Of a stretch of DNA of 64,000 bases, positions 1 through 64,000 are shown in pieces. The notes beneath the pieces were generated by a model. The model had not been told where the DNA came from and did no database searches. It saw nothing but the letters and a program-made list of their open reading frames with translations. Positions within the stretch are counted from its first letter, which is position 1; the number at the start of each line of letters is the position of its first letter. The stretch is from the NCBI GenBank assembly GCA_030684555.1, contig JAUXVN010000004.1, positions 1-64,000 on the forward strand, written 5' to 3'. This DNA comes from Ignavibacteria bacterium (GTDB lineage Bacteria; Bacteroidota; Ignavibacteria; Ignavibacteriales; Ignavibacteriaceae). The translations under genes and the position numbers were made by a program.

Positions 1-59
1 ATTTCATTCTTTAGAAAATGAATAATGTTTTTATAACGGTTGTATTCTCATATTTTATT

Positions 60-130
60 AGCTCCGTAGGAGTTTTCTGTTTGTAGAAAGAATAAGAAAG
101 AAAATATTCCAGCTCCGTAGGAGCGGTCTG
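60..130. repeat. Two copies of an AGCTCCGTAGGAG intergenic repeat
   Basis: The word AGCTCCGTAGGAG occurs at 60-72 and again at 111-123, each followed by a variant of (T/C)(T/G)(T/G)TCTGTT. The core GCTCC-GTA-GGAGC is a short palindrome. I see no gene in 1-353; the rest of that stretch is AT-rich with no clear feature apart from the presumed promoter region of the antitoxin gene that follows. Confidence 0.7.
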
Positions 131-353
131 TTCATTCAATCCATTCAAACAAATATTTTTCATTAGAATCGGTCTCATATTTTGTTAGGAATCCTATAGT
201 ATTGATATGTATCTGTTAGCTAACGGATTCAGAATGACGACGGTTTTGCATAAGGTGAGTTAATTATTAAGTTTACTAATAAAAGTTTTATGCATGAATT
301 TAAATAAAGTGTGAATCTTCGCATCTTATAAATATCAACGAGAAAAAATTATT

Positions 354-596
354 ATGGAAAAAGTGACAAAAAAAAGCAAACGGCAGCTTCCCCTTTTTGT
401 AGAAAAAGATGAAGATGGTTATTATGTGGTTGAATGCCCCCTTTTCGACGGCTGTTATGCACAGGGTAAAACCATTGATGCAGCAATTAAGAACATCCGT
501 GAAGTAATTGAGTTAATTCTTGAAGAGCAGGAAAATCGAAAATTGCTTCAATCATATAAACCGCAAGAATTTAGCCTGCATACTTTATCAATATGA
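354..596 (+). CDS. hicB: HicB-family antitoxin
   Basis: An 80-residue protein with the HicB partial RNase H-like fold pattern: residues about 12-35 read FVEKDEDGYYVVECPLFDGC, followed by YAQGKTIDAAIKNIREVIEL, the classic strand-loop-helix of HicB antitoxins. HicB proteins neutralise the mRNA-cleaving HicA toxin and often repress their own operon. Here the gene comes first and overlaps the start of a hicA reading frame by ATGA-type overlap (593-596), but that toxin frame is cut after six codons. The antitoxin itself appears full length for the short HicB class. I infer it is a solitary survivor of a broken pair; it could still act on a HicA encoded elsewhere. Confidence 0.85.
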   Translation: MEKVTKKSKRQLPLFVEKDEDGYYVVECPLFDGCYAQGKTIDAAIKNIREVIELILEEQENRKLLQSYKPQEFSLHTLSI

Positions 597-613
597 CAAA
601 ACTTCCCCGCTAA
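593..613 (+). pseudogene. hicA: hicA toxin remnant (first six codons only)
   Basis: The frame starting at 593 overlaps the hicB stop and encodes Met-Thr-Lys-Leu-Pro-Arg and then TAA. HicA toxins typically begin M-x-K-L-P-R followed by (I/V)SGKE, so this is the expected partner cut immediately after its signature start. What follows (614 onward) is non-coding repeat sequence, not a frameshifted hicA: I find no downstream dsRNA-binding-like HicA sequence in any frame. The identity is inferred from six residues plus exact position after hicB. Confidence 0.65.
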
Positions 614-1199
614 GTCCACTAAGGAAAAATCACACAAGTTTTTTGTAGGTCGAGATTCATCTCGACACTTCGCCGCAGAAGGTTATTTCTTTGTGTAATG
701 CAGACTTGTTTCTAAAATATCGATTATTTTTTCCCTCTACTTTTCTTGACGCAAGAAAAGCAGCAAAAGAACAGTCCGCCGCGGCGGACTTAAAATAATT
801 GCCGTACTGTTTCTACTATTTCTCTGCACCGCTTTCTTTTCCTAAAAGAAAATATTTCTATTTGCTATTCTACTTTTTGATTTTCTTTTTTAACGAAAAA
901 TAAAGCTCGGTATTTTTGTAGCTTAGATAATTGTTTATTTTTATTTGACGGCAATTATTTAATGTGCAATACATAAAGAAAAACGACACCTTATAGTGTG
1001 TTTAAAGAAAACCATAAAGTAATACATTTGTTTTCTATAGTTCAAGATTCATCTCAACAATCATGTGTTATTGCTATACGCTCCCGACATAAATGTTGAG
1101 CTACAATTTATTATCCTCGAAAATGTTTACAATTTGATTATATACAAGTCTTGCCATCTTTCTAAAAATTTCCTTATGTTTATTATGTTAGTTTAATTG
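614..1199. other. Gene-free stretch packed with palindromic repeats
   Basis: No credible gene. It contains GTCGAGATTCATCTCGAC at 649-666 (8-bp stem, same family as the GGTCAAGAT...ATCTTGACC hairpins near 10.9, 12.8, 13.05 and 19.0 kb), a perfect 18-bp GC-rich palindrome at 773-790 (AGTCCGCCGCGGCGGACT), a TTTTCTTGACGCAAGAAAAG hairpin near 740-760, and a degenerate CAAGATTCATCTCAAC copy near 1043. Confidence 0.6.
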
Positions 1200-1306
1200 T
1201 TAAGGGCTCCTCTAAAAACTAATCCGTTGACTAGCGGATAACAGGTATTTGCTGCCAAACCGGATTTTCGAAGAGAGCTAAATAAAGTTTTTAGAGTTGC
1301 CCTTAA
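1200..1306. repeat. TTAA-flanked miniature inverted-repeat element, copy 1
   Basis: A 99-bp element (1204-1302) begins GGGCTCCTCTAAAAACT and ends with the near-complement AGTTTTTAGAGTTGCCC. It is flanked on both sides by TTAA (1200-1203 and 1303-1306), which reads as a 4-bp target duplication. It encodes nothing. A second copy with the same ends and the same TTAA duplication interrupts the HEPN gene at 5.2 kb, which confirms the boundaries. The parent transposase is not in the window. Confidence 0.8.
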
Positions 1307-1355
1307 CTTAGTTCGATACCAGATAAATTCTCTTTAATTTTTAATCGGAGATTTG

Positions 1356-1742
1356 ATGCTTGATAATGATATTGTTAATAACGAAAAGTCCGAAAATTCG
1401 GATGACGGGAAAACCCCTTCCAAAGATCATTTTATAAATTTGCCCGAAAATTGGTGGACTTCCCAAAACAGTTACGAACATGCCTTAAGAAAACCCAAAC
1501 CGGCATTACATCTCCTAAAACCGGAACAAAAAAGCAGTATCACAGAATATGAACTCCCGCACGTTAAGGGATGGAATGTTAAAAGCGGCGACTACCGCGT
1601 TAAAGTTGACGAACCGGAAAGAGATTACATTAAAGATAAAGCTAAATTCAATTCCAGAATATTAATAGGTGCAATAATTGTTACTTTTATTCTTATAACC
1701 CTTATATCAATGCTTGCATCTAAGATTGAAGTGTTTAAATAA
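1356..1742 (+). CDS. Small single-span membrane protein of unknown function, paralogue A
   Basis: A 128-residue protein that I cannot assign to a family. The N-terminal about 100 residues are hydrophilic and contain LPENWWTSQNSYEHA and VKGWNVKSGDYRVKVDEPER; the C-terminus is a single hydrophobic segment (about residues 102-122) followed by a short tail, so it is probably a tail-anchored or C-terminally anchored inner membrane protein. The paralogue at 13312-13698 conserves both motifs and the membrane segment, which shows the reading frame is real. An ATG at 1356 is preferred over the TTG at 1353 because ATCGGAG lies just upstream. It is followed after 23 bp by the HEPN gene, but I see no functional link. 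Confidence 0.75.
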   Translation: MLDNDIVNNEKSENSDDGKTPSKDHFINLPENWWTSQNSYEHALRKPKPALHLLKPEQKSSITEYELPHVKGWNVKSGDYRVKVDEPERDYIKDKAKFNSRILIGAIIVTFILITLISMLASKIEVFK

Positions 1743-1765
1743 ATAAAAGTGGAATATTTACGACT

Positions 1766-2158
1766 TTGAAAAAGGTAGAATTAGTAAATTACTGGGTAAA
1801 CTCAGCTGAAGTTGATTATAAGGCGATGAATAATCTCTTTTCCAGTAGAGACTTTGTCTGGTCATTGTTTTTGGGACATCTTGTAATTGAAAAACTGATA
1901 AAGGCTGTAGCTGCTAATAAAGATGTAGTTCAAATTCCAAAAATACATGATCTTAATAAATTAGCTAAAGCAGCAAAAATTACTTTAGATGATGAACTAA
2001 TGGATAAACTGGATATAATTTCATCTTTCAATATTGAGGCACGATATCCTGATTATAAACAAGAATTTTATAAAAAGTGTGATCTAAAATTTACATCAGA
2101 GAATATTAAAACTATAAAAGAAATAAGAAAATGGCTATTGGAAATAGTGACGAAATAA
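1766..2158 (+). CDS. HEPN-domain protein, probable toxin of a HEPN/MNT pair
   Basis: A 130-residue all-helical protein with the HEPN pattern: an N-terminal WVNSAEVDYKAMNNLF helix, a central LVIEKLIKAVAA helix, an IHDLNKLAK segment and the family hallmark ARYPDYK about residues 92-98. HEPN proteins paired with minimal nucleotidyltransferases act as RNases or related toxins held in check by the partner, which can AMPylate them. The classical R-x4-6-H RNase motif is not obvious here, so activity is uncertain. A TTG start at 1766 gives the family-typical N-terminus. The next gene overlaps its 3' end by 28 bp, indicating translational coupling. This is the only HEPN/MNT pair in the island that looks intact. 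Confidence 0.8.
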   Translation: MKKVELVNYWVNSAEVDYKAMNNLFSSRDFVWSLFLGHLVIEKLIKAVAANKDVVQIPKIHDLNKLAKAAKITLDDELMDKLDIISSFNIEARYPDYKQEFYKKCDLKFTSENIKTIKEIRKWLLEIVTK

Positions 2159-2454
2159 GAGACGTTGTCCGCAAATACTACGAATCATTATTGAATGCAG
2201 GGTTCCCACTGGAAAAAGTGGTGCTTTTTGGGTCTTATGCGAAAAACAAACAAAATACAAATAGTGATATTGATGTTGCTGTTGTTCTTAAGAAATTTAA
2301 ATCCGATAGATTTTCTACACGGTTAGAGTTAATGAAATATTCACGTGGGTTTAAAGAAGTTATTGAACCACACCCATTTTTAGTCTCGGAGTTTGAAATT
2401 TCAAATCCATTTGTTCTTGAAATAATGACTACGGGCGTTGAGCTTTATTCTTAA
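2131..2454 (+). CDS. MNT-domain nucleotidyltransferase, probable antitoxin
   Basis: A 107-residue minimal nucleotidyltransferase. Residues about 32-52 read LFGSYAKNKQNTNSDIDVAV, the G-S-x(n)-D-x-D signature of the polymerase-beta fold; the aspartates of SDIDVAV are the metal ligands. The usual G of GSYArG is replaced by N, but the GS and both D are kept. In HEPN/MNT systems this protein transfers AMP to the HEPN toxin. It overlaps the upstream HEPN gene, starting within its last codons (2131 versus stop at 2158). Confidence 0.85.
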   Translation: MAIGNSDEIRDVVRKYYESLLNAGFPLEKVVLFGSYAKNKQNTNSDIDVAVVLKKFKSDRFSTRLELMKYSRGFKEVIEPHPFLVSEFEISNPFVLEIMTTGVELYS

Positions 2455-3014
2455 GATTTATTTCTTAGTGAAAACCTTTGTGCCCATTGTGGTAAAATGA
2501 GTTTTTTTTAACATTAATGCTAAGCTCGTAAAGGGAAAACACACAAAGGGTACAATGATTTGATTCTTAACCCCGCCATTTTCACATAGTGATGCCTTTG
2601 GCAAAGGCGGGGGTTAAAGTGGTAAAAGATAATCAGGCTTTAGCAATTAAAACATAGTACTTTGGGCTGAAGCCCAATTTTTCGATCGACTCATAATCTC
2701 CGCCATAAATGGCGGAGTTATTAAGAAGATTTTGTGATAGTTCCCTTTGTGAACTTTGTGAAAAGCCTTTGTGAACTTAGTGTTAAAATGATTTTTATAA
2801 GAACACTTAACCACAAGGGACACAAAGAAAAAAACGCACAAAGTGCACGATGGTTATGCTGAAAAGGTGTTGTAAATAACTGTCATGCTGAACTTGTTTC
2901 AGCATCTCAAGCAGAGTGAGAAGATTCCGAAAGTTTTCGGTCAACAGTGGCGGTCTAAATTTTTTTTAGTTATAAATTACTGAATAGACGAGAACAAAAC
3001 ACGCTGGAATAGCA
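2455..3014. repeat. Repeat-filled gap with hairpin and about 155-bp direct repeat
   Basis: No supported gene in this 560-bp stretch. At about 2568-2618 lies a hairpin-like repeat (CCCCGCCATTTTCACATAG ... GCAAAGGCGGGG); a reverse-oriented copy lies at about 4602-4652. At about 2694-2714 is CTCCGCCATAAATGGCGGAG. From about 2742 to 2901 is a long repeat (CTTTGTGAACTTAGTG ... CACTTAACCACAAGGG ... AACTGTCATGC) that recurs nearly intact at 3828-3977 and partly at 4571 and 6281. From 2881 a GTCATGCTGA...TCAGCATCT palindrome of a family seen again at 21.04 and 22.2 kb begins. Confidence 0.7.
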
Positions 3015-3332
3015 ATGAAGATTTTAACTGATTTATTTAACAACAATATCCGTTTTACAGAAGAACGCTATAAACACATGAAGGAATTTCACCCTGAAAT
3101 GGTCGGTCAATTAAATAAAATAAAACTGACACTCAAACTGCCAATTGTAATTATACGCTCTAAAAGTGATTCGAGTGTTTTTCTATATTATAGATTTTTT
3201 GAAAACACTCTTGTTGGAGATAAATTTTTATGCGTGGTGGTGAAATTGATCAATAACGATTATTTTATTTTAACTTCTTATTTTACTGATACGGTTAAAA
3301 AAGGAGAGGCTTTATGGCAAAAAAACAAATAA
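3015..3332 (+). CDS. Putative BECR-fold RNase-like toxin partnered with DUF2283
   Basis: A 105-residue protein. The pattern (helical ERYKHMKEFHPEM, then strands IVIIRSKSD, SVFLYYRFF, FLCVVVKLINN, YFILTSYFTD) resembles the small barnase/EndoU/colicin-like (BECR, PBECR or DUF4258-type) nuclease-like proteins that commonly sit next to DUF2283 genes. H22 and H26 in the first helices and R46/R57 in the strands are possible active residues, but this is inference from pattern only. The downstream DUF2283 gene overlaps it by 19 bp. It is one of three such two-gene units in the island and the most divergent of them. Confidence 0.6.
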   Translation: MKILTDLFNNNIRFTEERYKHMKEFHPEMVGQLNKIKLTLKLPIVIIRSKSDSSVFLYYRFFENTLVGDKFLCVVVKLINNDYFILTSYFTDTVKKGEALWQKNK

Positions 3333-3532
3333 AAGTTTGGTACGATAAAGATTCTGATTTTTTAGAAGTCTCTTTCGAAAAGAAAAAAGGAGTTTTCAAA
3401 GAAACATCCAACGATGCGGTCATGGAGAAGGTTGATGAAGCCGGACATATAATTGGTTTTTCTATATTAAATGTTACGGCTTATAATTTTAACAAACCTT
3501 TGTCGGTTACATTAACAGACAAAGTGGCATAG
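3314..3532 (+). CDS. DUF2283 family protein (unit 1)
   Basis: A 72-residue protein with the DUF2283 layout: KVWYDKDSDFLEVSF strand pair, a variable loop, then the VDEAGHIIGFSIL strand and a final hydrophobic tail. DUF2283 proteins are small beta-rich partners of DUF4258/BECR-like genes; an antitoxin role is proposed from co-occurrence rather than shown. Start ATG at 3314 has AAGGAGAG about 8 bp upstream, inside the preceding gene, so the pair is translationally coupled. Confidence 0.8.
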   Translation: MAKKQIKVWYDKDSDFLEVSFEKKKGVFKETSNDAVMEKVDEAGHIIGFSILNVTAYNFNKPLSVTLTDKVA

Positions 3533-3576
3533 GGAAGATAAAATTAGAATAATTTCAGTTAGAAGAGCCAGACAAA

Positions 3577-3813
3577 ATGAAGAAGAACTTTATAAAAGCA
3601 TCAGAATTTGACAGGAAATTCGATAGTAACGAAGATTTGTTAAAACACCTCGATTTGTCTAATTCTAAAAGACCGGGGTTGGAAGCTAAATCTGTTAGGA
3701 TTGATTTCCCTTCATGGATGCTGGACGGACTTGATAAGGAGGCTAAAAAACTTGGTGTAACCCGGCAGGCAATTATTAAGCTTTGGGTGAGTGACCGACT
3801 CCATAATAATTGA
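3577..3813 (+). CDS. Orphan ribbon-helix-helix (CopG/BrnA-type) antitoxin
   Basis: A 78-residue protein whose C-terminal half, SVRIDFPSWMLDGLDKEAK then KLGVTRQAIIKLWVSDRL, is the ribbon-helix-helix DNA-binding domain typical of antitoxins linked to BrnT or RelE-like toxins. The N-terminal region (ASEFDRKFDSNEDLLKHLDL) is the usual toxin-binding segment. No toxin gene is adjacent: upstream (45 bp) is the DUF2283 gene and downstream is the 3828 repeat. It is therefore either a solitary antitoxin or the survivor of a deleted pair. Confidence 0.8.
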   Translation: MKKNFIKASEFDRKFDSNEDLLKHLDLSNSKRPGLEAKSVRIDFPSWMLDGLDKEAKKLGVTRQAIIKLWVSDRLHNN

Positions 3814-3827
3814 ATAACACAATAGTT

Positions 3828-3977
3828 TTCCTTTGTGAACTTAGTGAAAAGCCTTTGTGAACTTAGTGTTAAAATGTTTTTTATTAGAGCACTTAACCAC
3901 AATGGACACAAAGAAAAAAACGCACAAAGTGCACGATGGACATGCTGAAAAAGTGCTGTAAATAACTGTCATGCCGA
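3828..3977. repeat. Second copy of the long intergenic repeat
   Basis: About 150 bp nearly colinear with 2742-2901: CTTTGTGAACTTAGTG, GTGTTAAAATG, CACTTAACCACAA, AAACGCACAAAGTGCACGATG and TGTAAATAACTGTCATGC all recur in order. It runs into a GTCATGCCGA ... TCGGCATCT palindrome whose centre is a GTCGCGGCGA word. The inverted sub-repeats (CTTTGTGAACTTAGTG against CACTTAACCACAANGG) mean the transcript could fold. Confidence 0.75.
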
Positions 3978-4061
3978 TTCGTCGCGGCGAACTATCGGCA
4001 TCTAAAGCAGAGCGAGAAGATTCAGAAAGAGTTTTAATGAAAATCTAACCCGGGGTTTGAT

Positions 4062-4295
4062 TTGAAAAAAACAAGATACTTCGTTGAACAGGTATTAGTT
4101 AAGAGACCCTATATTAAGGAAGACTGGGTTTTTGATGTGCTTACTAATCCCATTAAAAAAGAGATTCAACCCGAGGGAAGAATTAGATTTTGGGGATTCA
4201 TTAAAGAACTGAATAAGTATTTAAGAGTGGTTACATTAGAAGACGGCGAAACCGTTCATAATGTTTTCCCCGATAGAAATTTTAAGGAGGATTAA
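4062..4295 (+). CDS. Putative BECR/DUF4258-like toxin partnered with DUF2283 (unit 2)
   Basis: A 77-residue protein aligned along its whole length with the one at 5796-6038: shared landmarks are IKE(D/E)W, NPIKKE(I/V)Q, RIR(F/Y)W, YLRV and LEDG(E/V)TVHN with a final DR(N/S)FKE. This is the pattern of small DUF4258-type proteins (strand IRFWG, strand YLRVVTLE, strand TVHNVFPDR). Starts with TTG at 4062. The following DUF2283 gene begins 3 bp after its stop. A toxin or modified RNA-interacting role is proposed from the gene-pair context only. Confidence 0.6.
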   Translation: MKKTRYFVEQVLVKRPYIKEDWVFDVLTNPIKKEIQPEGRIRFWGFIKELNKYLRVVTLEDGETVHNVFPDRNFKED

Positions 4296-4298
4296 AAA

Positions 4299-4517
4299 AT
4301 GAAATTTAATTATTATCCGGAAACTGACTCTTTATACATCGACCTTTCCGAGAAGACAAGTGTCGACTCTAAAGAAGTTGCCAATGGTGTTGTCATTGAC
4401 TTTGACGAAGAAGGAAATATTGTCGGTATTGATATAGATAATGCAAGTAAAATCGTTAATCTTAGTAGTGTAGAATCTGTATCACTCCCGACTTCAAGAA
4501 TTGCGTTTGCATCGTAG
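4299..4517 (+). CDS. DUF2283 family protein (unit 2)
   Basis: A 72-residue DUF2283 protein: MKFNYYPETDSLYIDLSEK, then VANGVVIDFDEEGNIVGIDI followed by NASKIVNL, which matches the family consensus closely. Start ATG at 4299 is preceded by AAGGAGG within the end of the upstream gene, a strong ribosome-binding site. It is the likely antitoxin-like or regulatory member of unit 2. Confidence 0.85.
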   Translation: MKFNYYPETDSLYIDLSEKTSVDSKEVANGVVIDFDEEGNIVGIDIDNASKIVNLSSVESVSLPTSRIAFAS

Positions 4518-4601
4518 ATTCATCAATGCAATATTTTTTAAAGTATTATATAATTATTGAAATTAATTTTATTGTGAACTTAGTGTTAAAATGATTTTTG
4601 A

Positions 4602-4652
4602 TTATTAACCCCGCCGTTGCCAAAAGCCATCACTATGTGAAAATGGCGGAGT
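4602..4652. repeat. Reverse-oriented copy of the CCCCGCC hairpin repeat
   Basis: CCCCGCCGTTGCCAAAAGCC followed by ATCACTATGTGAAAATGGCGG is, when reverse complemented, the same element as 2568-2618. A truncated match to its end (GTGAAAATGGCGGAGTTATTGA) also appears inside the 3' end of the broken HEPN gene at about 5440-5463. Confidence 0.65.
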
Positions 4653-4688
4653 TATTGAGAAACAAACTTTATTCAATAAATTTCTATT

Positions 4689-5009
4689 ATGAAAAATCTT
4701 AAACAGATAGCAGAAGAACTGAAGGAAAACCTTCAAAGCAAATTACCCGGACTTATCCAAAAGGTTATTCTTTACGGTTCGCATGTTTCAGGTAAAGCAA
4801 ACGAAAATTCGGATATTGATTTACTTCTGCTTCTTAATAAAGATATAGAATGGCAAACCAAAGAATGTATTTATGATATTTGTAATAATATAAATCTCAA
4901 GTATGATGTTTGGATTGACGTTAATTGGATTCCGGTTGATGATTTAAACTCTATTCGCGGTAAACAACCATTTGTTCAAAATGCACTGAATGAAGGAATT
5001 ACCGTTTGA
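4689..5009 (+). CDS. MNT-domain nucleotidyltransferase, partner of the broken HEPN gene
   Basis: A 106-residue minimal nucleotidyltransferase with LYGSHVSGKANENSDIDLLL at about residues 28-47: the GS, the following G and the D-x-D metal ligands are all present, so the enzyme looks intact. It overlaps the next gene by 4 bp (TTGA at 5006-5009). In this MNT-first gene order the downstream HEPN protein is the usual target. Because that partner is interrupted by a miniature element, this MNT is probably without a functional partner. Confidence 0.85.
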   Translation: MKNLKQIAEELKENLQSKLPGLIQKVILYGSHVSGKANENSDIDLLLLLNKDIEWQTKECIYDICNNINLKYDVWIDVNWIPVDDLNSIRGKQPFVQNALNEGITV

Positions 5010-5553
5010 CATTAAGAGAAGAAGAGAGAAGTATAATTATCCAATACCGCATTAAGCAAGCCGGGCAGGCTCTTGATGATGCCGATTTTCTGTTGGAAAA
5101 TAAAAGATTAAGCCTGGCTGCAAACCGGATATATTACGCTCTTTTCTATTCTATTTCGGCAATAGCTTTGAAGGAAAATTTTTCTACTTCAAAACATAAA
5201 CAATTGATCGGGTGGTTTAACAAAAAATATATTAAGGGCACCTCTAATAATTCAAATTCATTTGCCACAAAGGCACACAGACACAAAGAATTTTTAGTGA
5301 AACTTCGTGCCTTCGTGTCTTCGTGGCAGTTTTTAGAGGTTTCCTTAATTCAGGTATAGTCGAAAAAAAATATAGCAGGTTAATATACACCGCATTTGAG
5401 AATCGAGAAAAAGGTGATTATGATTTCTTATTTAATCTTAATGTGAAAATGGCGGAGTTATTGAAAAGAAGATGCGAGAGTTCACTTTATGATTTTTTTG
5501 CTGAAATGATTTTGAAAAAATATATGAAATTAAGGAAAACTAAATATGGATAA
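5006..5553 (+). pseudogene. HEPN-domain gene interrupted by a TTAA miniature element
   Basis: The first 76 codons (5006-5233) encode a HEPN N-terminus: QAGQALDDADFLL, AANRIYYALFYSISA, SKHKQLIGWFNKKYI. The frame then runs into a 109-bp element (5236-5344) and stops. Beyond the element a second frame continues with NSGIVEKKYSRLIYTAFENR and KGDYDF, exactly the remainder expected of the family. Removing the element and one TTAA joins ATT-AAT-TCA in frame, giving I-N-S. The insertion adds 113 bp and so shifts the frame. The far C-terminus (after about 5440) resembles the intergenic CCGCCATTTTCAC repeat, so the tail may also be repeat-derived. The gene overlaps the next one by 8 bp. Confidence 0.85.
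5232..5348. repeat. TTAA-flanked miniature inverted-repeat element, copy 2 (inside HEPN gene)
   Basis: A 109-bp element at 5236-5344 with ends GGGCACCTCTAATAATT and AGTTTTTAGAGGTTTCC, flanked by TTAA at 5232-5235 and 5345-5348. The interior is itself palindromic (GCCACAAAGGCAC ... CGTGCCTTCGTG ... TTCGTGGC). It shares the ends but not the interior with copy 1 at 1204-1302, as expected of non-autonomous elements mobilised by the same transposase. The coding sequence on each side proves both the boundaries and the TTAA duplication. Confidence 0.85.
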
Positions 5554-5755
5554 ATTTATTTTAACTATTAAAGATGCTTCAAAAAAGGAACTGCTGCTAC
5601 GGTTTCTTAATGAAATTAATTTTATACATATAGAGGTCGAAACGAAAAAAATTTCCGCTAAACCAAATACTAAATTCAAAGAACTTTTTGGAATTTGGAA
5701 AAATAGAGCCTTAACTCTTGAGCAAATCAGAGATAAAGCATGGAAAAGAAATTAA
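5546..5755 (+). CDS. Antitoxin of a PIN-toxin pair
   Basis: A 69-residue protein ending FKELFGIWKNRALTLEQIRD followed by KAWKRN. This C-terminal peptide, in which an FG(I/M)WK(N/D)R word precedes an IR(D/E)KAW(R/K) tail, is typical of short antitoxins encoded directly upstream of PIN-domain VapC-type RNases in this group of bacteria. The N-terminal half (LTIKDASKKELLLRFLNEI) probably forms a beta-alpha element. The expected toxin starts 3 bp downstream but is cut after 12 codons, so the antitoxin is orphaned. Confidence 0.7.
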   Translation: MDKFILTIKDASKKELLLRFLNEINFIHIEVETKKISAKPNTKFKELFGIWKNRALTLEQIRDKAWKRN

Positions 5756-5757
5756 AC

Positions 5758-5796
5758 ATGATTTTATGTGATACAAATATTATTATTGAACTTTAA
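5758..5796 (+). pseudogene. PIN-domain toxin remnant (first 12 codons)
   Basis: The frame from ATG 5758 encodes MILCDTNIIIEL and then TAA. M-I-L-C-D-T-(N/S)-I-(I/L)-I-E is the universal first strand of PIN/VapC RNases and carries the first catalytic aspartate. Instead of continuing for about 120 more codons it stops at 5794-5796, and the next gene begins at 5796, sharing a base with the stop. I find no remaining PIN sequence downstream, so this is a truncation, not a frameshift. Confidence 0.75.
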
Positions 5797-6038
5797 TGAA
5801 ATTAAAATTTACACAATACTTTATTTTCACAAAAACCCGGGAAGACAGAAAAAACATAAAAGAAGAATGGATATTAGAAACGATTCTAAATCCTATTAAA
5901 AAAGAAGTACAAGATGATAAAAGAATACGTTACTGGGCAAAAATTTCCGAAGCCGAAAACAGATACCTTCGTGTGATTGTTCTAGAAGATGGGGTTACTG
6001 TACATAACGCATTTTTTGACAGATCTTTTAAGGAGTAA
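5796..6038 (+). CDS. Putative BECR/DUF4258-like toxin partnered with DUF2283 (unit 3)
   Basis: An 80-residue homologue of the protein at 4062-4295, with NPIKKEVQ, RIRYWAKI, RYLRVIVLEDGVTVHNAF and a DRSFKE end. The charged N-terminus (FTKTREDRKNIKEEW) is slightly longer. Its start codon overlaps the stop of the PIN remnant (TAATG), so the truncation brought it directly behind the PIN antitoxin promoter; that arrangement could drive its expression. The DUF2283 partner follows after 2 bp. Confidence 0.6.
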   Translation: MKLKFTQYFIFTKTREDRKNIKEEWILETILNPIKKEVQDDKRIRYWAKISEAENRYLRVIVLEDGVTVHNAFFDRSFKE

Positions 6039-6040
6039 TT

Positions 6041-6253
6041 ATGCAAATCACTTATTTTAACGATACCGACACTGTTTATTTGAAGCTTTCAGATAAAACA
6101 CCCGTCGAAACTAAAGCTCTCGACAACAATTTCTATATTGATGTTGATGACAAAGGTGATATTGTAAGTTTGACGATTGAACATGCAAAGGAAAAAGCGA
6201 ATATTAATGATTTTTCGTTTAAACAAATTGTTGATTCAACAACAGCAGCTTAG
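6041..6253 (+). CDS. DUF2283 family protein (unit 3)
   Basis: A 70-residue DUF2283 protein: MQITYFNDTDTVYLKLSDK, NNFYIDVDDKGDIVSLTI and then EHAKEKANI match the family pattern and the two other copies at 3314 and 4299. AAGGAG lies just before the ATG at 6041, within the preceding gene. It has the same arrangement as unit 2, suggesting duplication of the pair followed by divergence. Confidence 0.85.
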   Translation: MQITYFNDTDTVYLKLSDKTPVETKALDNNFYIDVDDKGDIVSLTIEHAKEKANINDFSFKQIVDSTTAA

Positions 6254-6663
6254 TTTGAACAATATGAAATTTAGGCGGTTATTTGTGAACTAAGTGTTAA
6301 AATGTTTTTTATAAGAACACTTAACCACATGGGACACAAAGAGAAAACGCACAAAGTGTACTAAAAGTTTTTTAATTTTTAATTTGTAATTTTTAATTGA
6401 CATGAGTTTAACTTTGAAATTTTACAAACAAAGCGCTAATAGATGCGCTGCATAAACAGAAAACAGTTTTTTTAATTTTTAATTTGTAATTTTTAATTAC
6501 TAACAGCTCCACCGGGGCGAACGGAATCTAAACAGAGCAACTATTTATAATTTTTAATTTATTATTTATCATTAACAAACTGTCATTCTGACGTATGTCA
6601 GAATCTGAACAGAGCAACTATTTTTAATTTATTATTTATCATTTATTTAAGGGACGGTTCATT
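6254..6663. repeat. 410-bp gap with direct repeats of AT-rich words
   Basis: No gene. Contains a third, shorter copy of the CTTTGTGAACTTAGTG ... CACTTAACCACA repeat (about 6281-6363), two copies of TTTAATTTTTAATTTGTAAT (about 6370-6399 and 6470-6500), and two copies of the word CAGAGCAACTATTT followed by TTTAATTTATTATTTATCAT (about 6530-6575 and 6612-6645). The second lies next to a GTCATTCTGACGTATGTCAG hairpin-like word. The promoter of the following gene must be here but I cannot place it with confidence. Confidence 0.6.
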
Positions 6664-7962
6664 ATGAAAAAATTCTTTTTACTCTTTTTTACGCCTATTT
6701 TATTTATCGGATTAAATCAGGTGGGTTGGGGACAAATATCAATTTCAAGTGATACCTATGAATATGTACAGGATTTTAATACTTTAGGTACAATTGCGGG
6801 AACATGGGAAAATGGTACAACCTTAAGTGGGTGGTATGCTAGGACAGATTTAACATCTTCTATCACTACTTACGGGGCAAACACAGGTTCAACTACAACT
6901 GCCGGGCTTTATAGTTTCGGGGTAGCTTCAAACGCGAACAGGTCATTAGGCTATGCAGCTTCAAATGCATATACAGGTGCCGCCGGTACTGGTAAAGGTT
7001 ATGTTGGGGTTAGGTTTGTTAATAATACTGGTTCCACGATCACTACAATTCCAATTTCATTTACTGGGCGGCAATGGAGGAAAGAAAATAATGCTGCTGT
7101 ACATACTTTAACTTTTGATTACCAAGTTTCAGCTTCTGAGATTACCGACCCATCAACTGGAAGTTGGACTAATGTTGAAGCATTGACATTTTCATCTCCT
7201 ATTGTTGGAGCAACGAGTGCCACTGCTATTGATGGAACAACATCTGGTAATTATTCCACACTAAATGCAACTATTTCTTTAACTCTGCCTGCTGGGAGTG
7301 AAATTATGTTTCGGTTTGTTGATCTAAATGACTCAGGCAACGATCACCAATTAGCCATAGATGATTTTATTCTAAATTCTGGTGCCTCTCCTCTCCCTGT
7401 CGAGCTAACATCATTTACCGCATTAATTAAGAGCAAAACTGTTAACCTTAGTTGGAAGACTGCTACTGAAATAAATAATTATGGATTTGAGATCCAGAAA
7501 TCAGAAGTCAGAAGTCTGAAGTCAGAATGGACAAAAGTTGGTTTTGTAAATGGAAATGGCAACAGCAACTCAGCTAAAGAATACAATTTTACCGATAAAT
7601 CCGTTTCCACCGGTAAATATCTTTACCGCCTAAAACAAATAGACAACGACGGAAAATACGAATATAGTAAAGAAATAGAGGTTGATTTAGGAATGCCCAC
7701 AGAGTTTTTATTAGAACAAAATTATCCTAATCCATTCAACCCTTCAACAAGCATTAAGTATTCGGTAGTCGGTAGTCAGAATGTAATACTTAAAGTGTTT
7801 AACGTAATAGGTAAAGAGGTTGCAGTGCTGGTTAATGAAAAGAAAGAACCTGGTACGTACACTGTTGATTTCTCCGCAGCAAACTTAGCCAGTGGCACGT
7901 ATCTTTACCGCCTGCAAGCAGGAGAGTTTGTACAGACAAAGAAAATGGTAATTTTAAAATAA
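6664..7962 (+). CDS. T9SS-exported surface protein with PVELTSF module
   Basis: A 432-residue secreted protein. Residues 1-24 form a signal peptide (FFLLFFTPILFIGLNQVGWG, cleavage near GQ). Residues about 25-240 are a beta-rich region with Thr/Ser/Gly-rich strands and a LAIDDFILN end typical of jelly-roll domains. PLPVELTSFTA starts the Fn3-like module at about residue 243, and LEQNYPNPFNPSTSIKYS starts the type A T9SS sorting domain at about 349, ending TKKMVILK. The sorting domain directs export through the outer membrane and attachment to the surface. Ligand or enzyme activity cannot be assigned. Two heptamer repeat tracts lie within the coding region (7501-7528 and 7763-7776). Confidence 0.85.
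   Translation: MKKFFLLFFTPILFIGLNQVGWGQISISSDTYEYVQDFNTLGTIAGTWENGTTLSGWYARTDLTSSITTYGANTGSTTTAGLYSFGVASNANRSLGYAASNAYTGAAGTGKGYVGVRFVNNTGSTITTIPISFTGRQWRKENNAAVHTLTFDYQVSASEITDPSTGSWTNVEALTFSSPIVGATSATAIDGTTSGNYSTLNATISLTLPAGSEIMFRFVDLNDSGNDHQLAIDDFILNSGASPLPVELTSFTALIKSKTVNLSWKTATEINNYGFEIQKSEVRSLKSEWTKVGFVNGNGNSNSAKEYNFTDKSVSTGKYLYRLKQIDNDGKYEYSKEIEVDLGMPTEFLLEQNYPNPFNPSTSIKYSVVGSQNVILKVFNVIGKEVAVLVNEKKEPGTYTVDFSAANLASGTYLYRLQAGEFVQTKKMVILK
7501..7528 (+). repeat. Four tandem 7-bp repeats inside a T9SS gene
   Basis: TCAGAAG TCAGAAG TCTGAAG TCAGAAT: four consecutive heptamers encoding part of QKSEVRSLKSEW, in the loop of the PVELTSF module where paralogues read ERKTDKVESIW. A second tract (CGGTAGT twice, 7763-7776) lies in the sorting domain. 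Since 7 is not a multiple of 3, gain or loss of one unit would put the sorting domain out of frame. Confidence 0.85.
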
Positions 7963-7992
7963 TTACGAATTTCGCCCGACTTAGGAGGGAGG

Positions 7993-8025
7993 AATAAAAA
8001 TCCCTCCGCAAGAGGGATTTTTATT
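7993..8025 (+). terminator. Rho-independent terminator after the first T9SS gene
   Basis: A perfect 14-bp stem, AATAAAAATCCCTC / GAGGGATTTTTATT, with loop CGCAA (8007-8011). The A-rich left arm and T-rich right arm make it a possible bidirectional terminator. It lies 31 bp after the stop codon. Confidence 0.85.
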
Positions 8026-8224
8026 CTGTTCATTACTTTTTGCACTTGTGTTTAGTTGATATGTAATAGGAACCGGCAAAAACATCTTAACAATTTGTTA
8101 ACGCTATTATCTTTTTGCTGAGTAATTTTATAACTAAGTTTACTTATGAAAAGTCTGCGTTTAAACCACGCACTTGTTAAAAAAATAATTATTCTGTTTG
8201 CATATAAACTATTTAAGGTTCATT

Positions 8225-10783
8225 ATGAAAAAATTCTTTTTACTCTTTTTTACTCTCATCCTCTGGGCAGGATTTAATGGCGAGGTCTTGGGACAAATTC
8301 TTACTTTTGAATTTAGTGCATTAGCAGGAGATGAAGTTTCTGCAACGTCAAATTCTAATAATGCAAATTTAACCTCCTCAACAATTACACGAGGTGCTGG
8401 GCTTACAGCTTCAGGTAATTCTGGAAGGTATAATGCCACGAGTTGGGCCATTACTTCAATTGCTAATGCTGTAAGCGGCGATGATTATATGGAATTTACA
8501 ATTACACCTAATTCCGGATATCAGTTCTCGGTAAGTTCAATAGTGGTACAATGGCAAAGATCATCTACTGGAAATACAGCAATATCCCTACGAAGTTCTG
8601 TTGATGGTTATGCAACGGATTTGGATGCAGTTAAACCCGTCACAGATGGCACGTCGACTCAAACTTTTACTTGGACATTTACTCAAAGCAATTCATCAAC
8701 AGCCGTCACATACAGATTATATTCTTATGCTGAATCGACGGCTGGATCCGGTGGGCCTGGGGATGGAACTGGAAATGATATTGTCGTAAATGGTTCTGTT
8801 TCTGCAACAAGTTCACCTTCTATAACAGTTGGGCCGGCAACATTAACAAGTTTTTCTTATGTTAATGGTTCAGGTCCTTCAAGTGAACAATCATTTTCTA
8901 TTAGTGGTACCAATTTAACAGATGATATTTCTATTACCCCTTCAACAAATTATGAAATTTCTACCGAAACAGGTGTTGATTTTTCGGCAACAAACCCAAT
9001 TACGTTAACAGAAACGGGGGGAACTGTTGATGAAACAACTATTTATGTAAGATTAAAAGCGGGACTTTCTTCTGGAAATTATAATGATGAAGAAGTTACA
9101 GCAACCTCTGCAGATGCAACTAATAAGACCGTTGCATGTAGTGGCACCGTATATAAAATAGAACCCACAAATCATGTAACCATTTTTACCTCCGCTGCCG
9201 GAACCCCTGATTATTCTGCGATTAATTTATCTTGGACAGATGCTTCTGGTGGAACTGTACCGGACGGATACTTAATTAAAGGAAGCGATGTTGGTTATGG
9301 CAGTATTACAGATCCGGTTGACGGAACTGCAGAATCCGATGCCGCCTTAATTAAAAATATTGCTCACGGTGTTCAAACAGCAACCATCTCTGGGTTAACG
9401 GCAAGCACAACTTATTATTTCAAAATATTTCCTTATACTAATTCTGGTTCAAATATTAATTACAAAATTGATGGTGTTGTTCCAACAACAACCATCGGAA
9501 CAGGTTCTGCTCCTGCGGCGTCTCTTTTACTGGAAGAAAATTTTGATTTTTCTGGTGCTTTGACGAGTAATGGATGGACTGCGCATAGTGGTGGTGGTAC
9601 AAATGTAATAAGTACAACTACTGGTTTAACATACACTGGTTATGCAAATTCAGGAACTGGAAACGCTGCACTTTTATCTAATCTTGGAGGTGAGGATCTT
9701 AATAGAAACTTCACATTGCAGAATGTTAATGGTACAACTATTTACGTATCTTTTCTGGTTAACATTACCGAGGCAAGTTCAAATAAAACTGGTGATTATT
9801 TTTTCAGCTTAGGAGATAGAGTTTCACCAAGTGATTTTACTCTGTTTGCTGCTAGAGTAGGAGTAAAAATAGCAAGCGATGTAGTTAATTTTGGTATTAG
9901 CAATACTTCAACTATTACATATGGTTCAACAAGTTTTGCAAAAAATACGACTTATTTACTAATTGTAAAGTATACGATTAATAGTGGTGGAAATGACGAA
10001 ACTAAGCTTTGGGTGTTTTCTACTGGTGTTCCTTCGGATGAGAGCTCGGCTGGTTCTGCTGAGGTAACAAACACAACTACTGCTGGTCAAGATGCAATAG
10101 ATGCACTTGCGTTAAGACAAGGGAGTGCAACCACTTCGGTTCAACTTGTTATAGATGGTATTCGAGTTTCAGACGGTTGGGGACAAGCCCCTCTCCCAGT
10201 CGAGCTATCATCCTTCAACGCTGCAGCCACTAACGGTGCGGTTAAGTTAACCTGGCAGACTGCTACAGAAGTTAATAACTACGGCTTTCAAGTAGAAAGG
10301 AAGATTCTGAAACAATTCGCCAGCGGCGAACAGAATGACAACGATTGGGTTGAGGTTGGTTTTGTTGCGGGTAACGGTAACAGCAATGCTCCTAAAGATT
10401 ACAGCTATACCGATAACTCACTTGATAACTCCGGTAAATACTCATACCGCCTAAAACAAATTGACAATGACGGTAAAACAACCTACTCAAATGAAATTGA
10501 GACAGATGTAACTGTTGTTTTAGAGTATGCACTTTCACAAAACTATCCTAATCCGTTTAATCCGGCTACAGTAATCAACTATACACTTTCACAACCGGGA
10601 TTTGTAACAATAAAAATTTACAACACACTGGGACAGGAAGTAAGCACATTACTAAACGGACAAATGGAAGCAGGCAAACACACACTCACATTTGACGCAA
10701 GCAAACTCAGCAGCGGAATGTATCTCTACAAAATAACCGCCGGCAACTTTACACAAGTTAAGAAGATGTTATTGGCTAAGTAA
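8225..10783 (+). CDS. Large T9SS-exported multidomain surface protein
   Basis: An 852-residue protein. The start is set at ATG 8225 because MKKFFLLFFTLILWAGF is a signal peptide nearly identical to that at 6664 and the same GGTTCATT leader precedes both; a TTG 27 bp upstream only adds a non-signal tail. Order: beta-rich N-terminal region; a repeat-type Ig-like domain (TVGPATLTSFSYVNGSGPSS on, about residues 205-310); an Fn3-like domain (NLSWTDASGGTVPDGYLI); a jelly-roll-like domain (LLLEENFDFSGALTSNGW to LVIDGIRVSDGW, about 440-655); the PVELSSFNA module; and the sorting domain with LSQNYPNPFNP. It has no recognisable catalytic motif, so a structural or binding role at the cell surface is the modest conclusion. 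An intergenic-type palindrome is embedded in frame at 10302-10339. Confidence 0.85.
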   Translation: MKKFFLLFFTLILWAGFNGEVLGQILTFEFSALAGDEVSATSNSNNANLTSSTITRGAGLTASGNSGRYNATSWAITSIANAVSGDDYMEFTITPNSGYQFSVSSIVVQWQRSSTGNTAISLRSSVDGYATDLDAVKPVTDGTSTQTFTWTFTQSNSSTAVTYRLYSYAESTAGSGGPGDGTGNDIVVNGSVSATSSPSITVGPATLTSFSYVNGSGPSSEQSFSISGTNLTDDISITPSTNYEISTETGVDFSATNPITLTETGGTVDETTIYVRLKAGLSSGNYNDEEVTATSADATNKTVACSGTVYKIEPTNHVTIFTSAAGTPDYSAINLSWTDASGGTVPDGYLIKGSDVGYGSITDPVDGTAESDAALIKNIAHGVQTATISGLTASTTYYFKIFPYTNSGSNINYKIDGVVPTTTIGTGSAPAASLLLEENFDFSGALTSNGWTAHSGGGTNVISTTTGLTYTGYANSGTGNAALLSNLGGEDLNRNFTLQNVNGTTIYVSFLVNITEASSNKTGDYFFSLGDRVSPSDFTLFAARVGVKIASDVVNFGISNTSTITYGSTSFAKNTTYLLIVKYTINSGGNDETKLWVFSTGVPSDESSAGSAEVTNTTTAGQDAIDALALRQGSATTSVQLVIDGIRVSDGWGQAPLPVELSSFNAAATNGAVKLTWQTATEVNNYGFQVERKILKQFASGEQNDNDWVEVGFVAGNGNSNAPKDYSYTDNSLDNSGKYSYRLKQIDNDGKTTYSNEIETDVTVVLEYALSQNYPNPFNPATVINYTLSQPGFVTIKIYNTLGQEVSTLLNGQMEAGKHTLTFDASKLSSGMYLYKITAGNFTQVKKMLLAK
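10302..10339 (+). repeat. Palindromic intergenic repeat embedded in frame in a T9SS gene
   Basis: AGATTCTGAAACA, then ATTCGCCAGCGGCGAA, then CAGAATGAC. The outer words match the genuine intergenic element at 22277-22302 (AGATTCTGAAACAAGTTCAG followed by AATGAC); the centre is a TTCGCC-N3-GGCGAA palindrome like the one at 23632-23646. It encodes KILKQFASGEQND at the loop where paralogues have KTDKVES. Confidence 0.85.
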
Positions 10784-10805
10784 AAGTTGTTTAAGAATTA
10801 ATACT

Positions 10806-10836
10806 AAAGGCTGTCTCAAAAAGGCAGCCTTTTTTA
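10806..10836 (+). terminator. Terminator of the shared 3' cassette, copy A
   Basis: AAAGGCTG / CAGCCTTT stem with loop TCTCAAAAAGG and a T-run. The same terminator follows the genes ending at 12717 and 18914. Confidence 0.85.
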
Positions 10837-10910
10837 TTTCATGCATGTAGGTCAAGATTCCATCTTGACCACCCCGCCGCAAGACGTTACAGCTTTGCAT
10901 TAATTTGTTC

Positions 10911-11222
10911 CCGTAGGTCGAGATTCATCTTGACCACCCTGTTCGCCTCAATACCGCCAAATGGCAAATCAAGTTAAACATAAAGTAATAAAGTTTTTCA
11001 TTTTCTGAAGCTTGCCTTAAGTCTCCCTCTTCCCAAGAGGGAGATTTAGAGGGAGTTCCTTTCGTACCTTCTGTACGTCGAGATTTATCCCGACAACCCC
11101 ACAGCACACCGTTATTACTTTACCTTGCGTAAACTTGTTTCATTTTAAGGACAACTTACAAAGTTGTCCTACATACATTTTGTAGGTCAAGATTTAATCT
11201 TGACCACCCCACCGCAAGAGGG
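10911..11222. repeat. Non-coding part of the shared 3' cassette, copy A
   Basis: About 310 bp repeated at 12778-13092 and 18975-19285. It contains nested hairpins: GGTCGAGATTCATCTTGACC, TCTCCCTCTTCCCAAGAGGG followed by AGATTTAGAGGGAG, ACGTCGAGATTTATCCCGAC, AAGGACAACTTACAAAGTTG followed by TCCT, and a final GGTCAAGATTTAATCTTGAC followed by C. An additional GGTCAAGATTCCATCTTGAC copy lies just upstream (10850-10870). There is no gene in 10784-11433. Confidence 0.8.
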
Positions 11223-11433
11223 AATTGCTTTACATTTTCCTAAGTTCTATCACACACCAATTAGCAAACAAACCCAATTGCAAGCTCACTGCAATAACAA
11301 AGACAGCACTGAATTTTTATTATGCTATTACAGTTAGTAACTAATGTGATATACGATATTGTTTTTAAAAATAAATAACTATAAGTTTACTCAAATTTTT
11401 AAAATTGATTATAAACAATTTATGGGTGATGTT

Positions 11434-12717
11434 ATGAAAAAATATTTACTTGGCTTCTGTCTTTTTCTTGTCTTGTCTACTAATAGCTTTGCACAAATTG
11501 CAGCCGACAATGCTTCTAACTATGGGGGTAGCTGGACTAATGGAAGTAATGGCGGTTCAGGTTTTTTAGCTTGGTCGTTATCTAATAACGATAATGGAAG
11601 CTCTATATTTGCCGGTAATTTTCTAGGAGACTCTGAGGCTGGGGCAGGAAACATAAATACAACCGGTGTATCTTTCAGCCTTTATGCTAATCCCGCAGCT
11701 GCATTTGTAAACGCTGATAGAGCTTTTAGTGCTTCATTAACTACAGGTGATGTATTTACTTTCAAATTGGCTCTAAACTATGATAACGGTAACAAAGGTT
11801 TTAGTCTTTTTGCAGGTGCTCAGGGTGAAGTTTTTAATTTTAACGTGGGTAGTGGTGGCTCAGTTTCCTCAGCTAATGCGACTTTAAACCCAGGTGCTGG
11901 GGCGGGCTATAATTATGGTGGAAATGATGCCGTTATACAAGTTACTTTAGAGGTTTTATCTTCTTCTTCTTTTTCATACGATATATCCAGAACTTCTTCA
12001 CAAGGGTTTCAGGGAACACTATTTAGTGGGACTGTAACCGATTTAACAGATGCTTTAACTGGTTTTCGTTTTTATGTTTCTGGCACAGATGGAGGAGGTG
12101 CACCTCAAAACAATTTATATTTTAATTCTTTAAATATAGCAAATGCACTCCCTGTAGAATTAACTTCATTCTCCGCAAGCATTATCAGCAAATCAGTCAA
12201 CCTTACCTGGCAAACCGCAACGGAAGTTAACAACTACGGTTTTCAAGTTGAAAGAAAAACGGATAAAGTAGAAAGTATTTGGGAAGAGATTGGTTTTATT
12301 GCAGGCAGCGGTAACAGCAACTCTCCTAAAGAATATTCGTTTGCAGATAACTCATTAAACAACTCCGGTAAATATTCTTATCGCTTAAAACAAGTTGATA
12401 ATGATGGCTCTTATGAATATTCATCCGTTGTGGAAGTTGATTATAATCCCGTTATTACTTTTGAGTTAGCGCAAAATTATCCTAATCCTTTTAATCCTTC
12501 TACATCAATTAGTTATTCAATTCCTAATGGGGAATTTGTTAACATAAAAGTATTCAGCATACTTGGTGAAGAAGTTGCTACATTATTCAATGGATATATG
12601 GAAGCAGGCAAACACACACTTTCATTTGATGCATCAAAGTTGAGCAGCGGAATGTATCTCTACAAAATAACCGCAGGCAGCTTTACACAAGTTAAAAAGA
12701 TGTTATTGGCTAAGTAA
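11434..12717 (+). CDS. T9SS-exported surface protein with PVELTSF module
   Basis: A 427-residue secreted protein. ATG 11434 gives the signal peptide MKKYLLGFCLFLVLSTNSFA with cleavage before QIA; a TTG further upstream would add 25 non-signal residues. Residues about 20-235 are a Gly/Asn-rich beta domain (SNYGGSWTNGSNGGSGFLAW; FRFYVSGTDGGGAPQNNLYF), resembling all-beta extracellular modules of unknown function. ALPVELTSFSA starts the Fn3-like module and LAQNYPNPFNPSTSISYS the T9SS sorting domain. Its 3' half is almost identical at nucleotide level to parts of the GH18-like gene at 16599-18914. Confidence 0.85.
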   Translation: MKKYLLGFCLFLVLSTNSFAQIAADNASNYGGSWTNGSNGGSGFLAWSLSNNDNGSSIFAGNFLGDSEAGAGNINTTGVSFSLYANPAAAFVNADRAFSASLTTGDVFTFKLALNYDNGNKGFSLFAGAQGEVFNFNVGSGGSVSSANATLNPGAGAGYNYGGNDAVIQVTLEVLSSSSFSYDISRTSSQGFQGTLFSGTVTDLTDALTGFRFYVSGTDGGGAPQNNLYFNSLNIANALPVELTSFSASIISKSVNLTWQTATEVNNYGFQVERKTDKVESIWEEIGFIAGSGNSNSPKEYSFADNSLNNSGKYSYRLKQVDNDGSYEYSSVVEVDYNPVITFELAQNYPNPFNPSTSISYSIPNGEFVNIKVFSILGEEVATLFNGYMEAGKHTLSFDASKLSSGMYLYKITAGSFTQVKKMLLAK

Positions 12718-12740
12718 AAGTTGTTAAATAAATTGTAACA

Positions 12741-12772
12741 AAAGGTTGTCTCAAAAAGGCAGCCTTTTTTAT
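12741..12772 (+). terminator. Terminator of the shared 3' cassette, copy B
   Basis: AAAGGTTG / CAGCCTTT stem with one G-T pair, same loop as copy A, followed by a T-run. Confidence 0.8.
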
Positions 12773-12777
12773 TTCCT

Positions 12778-13092
12778 GTAGGTCAAGATTTCATCTTGAC
12801 CACCTTGTTCGCCGCGATACTGCCAAATGGCAAATCAAGTTAAACAAAAAGTAATAAAGTTTTTTCATTTTCTGAAGCTTGCCTTAAGTCTCCCTCTTCC
12901 CAAGAGGGAGATTTAGAGGGAGTTCCTTTCGTACCTTCTGTACGTCGAGATTTATCCCGACAACCCCGCAGCACACCGTTATTACTTTACCTTTCGTAAA
13001 CTTGTTTCATTTTAAGGACAACTTACAAAGTTGTCCTACATACATTTTGTAGGTCAAGATTTCATCTTGACCACCCCGCTGCAAGGGGTTAC
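12778..13092. repeat. Non-coding part of the shared 3' cassette, copy B
   Basis: Colinear with 10911-11222 and 18975-19285, starting TGTAGGTCAAGATTTCATCT and ending with a second GGTCAAGATTTCATCTTGAC hairpin near 13050. The remaining 13093-13311 has no gene and is AT-rich. Confidence 0.8.
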
Positions 13093-13311
13093 CACCTTGC
13101 ATTAAGTAAAAATTATTTCAATTACAATTTTCTATTTTCCCTTGTACCCCTTGTCAATTAACAAAACATTTAGTTATGTTAATGTAGCGTTTTATAAACG
13201 ATTATTTAAACTTGTTATTATTGTGTTTTAACGATTCGATTACTACTCTCCGTTAACTTCAACAAGAAACGAAGGGGATGCGTAGGGGATTTTTTTAATT
13301 TGGGGATGGGG

Positions 13312-13698
13312 ATGATCAACAAAATTAATATTCAAAGCAAGTCTAATGACAATTCCGAAGACTTGAATAAAAGTTGCACCGAACACCTACTCACTTTACC
13401 CGCAAATTGGTGGTTATCTCAAAACAGTTACGATCATTTAACTAACCAAAACAATCCCCCTTTACAACTCATTAAACCAAATGAAAAAAAATCTATAGCA
13501 GATTACGAAATCCCCTATATAAAAGGATGGGATGTAAAAGATGGCGACTATCGTGTGAAAACCGATGAGCCGGAACGTGATTTTAAAGAAGAAAAAATAA
13601 AATTTAAGTACAGAATGTTTACCGCTGCAATAGTCGTAACGTTCTTTACAGTTTGGTTGGTCTCAATGCTTGTCTCCAAATTCGCGGTGATGAAATAA
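13312..13698 (+). CDS. Small single-span membrane protein of unknown function, paralogue B
   Basis: A 128-residue paralogue of the protein at 1356-1742. Conserved landmarks are LPANWWLSQNSYDH, the PLQLIKP(N)EKKSI segment, YIKGWDVKDGDYRVKTDEPE and a C-terminal hydrophobic helix (about residues 103-123). Three in-frame starts compete (TTG 13300, ATG 13306, ATG 13312); ATG 13312 is chosen because GGGGA at 13302-13306 then sits at a normal ribosome-binding distance. It lies 54 bp before a T9SS gene on the same strand and may be cotranscribed. I do not recognise the family; the WW and DYRVK.DEPERD motifs are candidate functional sites. Confidence 0.75.
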   Translation: MINKINIQSKSNDNSEDLNKSCTEHLLTLPANWWLSQNSYDHLTNQNNPPLQLIKPNEKKSIADYEIPYIKGWDVKDGDYRVKTDEPERDFKEEKIKFKYRMFTAAIVVTFFTVWLVSMLVSKFAVMK

Positions 13699-13752
13699 AT
13701 GATTTTAATAAACAAATAAATTATTCATTAAACTAAATTCGATGGGTGTATT

Positions 13753-16494
13753 ATGAAAAAATTAATTACAATACTTTTCTTGCTTGTACAGTTTGGGTAT
13801 GGACAGTTTTCGGGAGATTATAATATTGGGACAGGTGAAACATACACAACCTTAAAATCCTTCTGCGATGCTGTGAATGCCGGAACGGTTACCGGAAACA
13901 TTACAGCATATATTACCAGCGATTTAACTGAAGCGGCAAATGTTGGATTGGGTGTAAATACTGCAGGTTTTTCAATAACATTTAAACCAAGTGCAGATGA
14001 AAATAGAACTATAACATTTACACAATTAGCTGATAACACAAGCCCTACGGGTCATTTTGTAATAGGATATCTCGGCACCGGATTAAGTTTAGCATGGTCT
14101 GATGCTAATACGATTGCTACAAGTAATGTTACAATCGACGGTTATGCAACAGGTGGTACAACAAGAAGATTGACTTTTACAAATACGAATGCAAGTCACA
14201 CAAATGCTAGAGTTATTGTCGTAGTTGGTGGTTGTGAAAATACAGTAATAAAAAATTCTATAATAAATAACTTAACTACTCATACAGGTTCTCCCTTTTG
14301 CGTTGGCGCAGTGGTAAGAAAAGGAACAGCCATAGAGGTTGGTCCAATAGGTTTAACAATAGATAATAATCTTTTAACAGCAACAGGTAATAATGTTGCT
14401 ATGGGTGCAAGAATTACAAATTCAGGTACACTTACAACGGTAAGATTAACAGGTTTAATATTCAAAAATAATATAGTAACAGCTCGTCGAAGATTATTTG
14501 AGATTAATTATACAACCGGCGGCGAAATCTATAATAATGAATTTTATACAATTCAGACAGGTCTCCCTGGAACAATTTCTTATGGTTTATGGACTGCTAC
14601 TGGAGTAACAGGAACTGTAAATATTTACAATAACAAATTCTTGCAATCAACCACTGAAGAAACAAGTGCTAATGGGCATAGAGTGGTTTCGTTATCAAGT
14701 GGTGCAAGTTATAATATATACAATAATTTCTTTGCGGGTATGGATAAAACAGCAGCATCTACAGCCGCCTTAAATTTAACTTATCTTTTTTATAGCGGTG
14801 TAGCTGGAACAATTTATAATAACACATTTTATATGCCGGCTTTAACAAATCCATCATCAATCGGATATTATTCTGCAATTCAGCTTAGTGGGAATACTGC
14901 AACAATAAAAAACAATATTTTTATAAGTGATGAAGCAACACATACTAATCCTTATTTTATAAGCGCAGTTCCTATTCCAGCTTCAGATTATAATGTCTTT
15001 TATATGCGCCAGTCAAATGTAAATCACAAAGTTGTTTCAACATATACAAGTTTAGTCGATTATCAAACTGCAAATCCAACCAAGGATGTAAACTCTATTT
15101 CAAAAAACGTCACATTCACAAGCTCAACAGATTTACACTTAACAGGAGCATCTTTGGGTGATAATGAATTAATAGGAACCGTTCTTTCAGGTTATACAAC
15201 CGATATAGACGGTAATACAAGAAATGCATATTACCCTTATAAAGGAGCAGATGAAAGCATTAGCAATCCCCTTCCTGTCACTAATTGGACAGCATCAATG
15301 TCATCAAGTTTAACAAATGCACAAGCTTTCGGTACCACAGGTTTAATTGGTACGGACGGCTCAACTTCATTTTATGCACATTGGGATGCTACTTATTTAT
15401 ATCTCGGGTGGAGTGGTGGAAGAACTAATTACTCATCCGATATGTACTTCGCTGCAATCGATATTGATCCTTCTGGAACAAACGGAACAAACAATGAGGT
15501 CCAAGGGGTTAGTTTTCAAGCCGGTGGTCCACGTCCTGACTATTATGTAGTTTATGAGAACAATGAAAGTTTTTATGGACTTCCTGAAACAAACGGAAAT
15601 GCTTTTGAACTTTATGATGTCGCTGGCGGAACTTGGAACTGGGTTAGCAGAACAGCAGGAAACGATGAAACTACATCTCAAGTTAATTTTGTAGACTCAG
15701 ATGGTGAAGTTAGATTAAGACTATCTTGGGCAAGCCTAGGTAGCTATACTCCAGCAGAGGGGACAAAGCTTGGAATAGTAATGTGGAATAATAATGCTAG
15801 TGGAAACTATATGTGGGGAAGAGTTCCAACTTCAAATCCTGTCAACGGAAGTACCCCGAAAACTTTAACTATGCAATTTGTATATAACAATACAGGCAGT
15901 GGAATTAATCCGAGTACTAATAGAACTGAGACGCCCCTCCCCGTCGAGCTAACCTCCTTCAATGCAAATGCATTCGGTAAAGATGTTAAACTCAATTGGT
16001 CAACCGCAACAGAAGTAAATAGTTATAAATTTGTTGTTGAAAAAGGCGAGAATAATGGTTGGAATGCAATTGGTTCAGTCAATGCTGCGGGTAATAGTAA
16101 TTCACCTAAAGTCTACTCTTTTACCGATAACAATTTACAACCGGGCAAATATCAATACAGACTAAAAATGATTGATAACGACGGCAGTTACGAATACAGC
16201 AGTAGTGTTGAAGTAGATATCGAAATTCCAAAAGAATATGTGTTAATGCAAAATTATCCGAATCCGTTTAATCCTGTAACCAATATTAATTACACCATTC
16301 CGGTGGATAGCAAAGTAATGTTGGTAATTTATTCGATTAGCGGAGAAAAGGTAGCTGAACTTGTTAATGAATCTCAAGCTGCAGGGAATTACTCAATTCC
16401 GTTTAACGCATCACATTTAGCAAGCGGTACTTATATCTACCGTTTAATTGCAGGCGACTTTGTTCAAACAAAGAAGATGTTACTTATTAAGTAA
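13753..16494 (+). CDS. T9SS-exported parallel beta-helix protein with CBM9/DOMON-like domain
   Basis: A 913-residue protein with signal peptide (MKKLITILFLLVQFGYG). Residues about 20-480 show the rung pattern of a right-handed parallel beta-helix: SNVTIDGYA, NTVIKNSIINN, GLTIDNNLLTATGNN, LIFKNNIVTA, GEIYNNEFYT, VNIYNNKFLQ, YNIYNNFFAG, GTIYNNTFYM, ATIKNNIFIS. Residues about 500-710 form a CBM9/DOMON-like domain (TSFYAHWDATYLYLGWSGG; MYFAAIDIDPSG). PLPVELTSFNA and LMQNYPNPFNPVTNINYT begin the module and the sorting domain. Beta-helices of this kind are common in polysaccharide-binding or lyase proteins, but I see no catalytic motif. A surface glycan-binding role is inferred. Confidence 0.8.
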   Translation: MKKLITILFLLVQFGYGQFSGDYNIGTGETYTTLKSFCDAVNAGTVTGNITAYITSDLTEAANVGLGVNTAGFSITFKPSADENRTITFTQLADNTSPTGHFVIGYLGTGLSLAWSDANTIATSNVTIDGYATGGTTRRLTFTNTNASHTNARVIVVVGGCENTVIKNSIINNLTTHTGSPFCVGAVVRKGTAIEVGPIGLTIDNNLLTATGNNVAMGARITNSGTLTTVRLTGLIFKNNIVTARRRLFEINYTTGGEIYNNEFYTIQTGLPGTISYGLWTATGVTGTVNIYNNKFLQSTTEETSANGHRVVSLSSGASYNIYNNFFAGMDKTAASTAALNLTYLFYSGVAGTIYNNTFYMPALTNPSSIGYYSAIQLSGNTATIKNNIFISDEATHTNPYFISAVPIPASDYNVFYMRQSNVNHKVVSTYTSLVDYQTANPTKDVNSISKNVTFTSSTDLHLTGASLGDNELIGTVLSGYTTDIDGNTRNAYYPYKGADESISNPLPVTNWTASMSSSLTNAQAFGTTGLIGTDGSTSFYAHWDATYLYLGWSGGRTNYSSDMYFAAIDIDPSGTNGTNNEVQGVSFQAGGPRPDYYVVYENNESFYGLPETNGNAFELYDVAGGTWNWVSRTAGNDETTSQVNFVDSDGEVRLRLSWASLGSYTPAEGTKLGIVMWNNNASGNYMWGRVPTSNPVNGSTPKTLTMQFVYNNTGSGINPSTNRTETPLPVELTSFNANAFGKDVKLNWSTATEVNSYKFVVEKGENNGWNAIGSVNAAGNSNSPKVYSFTDNNLQPGKYQYRLKMIDNDGSYEYSSSVEVDIEIPKEYVLMQNYPNPFNPVTNINYTIPVDSKVMLVIYSISGEKVAELVNESQAAGNYSIPFNASHLASGTYIYRLIAGDFVQTKKMLLIK

Positions 16495-16523
16495 TTTCTC
16501 TGTTTTCTTGTTATTGCATTTTA

Positions 16524-16550
16524 GGGAGACGGTTATCGTCTCCCTTTTTT
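16524..16550 (+). terminator. Rho-independent terminator
   Basis: Stem GGGAGACG / CGTCTCCC with loop GTTAT followed by TTTTTT, 30 bp after the stop codon at 16494. Confidence 0.9.
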
Positions 16551-16598
16551 ATAGACAAAATTTTCCATACCCATAAAACTTATAATTTACCAATACAA

Positions 16599-18914
16599 AT
16601 GTCACATCAAAAATCCAGAAATTTTATTAAGCATATAATTTTCTTTTTGATAATAGGAAGTGTTTTAATCTTTCCGCAAAATGAAAAATCAATACATCAG
16701 ATTGAGTCGGAGCATTATTCAAAACACCCTGAGTTGATTGAAAAACCGGATTTTCAGAAACCTTCACCAACATATAATTATGATGAAGTAAAGTCTCTTT
16801 CTCATTCGGTATATGGTTTTCACCCTTATTGGATAAGTGATGCAACTGCATCGGCTTATTATTACAGTTTATTAACAGATGTTGCATACTTCAGTGCCGA
16901 AGTCGACAACTCTCTTTCAACAACCGGAGGTTTTTTAACTACAAGAAGTTGGTCAACTACACAAGTTGTTAACTACTGTAAAAGCAACGGAGTAAAAATT
17001 CATCTTGCTATAACAATGTTTTCAAACCATGACCGTGTTCTCTCTAACTCTATTTATCGGACAAACCTCGCAAACAATATTCTAACCCAGGTTCAATTAA
17101 GATCTGCTGATGGGGCAAATATAGATTTTGAATCTGTTGCATCGGCTCAAAAAGATAATTATCGCCTATTTATTAAAGAACTCGGGGACTTGCTTAAACT
17201 AAACAATCTTGAATTAGTTGTCGAGCTTCCGGCTGTTGATTGGAGCGGTATTTATGATAATACTTTTTTTACAACTGTTAATGGTGTGGTTGATAAATAT
17301 TTTCTAATGGCTTATGATTATTATTGGAAGGGGAGCAGTACGGCAGGACCGGTTTCACCATTAACTACCGGAACTATAATTAGACATGTTACACGCAGTA
17401 TAGATGCATATATAAATGCCGGAGCGACTTCTTCTAAATTAATCACCGGGTTAAATTATTATGGGTATGAGTGGCCTGTTACAAGCAGTACAAGAATGGC
17501 TTCCACTACAGGAGATGCAGTAACCAAAACATTCAGCCAAATAAAAACAGCACTTTCCGGAATACCTGCTGAAGATAAATTTTTTGATGAAACATATAGT
17601 TCCCCCTGGTATAGGTACCAAAACAGCGGGCTGTGGTATCAAACATGGTATGATGATTCTTTAAGCTTATCACTAAAATATGATGCTATTAAAGCAAAGG
17701 GATGTGCCGGCACAGGAATGTGGGCTCTAAGTTATGATGGCTCTAACACTAATCTTTGGGGTTCGCTTAAAAACTCATTTGCATCAACGTCTAATTTATC
17801 TAATTCTATTCTTGCTGATTTCGAAATTGATGCAGGAACTTTCAGTACATCTCCTACTTATAGCGGTTCAACAGTTGGAATCTCAAAATTATCAACATCT
17901 GCAAGAAGTGTTGAACAATCTTATAATGGCTGGGCTTCGTTAAAAGTAATTCTAAAAGATAGTTCATCTCTCCCTACTAACTGGACAGTACGATTATTAT
18001 CCGGCACCGGTACACCATCAAACAATTCAACCCTTGGGGCAACGGGTTATATCGGTCTATGGTTAAAAACATCATCCGCTCCATCCGGGGCTCAAATAGC
18101 TATCACCCTTGATGATGCAGCCGGAGGAACTGAGCTTTCTCCTAAAAGAAATCTATCTAATAATAATGAGTGGACTTTGTACGAATGGAATTTGCAGGAA
18201 AGTGGCTGGTCAAGTTTTTCCGGAGGGAATGGTATAGTTAATGGACCAACAGTCACGCTTGATGCAATTATGTTTTATGCTGCAAATAACTCTCCTGATT
18301 GGACAATTTTTTTAGATGATGTCAGTTATAATTCAAATAGTTCTCTTCCAGTAAATTTCAATTCTTTTACAGCTTATAACAAAGAAAATTCAATTATTTT
18401 AAAATGGCAAACAGCAACGGAAGTTAACAACTACGGTTTTCAAGTTGAAAGAAAAACGGATAAAGTAGAAAGTATTTGGGTTGAGATTGGTTTTATTGCT
18501 GGTAACGGTAATAGCAACGCTCCTAAAGATTACAGCTATACCGATAACTCACTTGATAACTCCGGTAAATACTCATACCGCCTAAAACAAATTGATAATG
18601 ACGGCTCTTATGAATATTCATCCGTTGTGGAAGTTGATTATAATCCCGTTATTACTTTTGAGTTAGCGCAAAATTATCCTAATCCTTTTAATCCTTCTAC
18701 ATCAATTAGTTATTCAATTCCGGATGCGGAATTTGTTAACATAAAAGTATTCAACTTACTTGGTGAAGAAGTTGCTACATTATTCAATGGATATATGGAG
18801 GCTGGTAAACACACACTCACATTTGACGCAAGCAAACTCAGCAGCGGAATGTATTTATACAAAATAACCGCCGGCAACTTTACACAAGTTAAGAAGATGT
18901 TATTGGCTAAGTAA
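16599..18914 (+). CDS. T9SS-exported GH18-like glycosidase
   Basis: A 771-residue protein. A signal-like hydrophobic segment (IKHIIFFLIIGSVLIF) is followed at about residues 70-395 by a GH18 TIM-barrel domain: VYGFHPYW start, LRSADGANIDFES at about 165-178 and YFLMAYDYYWKG at about 230. In canonical chitinases the motif is DGxDxDxE; here it is DGANIDFE, so the catalytic glutamate and the preceding aspartate are kept while the middle D is N, as in spore-cortex or peptidoglycan-directed GH18 relatives. A jelly-roll carbohydrate-binding-like domain follows (ILADFEIDAGTF to WTIFLDDVSYNS), then a variant PVNFNSFTA module and the sorting domain. Substrate may be peptidoglycan-type or chitin-type glycan; the sequence does not decide. 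Confidence 0.8.
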   Translation: MSHQKSRNFIKHIIFFLIIGSVLIFPQNEKSIHQIESEHYSKHPELIEKPDFQKPSPTYNYDEVKSLSHSVYGFHPYWISDATASAYYYSLLTDVAYFSAEVDNSLSTTGGFLTTRSWSTTQVVNYCKSNGVKIHLAITMFSNHDRVLSNSIYRTNLANNILTQVQLRSADGANIDFESVASAQKDNYRLFIKELGDLLKLNNLELVVELPAVDWSGIYDNTFFTTVNGVVDKYFLMAYDYYWKGSSTAGPVSPLTTGTIIRHVTRSIDAYINAGATSSKLITGLNYYGYEWPVTSSTRMASTTGDAVTKTFSQIKTALSGIPAEDKFFDETYSSPWYRYQNSGLWYQTWYDDSLSLSLKYDAIKAKGCAGTGMWALSYDGSNTNLWGSLKNSFASTSNLSNSILADFEIDAGTFSTSPTYSGSTVGISKLSTSARSVEQSYNGWASLKVILKDSSSLPTNWTVRLLSGTGTPSNNSTLGATGYIGLWLKTSSAPSGAQIAITLDDAAGGTELSPKRNLSNNNEWTLYEWNLQESGWSSFSGGNGIVNGPTVTLDAIMFYAANNSPDWTIFLDDVSYNSNSSLPVNFNSFTAYNKENSIILKWQTATEVNNYGFQVERKTDKVESIWVEIGFIAGNGNSNAPKDYSYTDNSLDNSGKYSYRLKQIDNDGSYEYSSVVEVDYNPVITFELAQNYPNPFNPSTSISYSIPDAEFVNIKVFNLLGEEVATLFNGYMEAGKHTLTFDASKLSSGMYLYKITAGNFTQVKKMLLAK

Positions 18915-18937
18915 AAGTTGTTAAAGAAATTGTAACA

Positions 18938-18968
18938 AAAGGCTGTCTCAAAAAGGCAGCCTTTTTTA
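18938..18968 (+). terminator. Terminator of the shared 3' cassette, copy C
   Basis: AAAGGCTG / CAGCCTTT stem followed by T-run; same sequence as copy A and the same position relative to the stop as copy B. Confidence 0.85.
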
Positions 18969-18974
18969 TTTCAT

Positions 18975-19285
18975 GTAGGTCAAGATTTCATCTTGACCAC
19001 CCTGTTCGCCTCGATACCGCCAAATGGCAAGTCAAGTTAAACATTAAGTAATAGATATTTTTCATTTTATTGAAGCTTGCCTTAAGTCTCCCTCTTCCCA
19101 AGAGGGAGATTTAGAGGGAGTTCCTTTCGTACCTTCTGTACGTCGAGATTTATCCCGACAACCCTGCAGCACACCGTTATTACTTTACCTTGCGTAAACT
19201 TGTTTCATTTTAAGGACAACTTACAAAGTTGTACTACATACTTTTTGTAGGTCAAGATTTCATCTTGACCACTTGCCGCATAAGG
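18975..19285. repeat. Non-coding part of the shared 3' cassette, copy C
   Basis: Colinear with 10911-11222 and 12778-13092. It begins TGTAGGTCAAGATTTCATCT and ends with a second hairpin of the same family near 19245-19268. The rest of 19286-19327 has no gene. Confidence 0.8.
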
Positions 19286-19327
19286 TAATAACTTCAAAGA
19301 AATCTTCCTCTACTCACCTTAATTGTT

Positions 19328-20275
19328 TCAACCATCAAAAATAAATTCTAATCTAACCCCTCTCTCGATAATTAGATTTTTATATGATAATTTAAGTCCA
19401 TCACTTAAAAATGATTGATCGATAAGATTAATAACCCGGTCTATTTTTTTTATAAACAACTTCACAGAATTTTCAATCTGCTTATCCTCCAACCCGGATG
19501 ATTTTGCAAAAGATAAAAAATCACTCAATTTCAATTTACGTCTCTTTCCGTTAATAGAAAGAGCTGATTCATCCGGATCATCTTTTTCCGAGATAACCAA
19601 TCTTGTTGAGACTAAGTCATAAGCGGGTGCTAACATAATTAAATCATTTTTGTAAATCATCGAAAAGTTTTTCAAATGCATATCCGCATTTCCGGTTAAA
19701 AATGAAAACAGAGTAATTTGGAAAATCGTTAATTTATCCAATCCAGGATTAGAAGAATATTTATCAATTAATTTAACAACCGATTCCATTGAACCTTTAT
19801 ATTTATCCTCGGTTAATCTTTCTGATAATTGACAAAAATCTTCCATGTGGAGTTTATTGTTTTTTTCACGGTCAATACGTTTTGTAAGATAAGCAGTTTG
19901 ACCGCTTTTAAATTTTATTAACGAATGTTGAACTGTATTTATGCCGAATAATCGAGCGAGTTTCATTGTAACATCTTCAATTTCCGGAAGAAAATTATAG
20001 TGCGGTGACGGGGGTTTGAGAATATAATTTCCCCATAATCCGACAATAACTATTTTAGGTTCTGATTTGATTGTTTTATCTATTTCAACAGATAACTTGG
20101 ATTGAACACCGGGAATGGCTGTTCTTTTTTCGATAATTATTTTACCGAGTTTATAAAGTTCATCTAATTTATATGGGACAATAGGAGCAATTTCATTCCC
20201 GAAAAATTTTTTACTGCAACTCAAGTGAAAATCGCCCGAATCCAATTCACCGTAACAAAAAAGACATTTACTCAT
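19328..20275 (-). CDS. hipT: HipT kinase toxin of a hipBST system
   Basis: A 315-residue HipA-fold Ser/Thr kinase lacking the N-terminal subdomain, which is encoded separately upstream; this is the hallmark of HipT in tripartite HipBST systems, where the target is thought to be an aminoacyl-tRNA synthetase. Visible motifs: an N-terminal CLFCYGE...HLSC zinc-binding-like element, glycine-rich loop AIPGVQSKLS (residues 53-62), YILKPP lysine, GNADMHLKNF catalytic loop (D198, N203) and APAYDLVS metal-binding aspartate (D220). In E. coli O127 HipT the glycine-rich loop begins with an autophosphorylated SIS; here it is AIP, so that mode of control would differ. ATG 20275 is chosen over GTG 20281 because GAAGAGAG is then at normal spacing. 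Confidence 0.85.
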   Translation of the reverse strand: MSKCLFCYGELDSGDFHLSCSKKFFGNEIAPIVPYKLDELYKLGKIIIEKRTAIPGVQSKLSVEIDKTIKSEPKIVIVGLWGNYILKPPSPHYNFLPEIEDVTMKLARLFGINTVQHSLIKFKSGQTAYLTKRIDREKNNKLHMEDFCQLSERLTEDKYKGSMESVVKLIDKYSSNPGLDKLTIFQITLFSFLTGNADMHLKNFSMIYKNDLIMLAPAYDLVSTRLVISEKDDPDESALSINGKRRKLKLSDFLSFAKSSGLEDKQIENSVKLFIKKIDRVINLIDQSFLSDGLKLSYKNLIIERGVRLEFIFDG

Positions 20276-20600
20276 TATCACTCTCTTCGATTGGTACTAC
20301 GCTTACTGCACCAATGCAGTCTTTGCAAACTGATAATAGTAATCCAATTCTATCTTTTGGATTAAGTTTCCAATTCTCTTGTGCAATTTTAAGAAGCCAT
20401 CCTTCGGGAATTAATCCATCAAAAAAAGGGAACATTGTTTTCGAAAAAAAATTTTTGTCGATTAACGGAAGAGTTAAACTTATAGGAGGAAAATTGTTCG
20501 CGATATATTCTTCATCATAAACAAAAGAATAACCACTCTCATCTTCAGATATGATACCGGCATAATTATTTTTAAAGAAAACTTTTCCTTTTCTATTCAT
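20268..20600 (-). CDS. hipS: HipS-like small protein, HipA N-terminal subdomain
   Basis: A 110-residue protein matching the HipA N-terminal subdomain 1: GKVFFKNNYAGIISEDESGY, then SLTLPL and FFSKTMFPFFDGLIPEGWLL. The (L/M)P(L/I) and FFxGLLPEG words are diagnostic. In HipBST systems this separate piece, HipS, acts as the antitoxin for HipT. It overlaps hipB by 8 bp at its start and hipT by 8 bp at its end, so all three genes are translationally coupled. Confidence 0.85.
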   Translation of the reverse strand: MNRKGKVFFKNNYAGIISEDESGYSFVYDEEYIANNFPPISLTLPLIDKNFFSKTMFPFFDGLIPEGWLLKIAQENWKLNPKDRIGLLLSVCKDCIGAVSVVPIEESDNE

Positions 20601-20811
20601 TTTTACTTTCGCGTATTATTTCACCGGGAATCATTTCATGCCCAAAAAGTTTTAATACCTGATTAACTTTATCAAGTCTTAAAGATTCCTTTCCCTGCTC
20701 AAGGTCGCGAATAAATCTCAAACCAACACCGGCTTTTTCAGCAAGACTTTCTTGAGTTAAAGCGAGAAGTTTTCTTCTATTTTTAACAAATTCTATTAAT
20801 CGTGTTTTCAT
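20593..20811 (-). CDS. hipB: HipB-like XRE-family DNA-binding protein
   Basis: A 72-residue helix-turn-helix protein: RRKLLALTQESLAEKAGVGL followed by RFIRDLEQGKESLRLDKVNQVLKLFG, a textbook XRE/HipB domain covering nearly the whole protein. In HipBST loci it represses the operon and augments complex formation. It is the first gene of the operon. Three 18-bp operator-like boxes lie within 110 bp upstream and the nearest overlaps the likely promoter. Confidence 0.9.
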   Translation of the reverse strand: MKTRLIEFVKNRRKLLALTQESLAEKAGVGLRFIRDLEQGKESLRLDKVNQVLKLFGHEMIPGEIIRESKNE

Positions 20812-20821
20812 AGTTGAAATT

Positions 20822-20920
20822 TATATCATTACGGGTATAATGTCAACATAAACTATTGAATATATATCACATCGGGTATATTATACGATATTAAATTATT
20901 TTTATACTGTTTTGGGTATA
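20822..20920 (-). promoter_or_regulatory. Three-box operator array and promoter of hipBST
   Basis: Plus-strand boxes: TATATC-ATTA-CGGGTATA (20822-20839), TATATC-ACAT-CGGGTATA (20863-20880) and TATACT-GTTT-TGGGTATA (20903-20920). Starts are 41 and 40 bp apart, close to four helical turns. Each is an imperfect inverted repeat with TATA outer arms, comparable to TATCC-N8-GGATA of E. coli HipB. On the coding strand TTGACA (20839-20844) and TATAAAT-type sequence next to box 1 make a plausible promoter (spacing about 15-16 bp), with box 1 lying between the elements. Confidence 0.7.
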
Positions 20921-21039
20921 GGTTGATGTGGTGGGCTTTTTAATAGTTGCTTGTAGTCATTCTCCCAGAACCTTTGCAAAACTTTGAAGTTTAATTTGTT
21001 TTAAAACTTTACCGCTACGTTCAGTAAGAGAAAAATGTT

Positions 21040-21104
21040 GTCATGCTGAATTTATTTCAGCATCTTTCCACAAGAAGAGAGATCCCGAAATGAATTCGGG
21101 ATGA
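21040..21104. repeat. GTCATGCTGA...TCAGCATC palindromic repeat plus second hairpin
   Basis: GTCATGCTGAATTTATTTCAG-CATC is a hairpin; it is followed by ATCCCGAAATGAATTCGGGAT, a second hairpin. Same family as 2881-2910 and 22223-22260. The gap 20921-21196 holds no gene. Confidence 0.75.
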
Positions 21105-21196
21105 CAGCAAGGGTAGGTATGTGTCATGCTGATGGCTATTGAAACAAACCAATCAAACTATTACAAAAGCATCAAACAGAAGTTTTAAAGTTTAAT

Positions 21197-22186
21197 TTAA
21201 TAAATGACTTCCATCAATTCATCCAACGAAATATTTCCGAAATACTCTGTAACATCTACGTACTGAAGAATTTTATGTAACTCACTACTCTCATATTTAA
21301 CACCGGTAAGCAGCAATTCAATTTCCTTGACATCTTTTTGTCCGAAGAAATCACCATAAATTTTTAGACTCTCAATAATTCCATTTTCAACTTGAAAACG
21401 AATATCAATTTCACCAATTGGAAATCGTTTTGTTTTTTGAAGATTAAACTTTGGTGAAAGTCCGTAATTCCAATCCCATGTTCTATATTTTTTATCTGCA
21501 AGGACGGTTACTTTTTGCCAATCTTCTTCAGTTAAATGAAGTTGGGGAATTTCCGTTTCACCATTAAAAATACCTGCGAGTAATGTTTGGCGGAATTCTT
21601 CTGTAGTCATTTTCTGTTCCATATATTCGCTGATATTTGTAACGCGGCTTCTTACAGATTTTATCCCTTTCGATTCAATCTTTCCGATTTTTACATTAAG
21701 TGCGGCAACAACATTATCAATTGCTGAATCAAATAAAAGAGTACCGTGACTGAACATTCTGTCTTTATTTGTGAACTGCGCATTCCCCGAAATTTTCTTT
21801 CCATCTACAAGGATGTCGTTTCGTCCGCTCAATTCAGCATTAACACCGAGTTTATGAAGTACATTTATTACAGGTCCGGTAAACTCTTTGTAATTGTTAA
21901 AATGTTTAGGGTCATATTTAGTTATAAAACTGAAATTGAGATTTCCATGATCGTGATAAACTGTGCCGCCGCCGGAAATTCTTCTTACTACATGAATATT
22001 ATTTTCACGAACATATTCATGGTTAATCTCTTCAAGCGTATTTTGATTTTTACCGATTATGATTGACGGTTCATTTATGTAGAATAATAAATAAGTTTCG
22101 CTTATATCAACATTACGAAGACAATATTCTTCAAGTGCTAAGTTTAGGTATGGGTCGTGGTTATTTTTATTATTTATAAAAAGCAT
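21197..22186 (-). CDS. lplA: Lipoate-protein ligase A
   Basis: A 329-residue enzyme that activates free lipoate with ATP and attaches it to the lysine of lipoyl domains in 2-oxoacid dehydrogenases and the glycine cleavage system. RRISGGGTVYHDHGNLNFSF (residues 68-87) is the adenylate-binding loop; GRNDILVDGKKISGNAQ (121-137) carries the catalytic lysine (K131) with the following ISG. PSIIIGKNQN (40-49) is also family-typical. Length agrees with full-length LplA having the C-terminal accessory domain. ATG 22186 has CGGAG upstream. It stands alone, separated from the peptidase gene by a repeat element. Confidence 0.9.
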   Translation of the reverse strand: MLFINNKNNHDPYLNLALEEYCLRNVDISETYLLFYINEPSIIIGKNQNTLEEINHEYVRENNIHVVRRISGGGTVYHDHGNLNFSFITKYDPKHFNNYKEFTGPVINVLHKLGVNAELSGRNDILVDGKKISGNAQFTNKDRMFSHGTLLFDSAIDNVVAALNVKIGKIESKGIKSVRSRVTNISEYMEQKMTTEEFRQTLLAGIFNGETEIPQLHLTEEDWQKVTVLADKKYRTWDWNYGLSPKFNLQKTKRFPIGEIDIRFQVENGIIESLKIYGDFFGQKDVKEIELLLTGVKYESSELHKILQYVDVTEYFGNISLDELMEVIY

Positions 22187-22212
22187 ATAACTCCGTTTGT
22201 TTTATTTAAGGC

Positions 22213-22336
22213 ACCTTACGCAGATGTCATGCTTGCCCGCCTCAGGCGGGTCAGCATCTAAATATTATGGGAAAACAGATTCTGAAACAAGTTCAGAATG
22301 ACAAGTAGTCTTTTTTTCATATCTTCTGCGTAAGGT
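22213..22336. repeat. 124-bp composite palindromic element between lplA and the M24 gene
   Basis: Perfect outer 12-bp inverted repeat ACCTTACGCAGA (22213-22224) / TCTGCGTAAGGT (22325-22336). Inside are two hairpins: GTCATGCT-TGCCCGCCTCAGGCGGGT-CAGCATCT and AGATTCTGAAACAAGTTCAG-AATGAC (22277-22302). The first has a CCCGCC-TCA-GGCGGG core spliced into the centre of the usual GTCATGCTGA/TCAGCATCT repeat. Confidence 0.75.
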
Positions 22337-22339
22337 CAG

Positions 22340-23530
22340 TTATTTAATTAAAATTAATTCAATTTGCGGATGCGTTAAATATTCGCATCCATCTTTTGTT
22401 ACAACGACTTCTTCTTCCATCGTTACGACACCGTGTCCTTCTACAAAAAGTCGCGGTTCAATAGTAAAGATTTGGTTCTCTTCAATAGGAAGAAAAGGAA
22501 GATTTCCGTATCGTTCCCATCGTGGGAAAAGTCCGCCGCCGCCATCATGCGCTGTTCTCCCTAATTGATGACCGAGTCCATGTTGATATTCTGCATAACC
22601 GTTTTCGGTGATATAATTTCTTGCGGTTTCGTCAACTTCACAGCCTTTAACGCCGGGACGAATAACAGCTTTTGCTTTTTGAATTGCAGTTTTTAATACA
22701 TCAAAACCGCGCTGAACTTCGTTTGGAGCAGTATCTTCGCCATCGCGAAGAATATACCATGTTCTTTGCATATCGGAACAATAGCCGTTATACTTAACAC
22801 CAAAATCCATATTTATGATATGTCCTTTTTCAACTTTTCTATCAGTTGGTCCGGAGTGAGCACCTGCGGTATCGGGACCGGTGAATACCGATGGACAATG
22901 ATCTTCTGCCCAGGCAAGTCCTAATCCTCTTTCAAAAATTCTCTCCTTAACAAAGGTAGCAATTTCAAGTTCGGATTTTCCGGGGGCGATGAATTTTGTA
23001 GCTTCTTCAAAAATTTCTTCTGTATGTTTAACTGCTGTTTTCATTAACTCAATTTCAGATGACGATTTTCTTCCCCTTAAAGAGGCAATTATTTCTTCTG
23101 AAGAAACAAATCTTTCTATGAAAGGAGTTCCCTCAAGATGTTTTTGTAATATTAAAAATAATCCATGAGTTAAGCCATCAGCAAGGTTTGAGTTGATGGA
23201 ATAATTAACTGCAATTTTTTTTGGGTCATGCTTTGTTAGATATTCAACAAGAGGTTCTTTAACTGATTGCACGTAACCGACAACATTTTTGTAAGTACCA
23301 ACCATATTCATATTCGGGACTTCAAGTGAGCCAACAATGGCGGTTGTGTCACCGTTTCGGTTTATAAGAAATGCCGATTGCCATGTAGCGTTTGTTCCGA
23401 CTACCATTTCCATGGCGGGGTCTCGCATGGTTCCGCTTTCACGGACGAACGTCATCCATAAATCAATATCTTTTTCATTAAGTATCGAAACAGCTTGTTG
23501 AATTTTTTCTGTTATTAAATTTTTACTCAT
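22340..23530 (-). CDS. M24-family metallopeptidase (Xaa-Pro aminopeptidase/creatinase fold)
   Basis: A 396-residue cytoplasmic protein (no signal peptide) with a creatinase N-terminal domain (about 1-150) and a pita-bread catalytic domain. The five metal ligands of the M24 peptidases are all visible: NMDFG (D242), CSDMQRTW (D253), GLGHQLG (H321), IEPRLFV (E358) and MEEEVVV (E372 or E373). Family members remove an N-terminal residue before proline or act on dipeptides. AGAGG lies upstream of ATG 23530. Flanked by repeat arrays on both sides. Confidence 0.88.
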   Translation of the reverse strand: MSKNLITEKIQQAVSILNEKDIDLWMTFVRESGTMRDPAMEMVVGTNATWQSAFLINRNGDTTAIVGSLEVPNMNMVGTYKNVVGYVQSVKEPLVEYLTKHDPKKIAVNYSINSNLADGLTHGLFLILQKHLEGTPFIERFVSSEEIIASLRGRKSSSEIELMKTAVKHTEEIFEEATKFIAPGKSELEIATFVKERIFERGLGLAWAEDHCPSVFTGPDTAGAHSGPTDRKVEKGHIINMDFGVKYNGYCSDMQRTWYILRDGEDTAPNEVQRGFDVLKTAIQKAKAVIRPGVKGCEVDETARNYITENGYAEYQHGLGHQLGRTAHDGGGGLFPRWERYGNLPFLPIEENQIFTIEPRLFVEGHGVVTMEEEVVVTKDGCEYLTHPQIELILIK

Positions 23531-23625
23531 CTCAAACCTCTGAATTTCTAATATGTAAATTTAAGTTATTATTGGGAAAAATATTAATTATTTGCTCACC
23601 TTACATAGAATTATACTTTACATAA

Positions 23626-23860
23626 CCACGATTCGCCACGGCGAATTAAGTCGTGGAGAAAATGAAACCGAAAACCCCGGCTTAGCCACAAAATAATTTA
23701 TTCTTGTGGCTAAAGCCGATATTTGTCAGGTTGATTAGACCACGTCCTGAAGGACGTGGTTATTCAATCACGACTGCTTCTGTGGCTATCCGAAGGATTC
23801 CTTTAGAAAAGCCTGAGTGCATCCGATATATTTTAACTCCGTCATAAATGACGGAGTTAA
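23626..23860. repeat. Four consecutive hairpins upstream of the DUF433 gene
   Basis: Within 235 bp: CCACGA with nested ATTCGCC-AC-GGCGAAT and TCGTGG (23626-23656); CGGCTTAGCCACAA / TTGTGGCTAAAGCCG (about 23678-23719); ACCACGTCCT-GA-AGGACGTGGT (23739-23760); and TTAACTCCGTCAT-AA-ATGACGGAGTTAA (23833-23860, 13-bp perfect stem). The gap 23531-23941 has no gene. Confidence 0.8.
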
Positions 23861-23941
23861 TATATAAAGGTGTGTTAATTAACTTTTACATTAGTTAGAA
23901 AGTTAATATTTTTGATTTACAAATAAACCAAGGCGAGTGAA

Positions 23942-24175
23942 ATGACAAATTTAATTGTGGCTGATCCCAAAATAATGATGGGAAAACCTGTCGTTTCCGG
24001 AACAAGAATAACGGTTGAATTAATTCTTGAAAAATTAAGTTTCGGTGAATCTATCGAACAAGTTTTAGCAGCATATCCAAATCTTACAAGGGAAGCAATT
24101 TTTGCAGCTCTCTCTTTTGCTAAAGAAGCCCTTCGAGCTGATGTTCAATATCCGATTGGTGATAAAGTAGCATGA
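23942..24175 (+). CDS. DUF433 antitoxin-like protein
   Basis: A 77-residue DUF433 protein: DPKIMMGKPVVSGTRITVEL, then ILEKLSFGESIEQVLAAYPN and LTREAIFAALSFAKE, the winged-helix-like pattern of this family. DUF433 proteins sit upstream of DUF5615 PIN-like proteins as a presumed antitoxin. It overlaps the next gene by four bases (ATGA). AAGGCGAG provides a ribosome-binding site. Confidence 0.85.
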   Translation: MTNLIVADPKIMMGKPVVSGTRITVELILEKLSFGESIEQVLAAYPNLTREAIFAALSFAKEALRADVQYPIGDKVA

Positions 24176-24531
24176 ATCTGCTTATTGATGAAAGTGTTGA
24201 TAAGCAGATTTCAGATTTACTGAAAATCGAAGGGCATAATGTAATCTATATTGCTGAGTCTTCGCCTGGGATTTCAGATGATTTGGTGTTTGAGAAAGCT
24301 ATTAAACATAATGCTATATTAATTACAGCCGATAAGGATTTTGGTGAGTTAGTTTTTAGACTGAAAAAAATATCGACAGGGATTTTATTGATCAGATTGT
24401 CAGGAGTTCCATCAAGTGAAAAAGCGAGAATTATCTCAGATATACTAAAGCAATACTCGAAAGACCTGCACAATTCTTTCTCGGTTATTGATTCGAATTC
24501 AATCCGAATTAGAAGAGTAATTAATTCATAG
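24172..24531 (+). CDS. DUF5615 PIN-like toxin
   Basis: A 119-residue PIN-like protein of the DUF5615 family: MNLLIDESVDKQISDLLK, GHNVIYIAESSPGISDDLVF, AILITADKDFGELVF, GILLIRLSG. Aspartates D6, D42/D43, D62 and D65 are positioned as acidic metal-binding residues of PIN RNases. Unlike the PIN gene at 5.76 kb it is complete. It forms a putative toxin-antitoxin pair with the overlapping DUF433 gene. Confidence 0.8.
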   Translation: MNLLIDESVDKQISDLLKIEGHNVIYIAESSPGISDDLVFEKAIKHNAILITADKDFGELVFRLKKISTGILLIRLSGVPSSEKARIISDILKQYSKDLHNSFSVIDSNSIRIRRVINS

Positions 24532-24625
24532 TTAATTCTCCTTCCCATCAGTAAAGACATTCAAATGTTTTTTTAGTAAATTGTTCAAACGAAATTCTTA
24601 CCACTAATAAATACTTAAGCAGCAC

Positions 24626-26605
24626 ATGCACGACTACGGCATAATCAGAGAAATAGTAATAATACTTGCGGTTTCGCTCCCGATACTTTTTTTATTTAAA
24701 AAGGTTAACATCCCGAGCATTATCGGCTTTCTGATAGCGGGGGTTATCATTGGTCCGTTTGGATTTAAGCTGATTGACGATACTTCCAAAATTGAAGTTA
24801 TGGCAGAGATTGGTGTTATCCTTTTGATGTTCACAATCGGACTTGAATTTTCAATCGAGAAATTAATTAAAATGAAAGACCTTCTTTTTTATACAGGAGG
24901 TTTTCAAGTAGTTGGAACAATAACCGTTGCCGGAATAATTTTCTATTCGTTTGGTGTAACGGTTAATCAAGCTCTCTTTTTTGGAATGTTGATTTCGTTG
25001 TCAAGTACTGCGATAGTTTTAAAAATTCTTGTCGATAAAAATGATTTAAGTTCTCCTTACGGAAAAATATCATTAAGCATATTGATTTTTCAGGATCTGG
25101 CAATTGTTCCAATGTTGATTTTATTACCTGTTCTTGCTGCCGGTGAAGGGGTCAGTTTTATTTCAGTTTCAATTCAGATGTTAATTTCATTTGCATTGGT
25201 AGCAGTAATTATTCTTCTCGCAAAATTTTTAATCCCAAAATTACTTTTTCATATTGCAAATTTAAGAATCCGCGAAGTTTTTACGATTGGTATTTTGTTG
25301 TTCGTTCTTGGTATTTCATACATGACGGAAATGGTTGGGTTATCATTCAGTATAGGCGCATTTATAGCGGGGATAATCATTTCAGAATCAGAATTTAGTT
25401 ATGAAATAGTTGCTGAAATTCTTCCATTTAAAGATGCATTTAACAGTCTCTTTTTCGTCTCTGTTGGGATGTTGTTAAATGTTCAATTCATTCTTGAAAA
25501 TCCAATAATTGTATTCCCTTTAATTTTCGGAATCATAATTATTAAAAGTGGTATAATTCTAATTATAATTAAAGCGATGAAATATCCGGCGAGAGTCGGC
25601 ATTATGGCAGGATTCAGTTTAGCCCAAGTAGGTGAGTTCTCATTTATCTTAGCTCAAGCTGGAATGGGTTACGAGTTAATAAGTAAAGAATTCTTTAACG
25701 CCTTTCTTGCGGCTTCAATCTTTACAATGATATTAACACCTTTTATGATTCAGATTGCTCCATTTTTTGCATCAAAAGTTTCTTTTCTTGACGGGAAAAA
25801 TGCTGTCTTAACCGAAGATGAAAATGATGTTGAAGAATCAACATTAAAAAATCATGTTGTGATTGTAGGTTTTGGTTTAAACGGGAGAAACCTTGCAACT
25901 GTTTTGAAGGAGACCGGAATTCAATATATAGTGATTGAACTAAATCCAGAAACAGTACTTCGACAAAAATCACTTGGTGAAAATATTCTTTATGGAGACA
26001 GTACTAAAAAAGAAATTCTTCATAAAACTCATATCGAGGATGCCAAAGTTATAGTTTTTGCAATATCGGATCCAAGTTCGACTCGAGCATCTCTTCAAGT
26101 GGTAAAGCAGATGAATCCTCATGTTTATGCGGTTGTAAGAACCCGTTACATAAGTGAAATAGAGGATTTAATGAAACTTGGTGCTGATGAAGTGATACCG
26201 GAAGAATTTGAAACATCACTCCAGATATTCGGAAAAGTTTTAACGCAATATCATATCCCGCTTAATGTTATAGCCAAACAAACCGCATTATTGAGAGGTC
26301 AATCTTATAAAATGATGCGGCGTACCGGGAACGAAGCTCCTCAATTTTATCATCTCGATGAAATTCTTGCCCAAGGTTTAACCGAAACTTTTTTTGTTTC
26401 TAAAGACAATCCGTTTATCGGTAAAACATTGAAAGAAATAAATCTTCGTGCAGTTACTGATGCAACTATAATTGCAATAGTTCGGGGAACAAAAACTATA
26501 TCCAACCCTTCCGGAAATGAAAAATTATTTTTTAACGATACATTAGTAATTACCGGAACTCACATGGCAGTTGATAAAGCTTTTGATTATTTTGAAATGG
26601 GATGA
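24626..26605 (+). CDS. KefB/CPA2-type monovalent cation:proton antiporter with TrkA domains
   Basis: A 659-residue membrane protein. About residues 5-380 form a CPA2 transporter domain with 12-13 hydrophobic helices, including the IPSIIGFLIAGVIIGPFGF helix and LSSTAIVLKILVDKND. VVIVGFGLNGRNLA at about 410-425 starts a TrkA-N/RCK nucleotide-binding domain (GxGxxG with GFGLNG). A TrkA-C domain with DNPFIGKTLKEINLR covers about 585-655. It probably exchanges K+ or Na+ for H+ at the inner membrane, gated by a nucleotide ligand. Start ATG 24626 lacks an obvious ribosome-binding site. Confidence 0.88.
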   Translation: MHDYGIIREIVIILAVSLPILFLFKKVNIPSIIGFLIAGVIIGPFGFKLIDDTSKIEVMAEIGVILLMFTIGLEFSIEKLIKMKDLLFYTGGFQVVGTITVAGIIFYSFGVTVNQALFFGMLISLSSTAIVLKILVDKNDLSSPYGKISLSILIFQDLAIVPMLILLPVLAAGEGVSFISVSIQMLISFALVAVIILLAKFLIPKLLFHIANLRIREVFTIGILLFVLGISYMTEMVGLSFSIGAFIAGIIISESEFSYEIVAEILPFKDAFNSLFFVSVGMLLNVQFILENPIIVFPLIFGIIIIKSGIILIIIKAMKYPARVGIMAGFSLAQVGEFSFILAQAGMGYELISKEFFNAFLAASIFTMILTPFMIQIAPFFASKVSFLDGKNAVLTEDENDVEESTLKNHVVIVGFGLNGRNLATVLKETGIQYIVIELNPETVLRQKSLGENILYGDSTKKEILHKTHIEDAKVIVFAISDPSSTRASLQVVKQMNPHVYAVVRTRYISEIEDLMKLGADEVIPEEFETSLQIFGKVLTQYHIPLNVIAKQTALLRGQSYKMMRRTGNEAPQFYHLDEILAQGLTETFFVSKDNPFIGKTLKEINLRAVTDATIIAIVRGTKTISNPSGNEKLFFNDTLVITGTHMAVDKAFDYFEMG

Positions 26606-26929
26606 GGTTTGATTTAGCTTCCGTCAGAAGTCAGTGCCATGGAGTATTAGAGCGATTAAGACTCTGCGAAACTCTGCTTGACTCTGTGATTCTCTGTGTC
26701 TTCTCGGTGGAGCTTTGTGTAACTTTTTAATTGGCATATACACGAGCTTTGACTGTAAAAAAAATTACACGGAGTTACACAGAGAAAAAGAATTTCACAG
26801 AGTTTTTGCTGAGTAAAGAAAAGGGAGTCTCACAGAGTTTTTAACTCAGAATTTGAAAATCCACAAAATCTTTTACCGAAAGTATAGTGTTGGTATAAGT
26901 TATTAATACTACTTAGAGTGAACGAATTA
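26606..26929. other. 324-bp gap with a long imperfect inverted repeat
   Basis: No gene. The left half has ACTCTGCGAAACTCTGCTTG, CTCTGTGATTCTCTGTGTC and TTTGTGTAACTTTTTAA; the right half carries the complementary ACACGGAGTTACACAGAGAA and TTCACAGAGTTTTTGCTGAG, so the transcript could form a long hairpin. A GTCAGAAGTCAGTG heptamer-type word is at about 26625-26638. It lies between convergent genes and may terminate both. Confidence 0.6.
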
Positions 26930-28306
26930 TTAATCTAAAAAACCTAATCGTTTTAATCCTTTTTGAATAAGAGGATCTTTCATTAAATTATTCCAAACAA
27001 ATCCGGTTCTGAAATTCTCAATCATTATAACAAACGGTCCTTGATCAATACCGATATAATCTATATTGAACCAATTGAGAGTTGGATTAAAAGCATCTAC
27101 AAATCCATATTTTCCCCACAAACCTTTATCACCATATTTTTCATACATCGATTTAAGGGTGGGTATAACTATTTCCGGAGCGAAAACAATAGAGCCGCCG
27201 GCAGCAGTCGGGGCAATAGTTCCGTCATCATTCTGAATAACTTTTTTTCCGCTGGTTCCCCGCGCGGTGTAATATTCAAATTTTTTGTCATCAAAGTTGA
27301 AAGAATTGCCGGGACCATCGCAAGCTGTTAAGCCCCAACAGAGTGAATCATAACCTTTCCACTTCAAAGGATTTTCAATTGCATATTTATGTTGAGTTAA
27401 AACAGCACGCCGTGAATTTTCGAAATAGTCAATTCCTTTTTCTTTAAGGTATGGGTCGGCTAATCCTCTAAAGTCGATGAACATATGTGAGTAATGATGC
27501 CCTAATAACGGCGGGAAAAGAGCATGAGCCAAACCCGGGTATGGTTCGCGCCATTCGTAGTTAGCATTCCAGGCGTAATATGCTTCATCAATCTTTTTAT
27601 AATCTAAAGAAGCTGCAAGTACGTACATGATTAAGGCTTCATTAAATCCAACCCAGCCGATTGGATTCAGTCCTGTTTCAGGTTCCCATGAAAGCGAAAT
27701 TGTATTTCCGTACTTTCCACCGGAGGGCATTGTAAGAAAATCCCATTCAACTCGTTGAGTAATTTTTTCACCAAGTTCACGAATCTCTTTTTCGATGTCA
27801 TCATTGCCGCTATAATATTGAATTGCGAAATGGATTCCGGCAAGCAAAAGTCCGGTATCAATTGAAGAAAGTTCACAATCCCAAAAACGTTTTCCGGTTT
27901 TCATATCAACAAAATGATAAAAGAAGCCTTTATTACCTGTAGCGGAATCACGATCACTTTGTTCAGCAGTCCAAAGAAATTTTAATAGATTTAGTGTAAG
28001 ATATTTAGCTTTCTCTCGAGAGATCCATTCACGTTCAGCACCAATTGCCCAAATTGGTATTGCAAAACCTGTTGCCGCCATACTTGCGGGTGATCCCGGT
28101 TGACTGCGGTCTCTTACTAATCCATTATCGGGATTGATTTCGTTAATGAAATATTGGAATGAATAGAATTGAAGAGTATCAAGAAAAATTTCATCTTCAT
28201 TTGAAAGATGATAATTAATTTTGCGATTAGTTTTATCATCAGCACCAAATAATATGATATTAAATAGTGTTAACACAAAACCGAATATTATTAGACTTTT
28301 CTTCAC
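26930..28306 (-). CDS. GH144-family glucanase-like protein (soluble/periplasmic copy)
   Basis: A 458-residue protein with a signal peptide (KSLIIFGFVLTLFNIILFG) and one catalytic domain of the glycoamylase-like (PF10091) family, now GH144, whose characterised members hydrolyse beta-1,2-glucan. Family landmarks: FLDTLQFYSFQYFINEINPD, GLVRDRSQPGSPAS, FYHFVDMKTGKRFWDCELSS, DTGLLLAG, GLTACDGP, APTAAGGSIVFAPE, IDQGPFVIMIEN. It lacks both the Fn3 domain and T9SS sorting domain of its paralogue at 40804, so it probably works in the periplasm on imported oligosaccharides. GTG start at 28306 with GGAG upstream. It follows the operon starting at 37627 after a 380-bp gap. Confidence 0.8.
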   Translation of the reverse strand: MKKSLIIFGFVLTLFNIILFGADDKTNRKINYHLSNEDEIFLDTLQFYSFQYFINEINPDNGLVRDRSQPGSPASMAATGFAIPIWAIGAEREWISREKAKYLTLNLLKFLWTAEQSDRDSATGNKGFFYHFVDMKTGKRFWDCELSSIDTGLLLAGIHFAIQYYSGNDDIEKEIRELGEKITQRVEWDFLTMPSGGKYGNTISLSWEPETGLNPIGWVGFNEALIMYVLAASLDYKKIDEAYYAWNANYEWREPYPGLAHALFPPLLGHHYSHMFIDFRGLADPYLKEKGIDYFENSRRAVLTQHKYAIENPLKWKGYDSLCWGLTACDGPGNSFNFDDKKFEYYTARGTSGKKVIQNDDGTIAPTAAGGSIVFAPEIVIPTLKSMYEKYGDKGLWGKYGFVDAFNPTLNWFNIDYIGIDQGPFVIMIENFRTGFVWNNLMKDPLIQKGLKRLGFLD

Positions 28307-28686
28307 AGTTACTCCGTTTTTTAAATGTTTTAATTATGAGTCAACTCTAAAAAGTTAATAAACGGTTACGCCATAGGCGCACAGGTAAAACCGTTAATAA
28401 AAAGGTTGATTTTTTTTTCATATTCCAACAGATGAAGAGGTTATGTGAATATTATTTGTCAAACACAGGAACTCATCCCCAACCCCTTCTCTTGCAAAGA
28501 GAAGGGGCTATTTAACTCTGTTATTAAAGTCCCTCTCTTTTTAAGAGAGGGATTTTCCCAAAGGGATGCCTTTGGCAAGGGTGAGTTTTCTTCTTGCAAT
28601 TGAATTTTCACACAGCTTCTAAATCTGTTGGTTAACCTAAACCCAATCTTTTTGGGTGAACTCATTTATAAGTTATTAAAATAAAA
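28307..28686. repeat. 380-bp gap with two strong hairpins
   Basis: CCCCTTCTCTT-GCA-AAGAGAAGGGG (28483-28507, 11-bp stem) and TCCCTCTCTT-TTT-AAGAGAGGGA (28530-28552). The first has counterparts in the CCTCTTCCCAAGAGGG word of the 3' cassettes. No gene is present; the hairpins may end the upstream transcript from the PorV/PorQ-like gene. Confidence 0.7.
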
Positions 28687-29697
28687 TTATTCAATTGAAA
28701 CTCCGACAGTAAATCGATGAGATTCGAGAAGGCGTCCATAATCACCCCAGGCATAATCAAACCTCACGATTGAATTTCCGGCAAACGGAACATTTACACC
28801 AATGCCAAGAACTAATCCCCCTTCGGAATCGGGCATTAAAAGATCGCGATATCCAACTCGAAGAGCAAAGTTTTTAAGAGCTTGAAATTCCGCACCGACA
28901 TTAACTTTTTCATTATTGTCGTTTGGATGCATTGCGTCAACTGCAACGGTTAGTTTGTAGTCATCAGAAAAAATGAACGGATAGGAAACCCCGACTCTAA
29001 AAACTGTTGGCAGCGGATACTCATCGGTTCTCAATTGAGCAGGGAGTAAATCATTATCACCATATTTATTCGGATCGAAATCGTAGTTGATAAAGAGATC
29101 ACGCCCCGAATAACCGGTTCGTGGACCAAAGTTTGAAACGCTTGCACCGATAGTAAATTCATCGTATTGGTAGGATACACCGAAGTTCATTGCAAATCCG
29201 GAGAGAGTGCTATGCCAGATACTTTCTTGAAAATAGCTAAGTTGAGTACCGACAGAAACCCTATCGGTCAGCATTAAACCATATCCTAATCCTAATGCAA
29301 AGTTGTTAACGGTATATCTTTCACCTGTACCGAGGGGTTGTTCAACAGTTCTAACGTCAATCTCTCCCGAGTTCAAAGAAGTCATTTGCAAAGAGAATGT
29401 CCCGATAGTACTAATCGGAAGGGCAACGATAGCATAATTATAAAGAATATCGGCAATCCATTTATTGTAAGTAAACTGAACATCAATTGAATTTAATCTA
29501 CCCAAACTTGCGGGATTATAGAAAATAGCAGAAGCTTCTCCCGATATTGCTGTGCCTGCATTTCCCATTGCAGAAACACGACTGCTTGGGTCAATTTTCA
29601 AAAACTGTCCAATGGTTGTTCCTGTTTTGCTTTGCGGCAGATTAATAATTGTTAATGCAAAGAAAAAAAGTAAGAATAATAATTGTTGTGATTTCAT
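28687..29697 (-). CDS. PorV/PorQ-family outer membrane protein
   Basis: A 336-residue outer-membrane beta-barrel protein of the PorV/PorQ type: signal peptide (MKSQQLLFLLFFFALTIINL), the typical start SSRVSAMGNAGTAISGEASA then IFYNPASLGRL, and alternating amphipathic strands ending RFTVGVSIE. PorV shuttles T9SS cargo from the translocon to the attachment complex; PorQ is a sortase-complex component. It is adjacent (12 bp) to a giant putative T9SS cargo and downstream of the TonB receptor, so it may serve as a dedicated chaperone or be a paralogue with another role. Confidence 0.8.
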   Translation of the reverse strand: MKSQQLLFLLFFFALTIINLPQSKTGTTIGQFLKIDPSSRVSAMGNAGTAISGEASAIFYNPASLGRLNSIDVQFTYNKWIADILYNYAIVALPISTIGTFSLQMTSLNSGEIDVRTVEQPLGTGERYTVNNFALGLGYGLMLTDRVSVGTQLSYFQESIWHSTLSGFAMNFGVSYQYDEFTIGASVSNFGPRTGYSGRDLFINYDFDPNKYGDNDLLPAQLRTDEYPLPTVFRVGVSYPFIFSDDYKLTVAVDAMHPNDNNEKVNVGAEFQALKNFALRVGYRDLLMPDSEGGLVLGIGVNVPFAGNSIVRFDYAWGDYGRLLESHRFTVGVSIE

Positions 29698-29709
29698 TTT
29701 ACACTCCTC

Positions 29710-32700
29710 TTACTTTATAATTGCAAATTTGCCGATATAAGGAGAAACATCCTTAGCATCAACGTGAAAGATATATAACCCGGGAGCAACTTCAAGATTA
29801 TCCTTTGTTCTTAAATCCCATGGAATTACTCCATCAGTAATATTACCGCTATGATATAGGGTTTGAACTAATTCCCCGGTAACCGTGTAGATTCTGATAG
29901 TTGCATTTTGTGGTAAACCTCGAAACTCAAGTTTGCGCTCTCCTCGTCCGGAAACAGCAAATCGTTGGGGTTCAAAACTTGCTGCACCTACATAAGGATT
30001 GGGAACTACATACGGTTTTGAATTGTAATCTGATTTAGTTTTATCTGCATCACTCTTGTGTCCGATTGTTTTAAAATTAAACACATCGCCGGTAGCAAAC
30101 GGGATTAATAGATTTAGTTTAAAGACATCATTTTTTGTAGGAGGAATAATGACACCTCTTAAATATTGCCCCGTAGTGTCCATTCTCAAATTCCATGTTG
30201 AGAGGTTTGTATTAGGAGCGGCATTGGTGTAGGTTAAAACCTCTATGTAATCTCCATGCTGATTAATTGTACCGGAATTATCAAAGTCAGCAAATCTGAA
30301 TTTTAATTTTTTATCTCCATTCGGTGATTTTGCAATAACTTTGAAGTTTACAGGTTTTGATCTTAAAGCAGCACCGACTCCGCCAACAGATGTATCTTGA
30401 ATTTCATCACTGAAAATAATTTCTAGATTATCAGGATAACCGTTACGTCTAAAATTCATCGGACGGGAAGGAGCATATCTTGAAGCAAATGCAATTGTTG
30501 TAGCTCCCGAAGAAACAAATCCTGTAGTGGTTGTATCAACAAAAACCGAATCGGAAGTTTTAACAATCGGAAGAATTCCTTTCCCTACCGGACCAACTCC
30601 TAATCCCGAAAAATCACTACCTGTTGTAAAAAGAGTATCACCGCCTGTTTCATCAATTAGAGTGTAAGAAATTGCTTTTACTGAATCCGTTGGATTATAA
30701 AATTCTATTTTAAAGATATGATCATTAGGAACAAGATTTGAGTTTTTTACAACGATATCAATAGTGCCGGTACCGCCTCCCTCTGAATGAACAATATTTT
30801 CTACTGATGCAGGTTGATATCCAACAGTGTGAGGGTTCGGAGTAACTTCAACAACATTTTTCGGAAGTATGGTTCCTCCTCTCAAAGTTTGTGTTACTGC
30901 AATTGCATTTTCTGATGGATAAAGTTCAAGTGAATCGGAACCTCTATCATAAGCAGTAATTGCATAATAGTATTGTTGTCCGTTTACTACAGTTGTATCA
31001 ACAAAAGCATGAGTGATTCCATTATCAGAACCAAGGAAATAACCAACTCCTTCAACTTGAACCTGAGAAAATCCAACAATATCATTTATTAAATCGAATT
31101 GAGCAATTGGTTTACCATTGCCGATAGGACCTGAACCGGTACCGGTTGTTATTACTTGTGGATCGAGAAAAGTAGGATCAGTACTTCTGTAGATTCTATA
31201 ACCTTCAAAATCATTTGTAGTTGTTACAGGATCGTATGCTCTTTCGGCAGCATCATCCCAGGTTAACGTAACAAATCTATCGCCGGAAAACGCATGAAGA
31301 GTTGGCATTGGCGGCGGAACTGCGAATTGATAATTAGCCTTATAAATTTTTTGAACAACTTTTGTATTGTTTTTAAGTTCTCGAAGATCATGTCCGAAAA
31401 CAAGTGCAAGACTGAATCTTTCAGTTTTATCTGCTTTCAGTTTAAAGGGACCTGAAGCAAATAAAAATCCGATATTAATATTTGTTCTTGTTATCTCTTG
31501 TTCAAAGGAAGAATCAGGTGTAGTAAAAATGTTATATAGACGTTTGGGCCAATTTCTGCCGTCATCAAAAAAGATGATGTTATCTGTTGAGCCGCCGCCT
31601 GAAGGATCATTAATAACATTATACTTAAATCCTGTTAAACCGATTTGATCAGATTCATCAATATCTGTTTTATCGAAGTTGGGTTCACCGTTGGTCGGCA
31701 TTCCGTCAAGTTCACCTGTATCATTTGTACCAAAAACACCGTCTACTCCGGTATCATGGAATTCAGCTATCCAATCCAAATCTTCATCACCCGTCCACCA
31801 ATAACTTCTTTGATATGCAGGCATATTTTCGAGTTTACCGTAGTAGGTTTCAAATTTGCTAAGATTATAATTTGCAAACACATAATTTTTTATAGCATCT
31901 TGAGATGTTAACAGAACCCCGGGACCGCCATCTCTTTTCTCGTTAGTGATTCCATCTTCATCATCATCAACAAAATTAAGTGAGTTGCCCGGAGTTTCTA
32001 AATATGAATATCCGAGGTAACCGGTTTTGCCTCTAACACCGTTCCCGTAAAAATCCCAGGTGTAAACAATATTTAATCCGGGTTCTCTGCTGAAGTAAGC
32101 ATTATCGTCATCCGATTCAGGATATGGATCAACGCCTTTAGTTGAGCCGCCGACACCGGCATCCATATATAAGCCGAATAAAATGTTATCGTTGTAATCA
32201 GTAGTACTTTCGTTGGTTATATCATAGTGGAAAAAAATCACATTTCCTGCTTGCGGGTTATTCCATTGAAAACCTCTTTGTTCAACTCTAAGCCCCAAAC
32301 CTCTTCTTGTTCTATCACGCGAGTCAGGAAAATAATTCCAAGCATCGTAGTAATTATCATCGAATACAACAAAACTTTCCTGCATTTCCAATTTAGGAGC
32401 TTTACCAAAATAACCGTTCCAACTTCCTCCCCAACCCGGATCATCGAAATCATATAATTTATCGACCCATCTATCTGGCCATGTGCGGGGATCGTTACTC
32501 ATTGCAACTGATCGTGCTTTATTAATATCTACATTATCTTGAAAATAACCGGGACGTGGTTCAAACCTCATAGTTTTATTTGTAATCGGGCTGGTTCCTT
32601 GTCTTTCTCTAAATCCAGTTTCAAAGATATACGATTCGCTTCCGGATTCTTGTATTATTTTTGAAAGAACAAATGGAGTAATACCATCGCTGTAGTTTTC

Positions 32701-32961
32701 ACCTGAACCTTTAGGAACTTCGACAGAATGGAATGTTGTTAGATCAACTTTAATTGGATCAGGGGGATAATCACCGACCATTCCATAATTGAAGAATCTT
32801 GTTCTTATGCGGTTAAAATCGTGATGCCCCATTCTTTCGGCATCAATCTTTCCTCTCAGTGAATCGGGTACAGGAAGCGGAAACCCTTGAGGAGTAATTT
32901 CCATGTTGAACATCAAGCAGAAGAGAAGAATTGTTAATTTTACTAATTGATTTTTTTTCAT
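29710..32961 (-). CDS. Giant secreted surface protein coupled to the TonB receptor
   Basis: A 1083-residue protein with a signal peptide (LVKLTILLFCLMFNMEITPQG). It contains a large N-terminal region rich in Trp, Tyr and Asp with acidic Ca-binding-like stretches (VDDDEDGITNEKRDGG), an Fn3 module (FVTLTWDDAAERAYDPVTTT; YYYAITAYDRGSDS), more beta modules, and a FlgD/sorting-type C-terminus (KPYVVPNPYVGAASFEP; GLYIFHVDAKDVSPYIGKFA). The C-terminal pattern suggests T9SS export. Starts two bases after the TonB receptor stop with AGGAG inside it, so the two are coupled, like SusC/SusD-type partners. A glycan-capturing partner role is inferred. Confidence 0.75.
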   Translation of the reverse strand: MKKNQLVKLTILLFCLMFNMEITPQGFPLPVPDSLRGKIDAERMGHHDFNRIRTRFFNYGMVGDYPPDPIKVDLTTFHSVEVPKGSGENYSDGITPFVLSKIIQESGSESYIFETGFRERQGTSPITNKTMRFEPRPGYFQDNVDINKARSVAMSNDPRTWPDRWVDKLYDFDDPGWGGSWNGYFGKAPKLEMQESFVVFDDNYYDAWNYFPDSRDRTRRGLGLRVEQRGFQWNNPQAGNVIFFHYDITNESTTDYNDNILFGLYMDAGVGGSTKGVDPYPESDDDNAYFSREPGLNIVYTWDFYGNGVRGKTGYLGYSYLETPGNSLNFVDDDEDGITNEKRDGGPGVLLTSQDAIKNYVFANYNLSKFETYYGKLENMPAYQRSYWWTGDEDLDWIAEFHDTGVDGVFGTNDTGELDGMPTNGEPNFDKTDIDESDQIGLTGFKYNVINDPSGGGSTDNIIFFDDGRNWPKRLYNIFTTPDSSFEQEITRTNINIGFLFASGPFKLKADKTERFSLALVFGHDLRELKNNTKVVQKIYKANYQFAVPPPMPTLHAFSGDRFVTLTWDDAAERAYDPVTTTNDFEGYRIYRSTDPTFLDPQVITTGTGSGPIGNGKPIAQFDLINDIVGFSQVQVEGVGYFLGSDNGITHAFVDTTVVNGQQYYYAITAYDRGSDSLELYPSENAIAVTQTLRGGTILPKNVVEVTPNPHTVGYQPASVENIVHSEGGGTGTIDIVVKNSNLVPNDHIFKIEFYNPTDSVKAISYTLIDETGGDTLFTTGSDFSGLGVGPVGKGILPIVKTSDSVFVDTTTTGFVSSGATTIAFASRYAPSRPMNFRRNGYPDNLEIIFSDEIQDTSVGGVGAALRSKPVNFKVIAKSPNGDKKLKFRFADFDNSGTINQHGDYIEVLTYTNAAPNTNLSTWNLRMDTTGQYLRGVIIPPTKNDVFKLNLLIPFATGDVFNFKTIGHKSDADKTKSDYNSKPYVVPNPYVGAASFEPQRFAVSGRGERKLEFRGLPQNATIRIYTVTGELVQTLYHSGNITDGVIPWDLRTKDNLEVAPGLYIFHVDAKDVSPYIGKFAIIK

Positions 32962-32963
32962 GA

Positions 32964-35639
32964 TTATTTACTCCTAAAGGAAATGCCAAGTTCAACTTTG
33001 CGCGGTTCGTGAAATCTACCGGGATTAGCAAGCATAGTTCTATCTGCAATCGGATTAACAGAATAATCCGGGCTTCCGGTTTCAGAAAAAATAAATCCGT
33101 TAACAAAATGGCTATTGAGAAGATTTGTAAGACGAACAAACGTGCTCATTTCTAATATACCAAGTGAAAAAGATTTTTCGGCTCGTAAATCAATTAACAC
33201 AAATCCGTTTTTGCTTCCTGAATTTGTTTCGAGATCAGCATTAAAACCGGTTCCGATTGCAGGTGTATAGGGCATTCCGCTTCCAAATCTTAAAATCGCA
33301 CTCATTGAGTAATCACCCGGAACTATCCAGGTTGCTGTAGCATTAATTGTGTGTCTTTGATCCCACCCAAAAGAAATATCACGTGGTCTCGAATCTTTCC
33401 CGCTGGCTGCACGATTTGCAGTTTCGTAAGGATCACTGCTGTTACCACGTGCAAATTGCATTGTATAATCGAGACTTGTATTTAGCGGTCCGAATGCTCT
33501 TTGTGTAAAAGCAATGGTAACACCGTAAACACTTCCGAAATCTACGTTTGTTAGTCTCGGATAATCAGCAGCAGCATAAGTTGAAATAAACTCGCTTCCA
33601 AGTAAATCTCTGATATCTTTATAGAAGAAAGTTAATTCATATCCCAGCATTTGAGAGAGAGCTTGCTTTAAGCCAACTTCATATTGAACTGTTAATTGGG
33701 GTTTAAGATCAGGATTCCCCATAGTACCGTAAGAGATTCCACCATCCTGTAAATCTTTTAGAATTAAATAATTTGAATTACTATATAAATCAGCTAATCC
33801 GGGCATTTGGTAAAAATGACCATATGCAAAATAAATAGATGCTCTATCTGTTAACGGAAAACTAAAACCTAAGCGGGGAGCAACTGCAAATTTTATAGTC
33901 GTTTTCTTAAGTTCAGATGAGGGGGCACCACTAATTGCATTAGCAGGATTTTGAAGATCATCCGGAATAAAAGCATTAGCATCATAATGTTCTAATCTTA
34001 CTCCGGCACGTACAACTAAGTCCCCCATTTCAATTCTATCCTGGAGGTAAAAGGCGAATTGTTTAGGATGATAAGTTTCTACTCTAGGATCTTCAAGTTT
34101 TTCGGGTTGATCTTTAGCCACTAAAACTCTTGTTCCGGCAATATTAGTTGATGAAATAAATCCCGGGCTGCCAAAAGAGATTTCTGATATTTGCCCTTCT
34201 AATCCGAGTTCAATCATGTTATTTCGGTTTAATTGCCAGGTAAAATCTCCTTTAGCTACAAAGGAATTTGTTTTTTGTAAATATCTCCCGAGATCAACAC
34301 CCTGTACTACAGCACCATCTTCATAATTTGCTTCACTTTTAAATTCGCCTGCATCCAAATATCTTGGATCAAAAACACTTTCGTACATATATGATTTATA
34401 GTCAAAATAGTTTTGTCGAACGCTAATCTTATAAAACATTTCGTTAGAGATGGTTTGTGTTAAATCTATTCCATGTGTAAGAGAATTTGTATTATTAGGT
34501 TTTACTCCATCGGGATTTAATCTCAAAGTAAAATTATAATATTTGCTTTCGATTCTATTTAAAATTGCTTGATAACTAAGTTGTACACGGGAGAGTGAAG
34601 TATTCGTAACTTTAAATTGACCGCTCCACTCGCGGGTTGTACTCATTGGAACGATTTCATTATCTCCGGTTGGACTGAAGATCATATTATCTACATCATA
34701 TTTATCTGTAGGAACAAATCTTCTTTGACCATAAAGCCAGCCATTACTAAAATATCTTCTTCCGCTCAAAAGAAAAGTTGTTTGCGGAAGGTAAGTAGGA
34801 CCACTAATTGTGAGTTGTAAATTGTGTGTTGTTATTGGATTAATATCTTTATTATTCGGATATCTTTTATCATCAAACGGAATATAATCTCCTCCATATA
34901 TTTCTCCCGAAAATTCAAATTTATCAGAGCCGCTTCGCAGAACAGCATTCACAACGCCTGACATAGCCTGTCCATATTTTGCATCGAATGTTCCGGAAAT
35001 CACTTGAACTTCTTGTAGTACAGATTTATCCAGAAGTAATGTTGATGAATTATTAAAAGGATTATTTACAGTTACACCATCAACCTGGTACTGAACTTCG
35101 CCGATTCTTCCACCTCTAAAATGCCCGTCAACTACACCGGCTTGAAGATTAACTATTTGATTCAAATCTTGCACGGGAAGCAGATTTATTTCTTCTTTAC
35201 TGATAGATGCAACTGAACTTGTTTGATTAAACTCAACCAGTGGTCTTTCGGCTGTTATTGTAACTTCTTCACCTTCAATTACCATTATCTGAAGTTTAAC
35301 ATCAATCTTAGTCGTCTGATCTGAGTTGATTTTAATACTTTCAATAACTTTTGCTTGATAGCCGATGTATCCAAATCTAACATTGTAGGAACCTGCTCTC
35401 AGATTTAGAATTGAATAATAACCCTCTAAATCAGTCGCTGCACCTTGAGTTGTTCCAATAATTACAACATTAGCTCCAACAAGTGGTTCCCCGCTTTCAT
35501 CAGTTATTCTTCCTGAAAGTTTTCCGGTTGTTTGGGATAAAAGTTCTATCGGAATTAAGAGTAGTGTTAATATTATAAACCATTTCAACCGATAGTCTGC
35601 GGACTTAATAATAAATTTAGATTCTGGTAGCGAAGGCAT
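32964..35639 (-). CDS. TonB-dependent receptor
   Basis: An 891-residue outer-membrane transporter. Signal-like segment WFIILTLLLIPIELLSQ, a carboxypeptidase-regulatory-like domain (GKLSGRITDESGEPLVGANV, about 38-120), a plug domain (about 130-235; EINLLPVQDLNQIVNLQAGV, RGGRIGEVQYQVDGVTVNNP) and a 22-strand-type barrel ending in an aromatic-rich C-terminus (LGISFRSK). It most likely imports oligosaccharides generated outside by the exported GH144. It is followed by a coupled giant surface protein and preceded by a hairpin (35680-35708). Confidence 0.9.
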   Translation of the reverse strand: MPSLPESKFIIKSADYRLKWFIILTLLLIPIELLSQTTGKLSGRITDESGEPLVGANVVIIGTTQGAATDLEGYYSILNLRAGSYNVRFGYIGYQAKVIESIKINSDQTTKIDVKLQIMVIEGEEVTITAERPLVEFNQTSSVASISKEEINLLPVQDLNQIVNLQAGVVDGHFRGGRIGEVQYQVDGVTVNNPFNNSSTLLLDKSVLQEVQVISGTFDAKYGQAMSGVVNAVLRSGSDKFEFSGEIYGGDYIPFDDKRYPNNKDINPITTHNLQLTISGPTYLPQTTFLLSGRRYFSNGWLYGQRRFVPTDKYDVDNMIFSPTGDNEIVPMSTTREWSGQFKVTNTSLSRVQLSYQAILNRIESKYYNFTLRLNPDGVKPNNTNSLTHGIDLTQTISNEMFYKISVRQNYFDYKSYMYESVFDPRYLDAGEFKSEANYEDGAVVQGVDLGRYLQKTNSFVAKGDFTWQLNRNNMIELGLEGQISEISFGSPGFISSTNIAGTRVLVAKDQPEKLEDPRVETYHPKQFAFYLQDRIEMGDLVVRAGVRLEHYDANAFIPDDLQNPANAISGAPSSELKKTTIKFAVAPRLGFSFPLTDRASIYFAYGHFYQMPGLADLYSNSNYLILKDLQDGGISYGTMGNPDLKPQLTVQYEVGLKQALSQMLGYELTFFYKDIRDLLGSEFISTYAAADYPRLTNVDFGSVYGVTIAFTQRAFGPLNTSLDYTMQFARGNSSDPYETANRAASGKDSRPRDISFGWDQRHTINATATWIVPGDYSMSAILRFGSGMPYTPAIGTGFNADLETNSGSKNGFVLIDLRAEKSFSLGILEMSTFVRLTNLLNSHFVNGFIFSETGSPDYSVNPIADRTMLANPGRFHEPRKVELGISFRSK

Positions 35640-35679
35640 TTTTTCACCTTAATATTGATAATCCTAATCAGAATTAAAA

Positions 35680-35708
35680 GAGTTCGGAGATTAGTAATCT
35701 CCGAACTC
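35680..35708 (-). terminator. Intercistronic hairpin, possible partial terminator
   Basis: A perfect 13-bp stem GAGTTCGGAGATT / AATCTCCGAACTC with 3-base loop; on the coding strand TTTT follows directly. It lies between the CBM9-like gene and the TonB receptor gene, so it may lower receptor expression relative to the first gene. Confidence 0.65.
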
Positions 35709-35716
35709 GAAAGGAA

Positions 35717-37627
35717 CTATTTCATTAAAATCATTTTTCCGGCAGCTGATTCAACATACTTTCCGGTTTGATTATTTTTGGCACTTACTTTATATAAATA
35801 AACACCTGATGCTAACTCTGACCCGTTAAAATTAAACTCATAATTTCCTGATGATGTAACAACCTGATTCATGCTTGCGACTGATTCACCGAGGAGATTA
35901 AATACATTTAGTGTAATTTCACCGGCAAAAGGAGTTGCATATCTAACTACGGTTGTCGGGTTAAAAGGATTAGGAAAATTTCCTTTAATCTGAAGTGAAG
36001 ATGGAACAATTGATAGATCATTGTCATCTGCACTTAAAATCAGATTATTAGGATCCATATAAATCCAGGCTGCAGCAGGACCTCCGCCATGTTCTCTAAA
36101 CCACCAGGTACGGGTTCCGTAATTCAATAATGGATCTTCAAATACATCACCGTCATACAAGCATATTCCTCCAAACAAGGTTTTGTCGCCGAGTCCGTTT
36201 TCATAACCGAGCATTCCGGTTAATTCAATTTTCATTTCAACGGTATAACCTTCATCAATATCTGAATTATCATTAACCGTTGTTGCCCCTTTTAATTTCA
36301 CTGCAAATGAACTTGAAGTTGAATCTAAAAGTTGTTGTAAGTAATCGAAAGCTTTTGGTAAACTGTCGGGTCCAAAACTCATTCTTAATAATCTGAAATC
36401 AAATACATTATCATCGTTGAATGAGTTTCTATCGGCAAGAATAATACTAATACCATCTGCAAGATCATACACTCCATCACCCTGTACAATCTGATCATTT
36501 ACATCAGCAGCTAAATAGAGATAATTATCTTTAAAGAACATTTTAACTGTAGCATAAGAGGGATCAAGAATATCGGGGCGTAACCCTGGACTAAGCTCCG
36601 GTTGATATTGCCCGCTTTGATAAGGACCCACACCTGCATATGATGCTCTTATTACAGAATCACCCCAGGCAATATTAAATGAATTCACTTTACTCCAAAC
36701 ATCGTCATTTAACTCACCATCAATAATGGGGGCTGCAATTTGAAGTCCGTTTTGAAGAACCAAATCCGGTGTTACTTCAGGAAGGGTTAAGGTATTAACT
36801 GTCACACTTGGTGATGCATGAACCCGGAGAACATTATTTCCATTTGCATTACCCCAGGGATTTTGCACATGAGTTCTTGCAGTACTTACAGTTGAAGGAT
36901 TCCCTTCGTAAACATAATCGCAATCCCATATTGAAAAATTAAGTTGAACAATATCGCCGCCAGATTGAGTTAAATTATAACCCAAAGAATCAACCGAAAT
37001 TCTCATTTCTGCAATCCAGCCTTCATCTCTTCCTGCATCATTCGTTTGTCCGCCGATTACTCTGAATCCGGCATCCCAAACTGCGCGTTGTGCATCCGTT
37101 CTTGTAGTATCATCAAAATTTCCGTATTTGCCTATAAATCTTGGTAGACCGCCGGGAGTTGCATATTGAGGAACATTCAAATACCAAAATGTATAGAAAA
37201 ACTCTATAGGATTTAAAGGACGTGTTGGATTAGCTTTATCTTTAATTGACATAAGAACAGCATCCCAGCGCGCCCAATCAGGCGTTCCGCCAACCGATGA
37301 ATCCTTAACATTAAATGCGATATAAAGCTGATTACCCGAAACTAAAAATTTCACAACAGCATCTGTTGGGTCAGTAATGGCATCCGCTTGAAATTCTGAT
37401 CTCCAGCCACTTGTAGGCAAACCGGCACTTTGTCCATATTTAACAACTAAAGATTCAGCTTTCGCCCAAACCGGTTCATCTAAAAAACCGTCAAGTGTAA
37501 TAACTGCTCCATCAGTTGAACGAGCCCAAATAGCATCCTGACGTTTTAATTGTTGAGCATAATTTAATTCTAATCCGGAGATGATTAATATTAATGCCCA
37601 AAAGGTCCACTGTGTTGATTTCTGCAT
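35717..37627 (-). CDS. T9SS-exported protein with two CBM9-like domains
   Basis: A 636-residue protein. ATG 37627 is chosen: GGAGGAA lies just upstream, inside a longer frame that would begin at 37639 with MEEI. Signal peptide FWALILIISGLELNYA. Two CBM9/DOMON-like sugar-binding domains: VITLDGFLDEPVWAKAESLV (about 40-260) and PIIDGELNDDVWSKVNSFNI (about 290-530), both with the VKF(L/F) ... LYIA pattern. The sorting domain begins LQIKGNFPNPFNPTTVVRYA. Located first in the transcript after a LacI-type operator, it is probably a surface glycan-binding protein for the same sugar handled by the TonB receptor. Confidence 0.82.
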   Translation of the reverse strand: MQKSTQWTFWALILIISGLELNYAQQLKRQDAIWARSTDGAVITLDGFLDEPVWAKAESLVVKYGQSAGLPTSGWRSEFQADAITDPTDAVVKFLVSGNQLYIAFNVKDSSVGGTPDWARWDAVLMSIKDKANPTRPLNPIEFFYTFWYLNVPQYATPGGLPRFIGKYGNFDDTTRTDAQRAVWDAGFRVIGGQTNDAGRDEGWIAEMRISVDSLGYNLTQSGGDIVQLNFSIWDCDYVYEGNPSTVSTARTHVQNPWGNANGNNVLRVHASPSVTVNTLTLPEVTPDLVLQNGLQIAAPIIDGELNDDVWSKVNSFNIAWGDSVIRASYAGVGPYQSGQYQPELSPGLRPDILDPSYATVKMFFKDNYLYLAADVNDQIVQGDGVYDLADGISIILADRNSFNDDNVFDFRLLRMSFGPDSLPKAFDYLQQLLDSTSSSFAVKLKGATTVNDNSDIDEGYTVEMKIELTGMLGYENGLGDKTLFGGICLYDGDVFEDPLLNYGTRTWWFREHGGGPAAAWIYMDPNNLILSADDNDLSIVPSSLQIKGNFPNPFNPTTVVRYATPFAGEITLNVFNLLGESVASMNQVVTSSGNYEFNFNGSELASGVYLYKVSAKNNQTGKYVESAAGKMILMK

Positions 37628-37708
37628 GATTTCCTCCATTGATTTTATCTGATTATTGTTTGTTATATCCTATCAAAGTAACAAGGTAGTAAAATTATTA
37701 TTGTTTAG

Positions 37709-37722
37709 TGTAAACGTTTACA
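37709..37722 (-). promoter_or_regulatory. LacI-type operator 1
   Basis: Perfect 14-bp palindrome TGTAAACGTTTACA, 82 bp upstream of the ATG at 37627. It is identical to operator 3 (53069-53082) and one base from operator 2 (48205-48218). A central CG with TGTAAAC half-sites is typical of LacI-family sites. The stretch 37628-37805 holds no gene. Confidence 0.88.
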
Positions 37723-37805
37723 TTTTATAAAAATGGTGTATGAAACATCTGAAAATTCTTTTATAGAGTCAAATTAATTCGAAAATATTTTGTCGATTTT
37801 TAATA

Positions 37806-38615
37806 CTACTCCTTTACTCCACCACTCATAATTCCGGAGATGTAATATTTTTGCAAAAAGAGGAAAACGATTAGAACAGGAATAATCGTAATAACCGAAC
37901 CAGCCATCATAAGTTCAGGATCTTTTGAGTGTTCAAGCATTAAGTTTGCAAGTGCTACCGGAAGTGTATATAAGGAATTATCTGTCAAAACTATTAGAGG
38001 CCACATAAAATCGTTCCAGGTTCCCATAAATGTAAAAAGTGCTAACGTGATTAATATAGGCATACACAACGGTAAAATAATTCGATAGTAAATTTGGAAA
38101 TCATTTGCTCCGTCAATTTTTGCCGATTCAATTAAACTATCCGGTATCGAAATAGCATATTGCCGAATTAAAAATATTCCGAAGATATTTGCCATTCCGG
38201 GAATTATGATTGCATAATATGAGTTTATCAATCCCATTGATTTCAACATAAGAAAAAGAGGAAGCATTGTTACCTGAGCCGGAATTATCATCGAACTAAG
38301 AAGCAGATTAAATATTTTATCTTTCATTTTAAAACGGAACTTTGCAAATGCATAACCTGCCATCGAATTAAACAGCAGGGAAATCACCGTAACAGTTATT
38401 GATAAAAATAGGCTGTTCAGAAAATTGCTTGAAACATTTAAACGCGTAAACAAATTTCTATATTGCATTAATGTAAATGCATCCGGGAAAAATATTGGTG
38501 GATATACATTCGCATGACCATCGGCCATAAACGAAGCTGAAAGCATCCAAATAAACGGGCTGAGTGTAATTATACTTGTTACGATTAAAAAAATATGGAG
38601 AATTGTTTTTTTCAT
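37806..38615 (-). CDS. Sugar ABC transporter permease (MalG-like)
   Basis: A 269-residue inner-membrane protein with six hydrophobic segments and the conserved cytoplasmic loop SAKIDGANDFQIYYRIILPL (EAA-like motif contacting the ATPase). It pairs with the permease upstream and the binding protein to form a carbohydrate uptake ABC transporter (CUT1). It is the last gene of the leftward operon. No ATPase gene follows, so a shared ATPase (MsmK-like) encoded elsewhere must energise it. Confidence 0.88.
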   Translation of the reverse strand: MKKTILHIFLIVTSIITLSPFIWMLSASFMADGHANVYPPIFFPDAFTLMQYRNLFTRLNVSSNFLNSLFLSITVTVISLLFNSMAGYAFAKFRFKMKDKIFNLLLSSMIIPAQVTMLPLFLMLKSMGLINSYYAIIIPGMANIFGIFLIRQYAISIPDSLIESAKIDGANDFQIYYRIILPLCMPILITLALFTFMGTWNDFMWPLIVLTDNSLYTLPVALANLMLEHSKDPELMMAGSVITIIPVLIVFLFLQKYYISGIMSGGVKE

Positions 38616-38618
38616 AAT

Positions 38619-39509
38619 TTATTCATCTTTACGCAATTTGAATTGAATAATTGTCCCGATGAATATTATGAAAAAGAGAGCAAATGCAATCGAAGCTGAA
38701 TAACCTATGTTCCACCATCTGAAACCCTCCTGATACATATATTGAACAATGCTTAAGGTGGAGTTCATAGGACCTCCCTGCGTCATTATATAAGGCTCTG
38801 CAAATAATTGAAAAAAACCAATCATTGTTATCAAACTTACAAATAATGTTGTTGGTGCAAGCATCGGAAGGGTAATTGATTTAAATTGCTGCCAGCTGTT
38901 TGCCCCTTCCATTATGGCAGCTTCATACAAGTGTGACGGGATATTCTGAAGCCCGGCTAAAAAAATAATCATATTATAACCAAAATTTTTCCATACCGCC
39001 ATTATAACAATTGCGGGCATAGCCCAATTTGGATCCCCAAGCCAGTCAATGGGATTAATGCCTATGAAGCTCAAAGCGAAATTTAATATTCCAAATTTTG
39101 GATGATATATGAAACGCCATACAATCGCTACAGCAACTAATGTTGTTACAACAGGAATAAAATATGAAAGTCTGAATAATCCCTTAAACTTTACAAGTTT
39201 TGAATTAAGAAGTATCGCAGCAAAAAGGGAAACAGCTACAGATAATGGTCCGGCGAGAACAACAAAATAAAAAGTATTTTTTAATGATGTCCAGAATAAT
39301 ACATCTTGAAACAGTCTTGAGTAATTCCTAACTCCTATAAAAGAGATATTTGCATAATCGCCAATTGAGTAAATATCAAAATCAGTGAAACTTATTATAA
39401 AAGCGGCTACAACCGGAATAAAAAAAAAGATAAAAATAGAAAGTAAAGCAGGTGAAAGAAAGATCACTGCTGATCGAATGTTTTCCTTATTTAAATCAAG
39501 TTTTTTCAT
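38619..39509 (-). CDS. Sugar ABC transporter permease (MalF-like)
   Basis: A 296-residue inner-membrane protein with six to seven hydrophobic helices and the loop EAAIMEGANSWQQFKSITLPML, the EAA motif. It forms the heterodimer with the downstream permease (3-bp gap). CUT1-type architecture suggests oligosaccharide import. Confidence 0.88.
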   Translation of the reverse strand: MKKLDLNKENIRSAVIFLSPALLSIFIFFFIPVVAAFIISFTDFDIYSIGDYANISFIGVRNYSRLFQDVLFWTSLKNTFYFVVLAGPLSVAVSLFAAILLNSKLVKFKGLFRLSYFIPVVTTLVAVAIVWRFIYHPKFGILNFALSFIGINPIDWLGDPNWAMPAIVIMAVWKNFGYNMIIFLAGLQNIPSHLYEAAIMEGANSWQQFKSITLPMLAPTTLFVSLITMIGFFQLFAEPYIMTQGGPMNSTLSIVQYMYQEGFRWWNIGYSASIAFALFFIIFIGTIIQFKLRKDE

Positions 39510-39516
39510 CAGTTGA

Positions 39517-40797
39517 CTATTGATTTTTTCCCTTGGCTAAGAGCCATCTTCTTTTTTCAAGGATATTATTTACTTCAGCATCCAATTTTTTCATTGCATC
39601 TTCAACGGATAGAACTTTTCTCGAAGTTAATTCAGCATATTGTTGAATTTTCCAAAAGGCAATTTGTTCCCATTCAGGTACTTTGGGAGTGGGAACAACA
39701 CGCTGGAATTGTTGATAAAATGCCGACATATATTTGTTCTCTTTGAACAATGGTTCTTCCCATAACGATTTTACGGCGGGAAGATCAGAGGATAAATTAT
39801 AAAACTCAAGCTGGGTTTCTTTTTGAGAAAGGTATTCAATAAATCTCCAGCTTTTTTCTTTATTTTTAGAATTTTTAGAAACAACCAAACTCGCTCCCCC
39901 CGCCAATGATAAGCCGGGATAAGTGTCATCAGGTGATGGAAGTGGTGCTGTATTCCACGAATCAGCGTAAACTCCCGTCATCCATTTTTGAAATTCCTTA
40001 ATATTCCACGGGCCCGAGATATACATCGTTATATATTCATCGCGAAACGCCTGATAGATATTGGTGACTTGAGAAATACCAAGTGGTGTTAAATTGTGTT
40101 CATAAAAACTCATTGCATATTTGAATGCATCAACAAATTCCTTTTGTGAAAAATTTCCGTAAGAATCGTTATCTTTTAGGATGGTTGCTTTGTTCTGCAG
40201 CCCGAAAATTACAAATGGAGCAAATTCATTGGTGGGTAAGTATATCGGATATTTTTCTTGTTTCCCAAAGTTCTCTTTTATTTTTTTCGAAACATCAAAA
40301 AGTTCTTCCCATGTTTTTGGGGGAGTTTCATAGCCGACTTTTTTTAGAATATCGCTGCGATAATAAAGAAGTCTCGTATCAATATACCAGGGGACTCCAT
40401 AAACATAACCGTTTAGCACATTGGTTTCCCAAATGCCGTCGAAATAATTTTCCTTTATTACAATTTTTGATGTTTCGATAAGTCCATCAAGTTTATCGAT
40501 TGCCCCGATGGCAGAAAATTGCGGTATCCATGTATTTCCTAATTGGAAAGCATCCGGAAGGTTATTGCTTGCGAATGCAGTAATAAGTTTCTCCTGAGCC
40601 GCTGTCCATGGAACCATTTGTACCTTAACTTTTATTCCCGGATTTAGTTTTTCAAATGCCGGAACAAGCTTTTGTACATATTCACCTTCAGCTCCCATTG
40701 CCCAGAAATCAATAACCGTAACCGAACTCTTATTATCTGCACAACCATTGATCATGATTAATAGGAGTAAAAAAATATATGTTAGTTTATTTAACAT
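39517..40797 (-). CDS. Sugar-binding lipoprotein of the ABC transporter
   Basis: A 426-residue extracellular solute-binding protein (family 1). ATG 40797 is preferred over TTG 40800. LLIMINGCADNKSS gives a lipobox ending in Cys, so it is a periplasmic-side lipoprotein. VTVIDFWAMGAEGEYVQKLV and PAFEKLNPGIKVKVQMVPW are the family start; LAGGASLVVSKNSKNKEKSW RFIEYLS is conserved. Presumed ligand is a gluco-oligosaccharide. Position between GH144 and the permeases fits a CUT1 uptake system. Confidence 0.88.
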   Translation of the reverse strand: MLNKLTYIFLLLLIMINGCADNKSSVTVIDFWAMGAEGEYVQKLVPAFEKLNPGIKVKVQMVPWTAAQEKLITAFASNNLPDAFQLGNTWIPQFSAIGAIDKLDGLIETSKIVIKENYFDGIWETNVLNGYVYGVPWYIDTRLLYYRSDILKKVGYETPPKTWEELFDVSKKIKENFGKQEKYPIYLPTNEFAPFVIFGLQNKATILKDNDSYGNFSQKEFVDAFKYAMSFYEHNLTPLGISQVTNIYQAFRDEYITMYISGPWNIKEFQKWMTGVYADSWNTAPLPSPDDTYPGLSLAGGASLVVSKNSKNKEKSWRFIEYLSQKETQLEFYNLSSDLPAVKSLWEEPLFKENKYMSAFYQQFQRVVPTPKVPEWEQIAFWKIQQYAELTSRKVLSVEDAMKKLDAEVNNILEKRRWLLAKGKNQ

Positions 40798-40803
40798 CAA
40801 TTA

Positions 40804-42684
40804 TTACTTCTGTAAAACCATTTTACCGAATAAATCTTTTATCGAAGTTCTCACTTGATAAATATAGACTCCCGAAGGAAGAGGATTAATGTTATTGTCA
40901 TTTCCGTCCCACGAAATTTCATGCTCACCTTTTTGTAATACCTCGTTAAAAAGATCTTTTACTTTATTTCCGAGAATATCATAGATGGTAATTTTAACAA
41001 CTTCATTCGATTGTAACCGAAAAACAATTTTAGTAGAAGGATTAAATGGATTCGGATAATTCCCTTTAAGTTCAAAATCTCCCGGCATTTCAGCATCTTC
41101 TTTAACGCTTACAGTTGAATCAAATACAAATCCGACTTTATTCATCATACTGTCAATTTCAGAATTTGTCATAAAGCTGTTCCACAATAATTGAGTTCTA
41201 TGATTTTCAATCATAACTATAATTGGTCCCTGATCAATAGCGAGGTAACTGCCGGCAAACCAATTCTCTTTAGGATTGAGAGCATCTTTAAATCCATATT
41301 CGCCCCAAATACTGCTTCCATAAGTGCGATACAAATTTTTCAACACAACCATAGACAACTCCGGCGTGTAAGGAAAAGATGAAAGGGCTGCGGTGGGTGT
41401 AATTGTTCCGTTATCATTAAACGGTTCGTGCACTCTATAACCAAAAGGATCATCAGATGCCGTTAAGCCCCATAGTGAATCGCTATAAGCCGCATGTCCG
41501 CGCGGATTAGCAATACAATAAGCCCGATTGATTAATGTATGATGTTTATTATTATTAAAATAATTTGTGTAAGCATCTTTTTTATTTCTCGGATCAAATC
41601 CTAAAAATGAATAATGAGCGAAAAATAATGGGCCGCCAAAATCCCAGCCAACATACAAAGGTATTCCATAAAAATATTTACCATTACGATAATATGGACT
41701 ACTTGCCCAACCTAACGAATAAGTAGTTGCCGGAATGGGATGCGTTGGCGAGGCAATTGCAAGGAGGTAAGCAATATGAGTTTCATTCGGACCTCGAATA
41801 GTCATATTCATCTGCCAGCCGTAATTTGGTGACCAGTGCCAATATAAAAAGTTACTAGATGGATATCGTAAATACCAATCCCATTCAACTTCTTCCCATA
41901 GTGTGGTAATGATGCTTCTTATTTGTAATTCATCCGGGGTATCTAAGTTGAAATATTTTCTAACGGCTAAAAGTCCTTGAATCATAAAAGAGGTTTCAAC
42001 TAAATCACCACCGTTATCATATTGACTGAATGGTATTACAGCTCCTGTTTCTCCGTTTAACCAATGAGACCAAACACCGTGAAATCTTTCTGCTTTATTC
42101 TTTAGGAAATTAACAATCTTTAATACTCTTGCTACCCCTTCATCCCGAGTAATGAATCCTCTTTCAATTCCAACCGGAAGTGCCATTACACCGAAGCCTG
42201 AGCCGCCAATTGTAACAGTGTTGTCGGAGTTAAGCCTTTCACGTGATAACCCTGAAACCGGGTGCGCATAATCCCAGAAAAATCTAAAAGTTGCACGCTG
42301 TACCATATCGAGAAATTCTTCATCGTTCATTAAATGCGTTACTACAATAGTGCTATCACTTAACTCTGATTCATTTCCTTGATTATCAACAGTACTTATG
42401 CGGTATGTATAAGTTAATCCGGTAACACCGGGAAACGCCGAATAGTAATTTTTTTCTTTTGAAACAGTTACCGGGAATACAAATTGTCCGTTATACTTTC
42501 TATAAACTTTATATGAAACAACATTAGGGTCGGTAGATTTATCCCAGATAACATCAAAATGTTTTTCATAACCGTAACCTCTTACATTTTGAGGAGGATT
42601 TGGTAGTGCTTTAGATTGACTTTTCGTCGGTTGCGGAGTTAATAATATAATAGTAATTAAAAGTATAAATAAACGGTAAGCCAT
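40804..42684 (-). CDS. T9SS-exported GH144-family glucanase
   Basis: A 626-residue protein. Signal peptide AYRLFILLITIILLTPQPTKS; an Fn3 domain (PPQNVRGYGYEKHFDVIWDK, about 28-115); a GH144 catalytic domain about 120-525 (FLDMVQRATFRFFWDYAHPV SGLSRERL; IGGSGFGVMALPVGIERGFI; SLWGLTASDDP; TITPTAALSSFPYTPEL; LAIDQGPIIVMIENHRT); and a T9SS sorting domain (LKGNYPNPFNPSTKIVFR). GH144 enzymes cleave beta-1,2-glucan endo-wise or in exo-fashion; a surface-attached enzyme upstream of import is the classic logic. The paralogue at 26930 lacks the accessory domains. Confidence 0.82.
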   Translation of the reverse strand: MAYRLFILLITIILLTPQPTKSQSKALPNPPQNVRGYGYEKHFDVIWDKSTDPNVVSYKVYRKYNGQFVFPVTVSKEKNYYSAFPGVTGLTYTYRISTVDNQGNESELSDSTIVVTHLMNDEEFLDMVQRATFRFFWDYAHPVSGLSRERLNSDNTVTIGGSGFGVMALPVGIERGFITRDEGVARVLKIVNFLKNKAERFHGVWSHWLNGETGAVIPFSQYDNGGDLVETSFMIQGLLAVRKYFNLDTPDELQIRSIITTLWEEVEWDWYLRYPSSNFLYWHWSPNYGWQMNMTIRGPNETHIAYLLAIASPTHPIPATTYSLGWASSPYYRNGKYFYGIPLYVGWDFGGPLFFAHYSFLGFDPRNKKDAYTNYFNNNKHHTLINRAYCIANPRGHAAYSDSLWGLTASDDPFGYRVHEPFNDNGTITPTAALSSFPYTPELSMVVLKNLYRTYGSSIWGEYGFKDALNPKENWFAGSYLAIDQGPIIVMIENHRTQLLWNSFMTNSEIDSMMNKVGFVFDSTVSVKEDAEMPGDFELKGNYPNPFNPSTKIVFRLQSNEVVKITIYDILGNKVKDLFNEVLQKGEHEISWDGNDNNINPLPSGVYIYQVRTSIKDLFGKMVLQK

Positions 42685-42692
42685 AGCGTTTC

Positions 42693-44774
42693 CTATCTAT
42701 TACGAACTATTGTGATAACAAAAGAATTCTCTGAAATGGTTTTCCCGTCATCACTTTTAAGACGGAGATCTATTTTATAATCTTTATATGATAATTTAGC
42801 CGGAAGGGGAATTTTATTCTCATTCCATAAAAGATGAGTAACGGAATTTGTCGCAATTTCCTTTACAACAAGGGGCGAAAAAACTTTGTCGTTAATAGAA
42901 AATTCAATTGAACAGTTTTTGTAAGATTTATATAAATCATTAATAACCCAAAGATCCAGACTTAAGTCCTGCCCGTTAAAATATTTTTCTTTCATTACTT
43001 TAACAGAAACATAGAGTGGTTGATAGGCTTGTTTAACAGCATAAAAACCCTTTTTCTTCTTGCCGAAAAAATCAACAACAGACCAGGTGATTGATTCCCA
43101 GCAATCGATAAACATAAACTGAAATATTCCTGTTATTCCGTCATTCTTTTTCCTTCGGTAAAAATCGATTGCGGTTTTTAGCAAATCAGCTTGATATGTT
43201 TGAGAATTATTTATGAAATCAGAAGTCGATTTCCCCTTCTCAATTCCTGCGATATTAAAAGTTTGTTCATACTGAAAATTATGATACTCCCATTCCTTAA
43301 CATCAAAATTTTTAATTCCCTTTTGAGAAATAATTTTTTTCAAAGAAGATAATTCCGGAATGGCTTGAGCCCCGAATTCCGTAACCAAAGGCCCCATTGG
43401 AGTTGCAGCAAAATGTTCTTTGTTCCCCCAATACCAGCCATCATAAGGGTGCTCTTCATAATTTGAAGCGATACGAATTATTCTTGATTGATCTTCTTGT
43501 AAAACAGCATCGTAAAGGAATGGGTCAAGACTCTTAATCTGCTCACCTGGTTCATTGTGACAACACCAAAACGCGATCGAAGGATGATTGTAAAATTGAT
43601 TAACCATCTCTTTAATTTGTTTAACCGCATTTATCACAAAATGATTAGATGTATCATACGTCCATTGAAGCGGAAAATCCTGCCAAACCAAAATTCCGGC
43701 TTTGTCAAATTCTTGGTAAAGTTCATTTCGATTTACATGAGCATGAACTCGTACAATATTAATATTGGCTTCTTTAAGTAAGTCGATGAGGTTTTTAATC
43801 TTGTTATTATTGAACGAACTCAACATTTGAGTCGGGATTATATTTGTTCCGCGAAGAAACAACTCTTTTCCGTTGATGAAAAATCGGTTCGACTCTTTTA
43901 ATTCAACATCCCTAATACCAAACATCGTTTTGAGGGAATAACTTTCTTCTGATGTAATTGATAACTCATAAAGATTCGGTTCTCCCAAATCCCATGTATC
44001 CCATAACATAGGATTATCAATATCAAGGGCAATATTAAAAGTATCGGTAAGGGGATTTATACTTTTTGAAAATAGATTTTTATAAACCGATTTCGATTTA
44101 TACTTGATGTTTATCTGAAATGAAAGTTGCGAGGGGAGAGTAAAATTATTTATGGACGATAAATCAATTAGTAATTTTGCAGATTTTTTATCCTTATCAA
44201 TTTTAGATGTTACTTTCACTGAATCAAAATAGATATTCTTTCCGGTAAGTAACTCAACATCATTCCAAATGCCTCCTGTATTTTTATCCTGACCATATTC
44301 CATCGACCAGCCGCCGGGCCTGCAATCGTGATGATTAAAAATTCCTTTAATCAATTTTTTATTATATGGCCAAACTTTGCCGGGTTCTTCTTTGGGTGAA
44401 GTAACACGAACTACTAACTCATTATTTTTTTCTTGCAGATATGACCGATTAAGTCGGTGATAAAAGGATTGAAAATAGCCTTCATGACTTCCGACAAATT
44501 GTCCATTTACCCAAACATCAGCAAAGTAATCTACACCTCCGAACCTCAGTAAAGACAAGCCGGGATTATTTATATCTTTCAGATTAAAAGAATGATAAAA
44601 CCATACTGCCCCATTAAAATTATTTAATCCGGCTAATTCCCAATTAATGGGGAGTTTAATTTTTTTAGAATTCTTTTCTCTTTCAATTAGAAAAGAAGTA
44701 TAATTTAATTCACTTAAACTATCTGTTAAAAAATCCCACTCACCATTTAGAGAGAATATTTTTTCATTTTTCAT
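42693..44774 (-). CDS. GH2-family glycosidase
   Basis: A 693-residue GH2 enzyme without a clear signal peptide. Sugar-binding domain (about 1-180; WDFLTDSLS..., FGGVDYFADVWVNGQFVGSH EGYFQSF), immunoglobulin-like domain, TIM barrel from about 290 (FFINGKELFLRGTNIIPTQM). The acid/base is in FWCCHNEPGE (about residue 407) and the nucleophile in VTEFGAQ (about 466). The specificity could be beta-glucosidase, beta-mannosidase-like or other. Position three bases after GH94 and before GH144 suggests hydrolysis of the same oligosaccharide. Cytoplasmic location is inferred from lack of signal. Confidence 0.8.
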   Translation of the reverse strand: MKNEKIFSLNGEWDFLTDSLSELNYTSFLIEREKNSKKIKLPINWELAGLNNFNGAVWFYHSFNLKDINNPGLSLLRFGGVDYFADVWVNGQFVGSHEGYFQSFYHRLNRSYLQEKNNELVVRVTSPKEEPGKVWPYNKKLIKGIFNHHDCRPGGWSMEYGQDKNTGGIWNDVELLTGKNIYFDSVKVTSKIDKDKKSAKLLIDLSSINNFTLPSQLSFQINIKYKSKSVYKNLFSKSINPLTDTFNIALDIDNPMLWDTWDLGEPNLYELSITSEESYSLKTMFGIRDVELKESNRFFINGKELFLRGTNIIPTQMLSSFNNNKIKNLIDLLKEANINIVRVHAHVNRNELYQEFDKAGILVWQDFPLQWTYDTSNHFVINAVKQIKEMVNQFYNHPSIAFWCCHNEPGEQIKSLDPFLYDAVLQEDQSRIIRIASNYEEHPYDGWYWGNKEHFAATPMGPLVTEFGAQAIPELSSLKKIISQKGIKNFDVKEWEYHNFQYEQTFNIAGIEKGKSTSDFINNSQTYQADLLKTAIDFYRRKKNDGITGIFQFMFIDCWESITWSVVDFFGKKKKGFYAVKQAYQPLYVSVKVMKEKYFNGQDLSLDLWVINDLYKSYKNCSIEFSINDKVFSPLVVKEIATNSVTHLLWNENKIPLPAKLSYKDYKIDLRLKSDDGKTISENSFVITIVRNR

Positions 44775-44777
44775 ATT

Positions 44778-47156
44778 TTATTCACCAAGCTGAACATCAA
44801 CTTCAACAATTTCATCGCTCAAAACAAAAACAACATTGCCGCTTTGTTCTACTCCGTTTACTTTTATCGATTTAACATTTTTTCCGGTGTGATTATCATT
44901 ATTTACTTTGATATTATAAACAGTATTGCGGAATAACCTTCTCACAGAATATGAATCCCACTCTTTCGGAATGCAAGGATCGATAATTAAACCCGCTTCT
45001 GAGGCTCTAATTCCCAATATCCAATCGACAACAACTTTTACAAACCAGGATGCCGAACCGGTGTACCAGGTCCAACCACCCATTCCGTAATTAGGTGAAT
45101 CAGTGCCGTCAATATTGCCCGGAGTAACAAATGGTTCCGCAACATATTCATCCGGATTCATACCGTTTAAAATTGGGTTAAGTCGTTTGCAAACTTCATA
45201 AGCATTTTCATTATCTTTTAATAATGCATAAGCCCAAACCGACCATGTAGCTGCATGTGTATAAACTCCTCCGTTTTCTCTTCTTCCGGGGGAATATCGT
45301 GAAAGGTAACCAATATATTTATCCGGTACAGAGTAAGCGGGATGAAGCAACAATGTTCCATTCTTTTTTAAAAGATTTTTTGATACCGCATTCATTGCCT
45401 CTTTTTGTTTTTGGGAATCGGCGATACCACTTATTACTGACCAGATTTGTGGATTGAGATAAATTTTCCCTTCACTATTTTCGCAGCTTCCTATTTTTTG
45501 ACCATTATCTTTTGTTGCACGGAAAAACCATTCGCCATCCCAGGCATATTTATCAAAGCTATTCTTCAGATCTGATGCTTTTTTTCCGTAGTAGTTTGCC
45601 AAATCAGCTTCATTTAACTTTAATAATATTTTTTCAAAACGGATTAAAATCAAATATAAAAACTCTGTAAGCCAAATTGATTCACCTTTCATATCGAGAC
45701 CTACCGCACTTAGTCCATCGTTCCAATCACCAGCGCCGATAAGTGCTAAACCCCGTTCGCTTATTCTGGTAAGAACTTTATCAACAGCCCTTTTGATATG
45801 ATCAAATATGCTTCCTGTTTGATTGCTGTTGTAAAAAGGTTCTACTTTATTGAGTAGTTCATAATTAGCTGTTTCGTCAATGTAATTGAAAACTAAAAAG
45901 GGAAGCCAGAGCAAATCATCGGTCATATTTGTTGACAAACCTGTTTCAGTAATTGGATGCCACCAATGCAAAACTTGTCCGTCTTCAAATTGATGGCGTG
46001 CATGTAATCGAATCTGCTTTTCTGTCAGTGCTGGATCTATAGCAAGATAAATCAGACTATCTTGTAACTGATCTCTAAAACCGAAAGCACCACTTTGTTG
46101 GTAATAAGCTGTTCTTCCCCATAAACGTCCTGCGATTGCCTGGTAACGAAACCATTTATTTACTGAAAGATTCATTGCTTTATCGGGTGTGTTTATTTCC
46201 AGGGTACCAAGAATAGTTTCCCAATTGCTTTTAACTTTACTAAGTTCATCTTTTATTTGTTCAGATGTTAAATAGTTTGCCAACGTTGTTCTGATTTCTT
46301 CTTTGGTTTTTTCAAGTCCGAGATAAAATGCGGTCTCTTTTTTTTCATTTAGATTAAGTTCAACATTAACCATCAATGATGCGATTGAATCATTCCACTT
46401 TCCTGTTTTGCCGGTTAGTTTAGATTCTTTTACCGCAATAGGATTTTGTAAACTGCCGTAATTGCCAATGAACGATTCTTTATCTCCTTCATATCCGGAA
46501 ACTTTTTTGTTTGAAGCAAAGTAGCCGAAATATTCATACTCAATATTCCAATGTCCTCTATCGCTTAATGGAATTTCCCATAATCTTTTAGTCGCTGTTA
46601 TTGCGTTGATGTCTTCTTCAAACCAGGTTTCAAGAAAAGTTTTGTGAAATTCACGATGATGATCGGCAGAAGAACCGAGTACCCATTCAAAATATGTAAA
46701 GATTGATAAATCAGCAGGTTCACCCGACTTATTTTCAATTTCTAAATTCCATATTTCGAGACTATGTTTATTTGGTACAAACATAGTGAGCGTAATCTCT
46801 ATTCCTTTATAGCTTGATTTGAAGACGGTATATCCAAATCCAAAGCGGCACTCGTAACTGTCAAGTTCAGTTTTAACCGGCATCCATGCGGGATTCCAAA
46901 CTTCTCCGGTTTTATTATTTTTAATGTAGATGTATTTACCCCAATTATCTTGAATCAAATCCTGATGCCATCTGGTAATTCGATTAAATTCCGAATGCGT
47001 ATCCCAACTAAAACCGCCTCCGGTTTGAGAAACAACCAAACCGTAAGTTCCGTTTGTTAAAATATTAACCCAGGGTTTAGGTGTACGTGGTGTTTTGATT
47101 ATATACTCATTACCATCGTTTGAGAAATAGCCATATTTGGTTTCGAAGTGCGTCAT
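44778..47156 (-). CDS. GH94-family phosphorylase
   Basis: A 792-residue cytoplasmic enzyme (no signal peptide). GH94 landmarks: YGYFSNDGNEYIIKTPRTPK PWVN; GGGFSWDTHSEFNRITRWHQ; YYQQSGAFGFRDQLQDSLIY; HARHQFEDGQVLHWWHPITE; MTDDLLWLPF; GAGDWNDGLSAVG with the catalytic acid D in GDWND (about residue 475); GGVYTHAATW; GGWTWYTGSA. GH94 enzymes cleave beta-glucosides with phosphate, yielding glucose 1-phosphate. The QSG(A)FGFRDQLQD and HWWHP motifs resemble the GH94 part of cyclic beta-1,2-glucan synthases, favouring a beta-1,2-linked substrate; cellobiose-type activity is the alternative. Confidence 0.85.
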   Translation of the reverse strand: MTHFETKYGYFSNDGNEYIIKTPRTPKPWVNILTNGTYGLVVSQTGGGFSWDTHSEFNRITRWHQDLIQDNWGKYIYIKNNKTGEVWNPAWMPVKTELDSYECRFGFGYTVFKSSYKGIEITLTMFVPNKHSLEIWNLEIENKSGEPADLSIFTYFEWVLGSSADHHREFHKTFLETWFEEDINAITATKRLWEIPLSDRGHWNIEYEYFGYFASNKKVSGYEGDKESFIGNYGSLQNPIAVKESKLTGKTGKWNDSIASLMVNVELNLNEKKETAFYLGLEKTKEEIRTTLANYLTSEQIKDELSKVKSNWETILGTLEINTPDKAMNLSVNKWFRYQAIAGRLWGRTAYYQQSGAFGFRDQLQDSLIYLAIDPALTEKQIRLHARHQFEDGQVLHWWHPITETGLSTNMTDDLLWLPFLVFNYIDETANYELLNKVEPFYNSNQTGSIFDHIKRAVDKVLTRISERGLALIGAGDWNDGLSAVGLDMKGESIWLTEFLYLILIRFEKILLKLNEADLANYYGKKASDLKNSFDKYAWDGEWFFRATKDNGQKIGSCENSEGKIYLNPQIWSVISGIADSQKQKEAMNAVSKNLLKKNGTLLLHPAYSVPDKYIGYLSRYSPGRRENGGVYTHAATWSVWAYALLKDNENAYEVCKRLNPILNGMNPDEYVAEPFVTPGNIDGTDSPNYGMGGWTWYTGSASWFVKVVVDWILGIRASEAGLIIDPCIPKEWDSYSVRRLFRNTVYNIKVNNDNHTGKNVKSIKVNGVEQSGNVVFVLSDEIVEVDVQLGE

Positions 47157-47191
47157 AAAAAAATTAAGTCCTTATGTTTCAAGAGAAGACG

Positions 47192-48184
47192 TTAACACGA
47201 ACCGCCAACAATAAGTTCGGTTAATATTTTTACATTTTGAATTGGATCATTGTTTCCATTCATTCTGTTAATTAAAATTTGTGCTGCGTTTGTTCCTAAT
47301 TCATAAATCGGTACATGTACAGAGGTTAAGCGCGGGTTTAGAAATTGAGAAACAAAAATGTCATCAAATCCTGCAACGGCAAAATCAACAGGGATTTTTA
47401 ATTTGAGATGACGCGCTGCAACATAACATCCGATAGCCATCATATCGTTTGATGCAAAAATTACTTCGGGCGGATTTTCCAGCTTCATTAAAGTTTCACA
47501 CGCAGCTTGTCCGCCGTTTATTGTAAAATCACCGGTGACAATCCATGACTTATTAATTTCGATTCCATTGTTCTTTAGTGCTTGCCTATAACCGAGTTCA
47601 CGCTGAATAGAATCATTATTTTTTTGAGGTCCGGATATATGAGCAATTTTTTTGTAACCCTTTTCTGCCAGATAATCGACGACAGAATAAGCTCCGTTAA
47701 AATTATCAATACTTATGGAATCCCATTTTTGCAGTTCAGATTTTCCGCTGATAACAACAAGTGGAATTTTACTGCTTGCTAAAGTTTTCTTTACATCATC
47801 CTCAACAAGCGGGGTCATTAAAATCAATCCCCCCACAATTCCTTTACTCATGTAATCAACAATTGCTTCAACCATTGATCTGTTGCTATGCGAACTTGTA
47901 ACCATTGTATAATAACCGTGGTTATAGCAAATTTCATCTACACCACGAATTATTTCCATAAAAAATTCGCCAAAAATATCGGGCATAACAAGTCCGATTA
48001 TATTCGATTTTTTTGTAACAAAACTTCTTGCCAACAGATTTGGGTTATAGTTTAACTCATTGGCTATTGATTTAATTAATTTTTTTGTAGAAGATTTAAC
48101 TTTTTTATCATCATTCAACGCTCGTGAGACCGTAGCAATTGATACTTTTGCCAGCTTCGCTATTTCTTTTATTGTTGTTGCCAT
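47192..48184 (-). CDS. LacI-family transcriptional regulator
   Basis: A 330-residue regulator. Residues 1-50: TIKEIAKLAKVSIATVSRAL NDDKKVKSSTKKLI is the LacI helix-turn-helix with hinge; the rest is a periplasmic-binding-protein-like effector domain (IIGLVMPDIFGEFFMEIIRG, GFDDIFVSQFLNPRLTSVHV P). It is the first gene of the leftward GH operon and probably represses it until an oligosaccharide or related ligand binds. Three operator palindromes near its own and two other promoters fit it as local regulator. Confidence 0.9.
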   Translation of the reverse strand: MATTIKEIAKLAKVSIATVSRALNDDKKVKSSTKKLIKSIANELNYNPNLLARSFVTKKSNIIGLVMPDIFGEFFMEIIRGVDEICYNHGYYTMVTSSHSNRSMVEAIVDYMSKGIVGGLILMTPLVEDDVKKTLASSKIPLVVISGKSELQKWDSISIDNFNGAYSVVDYLAEKGYKKIAHISGPQKNNDSIQRELGYRQALKNNGIEINKSWIVTGDFTINGGQAACETLMKLENPPEVIFASNDMMAIGCYVAARHLKLKIPVDFAVAGFDDIFVSQFLNPRLTSVHVPIYELGTNAAQILINRMNGNNDPIQNVKILTELIVGGSC

Positions 48185-48202
48185 TGATTTTTTTTATATT
48201 TG

Positions 48203-48220
48203 AATGTAAACGTTTTCATT
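48203..48220. promoter_or_regulatory. LacI-type operator 2, between divergent genes
   Basis: AATGTAAACGTTTTCATT, an 18-bp palindrome with one mismatch; core TGTAAACGTTTTCA at 48205-48218. It lies 20 bp upstream of the lacI start and 135 bp upstream of the divergent gene at 48355, so it could control both. Confidence 0.85.
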
Positions 48221-48354
48221 GCGTGGAAACTTAAAGATTTTGTCTTTTCCAGTCAAGCGAAAAAAAACTTTTTTATCGTAATCAGGTAGGTTTTTACAAT
48301 AAAACGCAAAATAAGTAACTTTTATTTATTATTTACATTGAAAGGTAGAATCAA

Positions 48355-51300
48355 GTGAAAAAACTTTTTCCCCGATCCTTTTTTATTTTTCTACTGTTTT
48401 GTGCATCTCTAACTAATTTATTAGCACAAGCTGATATATATCAAAATAATTTTGATTCCATTGACGGATGGAAAATTGTCGCTGCTGATGAAGTCGATAT
48501 TAAAATTTCAAAAATTGAGTCGGAGTATGGAACAAGTTTAAAGTTAGATTATCACTTTATAGCAGGTTCCGGTTATGGCGGAATTCAAAAAGTTATTCCA
48601 CTCGATCTCCCCGATAATTATGAGTTTTCATTCAAGCTGAAAGGAGATTCTCCCAATAACGACTTTGAGTTTAAGTTGTTGGATGAAGATGGAACTTCAG
48701 TTTGGTGGATGAATAGAAGAAATTATTCATTTCCAAAAGATTGGCAAACATTAAAAATTAAAAAAAGACAAATCGAAAAAGCCTGGGGACCTTCAAACGA
48801 GTATTCACCAAAGAAAATTCACAAAATCGAATTTATGATTGCCTCGGTTAACGGAGGTAAGGGAACTTTATATATAGATGATTTCAAATTGGTTAAAAGA
48901 GAAGTTCCTTCTAATCTGAATATTCAACCGGATTATTCCGCAAATTCCCAAAAAGATTTTAACCATAACATCAATTTGGCTTTTGATTCTAACAAAAACA
49001 CTTTTTGGCATTCTGATCCTAACTCAAATAAAGCTGAAATAATAATCGATTTCAAAAAAGAAAAAGAGCTTGGCGGATTAACTCTTCGTTGGGATGAGAA
49101 TAATTATCCTCTTCAATCAGAATATTTCATTTCTGATGATAAAATTAACTGGACAAAAATTTATTCTGTAAAAAACGGAAAAGGGAATCTTTCTTTTATT
49201 TACCTCCCCGAAACAGAAGCACGATATTTAAAAATCGAATTAAATAAATCAAACAAAAATGGTTTTGCATTAGCTGAATTGACTTTTGAGCCTCTTTCCT
49301 TCGGGAGTAATTTTAATAGATTTTTTGAGACTGTTTCTTCTCATTATCCGCGTGGTTACTATCCTAAATATTTCACTCCGGAAAAATCTTATTTTACAAT
49401 TACCGGGGTTAATAATGATACAAAGGAAGCACTCATTAATGAAGAAGGTCAAATAGAAGTTGATAAAAGTAGTTTTTCGATTGAGCCCTTTATTCATAAT
49501 GGTAAAGAGCTCATTACGTGGGAAAATAGTATAAATATTCAGTCACTCGAAGATGAATATTTACCCATTCCGATTGTGAAGAGAAGTGATGATAATCTCG
49601 AACTTGAAATAAAGATGTTTGCGGACGGTGAAGCCGGGAAATCAGTTTTAAATTTGCAATATACTTTAAAAAACAAATCGTCAGAAAATCAGAATGGGAA
49701 TATCTATTTTGCGATTCGTCCGTTCCAGGTAAATCCATCATATCAATTTTTAAATACATCCGGAGGTGTTGCCAAAGTTGAATCTATTTTTTTTGAAAAT
49801 GATAATGCAATAATCAACAACAATAAAACTGTTTATCCATTGTTAAAGCCCGACAATAAAGGGGCATCAGTTTTTGACAGAGGAGAAATAATTAATTTCA
49901 TTTCGAAAAATACGCTTCCGGGTGAAATCTCTGCGTATGATAATTTGGGATTAGCTTCGGCAGCTTATACGTATAACTATAATCTTCAATCAGGAGAAGA
50001 AATAAAATACTATTTCCTTATCCCATTTCATGAAAAGGAGATTAAAGTTGTCAATCCGTTCAATAAAAAAGAAGCAGACGTATTCATGGAAAACAAACTT
50101 GCTTCAATAAAAAGCTTCTGGGAAGAAAAGCTTAACTCATTCGAAATAAAACTTCCGGGGGAATATAGAAAATGGACAAATACACTTCGTTCAACATTGG
50201 CTTATATTTTAATTAATCGTGATAATGCCGGAATTCAACCGGGTTCACGTTCTTATGAACGCTCATGGATTCGAGATGGTTCGCTCACTTCATCGGCATT
50301 GCTAAAACTTGGAATTACAGAAGAAGTAAAAGATTTTATCGAATGGTATTCTTCATATCAGTATAAATCCGGAAAGGTTCCTTGTGTTGTTGATAGACGG
50401 GGTCCTGATCCGGTTCCGGAAAATGATAGTCACGGACAATTGATTTACTTAATTCATCAATACTTTCTTTTTACAAATGATACAATGTTTCTAAGATCTA
50501 AATTTCAAAACGTAAAAGCGGCTGTTGATTACATTGCAGAGTTGATTTCACAAAGGTCAACTGATGATTATAAACTTACCGATTCATTAAAAAACTTTTA
50601 CGGAATTTTACCCGAATCGATAAGTCATGAAGGTTACTCCGAAAAGCCGATGCATTCATACTGGGATAATTTTTTTGCAATTAAAGGCTTAAAAGATGCA
50701 GTTGATATTGCATCAATTTTAGGGGAAAAAGAATCTGAATTAAAGTTCATTTCGATAAGAGATAAATTTAAAACCGATCTTTATAATTCACTTTCCGGAG
50801 CGATTAAAACTAAAGAGATTAATTACATTCCCGGCTGCGTTGAACTTGGTGATTTTGATGCAACATCAACAGCGATTGCCCTTTATCCATGCAATGAAAA
50901 GTTGAATTTGCCTCAACCATATCTTAAAAATACCTTTAACAAATATTATGATTATTTTGTTAAAAGACGCGATGACACAACTTTTAATTGGATTAATTAT
51001 ACTCCTTATGAATTAAGGACAGTCGGTGCCTTCATTCAATTAGATCAGCCGGAAAGAGGGCATGCTCTTTTAAACTATTTCTTTAAAGATCAGCGCCCAC
51101 AGGGTTGGAATCATTGGGCAGAAGTTGTTTGGAAAGATCCTAAGCTGCCACGTTTTATCGGAGATATGCCGCACACCTGGGTTGGTTCTGATTTTATATC
51201 TTCGCTCCGTTCGTTTTTTGTTTATGAAGATGAACAGCGTAAAGCATTAATTATCGGAGCTGGAATTATTCCCGAATGGATTGAGCATCCGCTTGGAATA

Positions 51301-51546
51301 ACCATCAAGAATATGAAAACCTATTACGGAAACATTTCATTCACAATGAACAAATCCTCGGCGAATACAATATCAATTCTACTTGATGGCTCAATTCAAA
51401 TGCCCAAAGGTGGAATGGTTATTAAGAATATTTTTAAAAATAAGAGTATTATTTCTGTAAGAATTAATAATGTCGTAGTTAAAAATTACAATAATTTTGA
51501 AATTGCAATTAATGAATTACCTGCGACGGTTGAAATCAACTATTGA
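48355..51546 (+). CDS. Secreted discoidin/(alpha/alpha)-barrel protein, candidate new glycosidase family
   Basis: A 1063-residue exported protein with signal peptide (FPRSFFIFLLFCASLTNLLA). N-terminal jelly-roll (CIA30/CBM-like; DIYQNNFDSIDGWKIVAADE to GTLYIDDFKLVKRE, about 24-182), a discoidin F5/8-type domain (about 185-300; AFDSNKNTFWHSDPNSNKAE), a beta-rich region, then an (alpha/alpha)-barrel-type catalytic-looking domain with SRSYERSWIRDGSLTSSALL, HSYWDNFFAIKGLKDA and PHTWVGSDFISSL at about 640-1000. RSWIRDG and trailing Glu/Asp resemble GH15/GH63/GH94-type folds, but I cannot place it in a named family. No sorting domain. GTG start at 48355 with AAAGGTAG upstream. Divergent from lacI and behind the operator, so likely part of the same pathway. 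Confidence 0.75.
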   Translation: MKKLFPRSFFIFLLFCASLTNLLAQADIYQNNFDSIDGWKIVAADEVDIKISKIESEYGTSLKLDYHFIAGSGYGGIQKVIPLDLPDNYEFSFKLKGDSPNNDFEFKLLDEDGTSVWWMNRRNYSFPKDWQTLKIKKRQIEKAWGPSNEYSPKKIHKIEFMIASVNGGKGTLYIDDFKLVKREVPSNLNIQPDYSANSQKDFNHNINLAFDSNKNTFWHSDPNSNKAEIIIDFKKEKELGGLTLRWDENNYPLQSEYFISDDKINWTKIYSVKNGKGNLSFIYLPETEARYLKIELNKSNKNGFALAELTFEPLSFGSNFNRFFETVSSHYPRGYYPKYFTPEKSYFTITGVNNDTKEALINEEGQIEVDKSSFSIEPFIHNGKELITWENSINIQSLEDEYLPIPIVKRSDDNLELEIKMFADGEAGKSVLNLQYTLKNKSSENQNGNIYFAIRPFQVNPSYQFLNTSGGVAKVESIFFENDNAIINNNKTVYPLLKPDNKGASVFDRGEIINFISKNTLPGEISAYDNLGLASAAYTYNYNLQSGEEIKYYFLIPFHEKEIKVVNPFNKKEADVFMENKLASIKSFWEEKLNSFEIKLPGEYRKWTNTLRSTLAYILINRDNAGIQPGSRSYERSWIRDGSLTSSALLKLGITEEVKDFIEWYSSYQYKSGKVPCVVDRRGPDPVPENDSHGQLIYLIHQYFLFTNDTMFLRSKFQNVKAAVDYIAELISQRSTDDYKLTDSLKNFYGILPESISHEGYSEKPMHSYWDNFFAIKGLKDAVDIASILGEKESELKFISIRDKFKTDLYNSLSGAIKTKEINYIPGCVELGDFDATSTAIALYPCNEKLNLPQPYLKNTFNKYYDYFVKRRDDTTFNWINYTPYELRTVGAFIQLDQPERGHALLNYFFKDQRPQGWNHWAEVVWKDPKLPRFIGDMPHTWVGSDFISSLRSFFVYEDEQRKALIIGAGIIPEWIEHPLGITIKNMKTYYGNISFTMNKSSANTISILLDGSIQMPKGGMVIKNIFKNKSIISVRINNVVVKNYNNFEIAINELPATVEINY

Positions 51547-51581
51547 TTGTACCAAGGATTGATAGCATAATCTTTAAAACA

Positions 51582-51614
51582 ATTAAGCCGGACAATATTC
51601 TTATCCGGCTTAAT
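51582..51614. terminator. Hairpin between convergent genes
   Basis: ATTAAGCCGGA / TCCGGCTTAAT, an 11-bp stem with 11-base loop, 36 bp after the stop at 51546 and before the convergent gene ending at 51675. Suits a bidirectional terminator, although the T-run is weak. Confidence 0.75.
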
Positions 51615-51674
51615 ATTAGAATGCATTGCTAAAAAACATTTAGAGAGATTGACTCCCTTAAATCAAATCAATGC

Positions 51675-53003
51675 CTACTTCAATAAGGTCATTAATTTAG
51701 CAACGGTTTGTTTTGCTCCGTTATTATCAACAGAATTCAATTGATATACATAAGTACCGCTTGATAAACTTGAAGCATCAAAAACTACTTGATGTGTTCC
51801 TTGAGCAAAATCTTTATTAACAACAGTGGCAACTTCACGTCCGAGCATATCAAATACAACTATTTGCACTTGAGAAGCTGCTGGTAAACCAAAACTAATT
51901 GTTGTTGAAGGATTGAAAGGATTAGGATAGTTTTGTGATAAACTGAAATTAACAGGAGCTTGAACATCAACTTGAACAGTTTGTGAAAATTCAGATTTGC
52001 CATCAAAGTCGATTTGTCTTAATCTATAATAATAAAGACCTGAGATTTCGTTAATATCAATAAAACTATATTCAGTTTTTTCTGAAGTGGTTCCTCTTCC
52101 ATCAACAAAACTTAAGGTTGCGAAAGAATTGTTATCCATACTTCTTTGAACTTCAAAACCGCTATTATTTGTTTCTGATGCGGTTGACCAACGCAATTCA
52201 ACACCTTTGGCTACAGGAACAGCTAAGAATGAAGTAAGTTCGACAGGAACATCTGCTGCTTGTGGTTGTAATATTCTATAAGTTCCGCCCCATTCACTTC
52301 CCCACCATTGTTTGTAGAAGTTTCCGTTTGGTCCCCATGCTGGTGCACCAAGGCTATAATTATCAGGATCAAAAATAACAATCATTAAAGTAACAGGAGC
52401 TAAAGGATCTGTGTAACCAAGTTGATCCAGGTGGATTACAGTTTCTGAACTGTAACCATTATCATTATTGGTAGAATCATAAATTGTAGTCCCCGGCTTT
52501 GCATATCCAACACCTTCAGTAACACCGGCAGGGGCATTGGTTTCAAATACAAACGCAGGAACATCTGCAACCACACCAACGTAATTTTTTATTTCATATT
52601 CACTTGCACCGGAAAAATTTTTAATCTTCATAAACATACCGTCACCTTCCCAATCGAATCGGCAAACTTGCTTATCGTCTGAATCTAAAGCAATATAGAG
52701 ATTAAAACCGGAACGTAAAAATTTTACTTTGGTAGTTGAAGCCTCTGTATAAGGTGGTTTAACTTCGACACCGTCAGTTGGTGTATTCCCGTTACCTGTT
52801 GGTACACCATCTTTTTTGAACATTAAATATGGAACATCAACAGCCCATGAGGCTTCGTTAAGTTGGCCGTCAAGAGTTATTGAAGTTGTTGTATTGTAAA
52901 CGGGTAGTGTGGCTGGATCAACAACAGCTTGTGAATGAATTTGAGTGGTGGAAACAATTATAAGCAGAACAAATAAAGCGAGTTTGTAATGTAACTTGAG
53001 CAT
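51675..53003 (-). CDS. T9SS-exported protein with one CBM9-like domain and PVELTSF module
   Basis: A 442-residue protein with signal peptide (KLALFVLLIIVSTTQIHS). A CBM9/DOMON-like sugar-binding domain at about 28-250 (SITLDGQLNEASWAVDVPYL, KVKFLRSGFNLYIALDSDDK), the VPVELTSFLA module at about 255 and a sorting domain (LSQNYPNPFNPSTTISFG). Strong ribosome-binding site AGGAGG before ATG 53003. A LacI-type operator at 53065-53086 lies directly upstream, joining it to the regulon. It probably binds the same surface glycan as the CBM9-like protein at 35717. Confidence 0.85.
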   Translation of the reverse strand: MLKLHYKLALFVLLIIVSTTQIHSQAVVDPATLPVYNTTTSITLDGQLNEASWAVDVPYLMFKKDGVPTGNGNTPTDGVEVKPPYTEASTTKVKFLRSGFNLYIALDSDDKQVCRFDWEGDGMFMKIKNFSGASEYEIKNYVGVVADVPAFVFETNAPAGVTEGVGYAKPGTTIYDSTNNDNGYSSETVIHLDQLGYTDPLAPVTLMIVIFDPDNYSLGAPAWGPNGNFYKQWWGSEWGGTYRILQPQAADVPVELTSFLAVPVAKGVELRWSTASETNNSGFEVQRSMDNNSFATLSFVDGRGTTSEKTEYSFIDINEISGLYYYRLRQIDFDGKSEFSQTVQVDVQAPVNFSLSQNYPNPFNPSTTISFGLPAASQVQIVVFDMLGREVATVVNKDFAQGTHQVVFDASSLSSGTYVYQLNSVDNNGAKQTVAKLMTLLK

Positions 53004-53064
53004 AGAACCTCCTGAAATAATGTTATTATATTGTATTTAGAGTCTTCGCTACGGATTAACATAT

Positions 53065-53086
53065 AAAATGTAAACGTTTACATTTT
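53065..53086 (-). promoter_or_regulatory. LacI-type operator 3
   Basis: A perfect 22-bp palindrome whose core is TGTAAACGTTTACA (53069-53082), with four A before and four T after it. It lies 62 bp upstream of ATG 53003. It matches operator 1 exactly over the core. The rest of 53087-53512 is gene-free and shows nothing else I can support. Confidence 0.88.
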
Positions 53087-53512
53087 CTGAGCGTAAACAT
53101 ATATAAAATTATATCTCTTGTCAAGTGGTAATGATATAAATCATCTAGATTTGTTATAACACATTAGAAATGTCACAAGATTGTATTAGAATCTTTCCGA
53201 TCCTTTTTCTAATGAAGTATGTGATGAATTTTCTTTGGTGGGTAATAGTTTAATTTTTAATTAACAGCTAAAAAACAGATTAAGATGTAAGAGTTATTCC
53301 CAAACCTATATTCTAAAGTGAGCATTGGATAATACTGTTAACAATATTATGTTACGCGAGGAGTAATGGATAAATCTAAATTATTATTTTTCCAATGCAG
53401 CATAATCATTACTCAGAGTTTTGCTTCAAATCCAATTTGGTCAAAAAAAAAATTTAATTTTCTTATCTGTTTTAGCGTGTATAAAGATATAGTTATGTAA
53501 CATATATTCTTA

Positions 53513-54457
53513 TTACAATGTAAGTTCCCGGAGTATAATTATTCCCAAACTCATAGTAAAAATAAATCCGATTGTTGTAATCACAATTATATTTCCGGCG
53601 AGCTTTCCGTTTGAACCCATTGCTTCAGCCATAATAAAACTGACAACTGCCGTTGGACAAGCAAAGAGTATGAACAAAATCATCAAATCAGTTCCTCTAT
53701 AACCAAAGTAGTAAGCAGTGATTGTAAATATTAGGGGATAAACAATTATTTTTAAAATCGATGATAAAACAGCCGGAAGTGTAGCGGTTTTTACTGCGTT
53801 CCAGTTTAACGAGCCTCCAATTCCAATTAATGCAAGCGGTAACGAAATTGAAGCGAGATATGAAATTGTTTTACTAATGAATTCATAAGGTCTTATTTCA
53901 AAATAAGATATCGGAATTGAAAATATTACTGCAAGAATCAGCGGATTTGTAAAAATGTCTTTCAAGATTCTTAAAGTAGAAATTTGTGCTTCTTTTCTGA
54001 ACGGAAGATACAAAGCAACAACAGAAAGAATGTTGTAGAGCGGGAGTAAAAATCCTAGTATCAACGCCGCTTTGGCAGCCCCCGCCGAACCGGATACGTT
54101 TAGTATTACCGCAAGTCCGACAATTGCAAAATTACCTCTGAAACTTCCTTGAACAAACGCCCCTTTATTTTTTAAGTCGCTAATATATAGTTTAGAAAAT
54201 AAAAGACTTATTAAAAAGGAGATAAAAGTAGATAGATAAATAAAGGAAATCATACCGAAATCGATTGCTTCGCTTAGGCGCAACACAGATAACTTAGAAA
54301 AAATAAAGACCGGAAGAGCGATATTATAAACCAACTTTGATGAGGTCTTAATAAATCCTTCGTCAACAAAGTTCTTGGCTCTTAAAAAAAGTCCGATTAC
54401 AACTAAAATGAAAACAGGTGCAATTGTATTTGCTGAAAACAGCAGATTATCCCACAA
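53513..54457 (-). CDS. AEC-family (auxin efflux carrier-like) transporter
   Basis: A 314-residue inner-membrane protein with about ten hydrophobic helices. The FILVVIGLFLRAKNFVDEGF start, LVYNIALPVFIFSKLSVL, GSFRGNFAIVGLAVILN and IGIGGSLNW match the AEC/bacterial malonate-type carriers. Substrate is unknown; relatives move organic acids or amino-acid-like compounds. A TTG start (54457) is the only start compatible with the N-terminal helix. It has no obvious link to the neighbouring regulon. Confidence 0.85.
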   Translation of the reverse strand: MWDNLLFSANTIAPVFILVVIGLFLRAKNFVDEGFIKTSSKLVYNIALPVFIFSKLSVLRLSEAIDFGMISFIYLSTFISFLISLLFSKLYISDLKNKGAFVQGSFRGNFAIVGLAVILNVSGSAGAAKAALILGFLLPLYNILSVVALYLPFRKEAQISTLRILKDIFTNPLILAVIFSIPISYFEIRPYEFISKTISYLASISLPLALIGIGGSLNWNAVKTATLPAVLSSILKIIVYPLIFTITAYYFGYRGTDLMILFILFACPTAVVSFIMAEAMGSNGKLAGNIIVITTIGFIFTMSLGIIILRELTL

Positions 54458-54632
54458 AATATTCCATCCGACAAATTGATTTTAATTTTGCAAAGTTACA
54501 AAAATTAAGTCGTTTGGTTTACAAATTTCTTGAAATTCAGAGGTTGTATGGTAAGTTATAAAAATCCATTTAGAAAAAATTAAACTTCTTATTGATTTTT
54601 TCGATAATGACCATGTATAACTAGCTTTAAAT

Positions 54633-56537
54633 ATGAAAGATGAAATGTTCGAAGATCAGCAAATCATAAATGATGAATTTAATAGTGAAGAAGTAATCGG
54701 GAGTTCACCCGCTGATGAAGCCGTTAAGCTTGAGCGGGATCTCGGTAAATTCAATAAAGTCGGCAGGGATTATTTCCATGTCGAATTAAGACGTGATCCG
54801 GATTTGCTGACAAGTATTAAAAACAGTTCCAGATTCTATAATCTTCAACTGCCGACAAATTTGAATGAATTCTTCATCAAACATGAAGAATCAGCATTGT
54901 ATTGGATTTTCGAAATACCCCTTCTCAATTATTTAGAAGAGCACACCAAAAATCAGCTCGGGACAAAAAGTGCAATCTATGATTACAAATTAATCAAAGA
55001 TTACTTTTCCAAATGGGTTATCGCAAAAAACGAGAACCAGAAAAAGATGCTCGCCAATTCCACAATGAGTCTTTTACGTAAAGAAGGAAATTCCGGTGTA
55101 ATACTTAATTCAATATTTATGGCGGTACTTTATTCATTTGAGCCGTCACTTCAAAATCCGGTTAAAGCTGTTGATGAATTTAAGAAAATAATTGAATCAC
55201 CGGCGGTTTCAAAAATGGCGGACAAGTTTAAAGTTGAATTGTACTACTTAATGCAGCTTTATTCAGGTTTTGCCTATCTCTCCGTTTTCAATTACTATGA
55301 CTCATCAATTCATTTTACTGAAGCCTTAAAACATAATCCTTACGGAATGACAGCAAAACTGTATCTTGCGTATACATCAATAAAGATGCAGCAAAGTGAA
55401 ATTGCCGGATATCTTTTGAAAGAAATATACAGCTTCGATTTATACCGGCTAATGTATGCCATTGAAAATAATAGTTCTGCAATGTTTGTATATTTTCTAC
55501 GCAATCCGATTATCAAAAACATTTTTTATTATTCAGAATTTGCACTTCACGTTGCTACTATAATTGATAAATTGAATGAGTCCCCGGTCTCCGACTATTC
55601 TAAATTCATAAAACTCAGAGATAAGATTAATTTATTGGAAAAACTTAAACTCGAGGGGTATTATACAGAGGATATCAAAAAGGATGTAACTTTTTTAACA
55701 AAGATGATAGGAAATTCAGAAGAGACAAAACATGTAATGTTTATCGCCTCGTTAGATCATTTTGGAGAAAAATTTGGTAAAACAGTTGAATTAATCGGGG
55801 TTGCCGCTCATGAAAAATTTCATGCAGAATACAAACCACAACTTGATATTTTTGATGCGAAGATAAAAGATAACGGTGCGGTAATTGATCAATTTCTGAA
55901 AGAGCTTCAAGATGCTAAAGCTGAACTAAAAGTTAAATTAAAAGAAGCGATATCGAAACTTGAAAAAATTACTTATGAAAATATTAGCGTTGTTGAAAAC
56001 AGATTGAATAATCTTCATCTGGAAAAAGAATACGACCCAAATTTATCGTTTCAAAACTCAATGACTTACAATTTTATAATTGCATTAACAGTCTTTCTTA
56101 TTGGTGGTTTTGCCGGTTATTCGAACAACGTAGGGAGTGGTTTTGGTGATTTTAACGGTACTATGGGAACAATAATATTCACTGGATTAAAATGGTCCAT
56201 GTTAACATTTGCAATCGGCTTTTTAATTTCTTTGGTCTTCTCGGGATTTGTATTATTAGAGCGCTCCAATCAAAAGCAGAGACTTCTTCAAAAAATCAGT
56301 GCGTATAAAAATGAAAAAGACAGAAAAGTCGAGTATGTAAAAAAAGAAGCCGAAATGAAAGAGAAGTCCATCACAGAAAATTTCAATGACCGGATTGAAC
56401 TTCATAAAGCATCAATTGAAGACTTAAAGCACCGCCGAACAGCAGATGAAATCTCGTTTAAGGTAGAAGCAGAGTCAAAAATCAAACCGATAAAGGAAAG
56501 CTTACAAAAAATTTTGGAAGAAACTTTAAGTTCATAG
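54633..56537 (+). CDS. Membrane-anchored coiled-coil protein of unknown function
   Basis: A 634-residue protein that I do not recognise. An N-terminal hydrophilic helical region (1-460) includes TPR-like helix pairs (SGFAYLSVFNYYDSSIHFTE, ALKHNPYGMTAKLYLAYTSI). Two hydrophobic segments (about 478-498, FIIALTVFLIGGFAGYS; about 515-543, MLTFAIGFLISLVFSGFVLL) form a hairpin in the membrane with a short external loop, followed by a Lys/Glu-rich coiled coil (550-634). No signal peptide; orientation is probably both ends cytoplasmic. Function unknown; may be a scaffold. Start ATG 54633 has no clear ribosome-binding site. Confidence 0.8.
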   Translation: MKDEMFEDQQIINDEFNSEEVIGSSPADEAVKLERDLGKFNKVGRDYFHVELRRDPDLLTSIKNSSRFYNLQLPTNLNEFFIKHEESALYWIFEIPLLNYLEEHTKNQLGTKSAIYDYKLIKDYFSKWVIAKNENQKKMLANSTMSLLRKEGNSGVILNSIFMAVLYSFEPSLQNPVKAVDEFKKIIESPAVSKMADKFKVELYYLMQLYSGFAYLSVFNYYDSSIHFTEALKHNPYGMTAKLYLAYTSIKMQQSEIAGYLLKEIYSFDLYRLMYAIENNSSAMFVYFLRNPIIKNIFYYSEFALHVATIIDKLNESPVSDYSKFIKLRDKINLLEKLKLEGYYTEDIKKDVTFLTKMIGNSEETKHVMFIASLDHFGEKFGKTVELIGVAAHEKFHAEYKPQLDIFDAKIKDNGAVIDQFLKELQDAKAELKVKLKEAISKLEKITYENISVVENRLNNLHLEKEYDPNLSFQNSMTYNFIIALTVFLIGGFAGYSNNVGSGFGDFNGTMGTIIFTGLKWSMLTFAIGFLISLVFSGFVLLERSNQKQRLLQKISAYKNEKDRKVEYVKKEAEMKEKSITENFNDRIELHKASIEDLKHRRTADEISFKVEAESKIKPIKESLQKILEETLSS

Positions 56538-56730
56538 TACCCTCATCAGGCGATTTACAAAACACAACTTCCCTTTTATTTGGTAATCCTGGGATTACTA
56601 AATCCCCCGGTATTCTATAATTAAATAAGACCCAATAATAGCATGTTGGCTAATATTAGGCAGTAATTTTTTTGCTTAAACGCACAAAAGGTTTAAATAT
56701 TGCAAAAAATCGAATAAAATACAACTCGGC

Positions 56731-56883
56731 ATGAAATTGGGTGATGAACTTGAAAATTGTAAGGTTATAGTGCAAAATAAAATTTACATAACTCAACCCC
56801 ATTTGCCCACATTGGAGGAATTTATTCCTTATTTAAAGGAAATGTACGTTAAAGGTGATGAAATAGGAATCAATAAAATATAA
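56731..56883 (+). pseudogene. N-terminal remnant of a DegT/DnrJ/EryC1-type aminotransferase
   Basis: A 50-residue frame from ATG 56731 includes IYITQPHLPTLEEFIPYLKE, which matches the N-terminal stretch (I-x-x-x-x-P-x-L-P-x-L-E-E-F-x-x-Y-L) of DegT-type sugar-nucleotide aminotransferases. The expected continuation (KWLTN-type and PLP-binding segments) is absent; the frame instead ends TAATG overlapping the glycosyltransferase start. It is too short to be active. Identification from about 20 residues, so moderate certainty. The region 56538-56730 holds nothing else. Confidence 0.6.
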
Positions 56884-59800
56884 TGTCTGAAGAAAAAGTA
56901 TTGATCATCGGATTAACCAGGGTTCGAAATGAGGAATTAATAATTGCTGAAACACTCAACCATATGTCAGAATTCTGTACGGGAGGAATTTATGTGTACG
57001 ATGATTGCTCTGAAGATAATACAGTATTGATTTGTGAGGCTCACCCAAATGTAAATAAAGTTGTAAAAGGATCATTTTGGGATTCGAATCGGGAAAAAGC
57101 AGAATTTGAAAATCGTCAGGAATTACTTTCTACTGCAAAGATTGAAGCAAAAGTAAATGACTGGTTTGTATATATGGATGCCGACGAACGAATTGAGTTT
57201 GATTGGTCTTTAATGGAGAATCTTGATCCATACGTCATAGCCATTAGAATGAGGCTTTTTGATTTCTATATAACTCCTGAAGATGTCAATAAAAATTATT
57301 ACGAACGAGAATGGATTGGTCCCGAATATCGGGAAATTGTATTTGCATTTAAAAATTTGGACTCTCTTCGATATGAATTTCCTGATCAAAGGGAGGTTAC
57401 TTTAGGAGAAGGTGTAGTCATTAATTCTGGATATGTAAAGCATTACGGGAAAGCAATATCCATAGAGCAGTGGCAAAACACTTGCGAATACTATTCAACG
57501 CACTTTCCCAAATACTCGGAGAAATGGGAAAATAGAAAAGGAAAAGCTATCCATACCCAATCTGATTTTGGATATAAATTAATGAAATGGTCAGACAAAG
57601 AATTAAATGGAATTCCAATGAATTTAGTAGACACTGAAAAAAATCAAAGACTAAAAATCCTCATCACCAACCATCATTTACTAGATTACAGAGGTACTGA
57701 GCTTTACACACTGAGTCTAGCAGTAGAACTGAAAAAGCGGGGTATTGAAGTATATGTTTATTCAAAATATCTAGGAAGCATTTCCGAAAAATTTGCGGAG
57801 TATTACATCCCGATTGTCGAGAATTTAGAGGCTTATATGGATATTGAGTTTGATCTTGCTCATGTTCACCATAACATCAACGCAATTGAAGTTAGGAATC
57901 AATTTCCCAAACTTCCAATAGTCTATGTTTCACATGGAGTATTACCTTTTTTAGAACAACCACCATTAGTAGACCTTGGTATTTCAAAATATATTGCAGT
58001 TAGCGAAGAAGTTTACAATAACCTTGTAGAAAAAGGTGTTAACCCCAGATTAATTTCCATTATTCGTAATCCAATTGATGAAAAAAAATTCTTTCCCGAA
58101 AAGCACATTAACGAAACACCTAAGAACGGTTTAGTAGTAAGCAATAAGATTAGTGACGAGAAACTAGAAATAATACAAAAGACTTGTAGACTTTTAGATA
58201 TTGATCTCAGAATTGTTGGAGGACGTAATGGCGAAACCAATCAAGATACTCTTAGAGAAATGATTCAAGAGTCAGATATTATCTTTTCAATAGGAAGAGG
58301 AGTAATTGAAGCAATATTTTCTGGAAGAGCAGCTGTTGTATTTGATTATGAGGGAGGCGATGGAATGGTTACGCCCGATAACATTCTCAAACTTATGGAG
58401 TTTAACTTCTCGGGAAGAATGAGCAAAACCCAGTTCAATGTTCAGGGACTTACTGATGAAGTTAAAAAATATGATAGAAATTCTATCAATCAAGTAAGAA
58501 GTATTGCACTAAAGTATTTCTCCTCAGAGGTCATATTCGAAAAATTAATAACTGAATATTGGAATTGCATTAAGTCAAGCGACACAGATATCTCAATAGA
58601 CAACTCACTTATAAAGTTTATTAGTAGTACCATTCGCGAGGTAAATTATTACACTAGTATCAGTACAGCACGATCCCCAAAAGATAATGGTTTAACTGGT
58701 AATTCTAGATTTTTAAAAAGTGCTGAAATTCTACCCCCAACTTCAAATAAAAAATTAAAAATTGGTTTTTTAGCTAATGATTTTTCTTCCGCATGCCCTA
58801 TGATTAGGGTTATAAGCGTTTTACACTCCCTTCAAAAGATGTTACTAATAGATTTCATCCCTTTATTTAATCTTCAAAAATTGCGTAAAAATAATTCAGT
58901 CGACTCTATAACCGAAATCCTTGATTTAGACGCGTTAAGAAAGTTGGATGTTCTGATAGTCCAAAGAGAATTTTGTATCACTGTTCCATTTAATAAATTA
59001 AAAGAATTACTTGATGACACTTCTGTTAAAATAGTTTTTGAAATAGATGATAATCTTCTAAACCTTTATCCAGAGCATGTTCTATTTAAAACTTATGAAG
59101 CTAATCGAAAATACTTTCATGATTACTTGGCGAATTCCGATTTAGTTACTGTAACAACAAAAGAACTAAAAAATGCTTTTTCGGGGATTGCTTCACGCAT
59201 TGCAGTATTACCAAACTATATAGATGATGAAATATGGGGTAACAAATTTCCGAAAAGAGTAGCTAATCGAAAAGTTAGAATACTATTTAGCGGCAGTAAA
59301 ACTCATCTTGAAGACCTCGCATTGATAGAAGATGTAATTGTTGCAATATCACAAGAATATCAAGACAAGGTCGAATTTGTCTTCTGGGGAAACATAACTT
59401 CTAAAATTGAGATTAATTGTCATATCAAAAAGATCACAGATTTCATGCCATCTTATGCCACATACGCAAAGCGTCTATCTGAGTTGGATATTGATATTGG
59501 ATTAATACCATTAGCCGATAATGAATTTAATAGGTCGAAATCAAACATAAAATACTTAGATTATTCTGCAGCTGGAATAACCTCAATTATGAGTAAAGTA
59601 AATGCATATAATGAAATTGTTACGAATGGAGTAAATGGAGTCTTGGCTGAGAACAATTTTGACTCATGGTATAGTGCAATAAAACTGTTGTTAGACGATT
59701 CAATCAAAAGAAATGCAATTGCTCAAAACGCACACTCGTTGGTCCTATCGAGTTATACAACTCAAACAAATGCGTTTAAGTGGTTACAAATATATTCTTC

Positions 59801-62312
59801 TCTACTTAATTTGAATGAGAAGAAAAAGATGCCGAAAACGTCAATTATTGTTTTGACTTATAATTCCCTTAAGTACACAAAAAAGTTTTATCAATCTCTG
59901 GTTAATTCAAATGTAGAAGAATATGAGCTAATTATTATTGATAATGCAAGTACTGATTCTACAAAAGAATTTCTAGATGAAATATCAAAACATAAACCAA
60001 AGGTTAAAGTAATATTCAATGAAACAAATGTTGGTTTTCCTTGCGGGATAAATCAAGCTCTTAAAGAAGCAAAAGGCAATTACATAGTTATCGCAAACAA
60101 CGATATTGTTCTTACTGAGGGTTGGTTGGAACGTATGATTGAAGTTGCTGAAAGTAATGAAAAAATCGGGCTTGTAGGCCCAATCAGCAACGAAGTCAGT
60201 GGTGTTCAAAAAGATAAAAATGCCAAATACAAATCAATAGAAGAGATGCATAAATATGCGGCAGCGATAGCCGTAAAAAATAAAGAACAAATTTTAGAGT
60301 TTCCGCGAGTCGCTTTTCTCTGTACGCTAATTAAGCGTGAAGTTATTGATAAAATTGGCGGACTTGATGAACGCTTTTCCCCGGGTAATTATGAGGATGA
60401 TGATTTCTGTTTACGTGCTCAACTTGCCGGTTATAAAACAGTAATTGCAAAAGATGTTTTTATTCATCATTACGGCTCAAAGAGTTTTAAAGCAAATGGT
60501 AATGCGGCTTATCAAGAACGACTTGATATTAACCGTGCCAAATTTGTTGATAAATGGGGAGTAACCCCTGAAGAGATTTGGCTGCAAAATAATAAAGTAA
60601 ATCCACGACAAATTTTATATCCGATAAATAAAGATTTATTTACTCAATATTTTGACCGTACAAATGTTCATTTGGCAGATAAAGAACTCATCCTTGCTGA
60701 AGAAGCTATTTCGAAAGCAATTGATAATTTTGAATCCGGTAATGGAAAAATCGAACGGACTGAATTGTTGAATCTTGCCGGAAACATTTGTCTTGCAAAT
60801 AATAATCTTGAAAAAGCTCAAGAATATTTTTCGTTAGAGTTAGATTTAACCCCTTCCTCTTCTTCTGCTTGTCTTGGTTTGGGTAATGTATTTATCACTT
60901 CCGAGCAATTTGATAACGCTAAAACAATGCTTGAATGGGCTGTTAAAAATGACCAAACAAATGAAGTTGCAATAAATAGATTAGGTGAAGTCAATCAACT
61001 TCTCGGGTTTTCCTTAAAGCATAATTCATTATTTGAGGACGCTGTTGATTCTGAACTTCCGGCATCACTATTACAAAACATTGTTGAACTTTTTGTTGCT
61101 GATAAATTCAGTGAAGCAATTGGTGTTATAGAAGCCAACAATGAGTCGCTGACTCAATTTATAGATAATTCTGAAAATCCCGAAGACATTGCAGAATATT
61201 ACAATATGAAGGGTTTTTTATATCTGTCCACTGATAAAGAAATTGCACGCACCAGTTTTGAAAAAGCCCTTAGTGCAAACTCAACTTCATCGCAGGCATG
61301 TGTCGGTTTGGGTGAAGTATTTTTCCTAGATAATCTACTTAGTGAAGCAAAAACTATGTATGAGTGGGGAGTCTTTAATGATCCTCAAAATCAGATAGCA
61401 ATAAGCGGACTTTCAAAATTAAATGAATTACTTGGACATGAACTAACACACAACAGCTTGGTAGAAAAAATTATTTTTGAAGATGTTTTTATGAAAACAG
61501 TAGAGTTGTACAAAGAATCTAAATTCCGGGAAGCAATTGAATTTATTGAACAAAATGAACATGGTTTATCAGCTTTACTTGATAACGGAGTTACAAATGT
61601 TGAACTCTCAACCCTTTATAATCTTAAAGGATTCTGCTGTCTTGGTTTAAATGATGAAGAAAACGCTGAAACTGCATTCGGAAAATCTATAAATATTAAT
61701 CCGGACTCCTCACAAGCCTGCGCCGGTATAGGAGCAGTTTTTCTTTCACAAGGAAGAACTCAAGATGCTAAGACAATGCTTGAATGGGCGTTAAAAAATG
61801 ATACTACTAATGACATTGCAAAAGCTTCACTCGCTAAAGTGAATGAAATGTTAGGTTTACCTTTGTATCACAATTCATTGATTGAAGTATTTTCATTTGA
61901 ATCGCTATTTGTGCAGGCTTATAACTTTTTTAAAATCTCAGATTTTGCATCAGTAATAAATTTAATTGAACAACACGAAGATGAATTTTCGAAATCGGTT
62001 GATAACGGTACTTCAAGAGAAGACTTTGCAGCGCTTTATAATCTTAAAGGTTTTTCTTATCTAAGTTTGGGAGATAGTACAAAAGCGAAAAATAGTTTCG
62101 AATATGCTCTCAATGTAAATCCTGAATCTTCTCAGGCTTGCACAGGGTTAGGAGAAATCCTTTTTATCGATGATCAATTAGAGGAAGCAAAAATTATGTT
62201 TGAACGGGGAGTTAAAAATGATTCTCAAAACAATTTTGCAATTGAATCACTTGCGAAGGTTAACAAGTTACTGGGATATAGTACGGAACATTCATCATTT
62301 GTTGAAGGCTGA
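56883..62312 (+). CDS. Multidomain glycosyltransferase with four GT modules and C-terminal TPR repeats
   Basis: An 1809-residue protein with no signal peptide. Module 1 (about 1-245) GT2-like: VRNEELIIAETLNHMSE, IYVYDDCSEDNT, YMDADERI. Module 2 (about 256-575) GT-B/GT4-like: ILITNHHLLDYRGTELYTLS LAVELKKRG. Module 3 (about 620-975) GT-B-like: KIGFLANDFSSACPMIRVIS, VFEIDDNL, RILFSGSKTHLED. Module 4 (about 982-1240) GT2: SIIVLTYNSLKYTKKFYQSL, IIIDNASTDSTKEFL, NNDIVLTEGWL, NYEDDDFCLRAQLAGYKT. Residues 1290-1809 are four TPR units of about 140 residues. Modules with DxD (1, 4) look active. Suits surface polysaccharide or protein glycosylation, but no acceptor is evident. Overlaps the next gene by one base. 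Confidence 0.85.
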   Translation: MSEEKVLIIGLTRVRNEELIIAETLNHMSEFCTGGIYVYDDCSEDNTVLICEAHPNVNKVVKGSFWDSNREKAEFENRQELLSTAKIEAKVNDWFVYMDADERIEFDWSLMENLDPYVIAIRMRLFDFYITPEDVNKNYYEREWIGPEYREIVFAFKNLDSLRYEFPDQREVTLGEGVVINSGYVKHYGKAISIEQWQNTCEYYSTHFPKYSEKWENRKGKAIHTQSDFGYKLMKWSDKELNGIPMNLVDTEKNQRLKILITNHHLLDYRGTELYTLSLAVELKKRGIEVYVYSKYLGSISEKFAEYYIPIVENLEAYMDIEFDLAHVHHNINAIEVRNQFPKLPIVYVSHGVLPFLEQPPLVDLGISKYIAVSEEVYNNLVEKGVNPRLISIIRNPIDEKKFFPEKHINETPKNGLVVSNKISDEKLEIIQKTCRLLDIDLRIVGGRNGETNQDTLREMIQESDIIFSIGRGVIEAIFSGRAAVVFDYEGGDGMVTPDNILKLMEFNFSGRMSKTQFNVQGLTDEVKKYDRNSINQVRSIALKYFSSEVIFEKLITEYWNCIKSSDTDISIDNSLIKFISSTIREVNYYTSISTARSPKDNGLTGNSRFLKSAEILPPTSNKKLKIGFLANDFSSACPMIRVISVLHSLQKMLLIDFIPLFNLQKLRKNNSVDSITEILDLDALRKLDVLIVQREFCITVPFNKLKELLDDTSVKIVFEIDDNLLNLYPEHVLFKTYEANRKYFHDYLANSDLVTVTTKELKNAFSGIASRIAVLPNYIDDEIWGNKFPKRVANRKVRILFSGSKTHLEDLALIEDVIVAISQEYQDKVEFVFWGNITSKIEINCHIKKITDFMPSYATYAKRLSELDIDIGLIPLADNEFNRSKSNIKYLDYSAAGITSIMSKVNAYNEIVTNGVNGVLAENNFDSWYSAIKLLLDDSIKRNAIAQNAHSLVLSSYTTQTNAFKWLQIYSSLLNLNEKKKMPKTSIIVLTYNSLKYTKKFYQSLVNSNVEEYELIIIDNASTDSTKEFLDEISKHKPKVKVIFNETNVGFPCGINQALKEAKGNYIVIANNDIVLTEGWLERMIEVAESNEKIGLVGPISNEVSGVQKDKNAKYKSIEEMHKYAAAIAVKNKEQILEFPRVAFLCTLIKREVIDKIGGLDERFSPGNYEDDDFCLRAQLAGYKTVIAKDVFIHHYGSKSFKANGNAAYQERLDINRAKFVDKWGVTPEEIWLQNNKVNPRQILYPINKDLFTQYFDRTNVHLADKELILAEEAISKAIDNFESGNGKIERTELLNLAGNICLANNNLEKAQEYFSLELDLTPSSSSACLGLGNVFITSEQFDNAKTMLEWAVKNDQTNEVAINRLGEVNQLLGFSLKHNSLFEDAVDSELPASLLQNIVELFVADKFSEAIGVIEANNESLTQFIDNSENPEDIAEYYNMKGFLYLSTDKEIARTSFEKALSANSTSSQACVGLGEVFFLDNLLSEAKTMYEWGVFNDPQNQIAISGLSKLNELLGHELTHNSLVEKIIFEDVFMKTVELYKESKFREAIEFIEQNEHGLSALLDNGVTNVELSTLYNLKGFCCLGLNDEENAETAFGKSININPDSSQACAGIGAVFLSQGRTQDAKTMLEWALKNDTTNDIAKASLAKVNEMLGLPLYHNSLIEVFSFESLFVQAYNFFKISDFASVINLIEQHEDEFSKSVDNGTSREDFAALYNLKGFSYLSLGDSTKAKNSFEYALNVNPESSQACTGLGEILFIDDQLEEAKIMFERGVKNDSQNNFAIESLAKVNKLLGYSTEHSSFVEG

Positions 62313-63811
62313 TGGGCACACTTACCCTTTCAATGATTGTTAAGAATGAAGCTCACCGTCTCGGTGAATGTCTTCAATCAGTAAAAGAAATTGCTGATGA
62401 GATAGTTATTGTTGATACCGGCTCAACCGATAACACTGTAAAAGTTGCTGAAAGTTATAGAGCAAAAATATTTTTTTTTGACTGGATAAAAGATTTTTCT
62501 GCAGCAAGAAATTTTGCGCTTCGCAAATCAACCGGTGATTTAATTTTATATCTTGATGCGGATGAAAAGTTAACTCCCAAATCAGTAAAGGAAATAAAGC
62601 GGATAAAGCTAAAATCAGAAAGTGCCGGATATAACTGTAAAGTTACAAGCCTTGATTCTGAATTTGGGCGCGATAATTCAATGTTATATGTAAGATTGTT
62701 TTCAAATTCTAATGAGATAGAGTTTTCCGGAAAAGTACATGAGCAGATACTTCCCTCACTGATTGCAAATAATTACAAAATAATTGATACAAATATTGAA
62801 ATACTTCACACCGGTTATGACATCTCCGGTGATGCTAAAAAAGATAAAGCCCGCAGAAATCTGGAATTACTTCTTAATGAATATTCAACAAATAATTCTT
62901 CGTACTATGCATTTCAACTTGGATTAACTTACCAGATATTAGAAAACGATATAGAATCAAAAAAGTATTTTGATCTGGCACTATCGGACAAAAGGTTATC
63001 GAAAAACTTCAGAACACGCTGCCATTCTTCATTGGCAATTATTGAATTGAAGAGTCATAAAGTTGAAGCAGCAGAAATTAAGATTAAAGAGGCATTAACA
63101 GAAAATAAAGACGATGCATTCTCCAACTTTGCAGCATCAAAAATTTATTTAAGAAAATCCGATTTATCAACCTCAAAGCAATTCCTTGAAAAAGCAATTC
63201 GTTTGAATAACAAAATTAAATCAGATAAAGCTAATAGTGAGTTAATCGTATTTTTAAATGAAACTGAAATGTATATTCAGGCAGTTGCTTTAGCTAAAAT
63301 TATTATTGACAAAAATTATTACATAACAAGCTGCCGCAAGTTAATAGATTCAATATCAAACAAAGATGCAGCTAACACTCTTACTAAAATTGTAAATAAT
63401 AATGCTTTAGATGATTCTGAAATAATTAGGTTTGTTCATAATGCAGATAAAAATGTTTTCGAGATTAGTTTACTCTTTCTTAGTGATTATAACATAATTG
63501 TTACAAAAGATATTTTGATAAAATTATTGTCCGGGAAATATCCCGAATCAATTAAACTTAAAACCATTCTTGCCAAACATTACACCACCATAAGTGATAC
63601 AGCCTCTGCAATTCAACTTTATGAAGAACTGAAGGAAATCACCACAGGCGACCCTTCAATCTATTTTTATTTAATTTCACTTTACATAGCAGAGGGAAAT
63701 CTTCATAAAGTGAAACATATTGTATTAGAAGTTGAAGCAAAGTTTAGCCACATTCCCGAAGTTAAATCGCGGGTTATAATTCTAAAAGAAAAACTCCAAA
63801 AGTATTTATAG
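62312..63811 (+). CDS. GT2-family glycosyltransferase with TPR tail
   Basis: A 499-residue cytoplasmic enzyme. TLSMIVKNEAHRLGECLQSV KEIADEIVIVDTGSTDNTV is the SunS-like GT2 start, and LYLDADEKL the DxD motif at about residues 86-94. The rest (about 200-499) is TPR-like helical repeats (YYAFQLGLTYQIL, AIIELKSHKVEAAEIKIKEA). Start shares ATGA-type overlap with the upstream 1809-residue gene, so they are cotranscribed. SunS relatives glycosylate peptides or surface structures; the acceptor is not predicted here. Confidence 0.85.
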   Translation: MGTLTLSMIVKNEAHRLGECLQSVKEIADEIVIVDTGSTDNTVKVAESYRAKIFFFDWIKDFSAARNFALRKSTGDLILYLDADEKLTPKSVKEIKRIKLKSESAGYNCKVTSLDSEFGRDNSMLYVRLFSNSNEIEFSGKVHEQILPSLIANNYKIIDTNIEILHTGYDISGDAKKDKARRNLELLLNEYSTNNSSYYAFQLGLTYQILENDIESKKYFDLALSDKRLSKNFRTRCHSSLAIIELKSHKVEAAEIKIKEALTENKDDAFSNFAASKIYLRKSDLSTSKQFLEKAIRLNNKIKSDKANSELIVFLNETEMYIQAVALAKIIIDKNYYITSCRKLIDSISNKDAANTLTKIVNNNALDDSEIIRFVHNADKNVFEISLLFLSDYNIIVTKDILIKLLSGKYPESIKLKTILAKHYTTISDTASAIQLYEELKEITTGDPSIYFYLISLYIAEGNLHKVKHIVLEVEAKFSHIPEVKSRVIILKEKLQKYL

Positions 63812-63856
63812 ATTATTCTTTGGGCTAAACCCCGGGTGGTTTCTATTAGTATCGCC

Positions 63857-63973
63857 CACGTCATAAATGACGTGGTTAATGGTAACTTAATTCTTCATGG
63901 CATAAATGACGCGGTTAATGGTAATGTAATTATTCACGATATGAATGATGTGGTTAATGGAAGTGCGATGCGC
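63857..63973. repeat. Three-unit 39-bp tandem repeat with palindromic core
   Basis: Units begin at 63857 (CACGTCATAAATGACGTGG), 63896 (CATGGCATAAATGACGCGG) and 63935 (CACGATATGAATGATGTGG), each followed by TTAATGGTAA-type sequence; period exactly 39 bp twice. The core is a palindrome CACGTCAT-AA-ATGACGTG. Similar cores (CTCCGTCATAAATGACGGAG) occur at 23836-23857 and (CTCCGCCATAAATGGCGGAG) near 2694. Confidence 0.85.
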
Positions 63974-64000
63974 TTGTTTGTGAATTACATGTTTTAATTA

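What the first reader, a model, noticed from the sequence alone, without database searches (positions are those of the whole stretch)
20822..20920. Three phased operator-like boxes upstream of hipBST
Boxes with 18-bp pattern TATAyy-N4-yGGGTATA start at 20822, 20863 and 20903, spaced 41 and 40 bp. Regular spacing near four helical turns suggests cooperative HipB binding along one face, with box 1 overlapping the presumed promoter.
Basis: partly seen in the sequence, partly recalled or inferred. Interest (0 to 1): 0.65.

Follow-up and report, generated by a model that had tools for sequence, protein, structure and literature searches.

The report
Triple HipB operator array before hipBST
Three evenly spaced 18-bp DNA sites in front of a three-gene toxin-antitoxin operon (hipBST) are almost certainly docking sites where the operon's own HipB protein switches the operon off; sites at the same spacing occur in nearly all of about 90 related operons, and their letters change together with the DNA-reading helix of HipB.

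Summary
Three 18-bp boxes lie at 20822, 20863 and 20903, spaced 41 and 40 bp, upstream of the minus-strand hipB-hipS-hipT operon. They are not chance: a matrix trained only on other species ranks them above every other site in the 64-kb window. Among related loci, 16/19 with the window's HipB helix type and 62/65 of the sister type carry box triads spaced 39-42 bp (shuffles: 0.1-0.3). Five held-out plasmid loci all have them. Half-site letters follow the HipB recognition helix: 'VGLRF' goes with TATACC/GGTATA, 'VALTV' with TATAT(G/C)/(G/A)CATATA. The three HipB residues most informative about operator class (30, 32, 36) all lie in or beside that helix. Box 1 sits inside the predicted promoter (TTGACA-N17-TAAATT). 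HipB autoregulation through three operators is strongly supported; cooperative binding on one face is not shown, and 40-41 bp is 1-2 bp short of four turns of 10.5-bp DNA. Triple operators were already shown by gel shift for Legionella HipBST (53-bp gaps); Ignavibacterial relatives with Legionella-like HipB have that layout (12/12, 70-72 bp). This is therefore a second operator type of a known kind of autoregulation.

The parts
20822..20839 (-). HipB operator box 1 (promoter box), TATACCCGTAATGATATA on the gene strand, 10 nt before the hipB ATG
   Evidence: Zero-mismatch match; best site in the window for a matrix trained on other species; identical in the congener L010
20863..20880 (-). HipB operator box 2, TATACCCGATGTGATATA
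   Evidence: counterpart TATACCCGATATGGTATA in congener L010
20903..20920 (-). HipB operator box 3, TATACCCAAAACAGTATA
   Evidence: counterpart TATACCTGAAAAGGTATA in congener L010
20841..20846 (-). Predicted -35/-33 element TTGACA of the hipBST promoter
   Evidence: Promoter scan, 10 of 12 matches; TTG-N20-TAnnTTT layout around a box is shared with other Ignavibacterial loci
20816..20823 (-). Predicted -10/-7 element TAAATT(TC), sharing two bases with box 1; predicted start of transcription is at or near the hipB ATG (inferred)
   Evidence: identical in the congener
20593..20811 (-). hipB, 72-aa HTH regulator; recognition helix residues 31-39 (LRFIRDLEQ)
   Evidence: TIGR03070, HTH_3, nearest solved structure HipB(Lp) 8ezt, predicted model
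20268..20600 (-). hipS, 110-aa Couple_hipA protein (presumed antitoxin), overlapping hipB by 8 nt
   Evidence: PF13657 / TIGR03071
19328..20281 (-). hipT, 317-aa HipA_C kinase (presumed toxin), overlapping hipS by 14 nt; the only HipA_C match in the genome
   Evidence: PF07804; nearest solved structures HipT(Lp) 8ezr/7vkb, E=1.3e-49

Best explanation
The three boxes are operators for a HipB homodimer that autoregulates the hipBST operon. Each box is an 18-bp imperfect inverted repeat, TATACC-N6-GGTATA, read by HipB's recognition helix, in which Gly30, Arg32 and Asp/Glu36 set the preference for the CC/GG step (inferred from covariation). Box 1 fills the spacer between the -35 and -10 elements, so HipB bound there should block RNA polymerase. 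Boxes 2 and 3, 41 and 81 bp upstream, probably hold further HipB dimers or HipB-HipS-HipT complexes side by side and strengthen repression; that last step is inferred. When free HipB/HipBST falls, the operon is derepressed.
For: Triads spaced 39-42 bp occur in 16/19 GLR-type and 62/65 ALT-type loci; dinucleotide shuffles give 0.1-0.3 loci, and at the stricter threshold unrestricted pair distances peak only at 40/41 and 80/81. A matrix trained without the window ranks its three boxes first. Operator letters predict HipB type in 86/86 loci, leave-one-out. Five held-out plasmid loci with the GLR helix each show exactly three boxes at 40-41 bp, and one plasmid locus with a different HipB helix shows none. 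HipB positions 30, 32 and 36 separate operator classes perfectly and rank top of all positions, followed by 33 and 37; the predicted recognition helix is 31-39. Box 1 is nested in TTGACA-N17-TAAATT, and the same TTG-N20-TAnnTTT layout surrounds box 2 in other Ignavibacterial loci. Precedent: purified HipB(Lp) shifts DNA with each of three operators (PMC10653801), and E. coli HipB alone represses the hipBST promoter (PMC10627512).
Against: No binding data exist for this HipB or, in the papers searched, any class-2 (TATA-type) HipB. The GLR-to-ALT helix/operator change happened only about once on the HipT tree, so covariation rests on few independent events. A few loci lack a clear third box (L014, L015, L018, L089) and some have four. 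The promoter is a consensus match only.
Confidence: 0.9

Rival explanations
1. The boxes are operators of another regulator of the host cell (a global or phage-type Cro/C1 repressor), not HipB.
For: The boxes resemble generic Xre-family operators, and no binding data exist here.
Against: Box letters change with the HipB recognition helix across 86 loci; the arrays travel with hipBST onto plasmids of other families; exact sites are essentially confined to this promoter in the genome.
Confidence: 0.04
2. HipB binds the boxes strictly cooperatively in phase on one face of the helix, with the 40-bp lattice needed for contacts between neighbouring complexes. (This is a stronger form of the best explanation, not an alternative to HipB binding.)
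For: The spacing is fixed at 40 plus or minus 1 bp in 184 box-to-box intervals of arrays called with 39-42 bp allowed (unrestricted distances agree), and the Legionella-like class has 70-72 bp; both are near whole turns (4 and 7) if the local repeat is about 10.1 bp. The PDB holds an E. coli HipA-HipB-O2-O3 complex on two operators (5k98, title seen).
Against: At 10.5 bp/turn neighbouring boxes are rotated about 53-68 degrees (class 2) and 93 degrees (Legionella-like class). Authors of the Legionella work suggest intermediate occupancy (PMC10653801).
Confidence: 0.45
3. The triad is a chance or low-complexity product of AT-rich promoter DNA, or a recent local duplication.
For: The region is AT-rich, and the loose pattern with 2 mismatches is not rare.
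Against: Shuffles give almost no triads; only the boxes repeat, not the DNA between them; the same lattice is found in dozens of distant loci with class-specific letters.
Confidence: 0.01

Closest known systems
Legionella pneumophila HipBST operators O1-O3 (PMC10653801)
   Same: Three evenly spaced 18-bp inverted-repeat sites upstream of hipBST, O1 overlapping the predicted promoter; homologous HipB, HipS and HipT.
   Different: Gaps there are 53 bp (71 bp start to start), against 22-23 bp here. In Ignavibacterial loci with Legionella-like HipB helices the box is TTACNG-N6-CNGTAA at 70-72 bp; here it is TATACC-N6-GGTATA at 40-41 bp. Binding was shown for Legionella and not tested here.
E. coli K-12 hipBA operators O1-O4
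   Same: HipB-type HTH dimer, several operators in the promoter of its own operon, TAT/ATA at the outer ends of the inverted repeat (TATCCN8GGATA; from own knowledge).
   Different: Bipartite hipBA rather than hipBST; different half-site, spacing and HipB sequence (24% identity to 3dnv/5k98 chains).
E. coli O127 HipBST (PMC6581861, PMC10627512)
   Same: Three-gene hipB-hipS-hipT operon; HipB alone represses the promoter.
   Different: HipT is much more distant (7ab3, E=9e-15, against 1e-49 for Legionella HipT). Operators were not defined in the two papers as far as searched.

Membership tests
HipBST tripartite toxin-antitoxin operon | Gene order hipB-hipS-hipT with HTH, HipA N-subdomain and HipA_C core-kinase proteins on separate ORFs | tested here: met
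HipBST tripartite toxin-antitoxin operon | HipT lacks N-subdomain 1 but keeps the kinase motifs | tested here: met
   317 aa, PF07804 only; Gly-rich loop IPGVQSK and GNADMHLKN catalytic motif present
HipBST tripartite toxin-antitoxin operon | HipS neutralises HipT; HipT is toxic | not testable with these tools
   Needs expression assays
HipBST of the Legionella type | Closest relatives among characterised systems are HipT(Lp) and HipB(Lp) | tested here: met
   the authors report HipBST(Lp) homologues widely in the FCB superphylum (PMC10653801)
Legionella HipBST operator set | Three 18-bp operators with 53-bp gaps | tested here: not met
   Three 18-bp boxes, but with 22-23-bp gaps and a different half-site. 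Ignavibacterial relatives with Legionella-like HipB do meet the spacing
HipB autoregulatory operators | Site bound by the cognate HipB | not testable with these tools
   Indirect only: covariation with the recognition helix
HipB autoregulatory operators | At least one operator overlaps the operon's promoter | tested here: met
   Predicted promoter only

The most novel reading that the evidence does not exclude
A three-operator array at fixed spacing may be a general trait of the Legionella/FCB branch of HipBST. Each HipB class would have its own box and its own spacing (40-41 or 70-72 bp, i.e. 4 or 7 turns of about 10.1-bp DNA), the array acting as a scaffold on which HipB or whole HipBST complexes stack, with operator specificity set by two or three recognition-helix residues that can be swapped.
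Probability: 0.4. Interest if true: 0.6.

Novelty: new variant of a known kind. Interest (0 to 1): 0.45.

Why it matters
In the papers searched, operators for HipBST had been described only in Legionella. This gives a second operator code conserved across Bacteroidota and Ignavibacteria, on chromosomes and plasmids, with a named candidate specificity switch (HipB G30/R32/D36 to A30/T32/K36). It turns questions about how HipBST senses its own level, and why there are three sites at a fixed distance, into simple swap and spacing experiments.

Tried and rejected
Chance or low complexity: rejected by shuffles and out-of-sample ranking. A HipB regulon elsewhere in the genome: no excess of near matches over the reversed-pattern control, and one exact site outside this promoter, so no sign of other targets; that outside site's context was not examined. 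A second Hip kinase in the same genome: none. A congener-genome pattern search used a mistyped 19-letter pattern and is uninformative. Two papers on HipBA-DNA structures were not held. I did not fetch the Legionella hipBST operator DNA, because its HipT is annotated as an injected effector; I relied on the published description. Helical phasing on one face: computed and only approximately met.

Full report
Observation. Searched loosely, the pattern is common enough to arise by chance, so I did not rely on it. A position matrix built from 53 boxes of other species, leaving out the window and its congener, gives the three window boxes the top scores in 64 kb (19.6, 16.5, 14.8; next 9.6). In the whole 4.34-Mb genome a slightly looser exact pattern has four hits, three of them here.

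Surroundings. The boxes lie upstream of an operon on the minus strand: hipB (20593-20811), hipS (20268-20600) and hipT (19328-20281), with overlapping ends. HipT is the only HipA_C protein in the genome. The nearest solved structures are the Legionella proteins HipB(Lp) and HipT(Lp). On the gene strand, box 1 lies between TTGACA and TAAATT with a 17-nt spacer, equivalent to TTG-N20-TAAATTTC. Five other Ignavibacterial loci have the exact TTG-N19/20-TAnnTTTG arrangement around their second box. In the window genus the promoter therefore sits on the proximal box, whereas in those relatives it sits on the middle box; the rest of the array shifts accordingly. This is a consensus argument, not a mapped promoter.

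Conservation. I collected 110 HipT-bearing loci, located hipB in 105 and read their upstream DNA. With a class-neutral score (outer TATA/TATA plus Y5/R14), triads spaced 39-42 bp occur in 16 of 19 loci with HipB helix 'GLR' and 62 of 65 with 'ALT'; shuffled sequences give 0.1 and 0.3 loci on average. At the stricter threshold, unrestricted pair distances peak only at 40/41 and 80/81. Six loci on plasmids were then fetched as a held-out set: all five with the GLR(F) helix show three boxes at 40-41 bp, and the one with an unrelated HipB helix shows none.

Covariation. The boxes change with the protein. GLR-type HipB goes with TATACC/GGTATA half-sites and ALT-type HipB with TATAT(G/C)/(G/A)CATATA. 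Leave-one-out matrices assign 86 of 86 loci to the right class. Without naming any region, mutual information between operator class and each HipB residue ranks positions 36, 32 and 30 first (perfect separation), then 33 and 37. In the predicted model the recognition helix is residues 31-39. By alignment to 434 Cro/repressor-type HTH proteins (own knowledge), 32 and 36 correspond to base-contacting positions. On the HipT tree the ALT clade arises once; three loci branching just below it (L055, L079, L090) keep the GLR helix, and the two of them with enough upstream DNA keep CC/GG boxes. Of all HipB positions, these basal loci side with the CC group alone at 30 and 32 and at the variable position 6. 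The weakness is that this is close to a single evolutionary switch.

Second class. Twelve loci from the same family have HipB with a 'GKT/GRT/GKS' helix like HipB(Lp). All twelve carry three TTACNG-N6-CNGTAA boxes at 70-72 bp; shuffles give none, and 0 of 91 class-2 loci have them. This matches the published Legionella layout of 18-nt operators with 53-bp gaps (PMC10653801), where binding to each operator was shown by gel shift. The window's array is therefore the counterpart of an experimentally supported system, with its own box and spacing.

Mechanism. HipB dimers, alone or with HipS-HipT, most likely occupy the boxes and repress the operon; box 1 directly occludes the promoter. Shown here: box positions, conservation, covariation, promoter-like sequence. 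Inferred: binding itself, repression, the role of boxes 2 and 3. E. coli HipB alone represses its hipBST promoter, more efficiently with HipT present (PMC10627512).

Helical phasing. Mean spacing is 40.4 bp (GLR) and 40.0 bp (ALT), i.e. 3.85 and 3.81 turns at 10.5 bp/turn; the Legionella-like class gives 6.74. Both become integers (4 and 7) only at about 10.0-10.1 bp/turn. 'Near four turns' is fair; 'one face' and 'cooperative' are not established.

Novelty. Papers found by full-text search describe HipBST operators only for Legionella (open-licence papers only). I rate this a new variant of a known kind.

Noticed in passing
[quoted passage not shown] VA|VPGVQPK in 25 ALT loci), so this form of self-inactivation may be absent or different there.
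   Followed up: partly
window 21020-21120: An interspersed repeat containing GATCCCGAAATGAATTCGGGATGACA; 23 matches in the genome.
   Followed up: partly
window 23942-24531 (+): A DUF433-DUF5615 gene pair overlapping by 4 nt, resembling a VapBC-like toxin-antitoxin pair.
   Followed up: no
L082:1797-2025 and L092:5864-6092: Additional ALT-type HipB genes near hipBST, with boxes of the same operator class at 40-bp spacing upstream of each; possible cross-regulation.
   Followed up: partly
L021, L042, L083, L088, L101: Arrays extended to four boxes at the same 40-bp spacing.
   Followed up: no
window 20811-20823: The -10-like hexamer ends 6 nt before the hipB ATG, so the hipB mRNA may be leaderless (inferred).
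   Followed up: no

What the first reader, a model, noticed from the sequence alone, without database searches (positions are those of the whole stretch)
26930..53086. A beta-1,2-glucan utilisation locus combining TonB, T9SS and ABC import
Exported GH144, a second GH144 without anchor, GH94 of the cyclic-glucan-synthase-like type, GH2, CUT1 binding protein and permeases, TonB receptor, CBM9-like surface proteins and LacI are together. GH144 enzymes act on beta-1,2-glucan, and Listeria has a similar phosphorylase/ABC set. I recall work on a related Ignavibacterium cluster, but this one has GH2 in place of the GH35 enzyme studied there.
Basis: partly seen in the sequence, partly recalled or inferred. 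Interest (0 to 1): 0.75.

Follow-up and report, generated by a model that had tools for sequence, protein, structure and literature searches.

The report
Beta-1,2-glucan locus with unassigned enzyme
A bacterium from the Ignavibacteriales carries a gene set that looks made for cutting up, importing and digesting a rare bacterial sugar polymer; most of it resembles a described cluster, but it holds one swapped enzyme and one conserved, likely enzymatic protein that fits no family tested here.

Summary
[quoted passage not shown] A palindrome, TGTAAACGTTTACA, lies at three intergenic places of the locus; its 16-base form occurs, with up to one mismatch, nowhere else in the genome. The plan matches the published Ignavibacterium album cluster (PMC8861115). 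Two things go beyond the passages of that paper I read. (1) The GH2 stands where some relatives carry the I. album-type GH35 glucosyltransferase: 20 of 59 genomes have this GH2, 6 the GH35, none both. (2) An unlisted 1063-residue exported protein (48355-51546, 'SIXH') has a catalytic-looking half that reaches no Pfam or NCBIfam cut-off; 13 of 13 SIXH-bearing genomes in a sample of 148 also carry PF10091. Invariant glutamates lie in the two loops that hold the GH15 catalytic pair (my helix count). The locus is a new variant of a known kind; SIXH, a candidate new hydrolase family, is its novel part. No activity was tested.

The parts
26930..28306 (-). GH144-s: XcSGL-type beta-1,2-glucanase homologue, hydrophobic N-terminus, no T9SS tail (periplasmic, inferred)
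   Evidence: PF10091 235.8 bits; best PDB 8xul XCC2207 353 bits; acid E223, base-candidate D150 and Y346 in 82 of 82 sequences, clan phenylalanine replaced by L268 in this sequence only
28687..29697 (-). PorV/PorQ-family outer-membrane barrel protein
   Evidence: NF033709 193.8 bits, cut-off 90; PorV and PorP_SprF Pfam matches
29710..32961 (-). P1083: 1083-aa protein with hydrophobic N-terminus and a T9SS-like C-terminal end
   Evidence: no Pfam family; weak PorZ C-terminal match, 25.9 bits against a cut-off of 260; next to the TonB gene on 23 of 23 contigs read that hold both; similar proteins elsewhere in the genome
32964..35639 (-). TonB-dependent receptor
   Evidence: PF00593, PF07715, PF13620
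35717..37639 (-). T9SS-sorted surface protein with a CBM9-like domain
   Evidence: PF06452 and PF18962
37709..37722 (.). LacI-type operator (inferred), perfect palindrome, upstream of the surface/TonB unit
   Evidence: same place in G001
37806..38615 (-). CUT1 ABC permease (MalG-like)
   Evidence: PF00528
38619..39509 (-). CUT1 ABC permease (MalF-like)
   Evidence: PF00528
39517..40800 (-). solute-binding lipoprotein of the sophoro-oligosaccharide type (inferred)
   Evidence: best PDB 3uor 364 bits, Lin1841 5ysb 238 bits, the next 110 bits
40804..42684 (-). GH144-L: exported, T9SS-sorted GH144
   Evidence: PF10091 plus Por_Secre_tail; 4gl3 528, 5z06 493, 5gzk 458 bits; acid E301, base E230, F354, Y416 in 69 of 69 sequences
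42693..44774 (-). GH2 of a distinct subgroup without signal peptide, in the slot of the GH35 beta-1,2-glucosyltransferase
   Evidence: PF02836/02837/00703; E408 (NEPG) and E466 (VTEFG) invariant in 23 sequences; structure matches
44778..47156 (-). GH94 phosphorylase of the cyclic-glucan-synthase domain type
   Evidence: PF17167/PF06165; best PDB 8rf9; D480 aligns with the GDWND aspartate, D2528 of RrCGS
47192..48184 (-). LacI-family regulator
   Evidence: PF00356, PF13377
48205..48218 (.). LacI-type operator (inferred; one mismatch) between lacI and SIXH
   Evidence: the same 14-mer at this place in G001 and G018
48355..51546 (+). SIXH: exported protein with an N-terminal sandwich, F5/8 type C domain, supersandwich and (alpha/alpha)6 barrel; unassigned candidate glycoside hydrolase
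   Evidence: Pfam over cut-off only for F5/8C domains; AlphaFold model mean pLDDT 92.4; fold matches; invariant residues in 73 of 73 rows
51675..53003 (-). T9SS-sorted surface protein
   Evidence: PF18962 41.7 bits
53069..53082 (.). LacI-type operator (inferred), perfect palindrome, upstream of the T9SS-sorted surface protein
   Evidence: same place in G001

Best explanation
A LacI-controlled regulon for taking up and breaking down beta-1,2-glucan. Inferred sequence of events: (1) T9SS places GH144-L and CBM9-like proteins on the cell surface, where GH144-L cuts beta-1,2-glucan. (2) The TonB receptor with P1083 and the PorV-family barrel brings fragments into the periplasm; the genome has no SusD match. 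(3) GH144-s shortens them, and SIXH acts in the periplasm on ends or linkages that the GH144 pair leaves; its fold, its W-x-R-D motif and two invariant glutamates suggest an exo-acting inverting glucohydrolase, perhaps on the alpha-1,6 joint of alpha-1,6-cyclised beta-1,2-glucans. (4) The lipoprotein and two permeases, with the genome's MalK-type ATPase, import oligosaccharides. (5) In the cytoplasm the GH94 phosphorolyses them to glucose 1-phosphate and sophorose, and the GH2 takes over the sophorose step that a GH35 glucosyltransferase performs in other members of the order. Shown: gene content, family and residue conservation, conserved palindromes, GH2/GH35 exclusivity, SIXH-GH144 linkage. 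Inferred: every activity, the binding of LacI to the palindromes, the cell locations, and the order of steps.
For: Families. GH144 subtypes and residues. GH94 nearest CGS (492.7 bits in all, best domain 441, against 424 for cellobiose phosphorylase; over one stretch of the catalytic domain 38.2% against 33.9% identity). SBP nearest 3uor and Lin1841. Three palindromes in 64 kb where 0.02 are expected; none elsewhere in 4.34 Mb at one mismatch or fewer of the 16-mer; perfect copies on 13 of 39 contigs read, own included. Exclusivity: GH2 20 of 59, GH35 6 of 59, both 0, hypergeometric P 0.0015 on 33 genomes; of 31 GH144-L genes read, 17 have GH2 and 5 have GH35 directly before them; the GH35 of G007 is IaSGT-like, 1092 bits to 7vkw. 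SIXH: 23 of its 24 genomes are PF10091-positive among 59; 13 of 13 among 148; a GH144 gene in 66 of 80 loci, directly upstream on the same strand in 54 of 72 that have an upstream ORF. Bacteroidales locus L104 pairs SIXH with an SOGP-architecture GH94, a GH35 with GLMA_2nd, MFS and SusD. SusD absent, one MalK.
Against: No assay exists for any protein of this window. GH94: the margin over cellobiose phosphorylase is small. GH2: the nearest structures are beta-mannosidases at about 20-25% identity, so beta-glucoside specificity is not indicated by structure. Nine of 31 GH144-L genes have neither GH2 nor GH35 directly before them, and 7 of 33 genomes have neither gene. GH144-s: one of the three clan-defining residues is changed in this sequence (F to L). 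Palindrome: absent in perfect form from 26 of 39 contigs read; at up to two mismatches the reversed control pattern has more matches than the real one (8 against 6 per strand). SIXH: anomeric specificity cannot be read from the fold; 38 of 51 PF10091-positive genomes in the phylum sample lack it, so it is not required for beta-1,2-glucan use. Genomes are related, so P values overstate independence. A 380-bp gap without a palindrome separates GH144-s from the unit before it.
Confidence: 0.82

Rival explanations
1. The locus serves a different beta-1,2-linked or mixed glycan (a substituted or heteropolymeric one), with the GH144 pair as only part of the set; the GH2 then removes galactosyl, mannosyl or glucuronosyl groups.
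For: A GH35 in one Bacteroides GH144 locus is a beta-1,2-galactosidase that does not hydrolyse beta-1,2-gluco-oligosaccharides (PMC11739564); the GH2 is structurally nearest to beta-mannosidases.
Against: The SBP resembles Lin1841, the GH94 resembles the CGS domain, and the GH2 slot is filled by an IaSGT-type beta-1,2-glucosyltransferase in other genomes.
Confidence: 0.12
2. SIXH is an exo-beta-1,2-glucosidase or sophorose-releasing enzyme, not an alpha-glucosidase; it finishes GH144 products in the periplasm. (This concerns one part and can hold together with the best explanation.)
For: Its tight linkage to GH144 suggests the main product as substrate; Foldseek's first three matches are GH94 cellobiose phosphorylases, which act on beta-glucosides.
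Against: Enzymes that can already handle beta-1,2 bonds share loci with it: GH3-like genes in 19 of 80 loci, 10 of them within 5 kb, and an SOGP-architecture phosphorylase in L104. VIA-align's top rows include GH15 and GH65 alpha-glucosidases.
Confidence: 0.4
3. SIXH is a polysaccharide-binding or structural protein that has lost catalysis.
For: It carries an F5/8C domain and a further N-terminal sandwich; no activity is known.
Against: R636, W638, R640, D641, E689, D691, E759, D771, E830, E886, E923 and D937 are invariant in 73 of 73 rows, E759 and E923 in the loops where GH15 keeps its catalytic pair.
Confidence: 0.07

Closest known systems
Ignavibacterium album IALB_1177-1187 cluster (Kobayashi 2022, PMC8861115; abstract and passages read)
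   Same: Two GH144 proteins, a GH94 described as a homologue of the CGS C-terminal domain, an SBP homologous to the Listeria Sopn-binding protein, a TonB-dependent transporter, in a related bacterium
   Different: GH2 in place of the GH35 IALB_1185. The paper's introduction mentions a GH3 in the cluster, its discussion says no beta-glucosidase homologue is there. SIXH and operators are not mentioned in the passages I read; figure S1 with the gene map was not available to me
Listeria innocua Lin1839-1841 set (SOGP, GH3 beta-glucosidase, Sopn-binding protein; described in passages of PMC8861115 and PMC12369401)
   Same: Phosphorylase plus ABC import of sophoro-oligosaccharides; homologous binding protein
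   Different: The GH94 here shows no SOGP_N, SOGP_2nd or SOGP_4th domain; no GH3 in the locus; outer-membrane and T9SS parts added
Bacteroidales SIXH locus L104
   Same: GH144-L, GH144-s and SIXH together
   Different: SusD protein, MFS importer, SOGP-architecture phosphorylase, 810-aa GH35; no LacI or CUT1 gene recognised in the stretch held
GH15/GH65 inverting alpha-glucosidases (the 5z3 series, KfIG; 7fe3, F. johnsoniae GH65)
   Same: For SIXH: (alpha/alpha)6 barrel (7fe3 also over the supersandwich), W-x-R-D motif shared with a GH15-matching protein, glutamates in the alpha5-6 and alpha11-12 loops by my helix count
   Different: 10-12% identity, no Pfam cut-off reached by the window protein, extra N-terminal sandwich and F5/8C domains
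IaSGT, GH35 beta-1,2-glucosyltransferase (7vkw)
   Same: Its type occupies the slot of the GH2 in sister loci; cytosolic (PMC8861115)
   Different: Different family; no match in this genome

Membership tests
GH144 (40804-42684) | PF10091 match and the acid, base-candidate, phenylalanine and tyrosine of the SGL clan | tested here: met
   (235.2 bits, cut-off 27), all four in 69 of 69 sequences
GH144, XcSGL type (26930-28306) | PF10091 match; nearest characterised relative XcSGL; general acid E, acidic base candidate, clan tyrosine | tested here: met
SGL clan (26930-28306) | Phenylalanine at the XcSGL F286 position (one of three residues named as clan-defining in PMC12102758) | tested here: not met
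   L268, codon TTA; F in the 81 other sequences. I therefore call this copy GH144-like with one defining residue changed, and leave its activity open
GH94, cyclic-glucan-synthase domain type | PF17167 and PF06165 domains; catalytic aspartate of GDWND; nearest to CGS | tested here: met
   margin over cellobiose phosphorylase small
SOGP of the Listeria/Lachnoclostridium architecture | SOGP_N, SOGP_2nd, SOGP_4th Pfam domains, about 1100 aa | tested here: not met
   792 aa, none of these domains; control L104 1114-aa protein has them
GH94 phosphorylase | Phosphorolysis of beta-1,2-gluco-oligosaccharides | not testable with these tools
   needs an assay
GH2 (42693-44774) | GH2 Pfam domains, acid/base and nucleophile glutamates, GH2 fold | tested here: met
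   (model pLDDT 76.6)
IaSGT-type GH35 | PF01301 plus GLMA_2nd, high similarity to 7vkw | tested here: not met
   no match at E 1e-30 in the window's genome; present in G005, G007, G022, G029, G032, G036
CUT1 ABC importer for sophoro-oligosaccharides | SBP related to Lin1841, two permeases, MalK-type ATPase | tested here: met
   ATPase outside the locus on C152; ligand not testable
Bacteroidetes SusCD-type polysaccharide utilisation locus | SusD lipoprotein | tested here: not met
   PF07980 0 matches in the genome; control genome Bacteroides ihuae rings
GH15 (SIXH) | PF00723 over its cut-off | tested here: not met
   17.1 bits, cut-off 22; PF17389 20.4, cut-off 24.5; of two remote relatives scanned, one passes GDE_C (23.4 against 21)
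GH15-like catalytic arrangement (SIXH) | Catalytic glutamates in the alpha5-6 and alpha11-12 loops (PMC12446779) | tested here: inconclusive
   invariant E759 and E923 lie in these loops by my helix count on the model, leaving out two four-residue helices; no superposition was available
Any CAZy family (SIXH) | Assignment in CAZy | not testable with these tools
   no CAZy library here

The most novel reading that the evidence does not exclude
SIXH founds an undescribed glycoside hydrolase family dedicated to beta-1,2-glucan loci across phyla: a periplasmic, exo-acting, inverting glucohydrolase with E759 as acid and E923 as base that opens what the GH144 pair cannot, most boldly the single alpha-1,6 joint of alpha-1,6-cyclised beta-1,2-glucans such as those of Xanthomonas, Ralstonia and Cereibacter; and the GH2 is a second, independently evolved beta-1,2-glucosyltransferase or sophorose hydrolase that replaced the GH35 in the same operon slot.
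Probability: 0.3. Interest if true: 0.75.

Novelty: new variant of a known kind. Interest (0 to 1): 0.58.

Why it matters
Beta-1,2-glucans take part in symbiosis and pathogenesis (abstract of PMC11842490), and enzymes for them have largely been found by exploring such gene clusters (PMC12102758, introduction passage). This locus adds two testable targets. One is a GH2 that stands in the slot of a glucosyltransferase: some GH2 beta-glucosidases are known (PMC12369401 passage), but none described as acting on beta-1,2-glucan turned up in the listings and passages of my searches. If SIXH cuts alpha-1,6 joints, it would show how bacteria consume alpha-1,6-cyclised glucans. The locus also suggests outer-membrane uptake without SusD.

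Tried and rejected
Rejected: that the GH94 is simply a cellobiose phosphorylase (nearest is the CGS domain, but only narrowly). Rejected: that GH144-s belongs to GH192-194; its best match XCC2207 is filed as GH144 in PMC12102758. Rejected: that the F-to-L change marks a subfamily; it is in 1 of 82 sequences, and all 25 relatives aligned, the same-genus one included, have F; it may be a real change or an assembly error. Not adopted: that SIXH is a member of GH15 or another six-hairpin Pfam family; the window protein reaches no cut-off. VIA-align lists members of GH15, GH65, GH78, GH116, GH95, GH94, GH63 and GH125 within about five Z units, so it does not single out a family. I did not identify I. 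album itself among the genomes searched, so no one-to-one comparison with IALB_1177-1187 was made.

The structure of SIXH could not be superposed on a template here. The box held no CAZy or Pfam library for scripts.

Papers: PMC8861115 abstract and passages; PMC12102758 outline with abstract, sections 5, 6 and 8 whole, section 12 part 1 of 2, and passages; PMC11739564 passages; PMC12369401 passages; PMC11842490 passages; PMC12446779 passages; all others listings only.

Rows dropped: 34 of 59 genomes pass E 1e-10; I counted the 24 with at least 239 bits and dropped 10 with short or weak matches. Alignment A2 holds the window and 72 of 80 loci: 7 were left out by a length filter (1030-1115 aa) and L132 (cut at a contig end) by me. 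A1 holds the window and 18 relatives. GH2, GH144-s and GH144-L sets were filtered by length and hold some genes twice, because the same contig is present under a G handle and an accession. One search lists sites on 13 contigs only, those with a perfect copy; two of its sites lie inside open frames as called (CBM9 gene of G018, lacI of G039).
Full report
OBSERVATION. Pfam finds two PF10091 (GH144-type) proteins, GH94, GH2, a sugar-binding protein with two permeases, a TonB receptor, a CBM9-like T9SS protein, a second T9SS protein and LacI between 26930 and 53003. The genome has no other PF10091 gene. Beyond the list lie a PorV/PorQ-family barrel, a 1083-aa protein without Pfam family (P1083), and a 1063-aa protein at 48355-51546 that I call SIXH.

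GENOME. The window lies on contig C105 of a 4.34 Mb assembly, 99.97% complete. Relatives placed in the same family have contigs of the same length and gene as named records (G007:C68, 50841 bases, and JABWCL010000032.1, Ignavibacteriaceae; G005:C50, 9809 bases, and JACAFB010000069.1, Ignavibacteriaceae), so the window is from the Ignavibacteriales (inferred).

ENZYMES. GH144-L (40804-42684) matches 4gl3, 5z06, 5gzk and 5gzh at 528 to 458 bits. It aligns with BDI_3064 (5z06), a GH144 enzyme that releases sophorose from the non-reducing end, only from residue 185 of that chain on, so that enzyme's first region is missing; whether GH144-L is endo or exo is open. GH144-s (26930-28306) is nearest to XcSGL (353 bits, next 217), a GH144 enzyme active on beta-1,2-glucan and solved with a heptasaccharide (PMC12102758). 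Across 82 GH144-s sequences the general acid, the acidic base candidate and the clan tyrosine are invariant; the clan phenylalanine is F in 81 and L in the window alone (codon TTA). Across 69 GH144-L sequences all four positions are invariant.

[quoted passage not shown] Over a stretch of the catalytic domain from about residue 301 it shares 38.2% identity (108 of 283) with RrCGS and 33.9% (97 of 286) with cellobiose phosphorylase. D480 aligns with the GDWND aspartate that PMC11842490 names as catalytic D2528 of RrCGS. It lacks the SOGP Pfam domains, which a Bacteroidales control protein shows. A GH94 described in the same words, IALB_1177, is in the I. album cluster (PMC8861115).

IMPORT. The binding protein is nearest to 3uor (364 bits; a sugar-binding protein, from X. 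citri by recall) and to Lin1841 (238 bits); the next match has 110 bits. No ATPase is in the locus; one MalK-type gene, 67% identical to a cluster-linked one, lies on C152, and in some relatives such a gene sits in or beside the locus. PF07980 (SusD) has no match in the genome. TonB and P1083 are adjacent on 23 of 23 contigs read that hold both, and proteins similar to P1083 lie on C45, C75, C72, C99 and C41 of the same genome, which suggests a general SusD-free uptake module.

REGULATION. TGTAAACGTTTACA occurs in the window, with at most one mismatch, three times (37709, 48205, 53069); shuffles give 0.02. In the whole genome the 16-base form with at most one mismatch is found only at these three places. 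At two mismatches there are three further places, and the reversed control pattern, counted up to two mismatches, has 8 matches per strand against 6, so two-mismatch sites mean nothing. The three sites lie upstream of the CBM9-TonB unit, between lacI and SIXH, and upstream of the second T9SS protein; G001 has all three in the same places. A perfect copy is on 13 of 39 contigs read, own included; 26 have none. That LacI binds it, and that SIXH is in the regulon, is inferred.

GH2 AGAINST GH35. Of 31 GH144-L genes read, 17 have this GH2 directly before them, 5 a GH35, 4 GH94, 2 GH144-s, 1 SIXH and 2 an unmatched frame (the GH35 of G032 is split over two contig ends). The four full-length GH35s carry PF01301 and GLMA_2nd, and that of G007 matches IaSGT (7vkw) at 1092 bits. 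In 59 genomes the GH2 (E 1e-60) occurs in 20, own included, and the GH35 (E 1e-30) in 6, none with both. The chance of no overlap among the 33 genomes with PF10091 or this GH35 is 0.0015, without correction for relatedness; 7 of those 33 have neither. In G010 and G035 the GH2 lies at the far end of the locus, in G011 on another contig than its GH144-s. IaSGT lacks a signal peptide (PMC8861115), and so, by its N-terminus, does the GH2. The GH2 model (pLDDT 76.6 from 10 sequences) is nearest to beta-mannosidases at about 20-25% identity, so specificity is open. The genome has five GH3 matches, none in the locus, so sophorose could also be finished elsewhere.

SIXH. In the window protein only F5/8C domains pass a Pfam cut-off; six-hairpin models score below theirs, and NCBIfam gives only weak oligosaccharide-amylase and trehalase matches. 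The model from 73 sequences has mean pLDDT 92.4. Foldseek puts cellobiose phosphorylases first, with dextran dextrinase fourth. VIA-align puts 5z3c (Z 27.8, 313 aligned, 2.8 A, 12%), of the series that PMC12446779 names as GH15 isomaltose glucohydrolase, and GH65 alpha-1,2-glucosidase 7fe3 (Z 27.7, 552 aligned, 4.5 A, 12%) level at the top, with GH78 and others close. A profile comparison aligns its W-x-RDG motif with a GH15-matching protein from beside a sister locus (probability 78.7; PF00723 29.0 bits for that protein). Invariant E759 and E923 (73 of 73) fall in the loops between helices 5-6 and 11-12 of the modelled barrel by my count (two four-residue helices left out), the loops that hold the acid and base of GH15 (PMC12446779).

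LINKAGE. In 59 relatives SIXH is in 24 genomes, 23 of them among the 32 with PF10091 (Fisher P 3.7e-8, relatedness not removed); the exception G036 has SIXH beside the GH35 on one contig. In 148 genomes drawn evenly from the phylum SIXH is in 13 and PF10091 in 51; the 13 are among the 51, each with both on one contig. Against an essential role, 38 of the 51 lack SIXH. Of 80 loci from named genomes (the best 80 of 587, so not a random sample), 66 have a GH144 gene in the stretch held, and 54 of 72 with an upstream ORF have it directly upstream on the same strand; 11 have neither GH144 nor GH94, five of these on stretches shorter than 7 kb. By record titles these loci span Ignavibacteria, Bacteroidota, Calditrichota, KSB1, Planctomycetes, Gemmatimonadetes and Proteobacteria. 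In Methylocaldum and two Competibacteraceae loci (L152, L158, L165) a GH94 lies next to or near SIXH; the two I scanned (L152, L158) have two supersandwich matches and no glycosyltransferase match; L162 and L164 have no GH94 or GH144 in the stretch held. GH3-like genes are in 19 of 80 loci, within 5 kb of SIXH in 10.

CONCLUSION. The locus is most likely a beta-1,2-glucan utilisation regulon of the I. album kind. The GH2 swap makes it a variant, and SIXH is its unexplained and most interesting member. The alpha-1,6 hypothesis rests on three inferences: GH15-like fold and motifs, coexistence in part of the loci with enzymes that can already cut beta-1,2 bonds, and the existence of alpha-1,6-cyclised beta-1,2-glucans in nature (PMC11842490). 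None of these is a test.

Noticed in passing
26930-28306, residue 268 (codon TTA): The clan-defining phenylalanine of GH144-type enzymes is leucine in this copy only (1 of 82 sequences); a real change or an assembly error.
   Followed up: partly
28687-35639 and contigs C45, C75, C72, C99, C41 of the same genome: TonB-P1083-PorV may be a general outer-membrane uptake module in a genome without SusD; one protein similar to P1083 (C45:14435-17533) lies about 3 kb from a GH3 gene.
   Followed up: partly
L035:10989-13220 (and matches in L137, L143, L156): A second GH15-like protein (PF00723 29.0 bits, cut-off 22) sits in or beside some of these loci.
   Followed up: no
L071 (G023:C42): A relative carries a 2909-aa cyclic-glucan-synthase-like protein (PF10091 and GH94 matches); SIXH and a GH144 pair were not found in it.
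   Followed up: no
L152:13232-17077, L158:13137-16616, L165:7010-10531: Gammaproteobacterial SIXH neighbours: 1159-1281-aa GH94 proteins; the two scanned (L152, L158) have two supersandwich matches and no glycosyltransferase match.
   Followed up: partly
6664-18914: Five long open frames on the + strand whose matches to the locus protein 51675-53003 cover about 40% of it (42-48% identity), probably a run of T9SS-sorted proteins.
   Followed up: no
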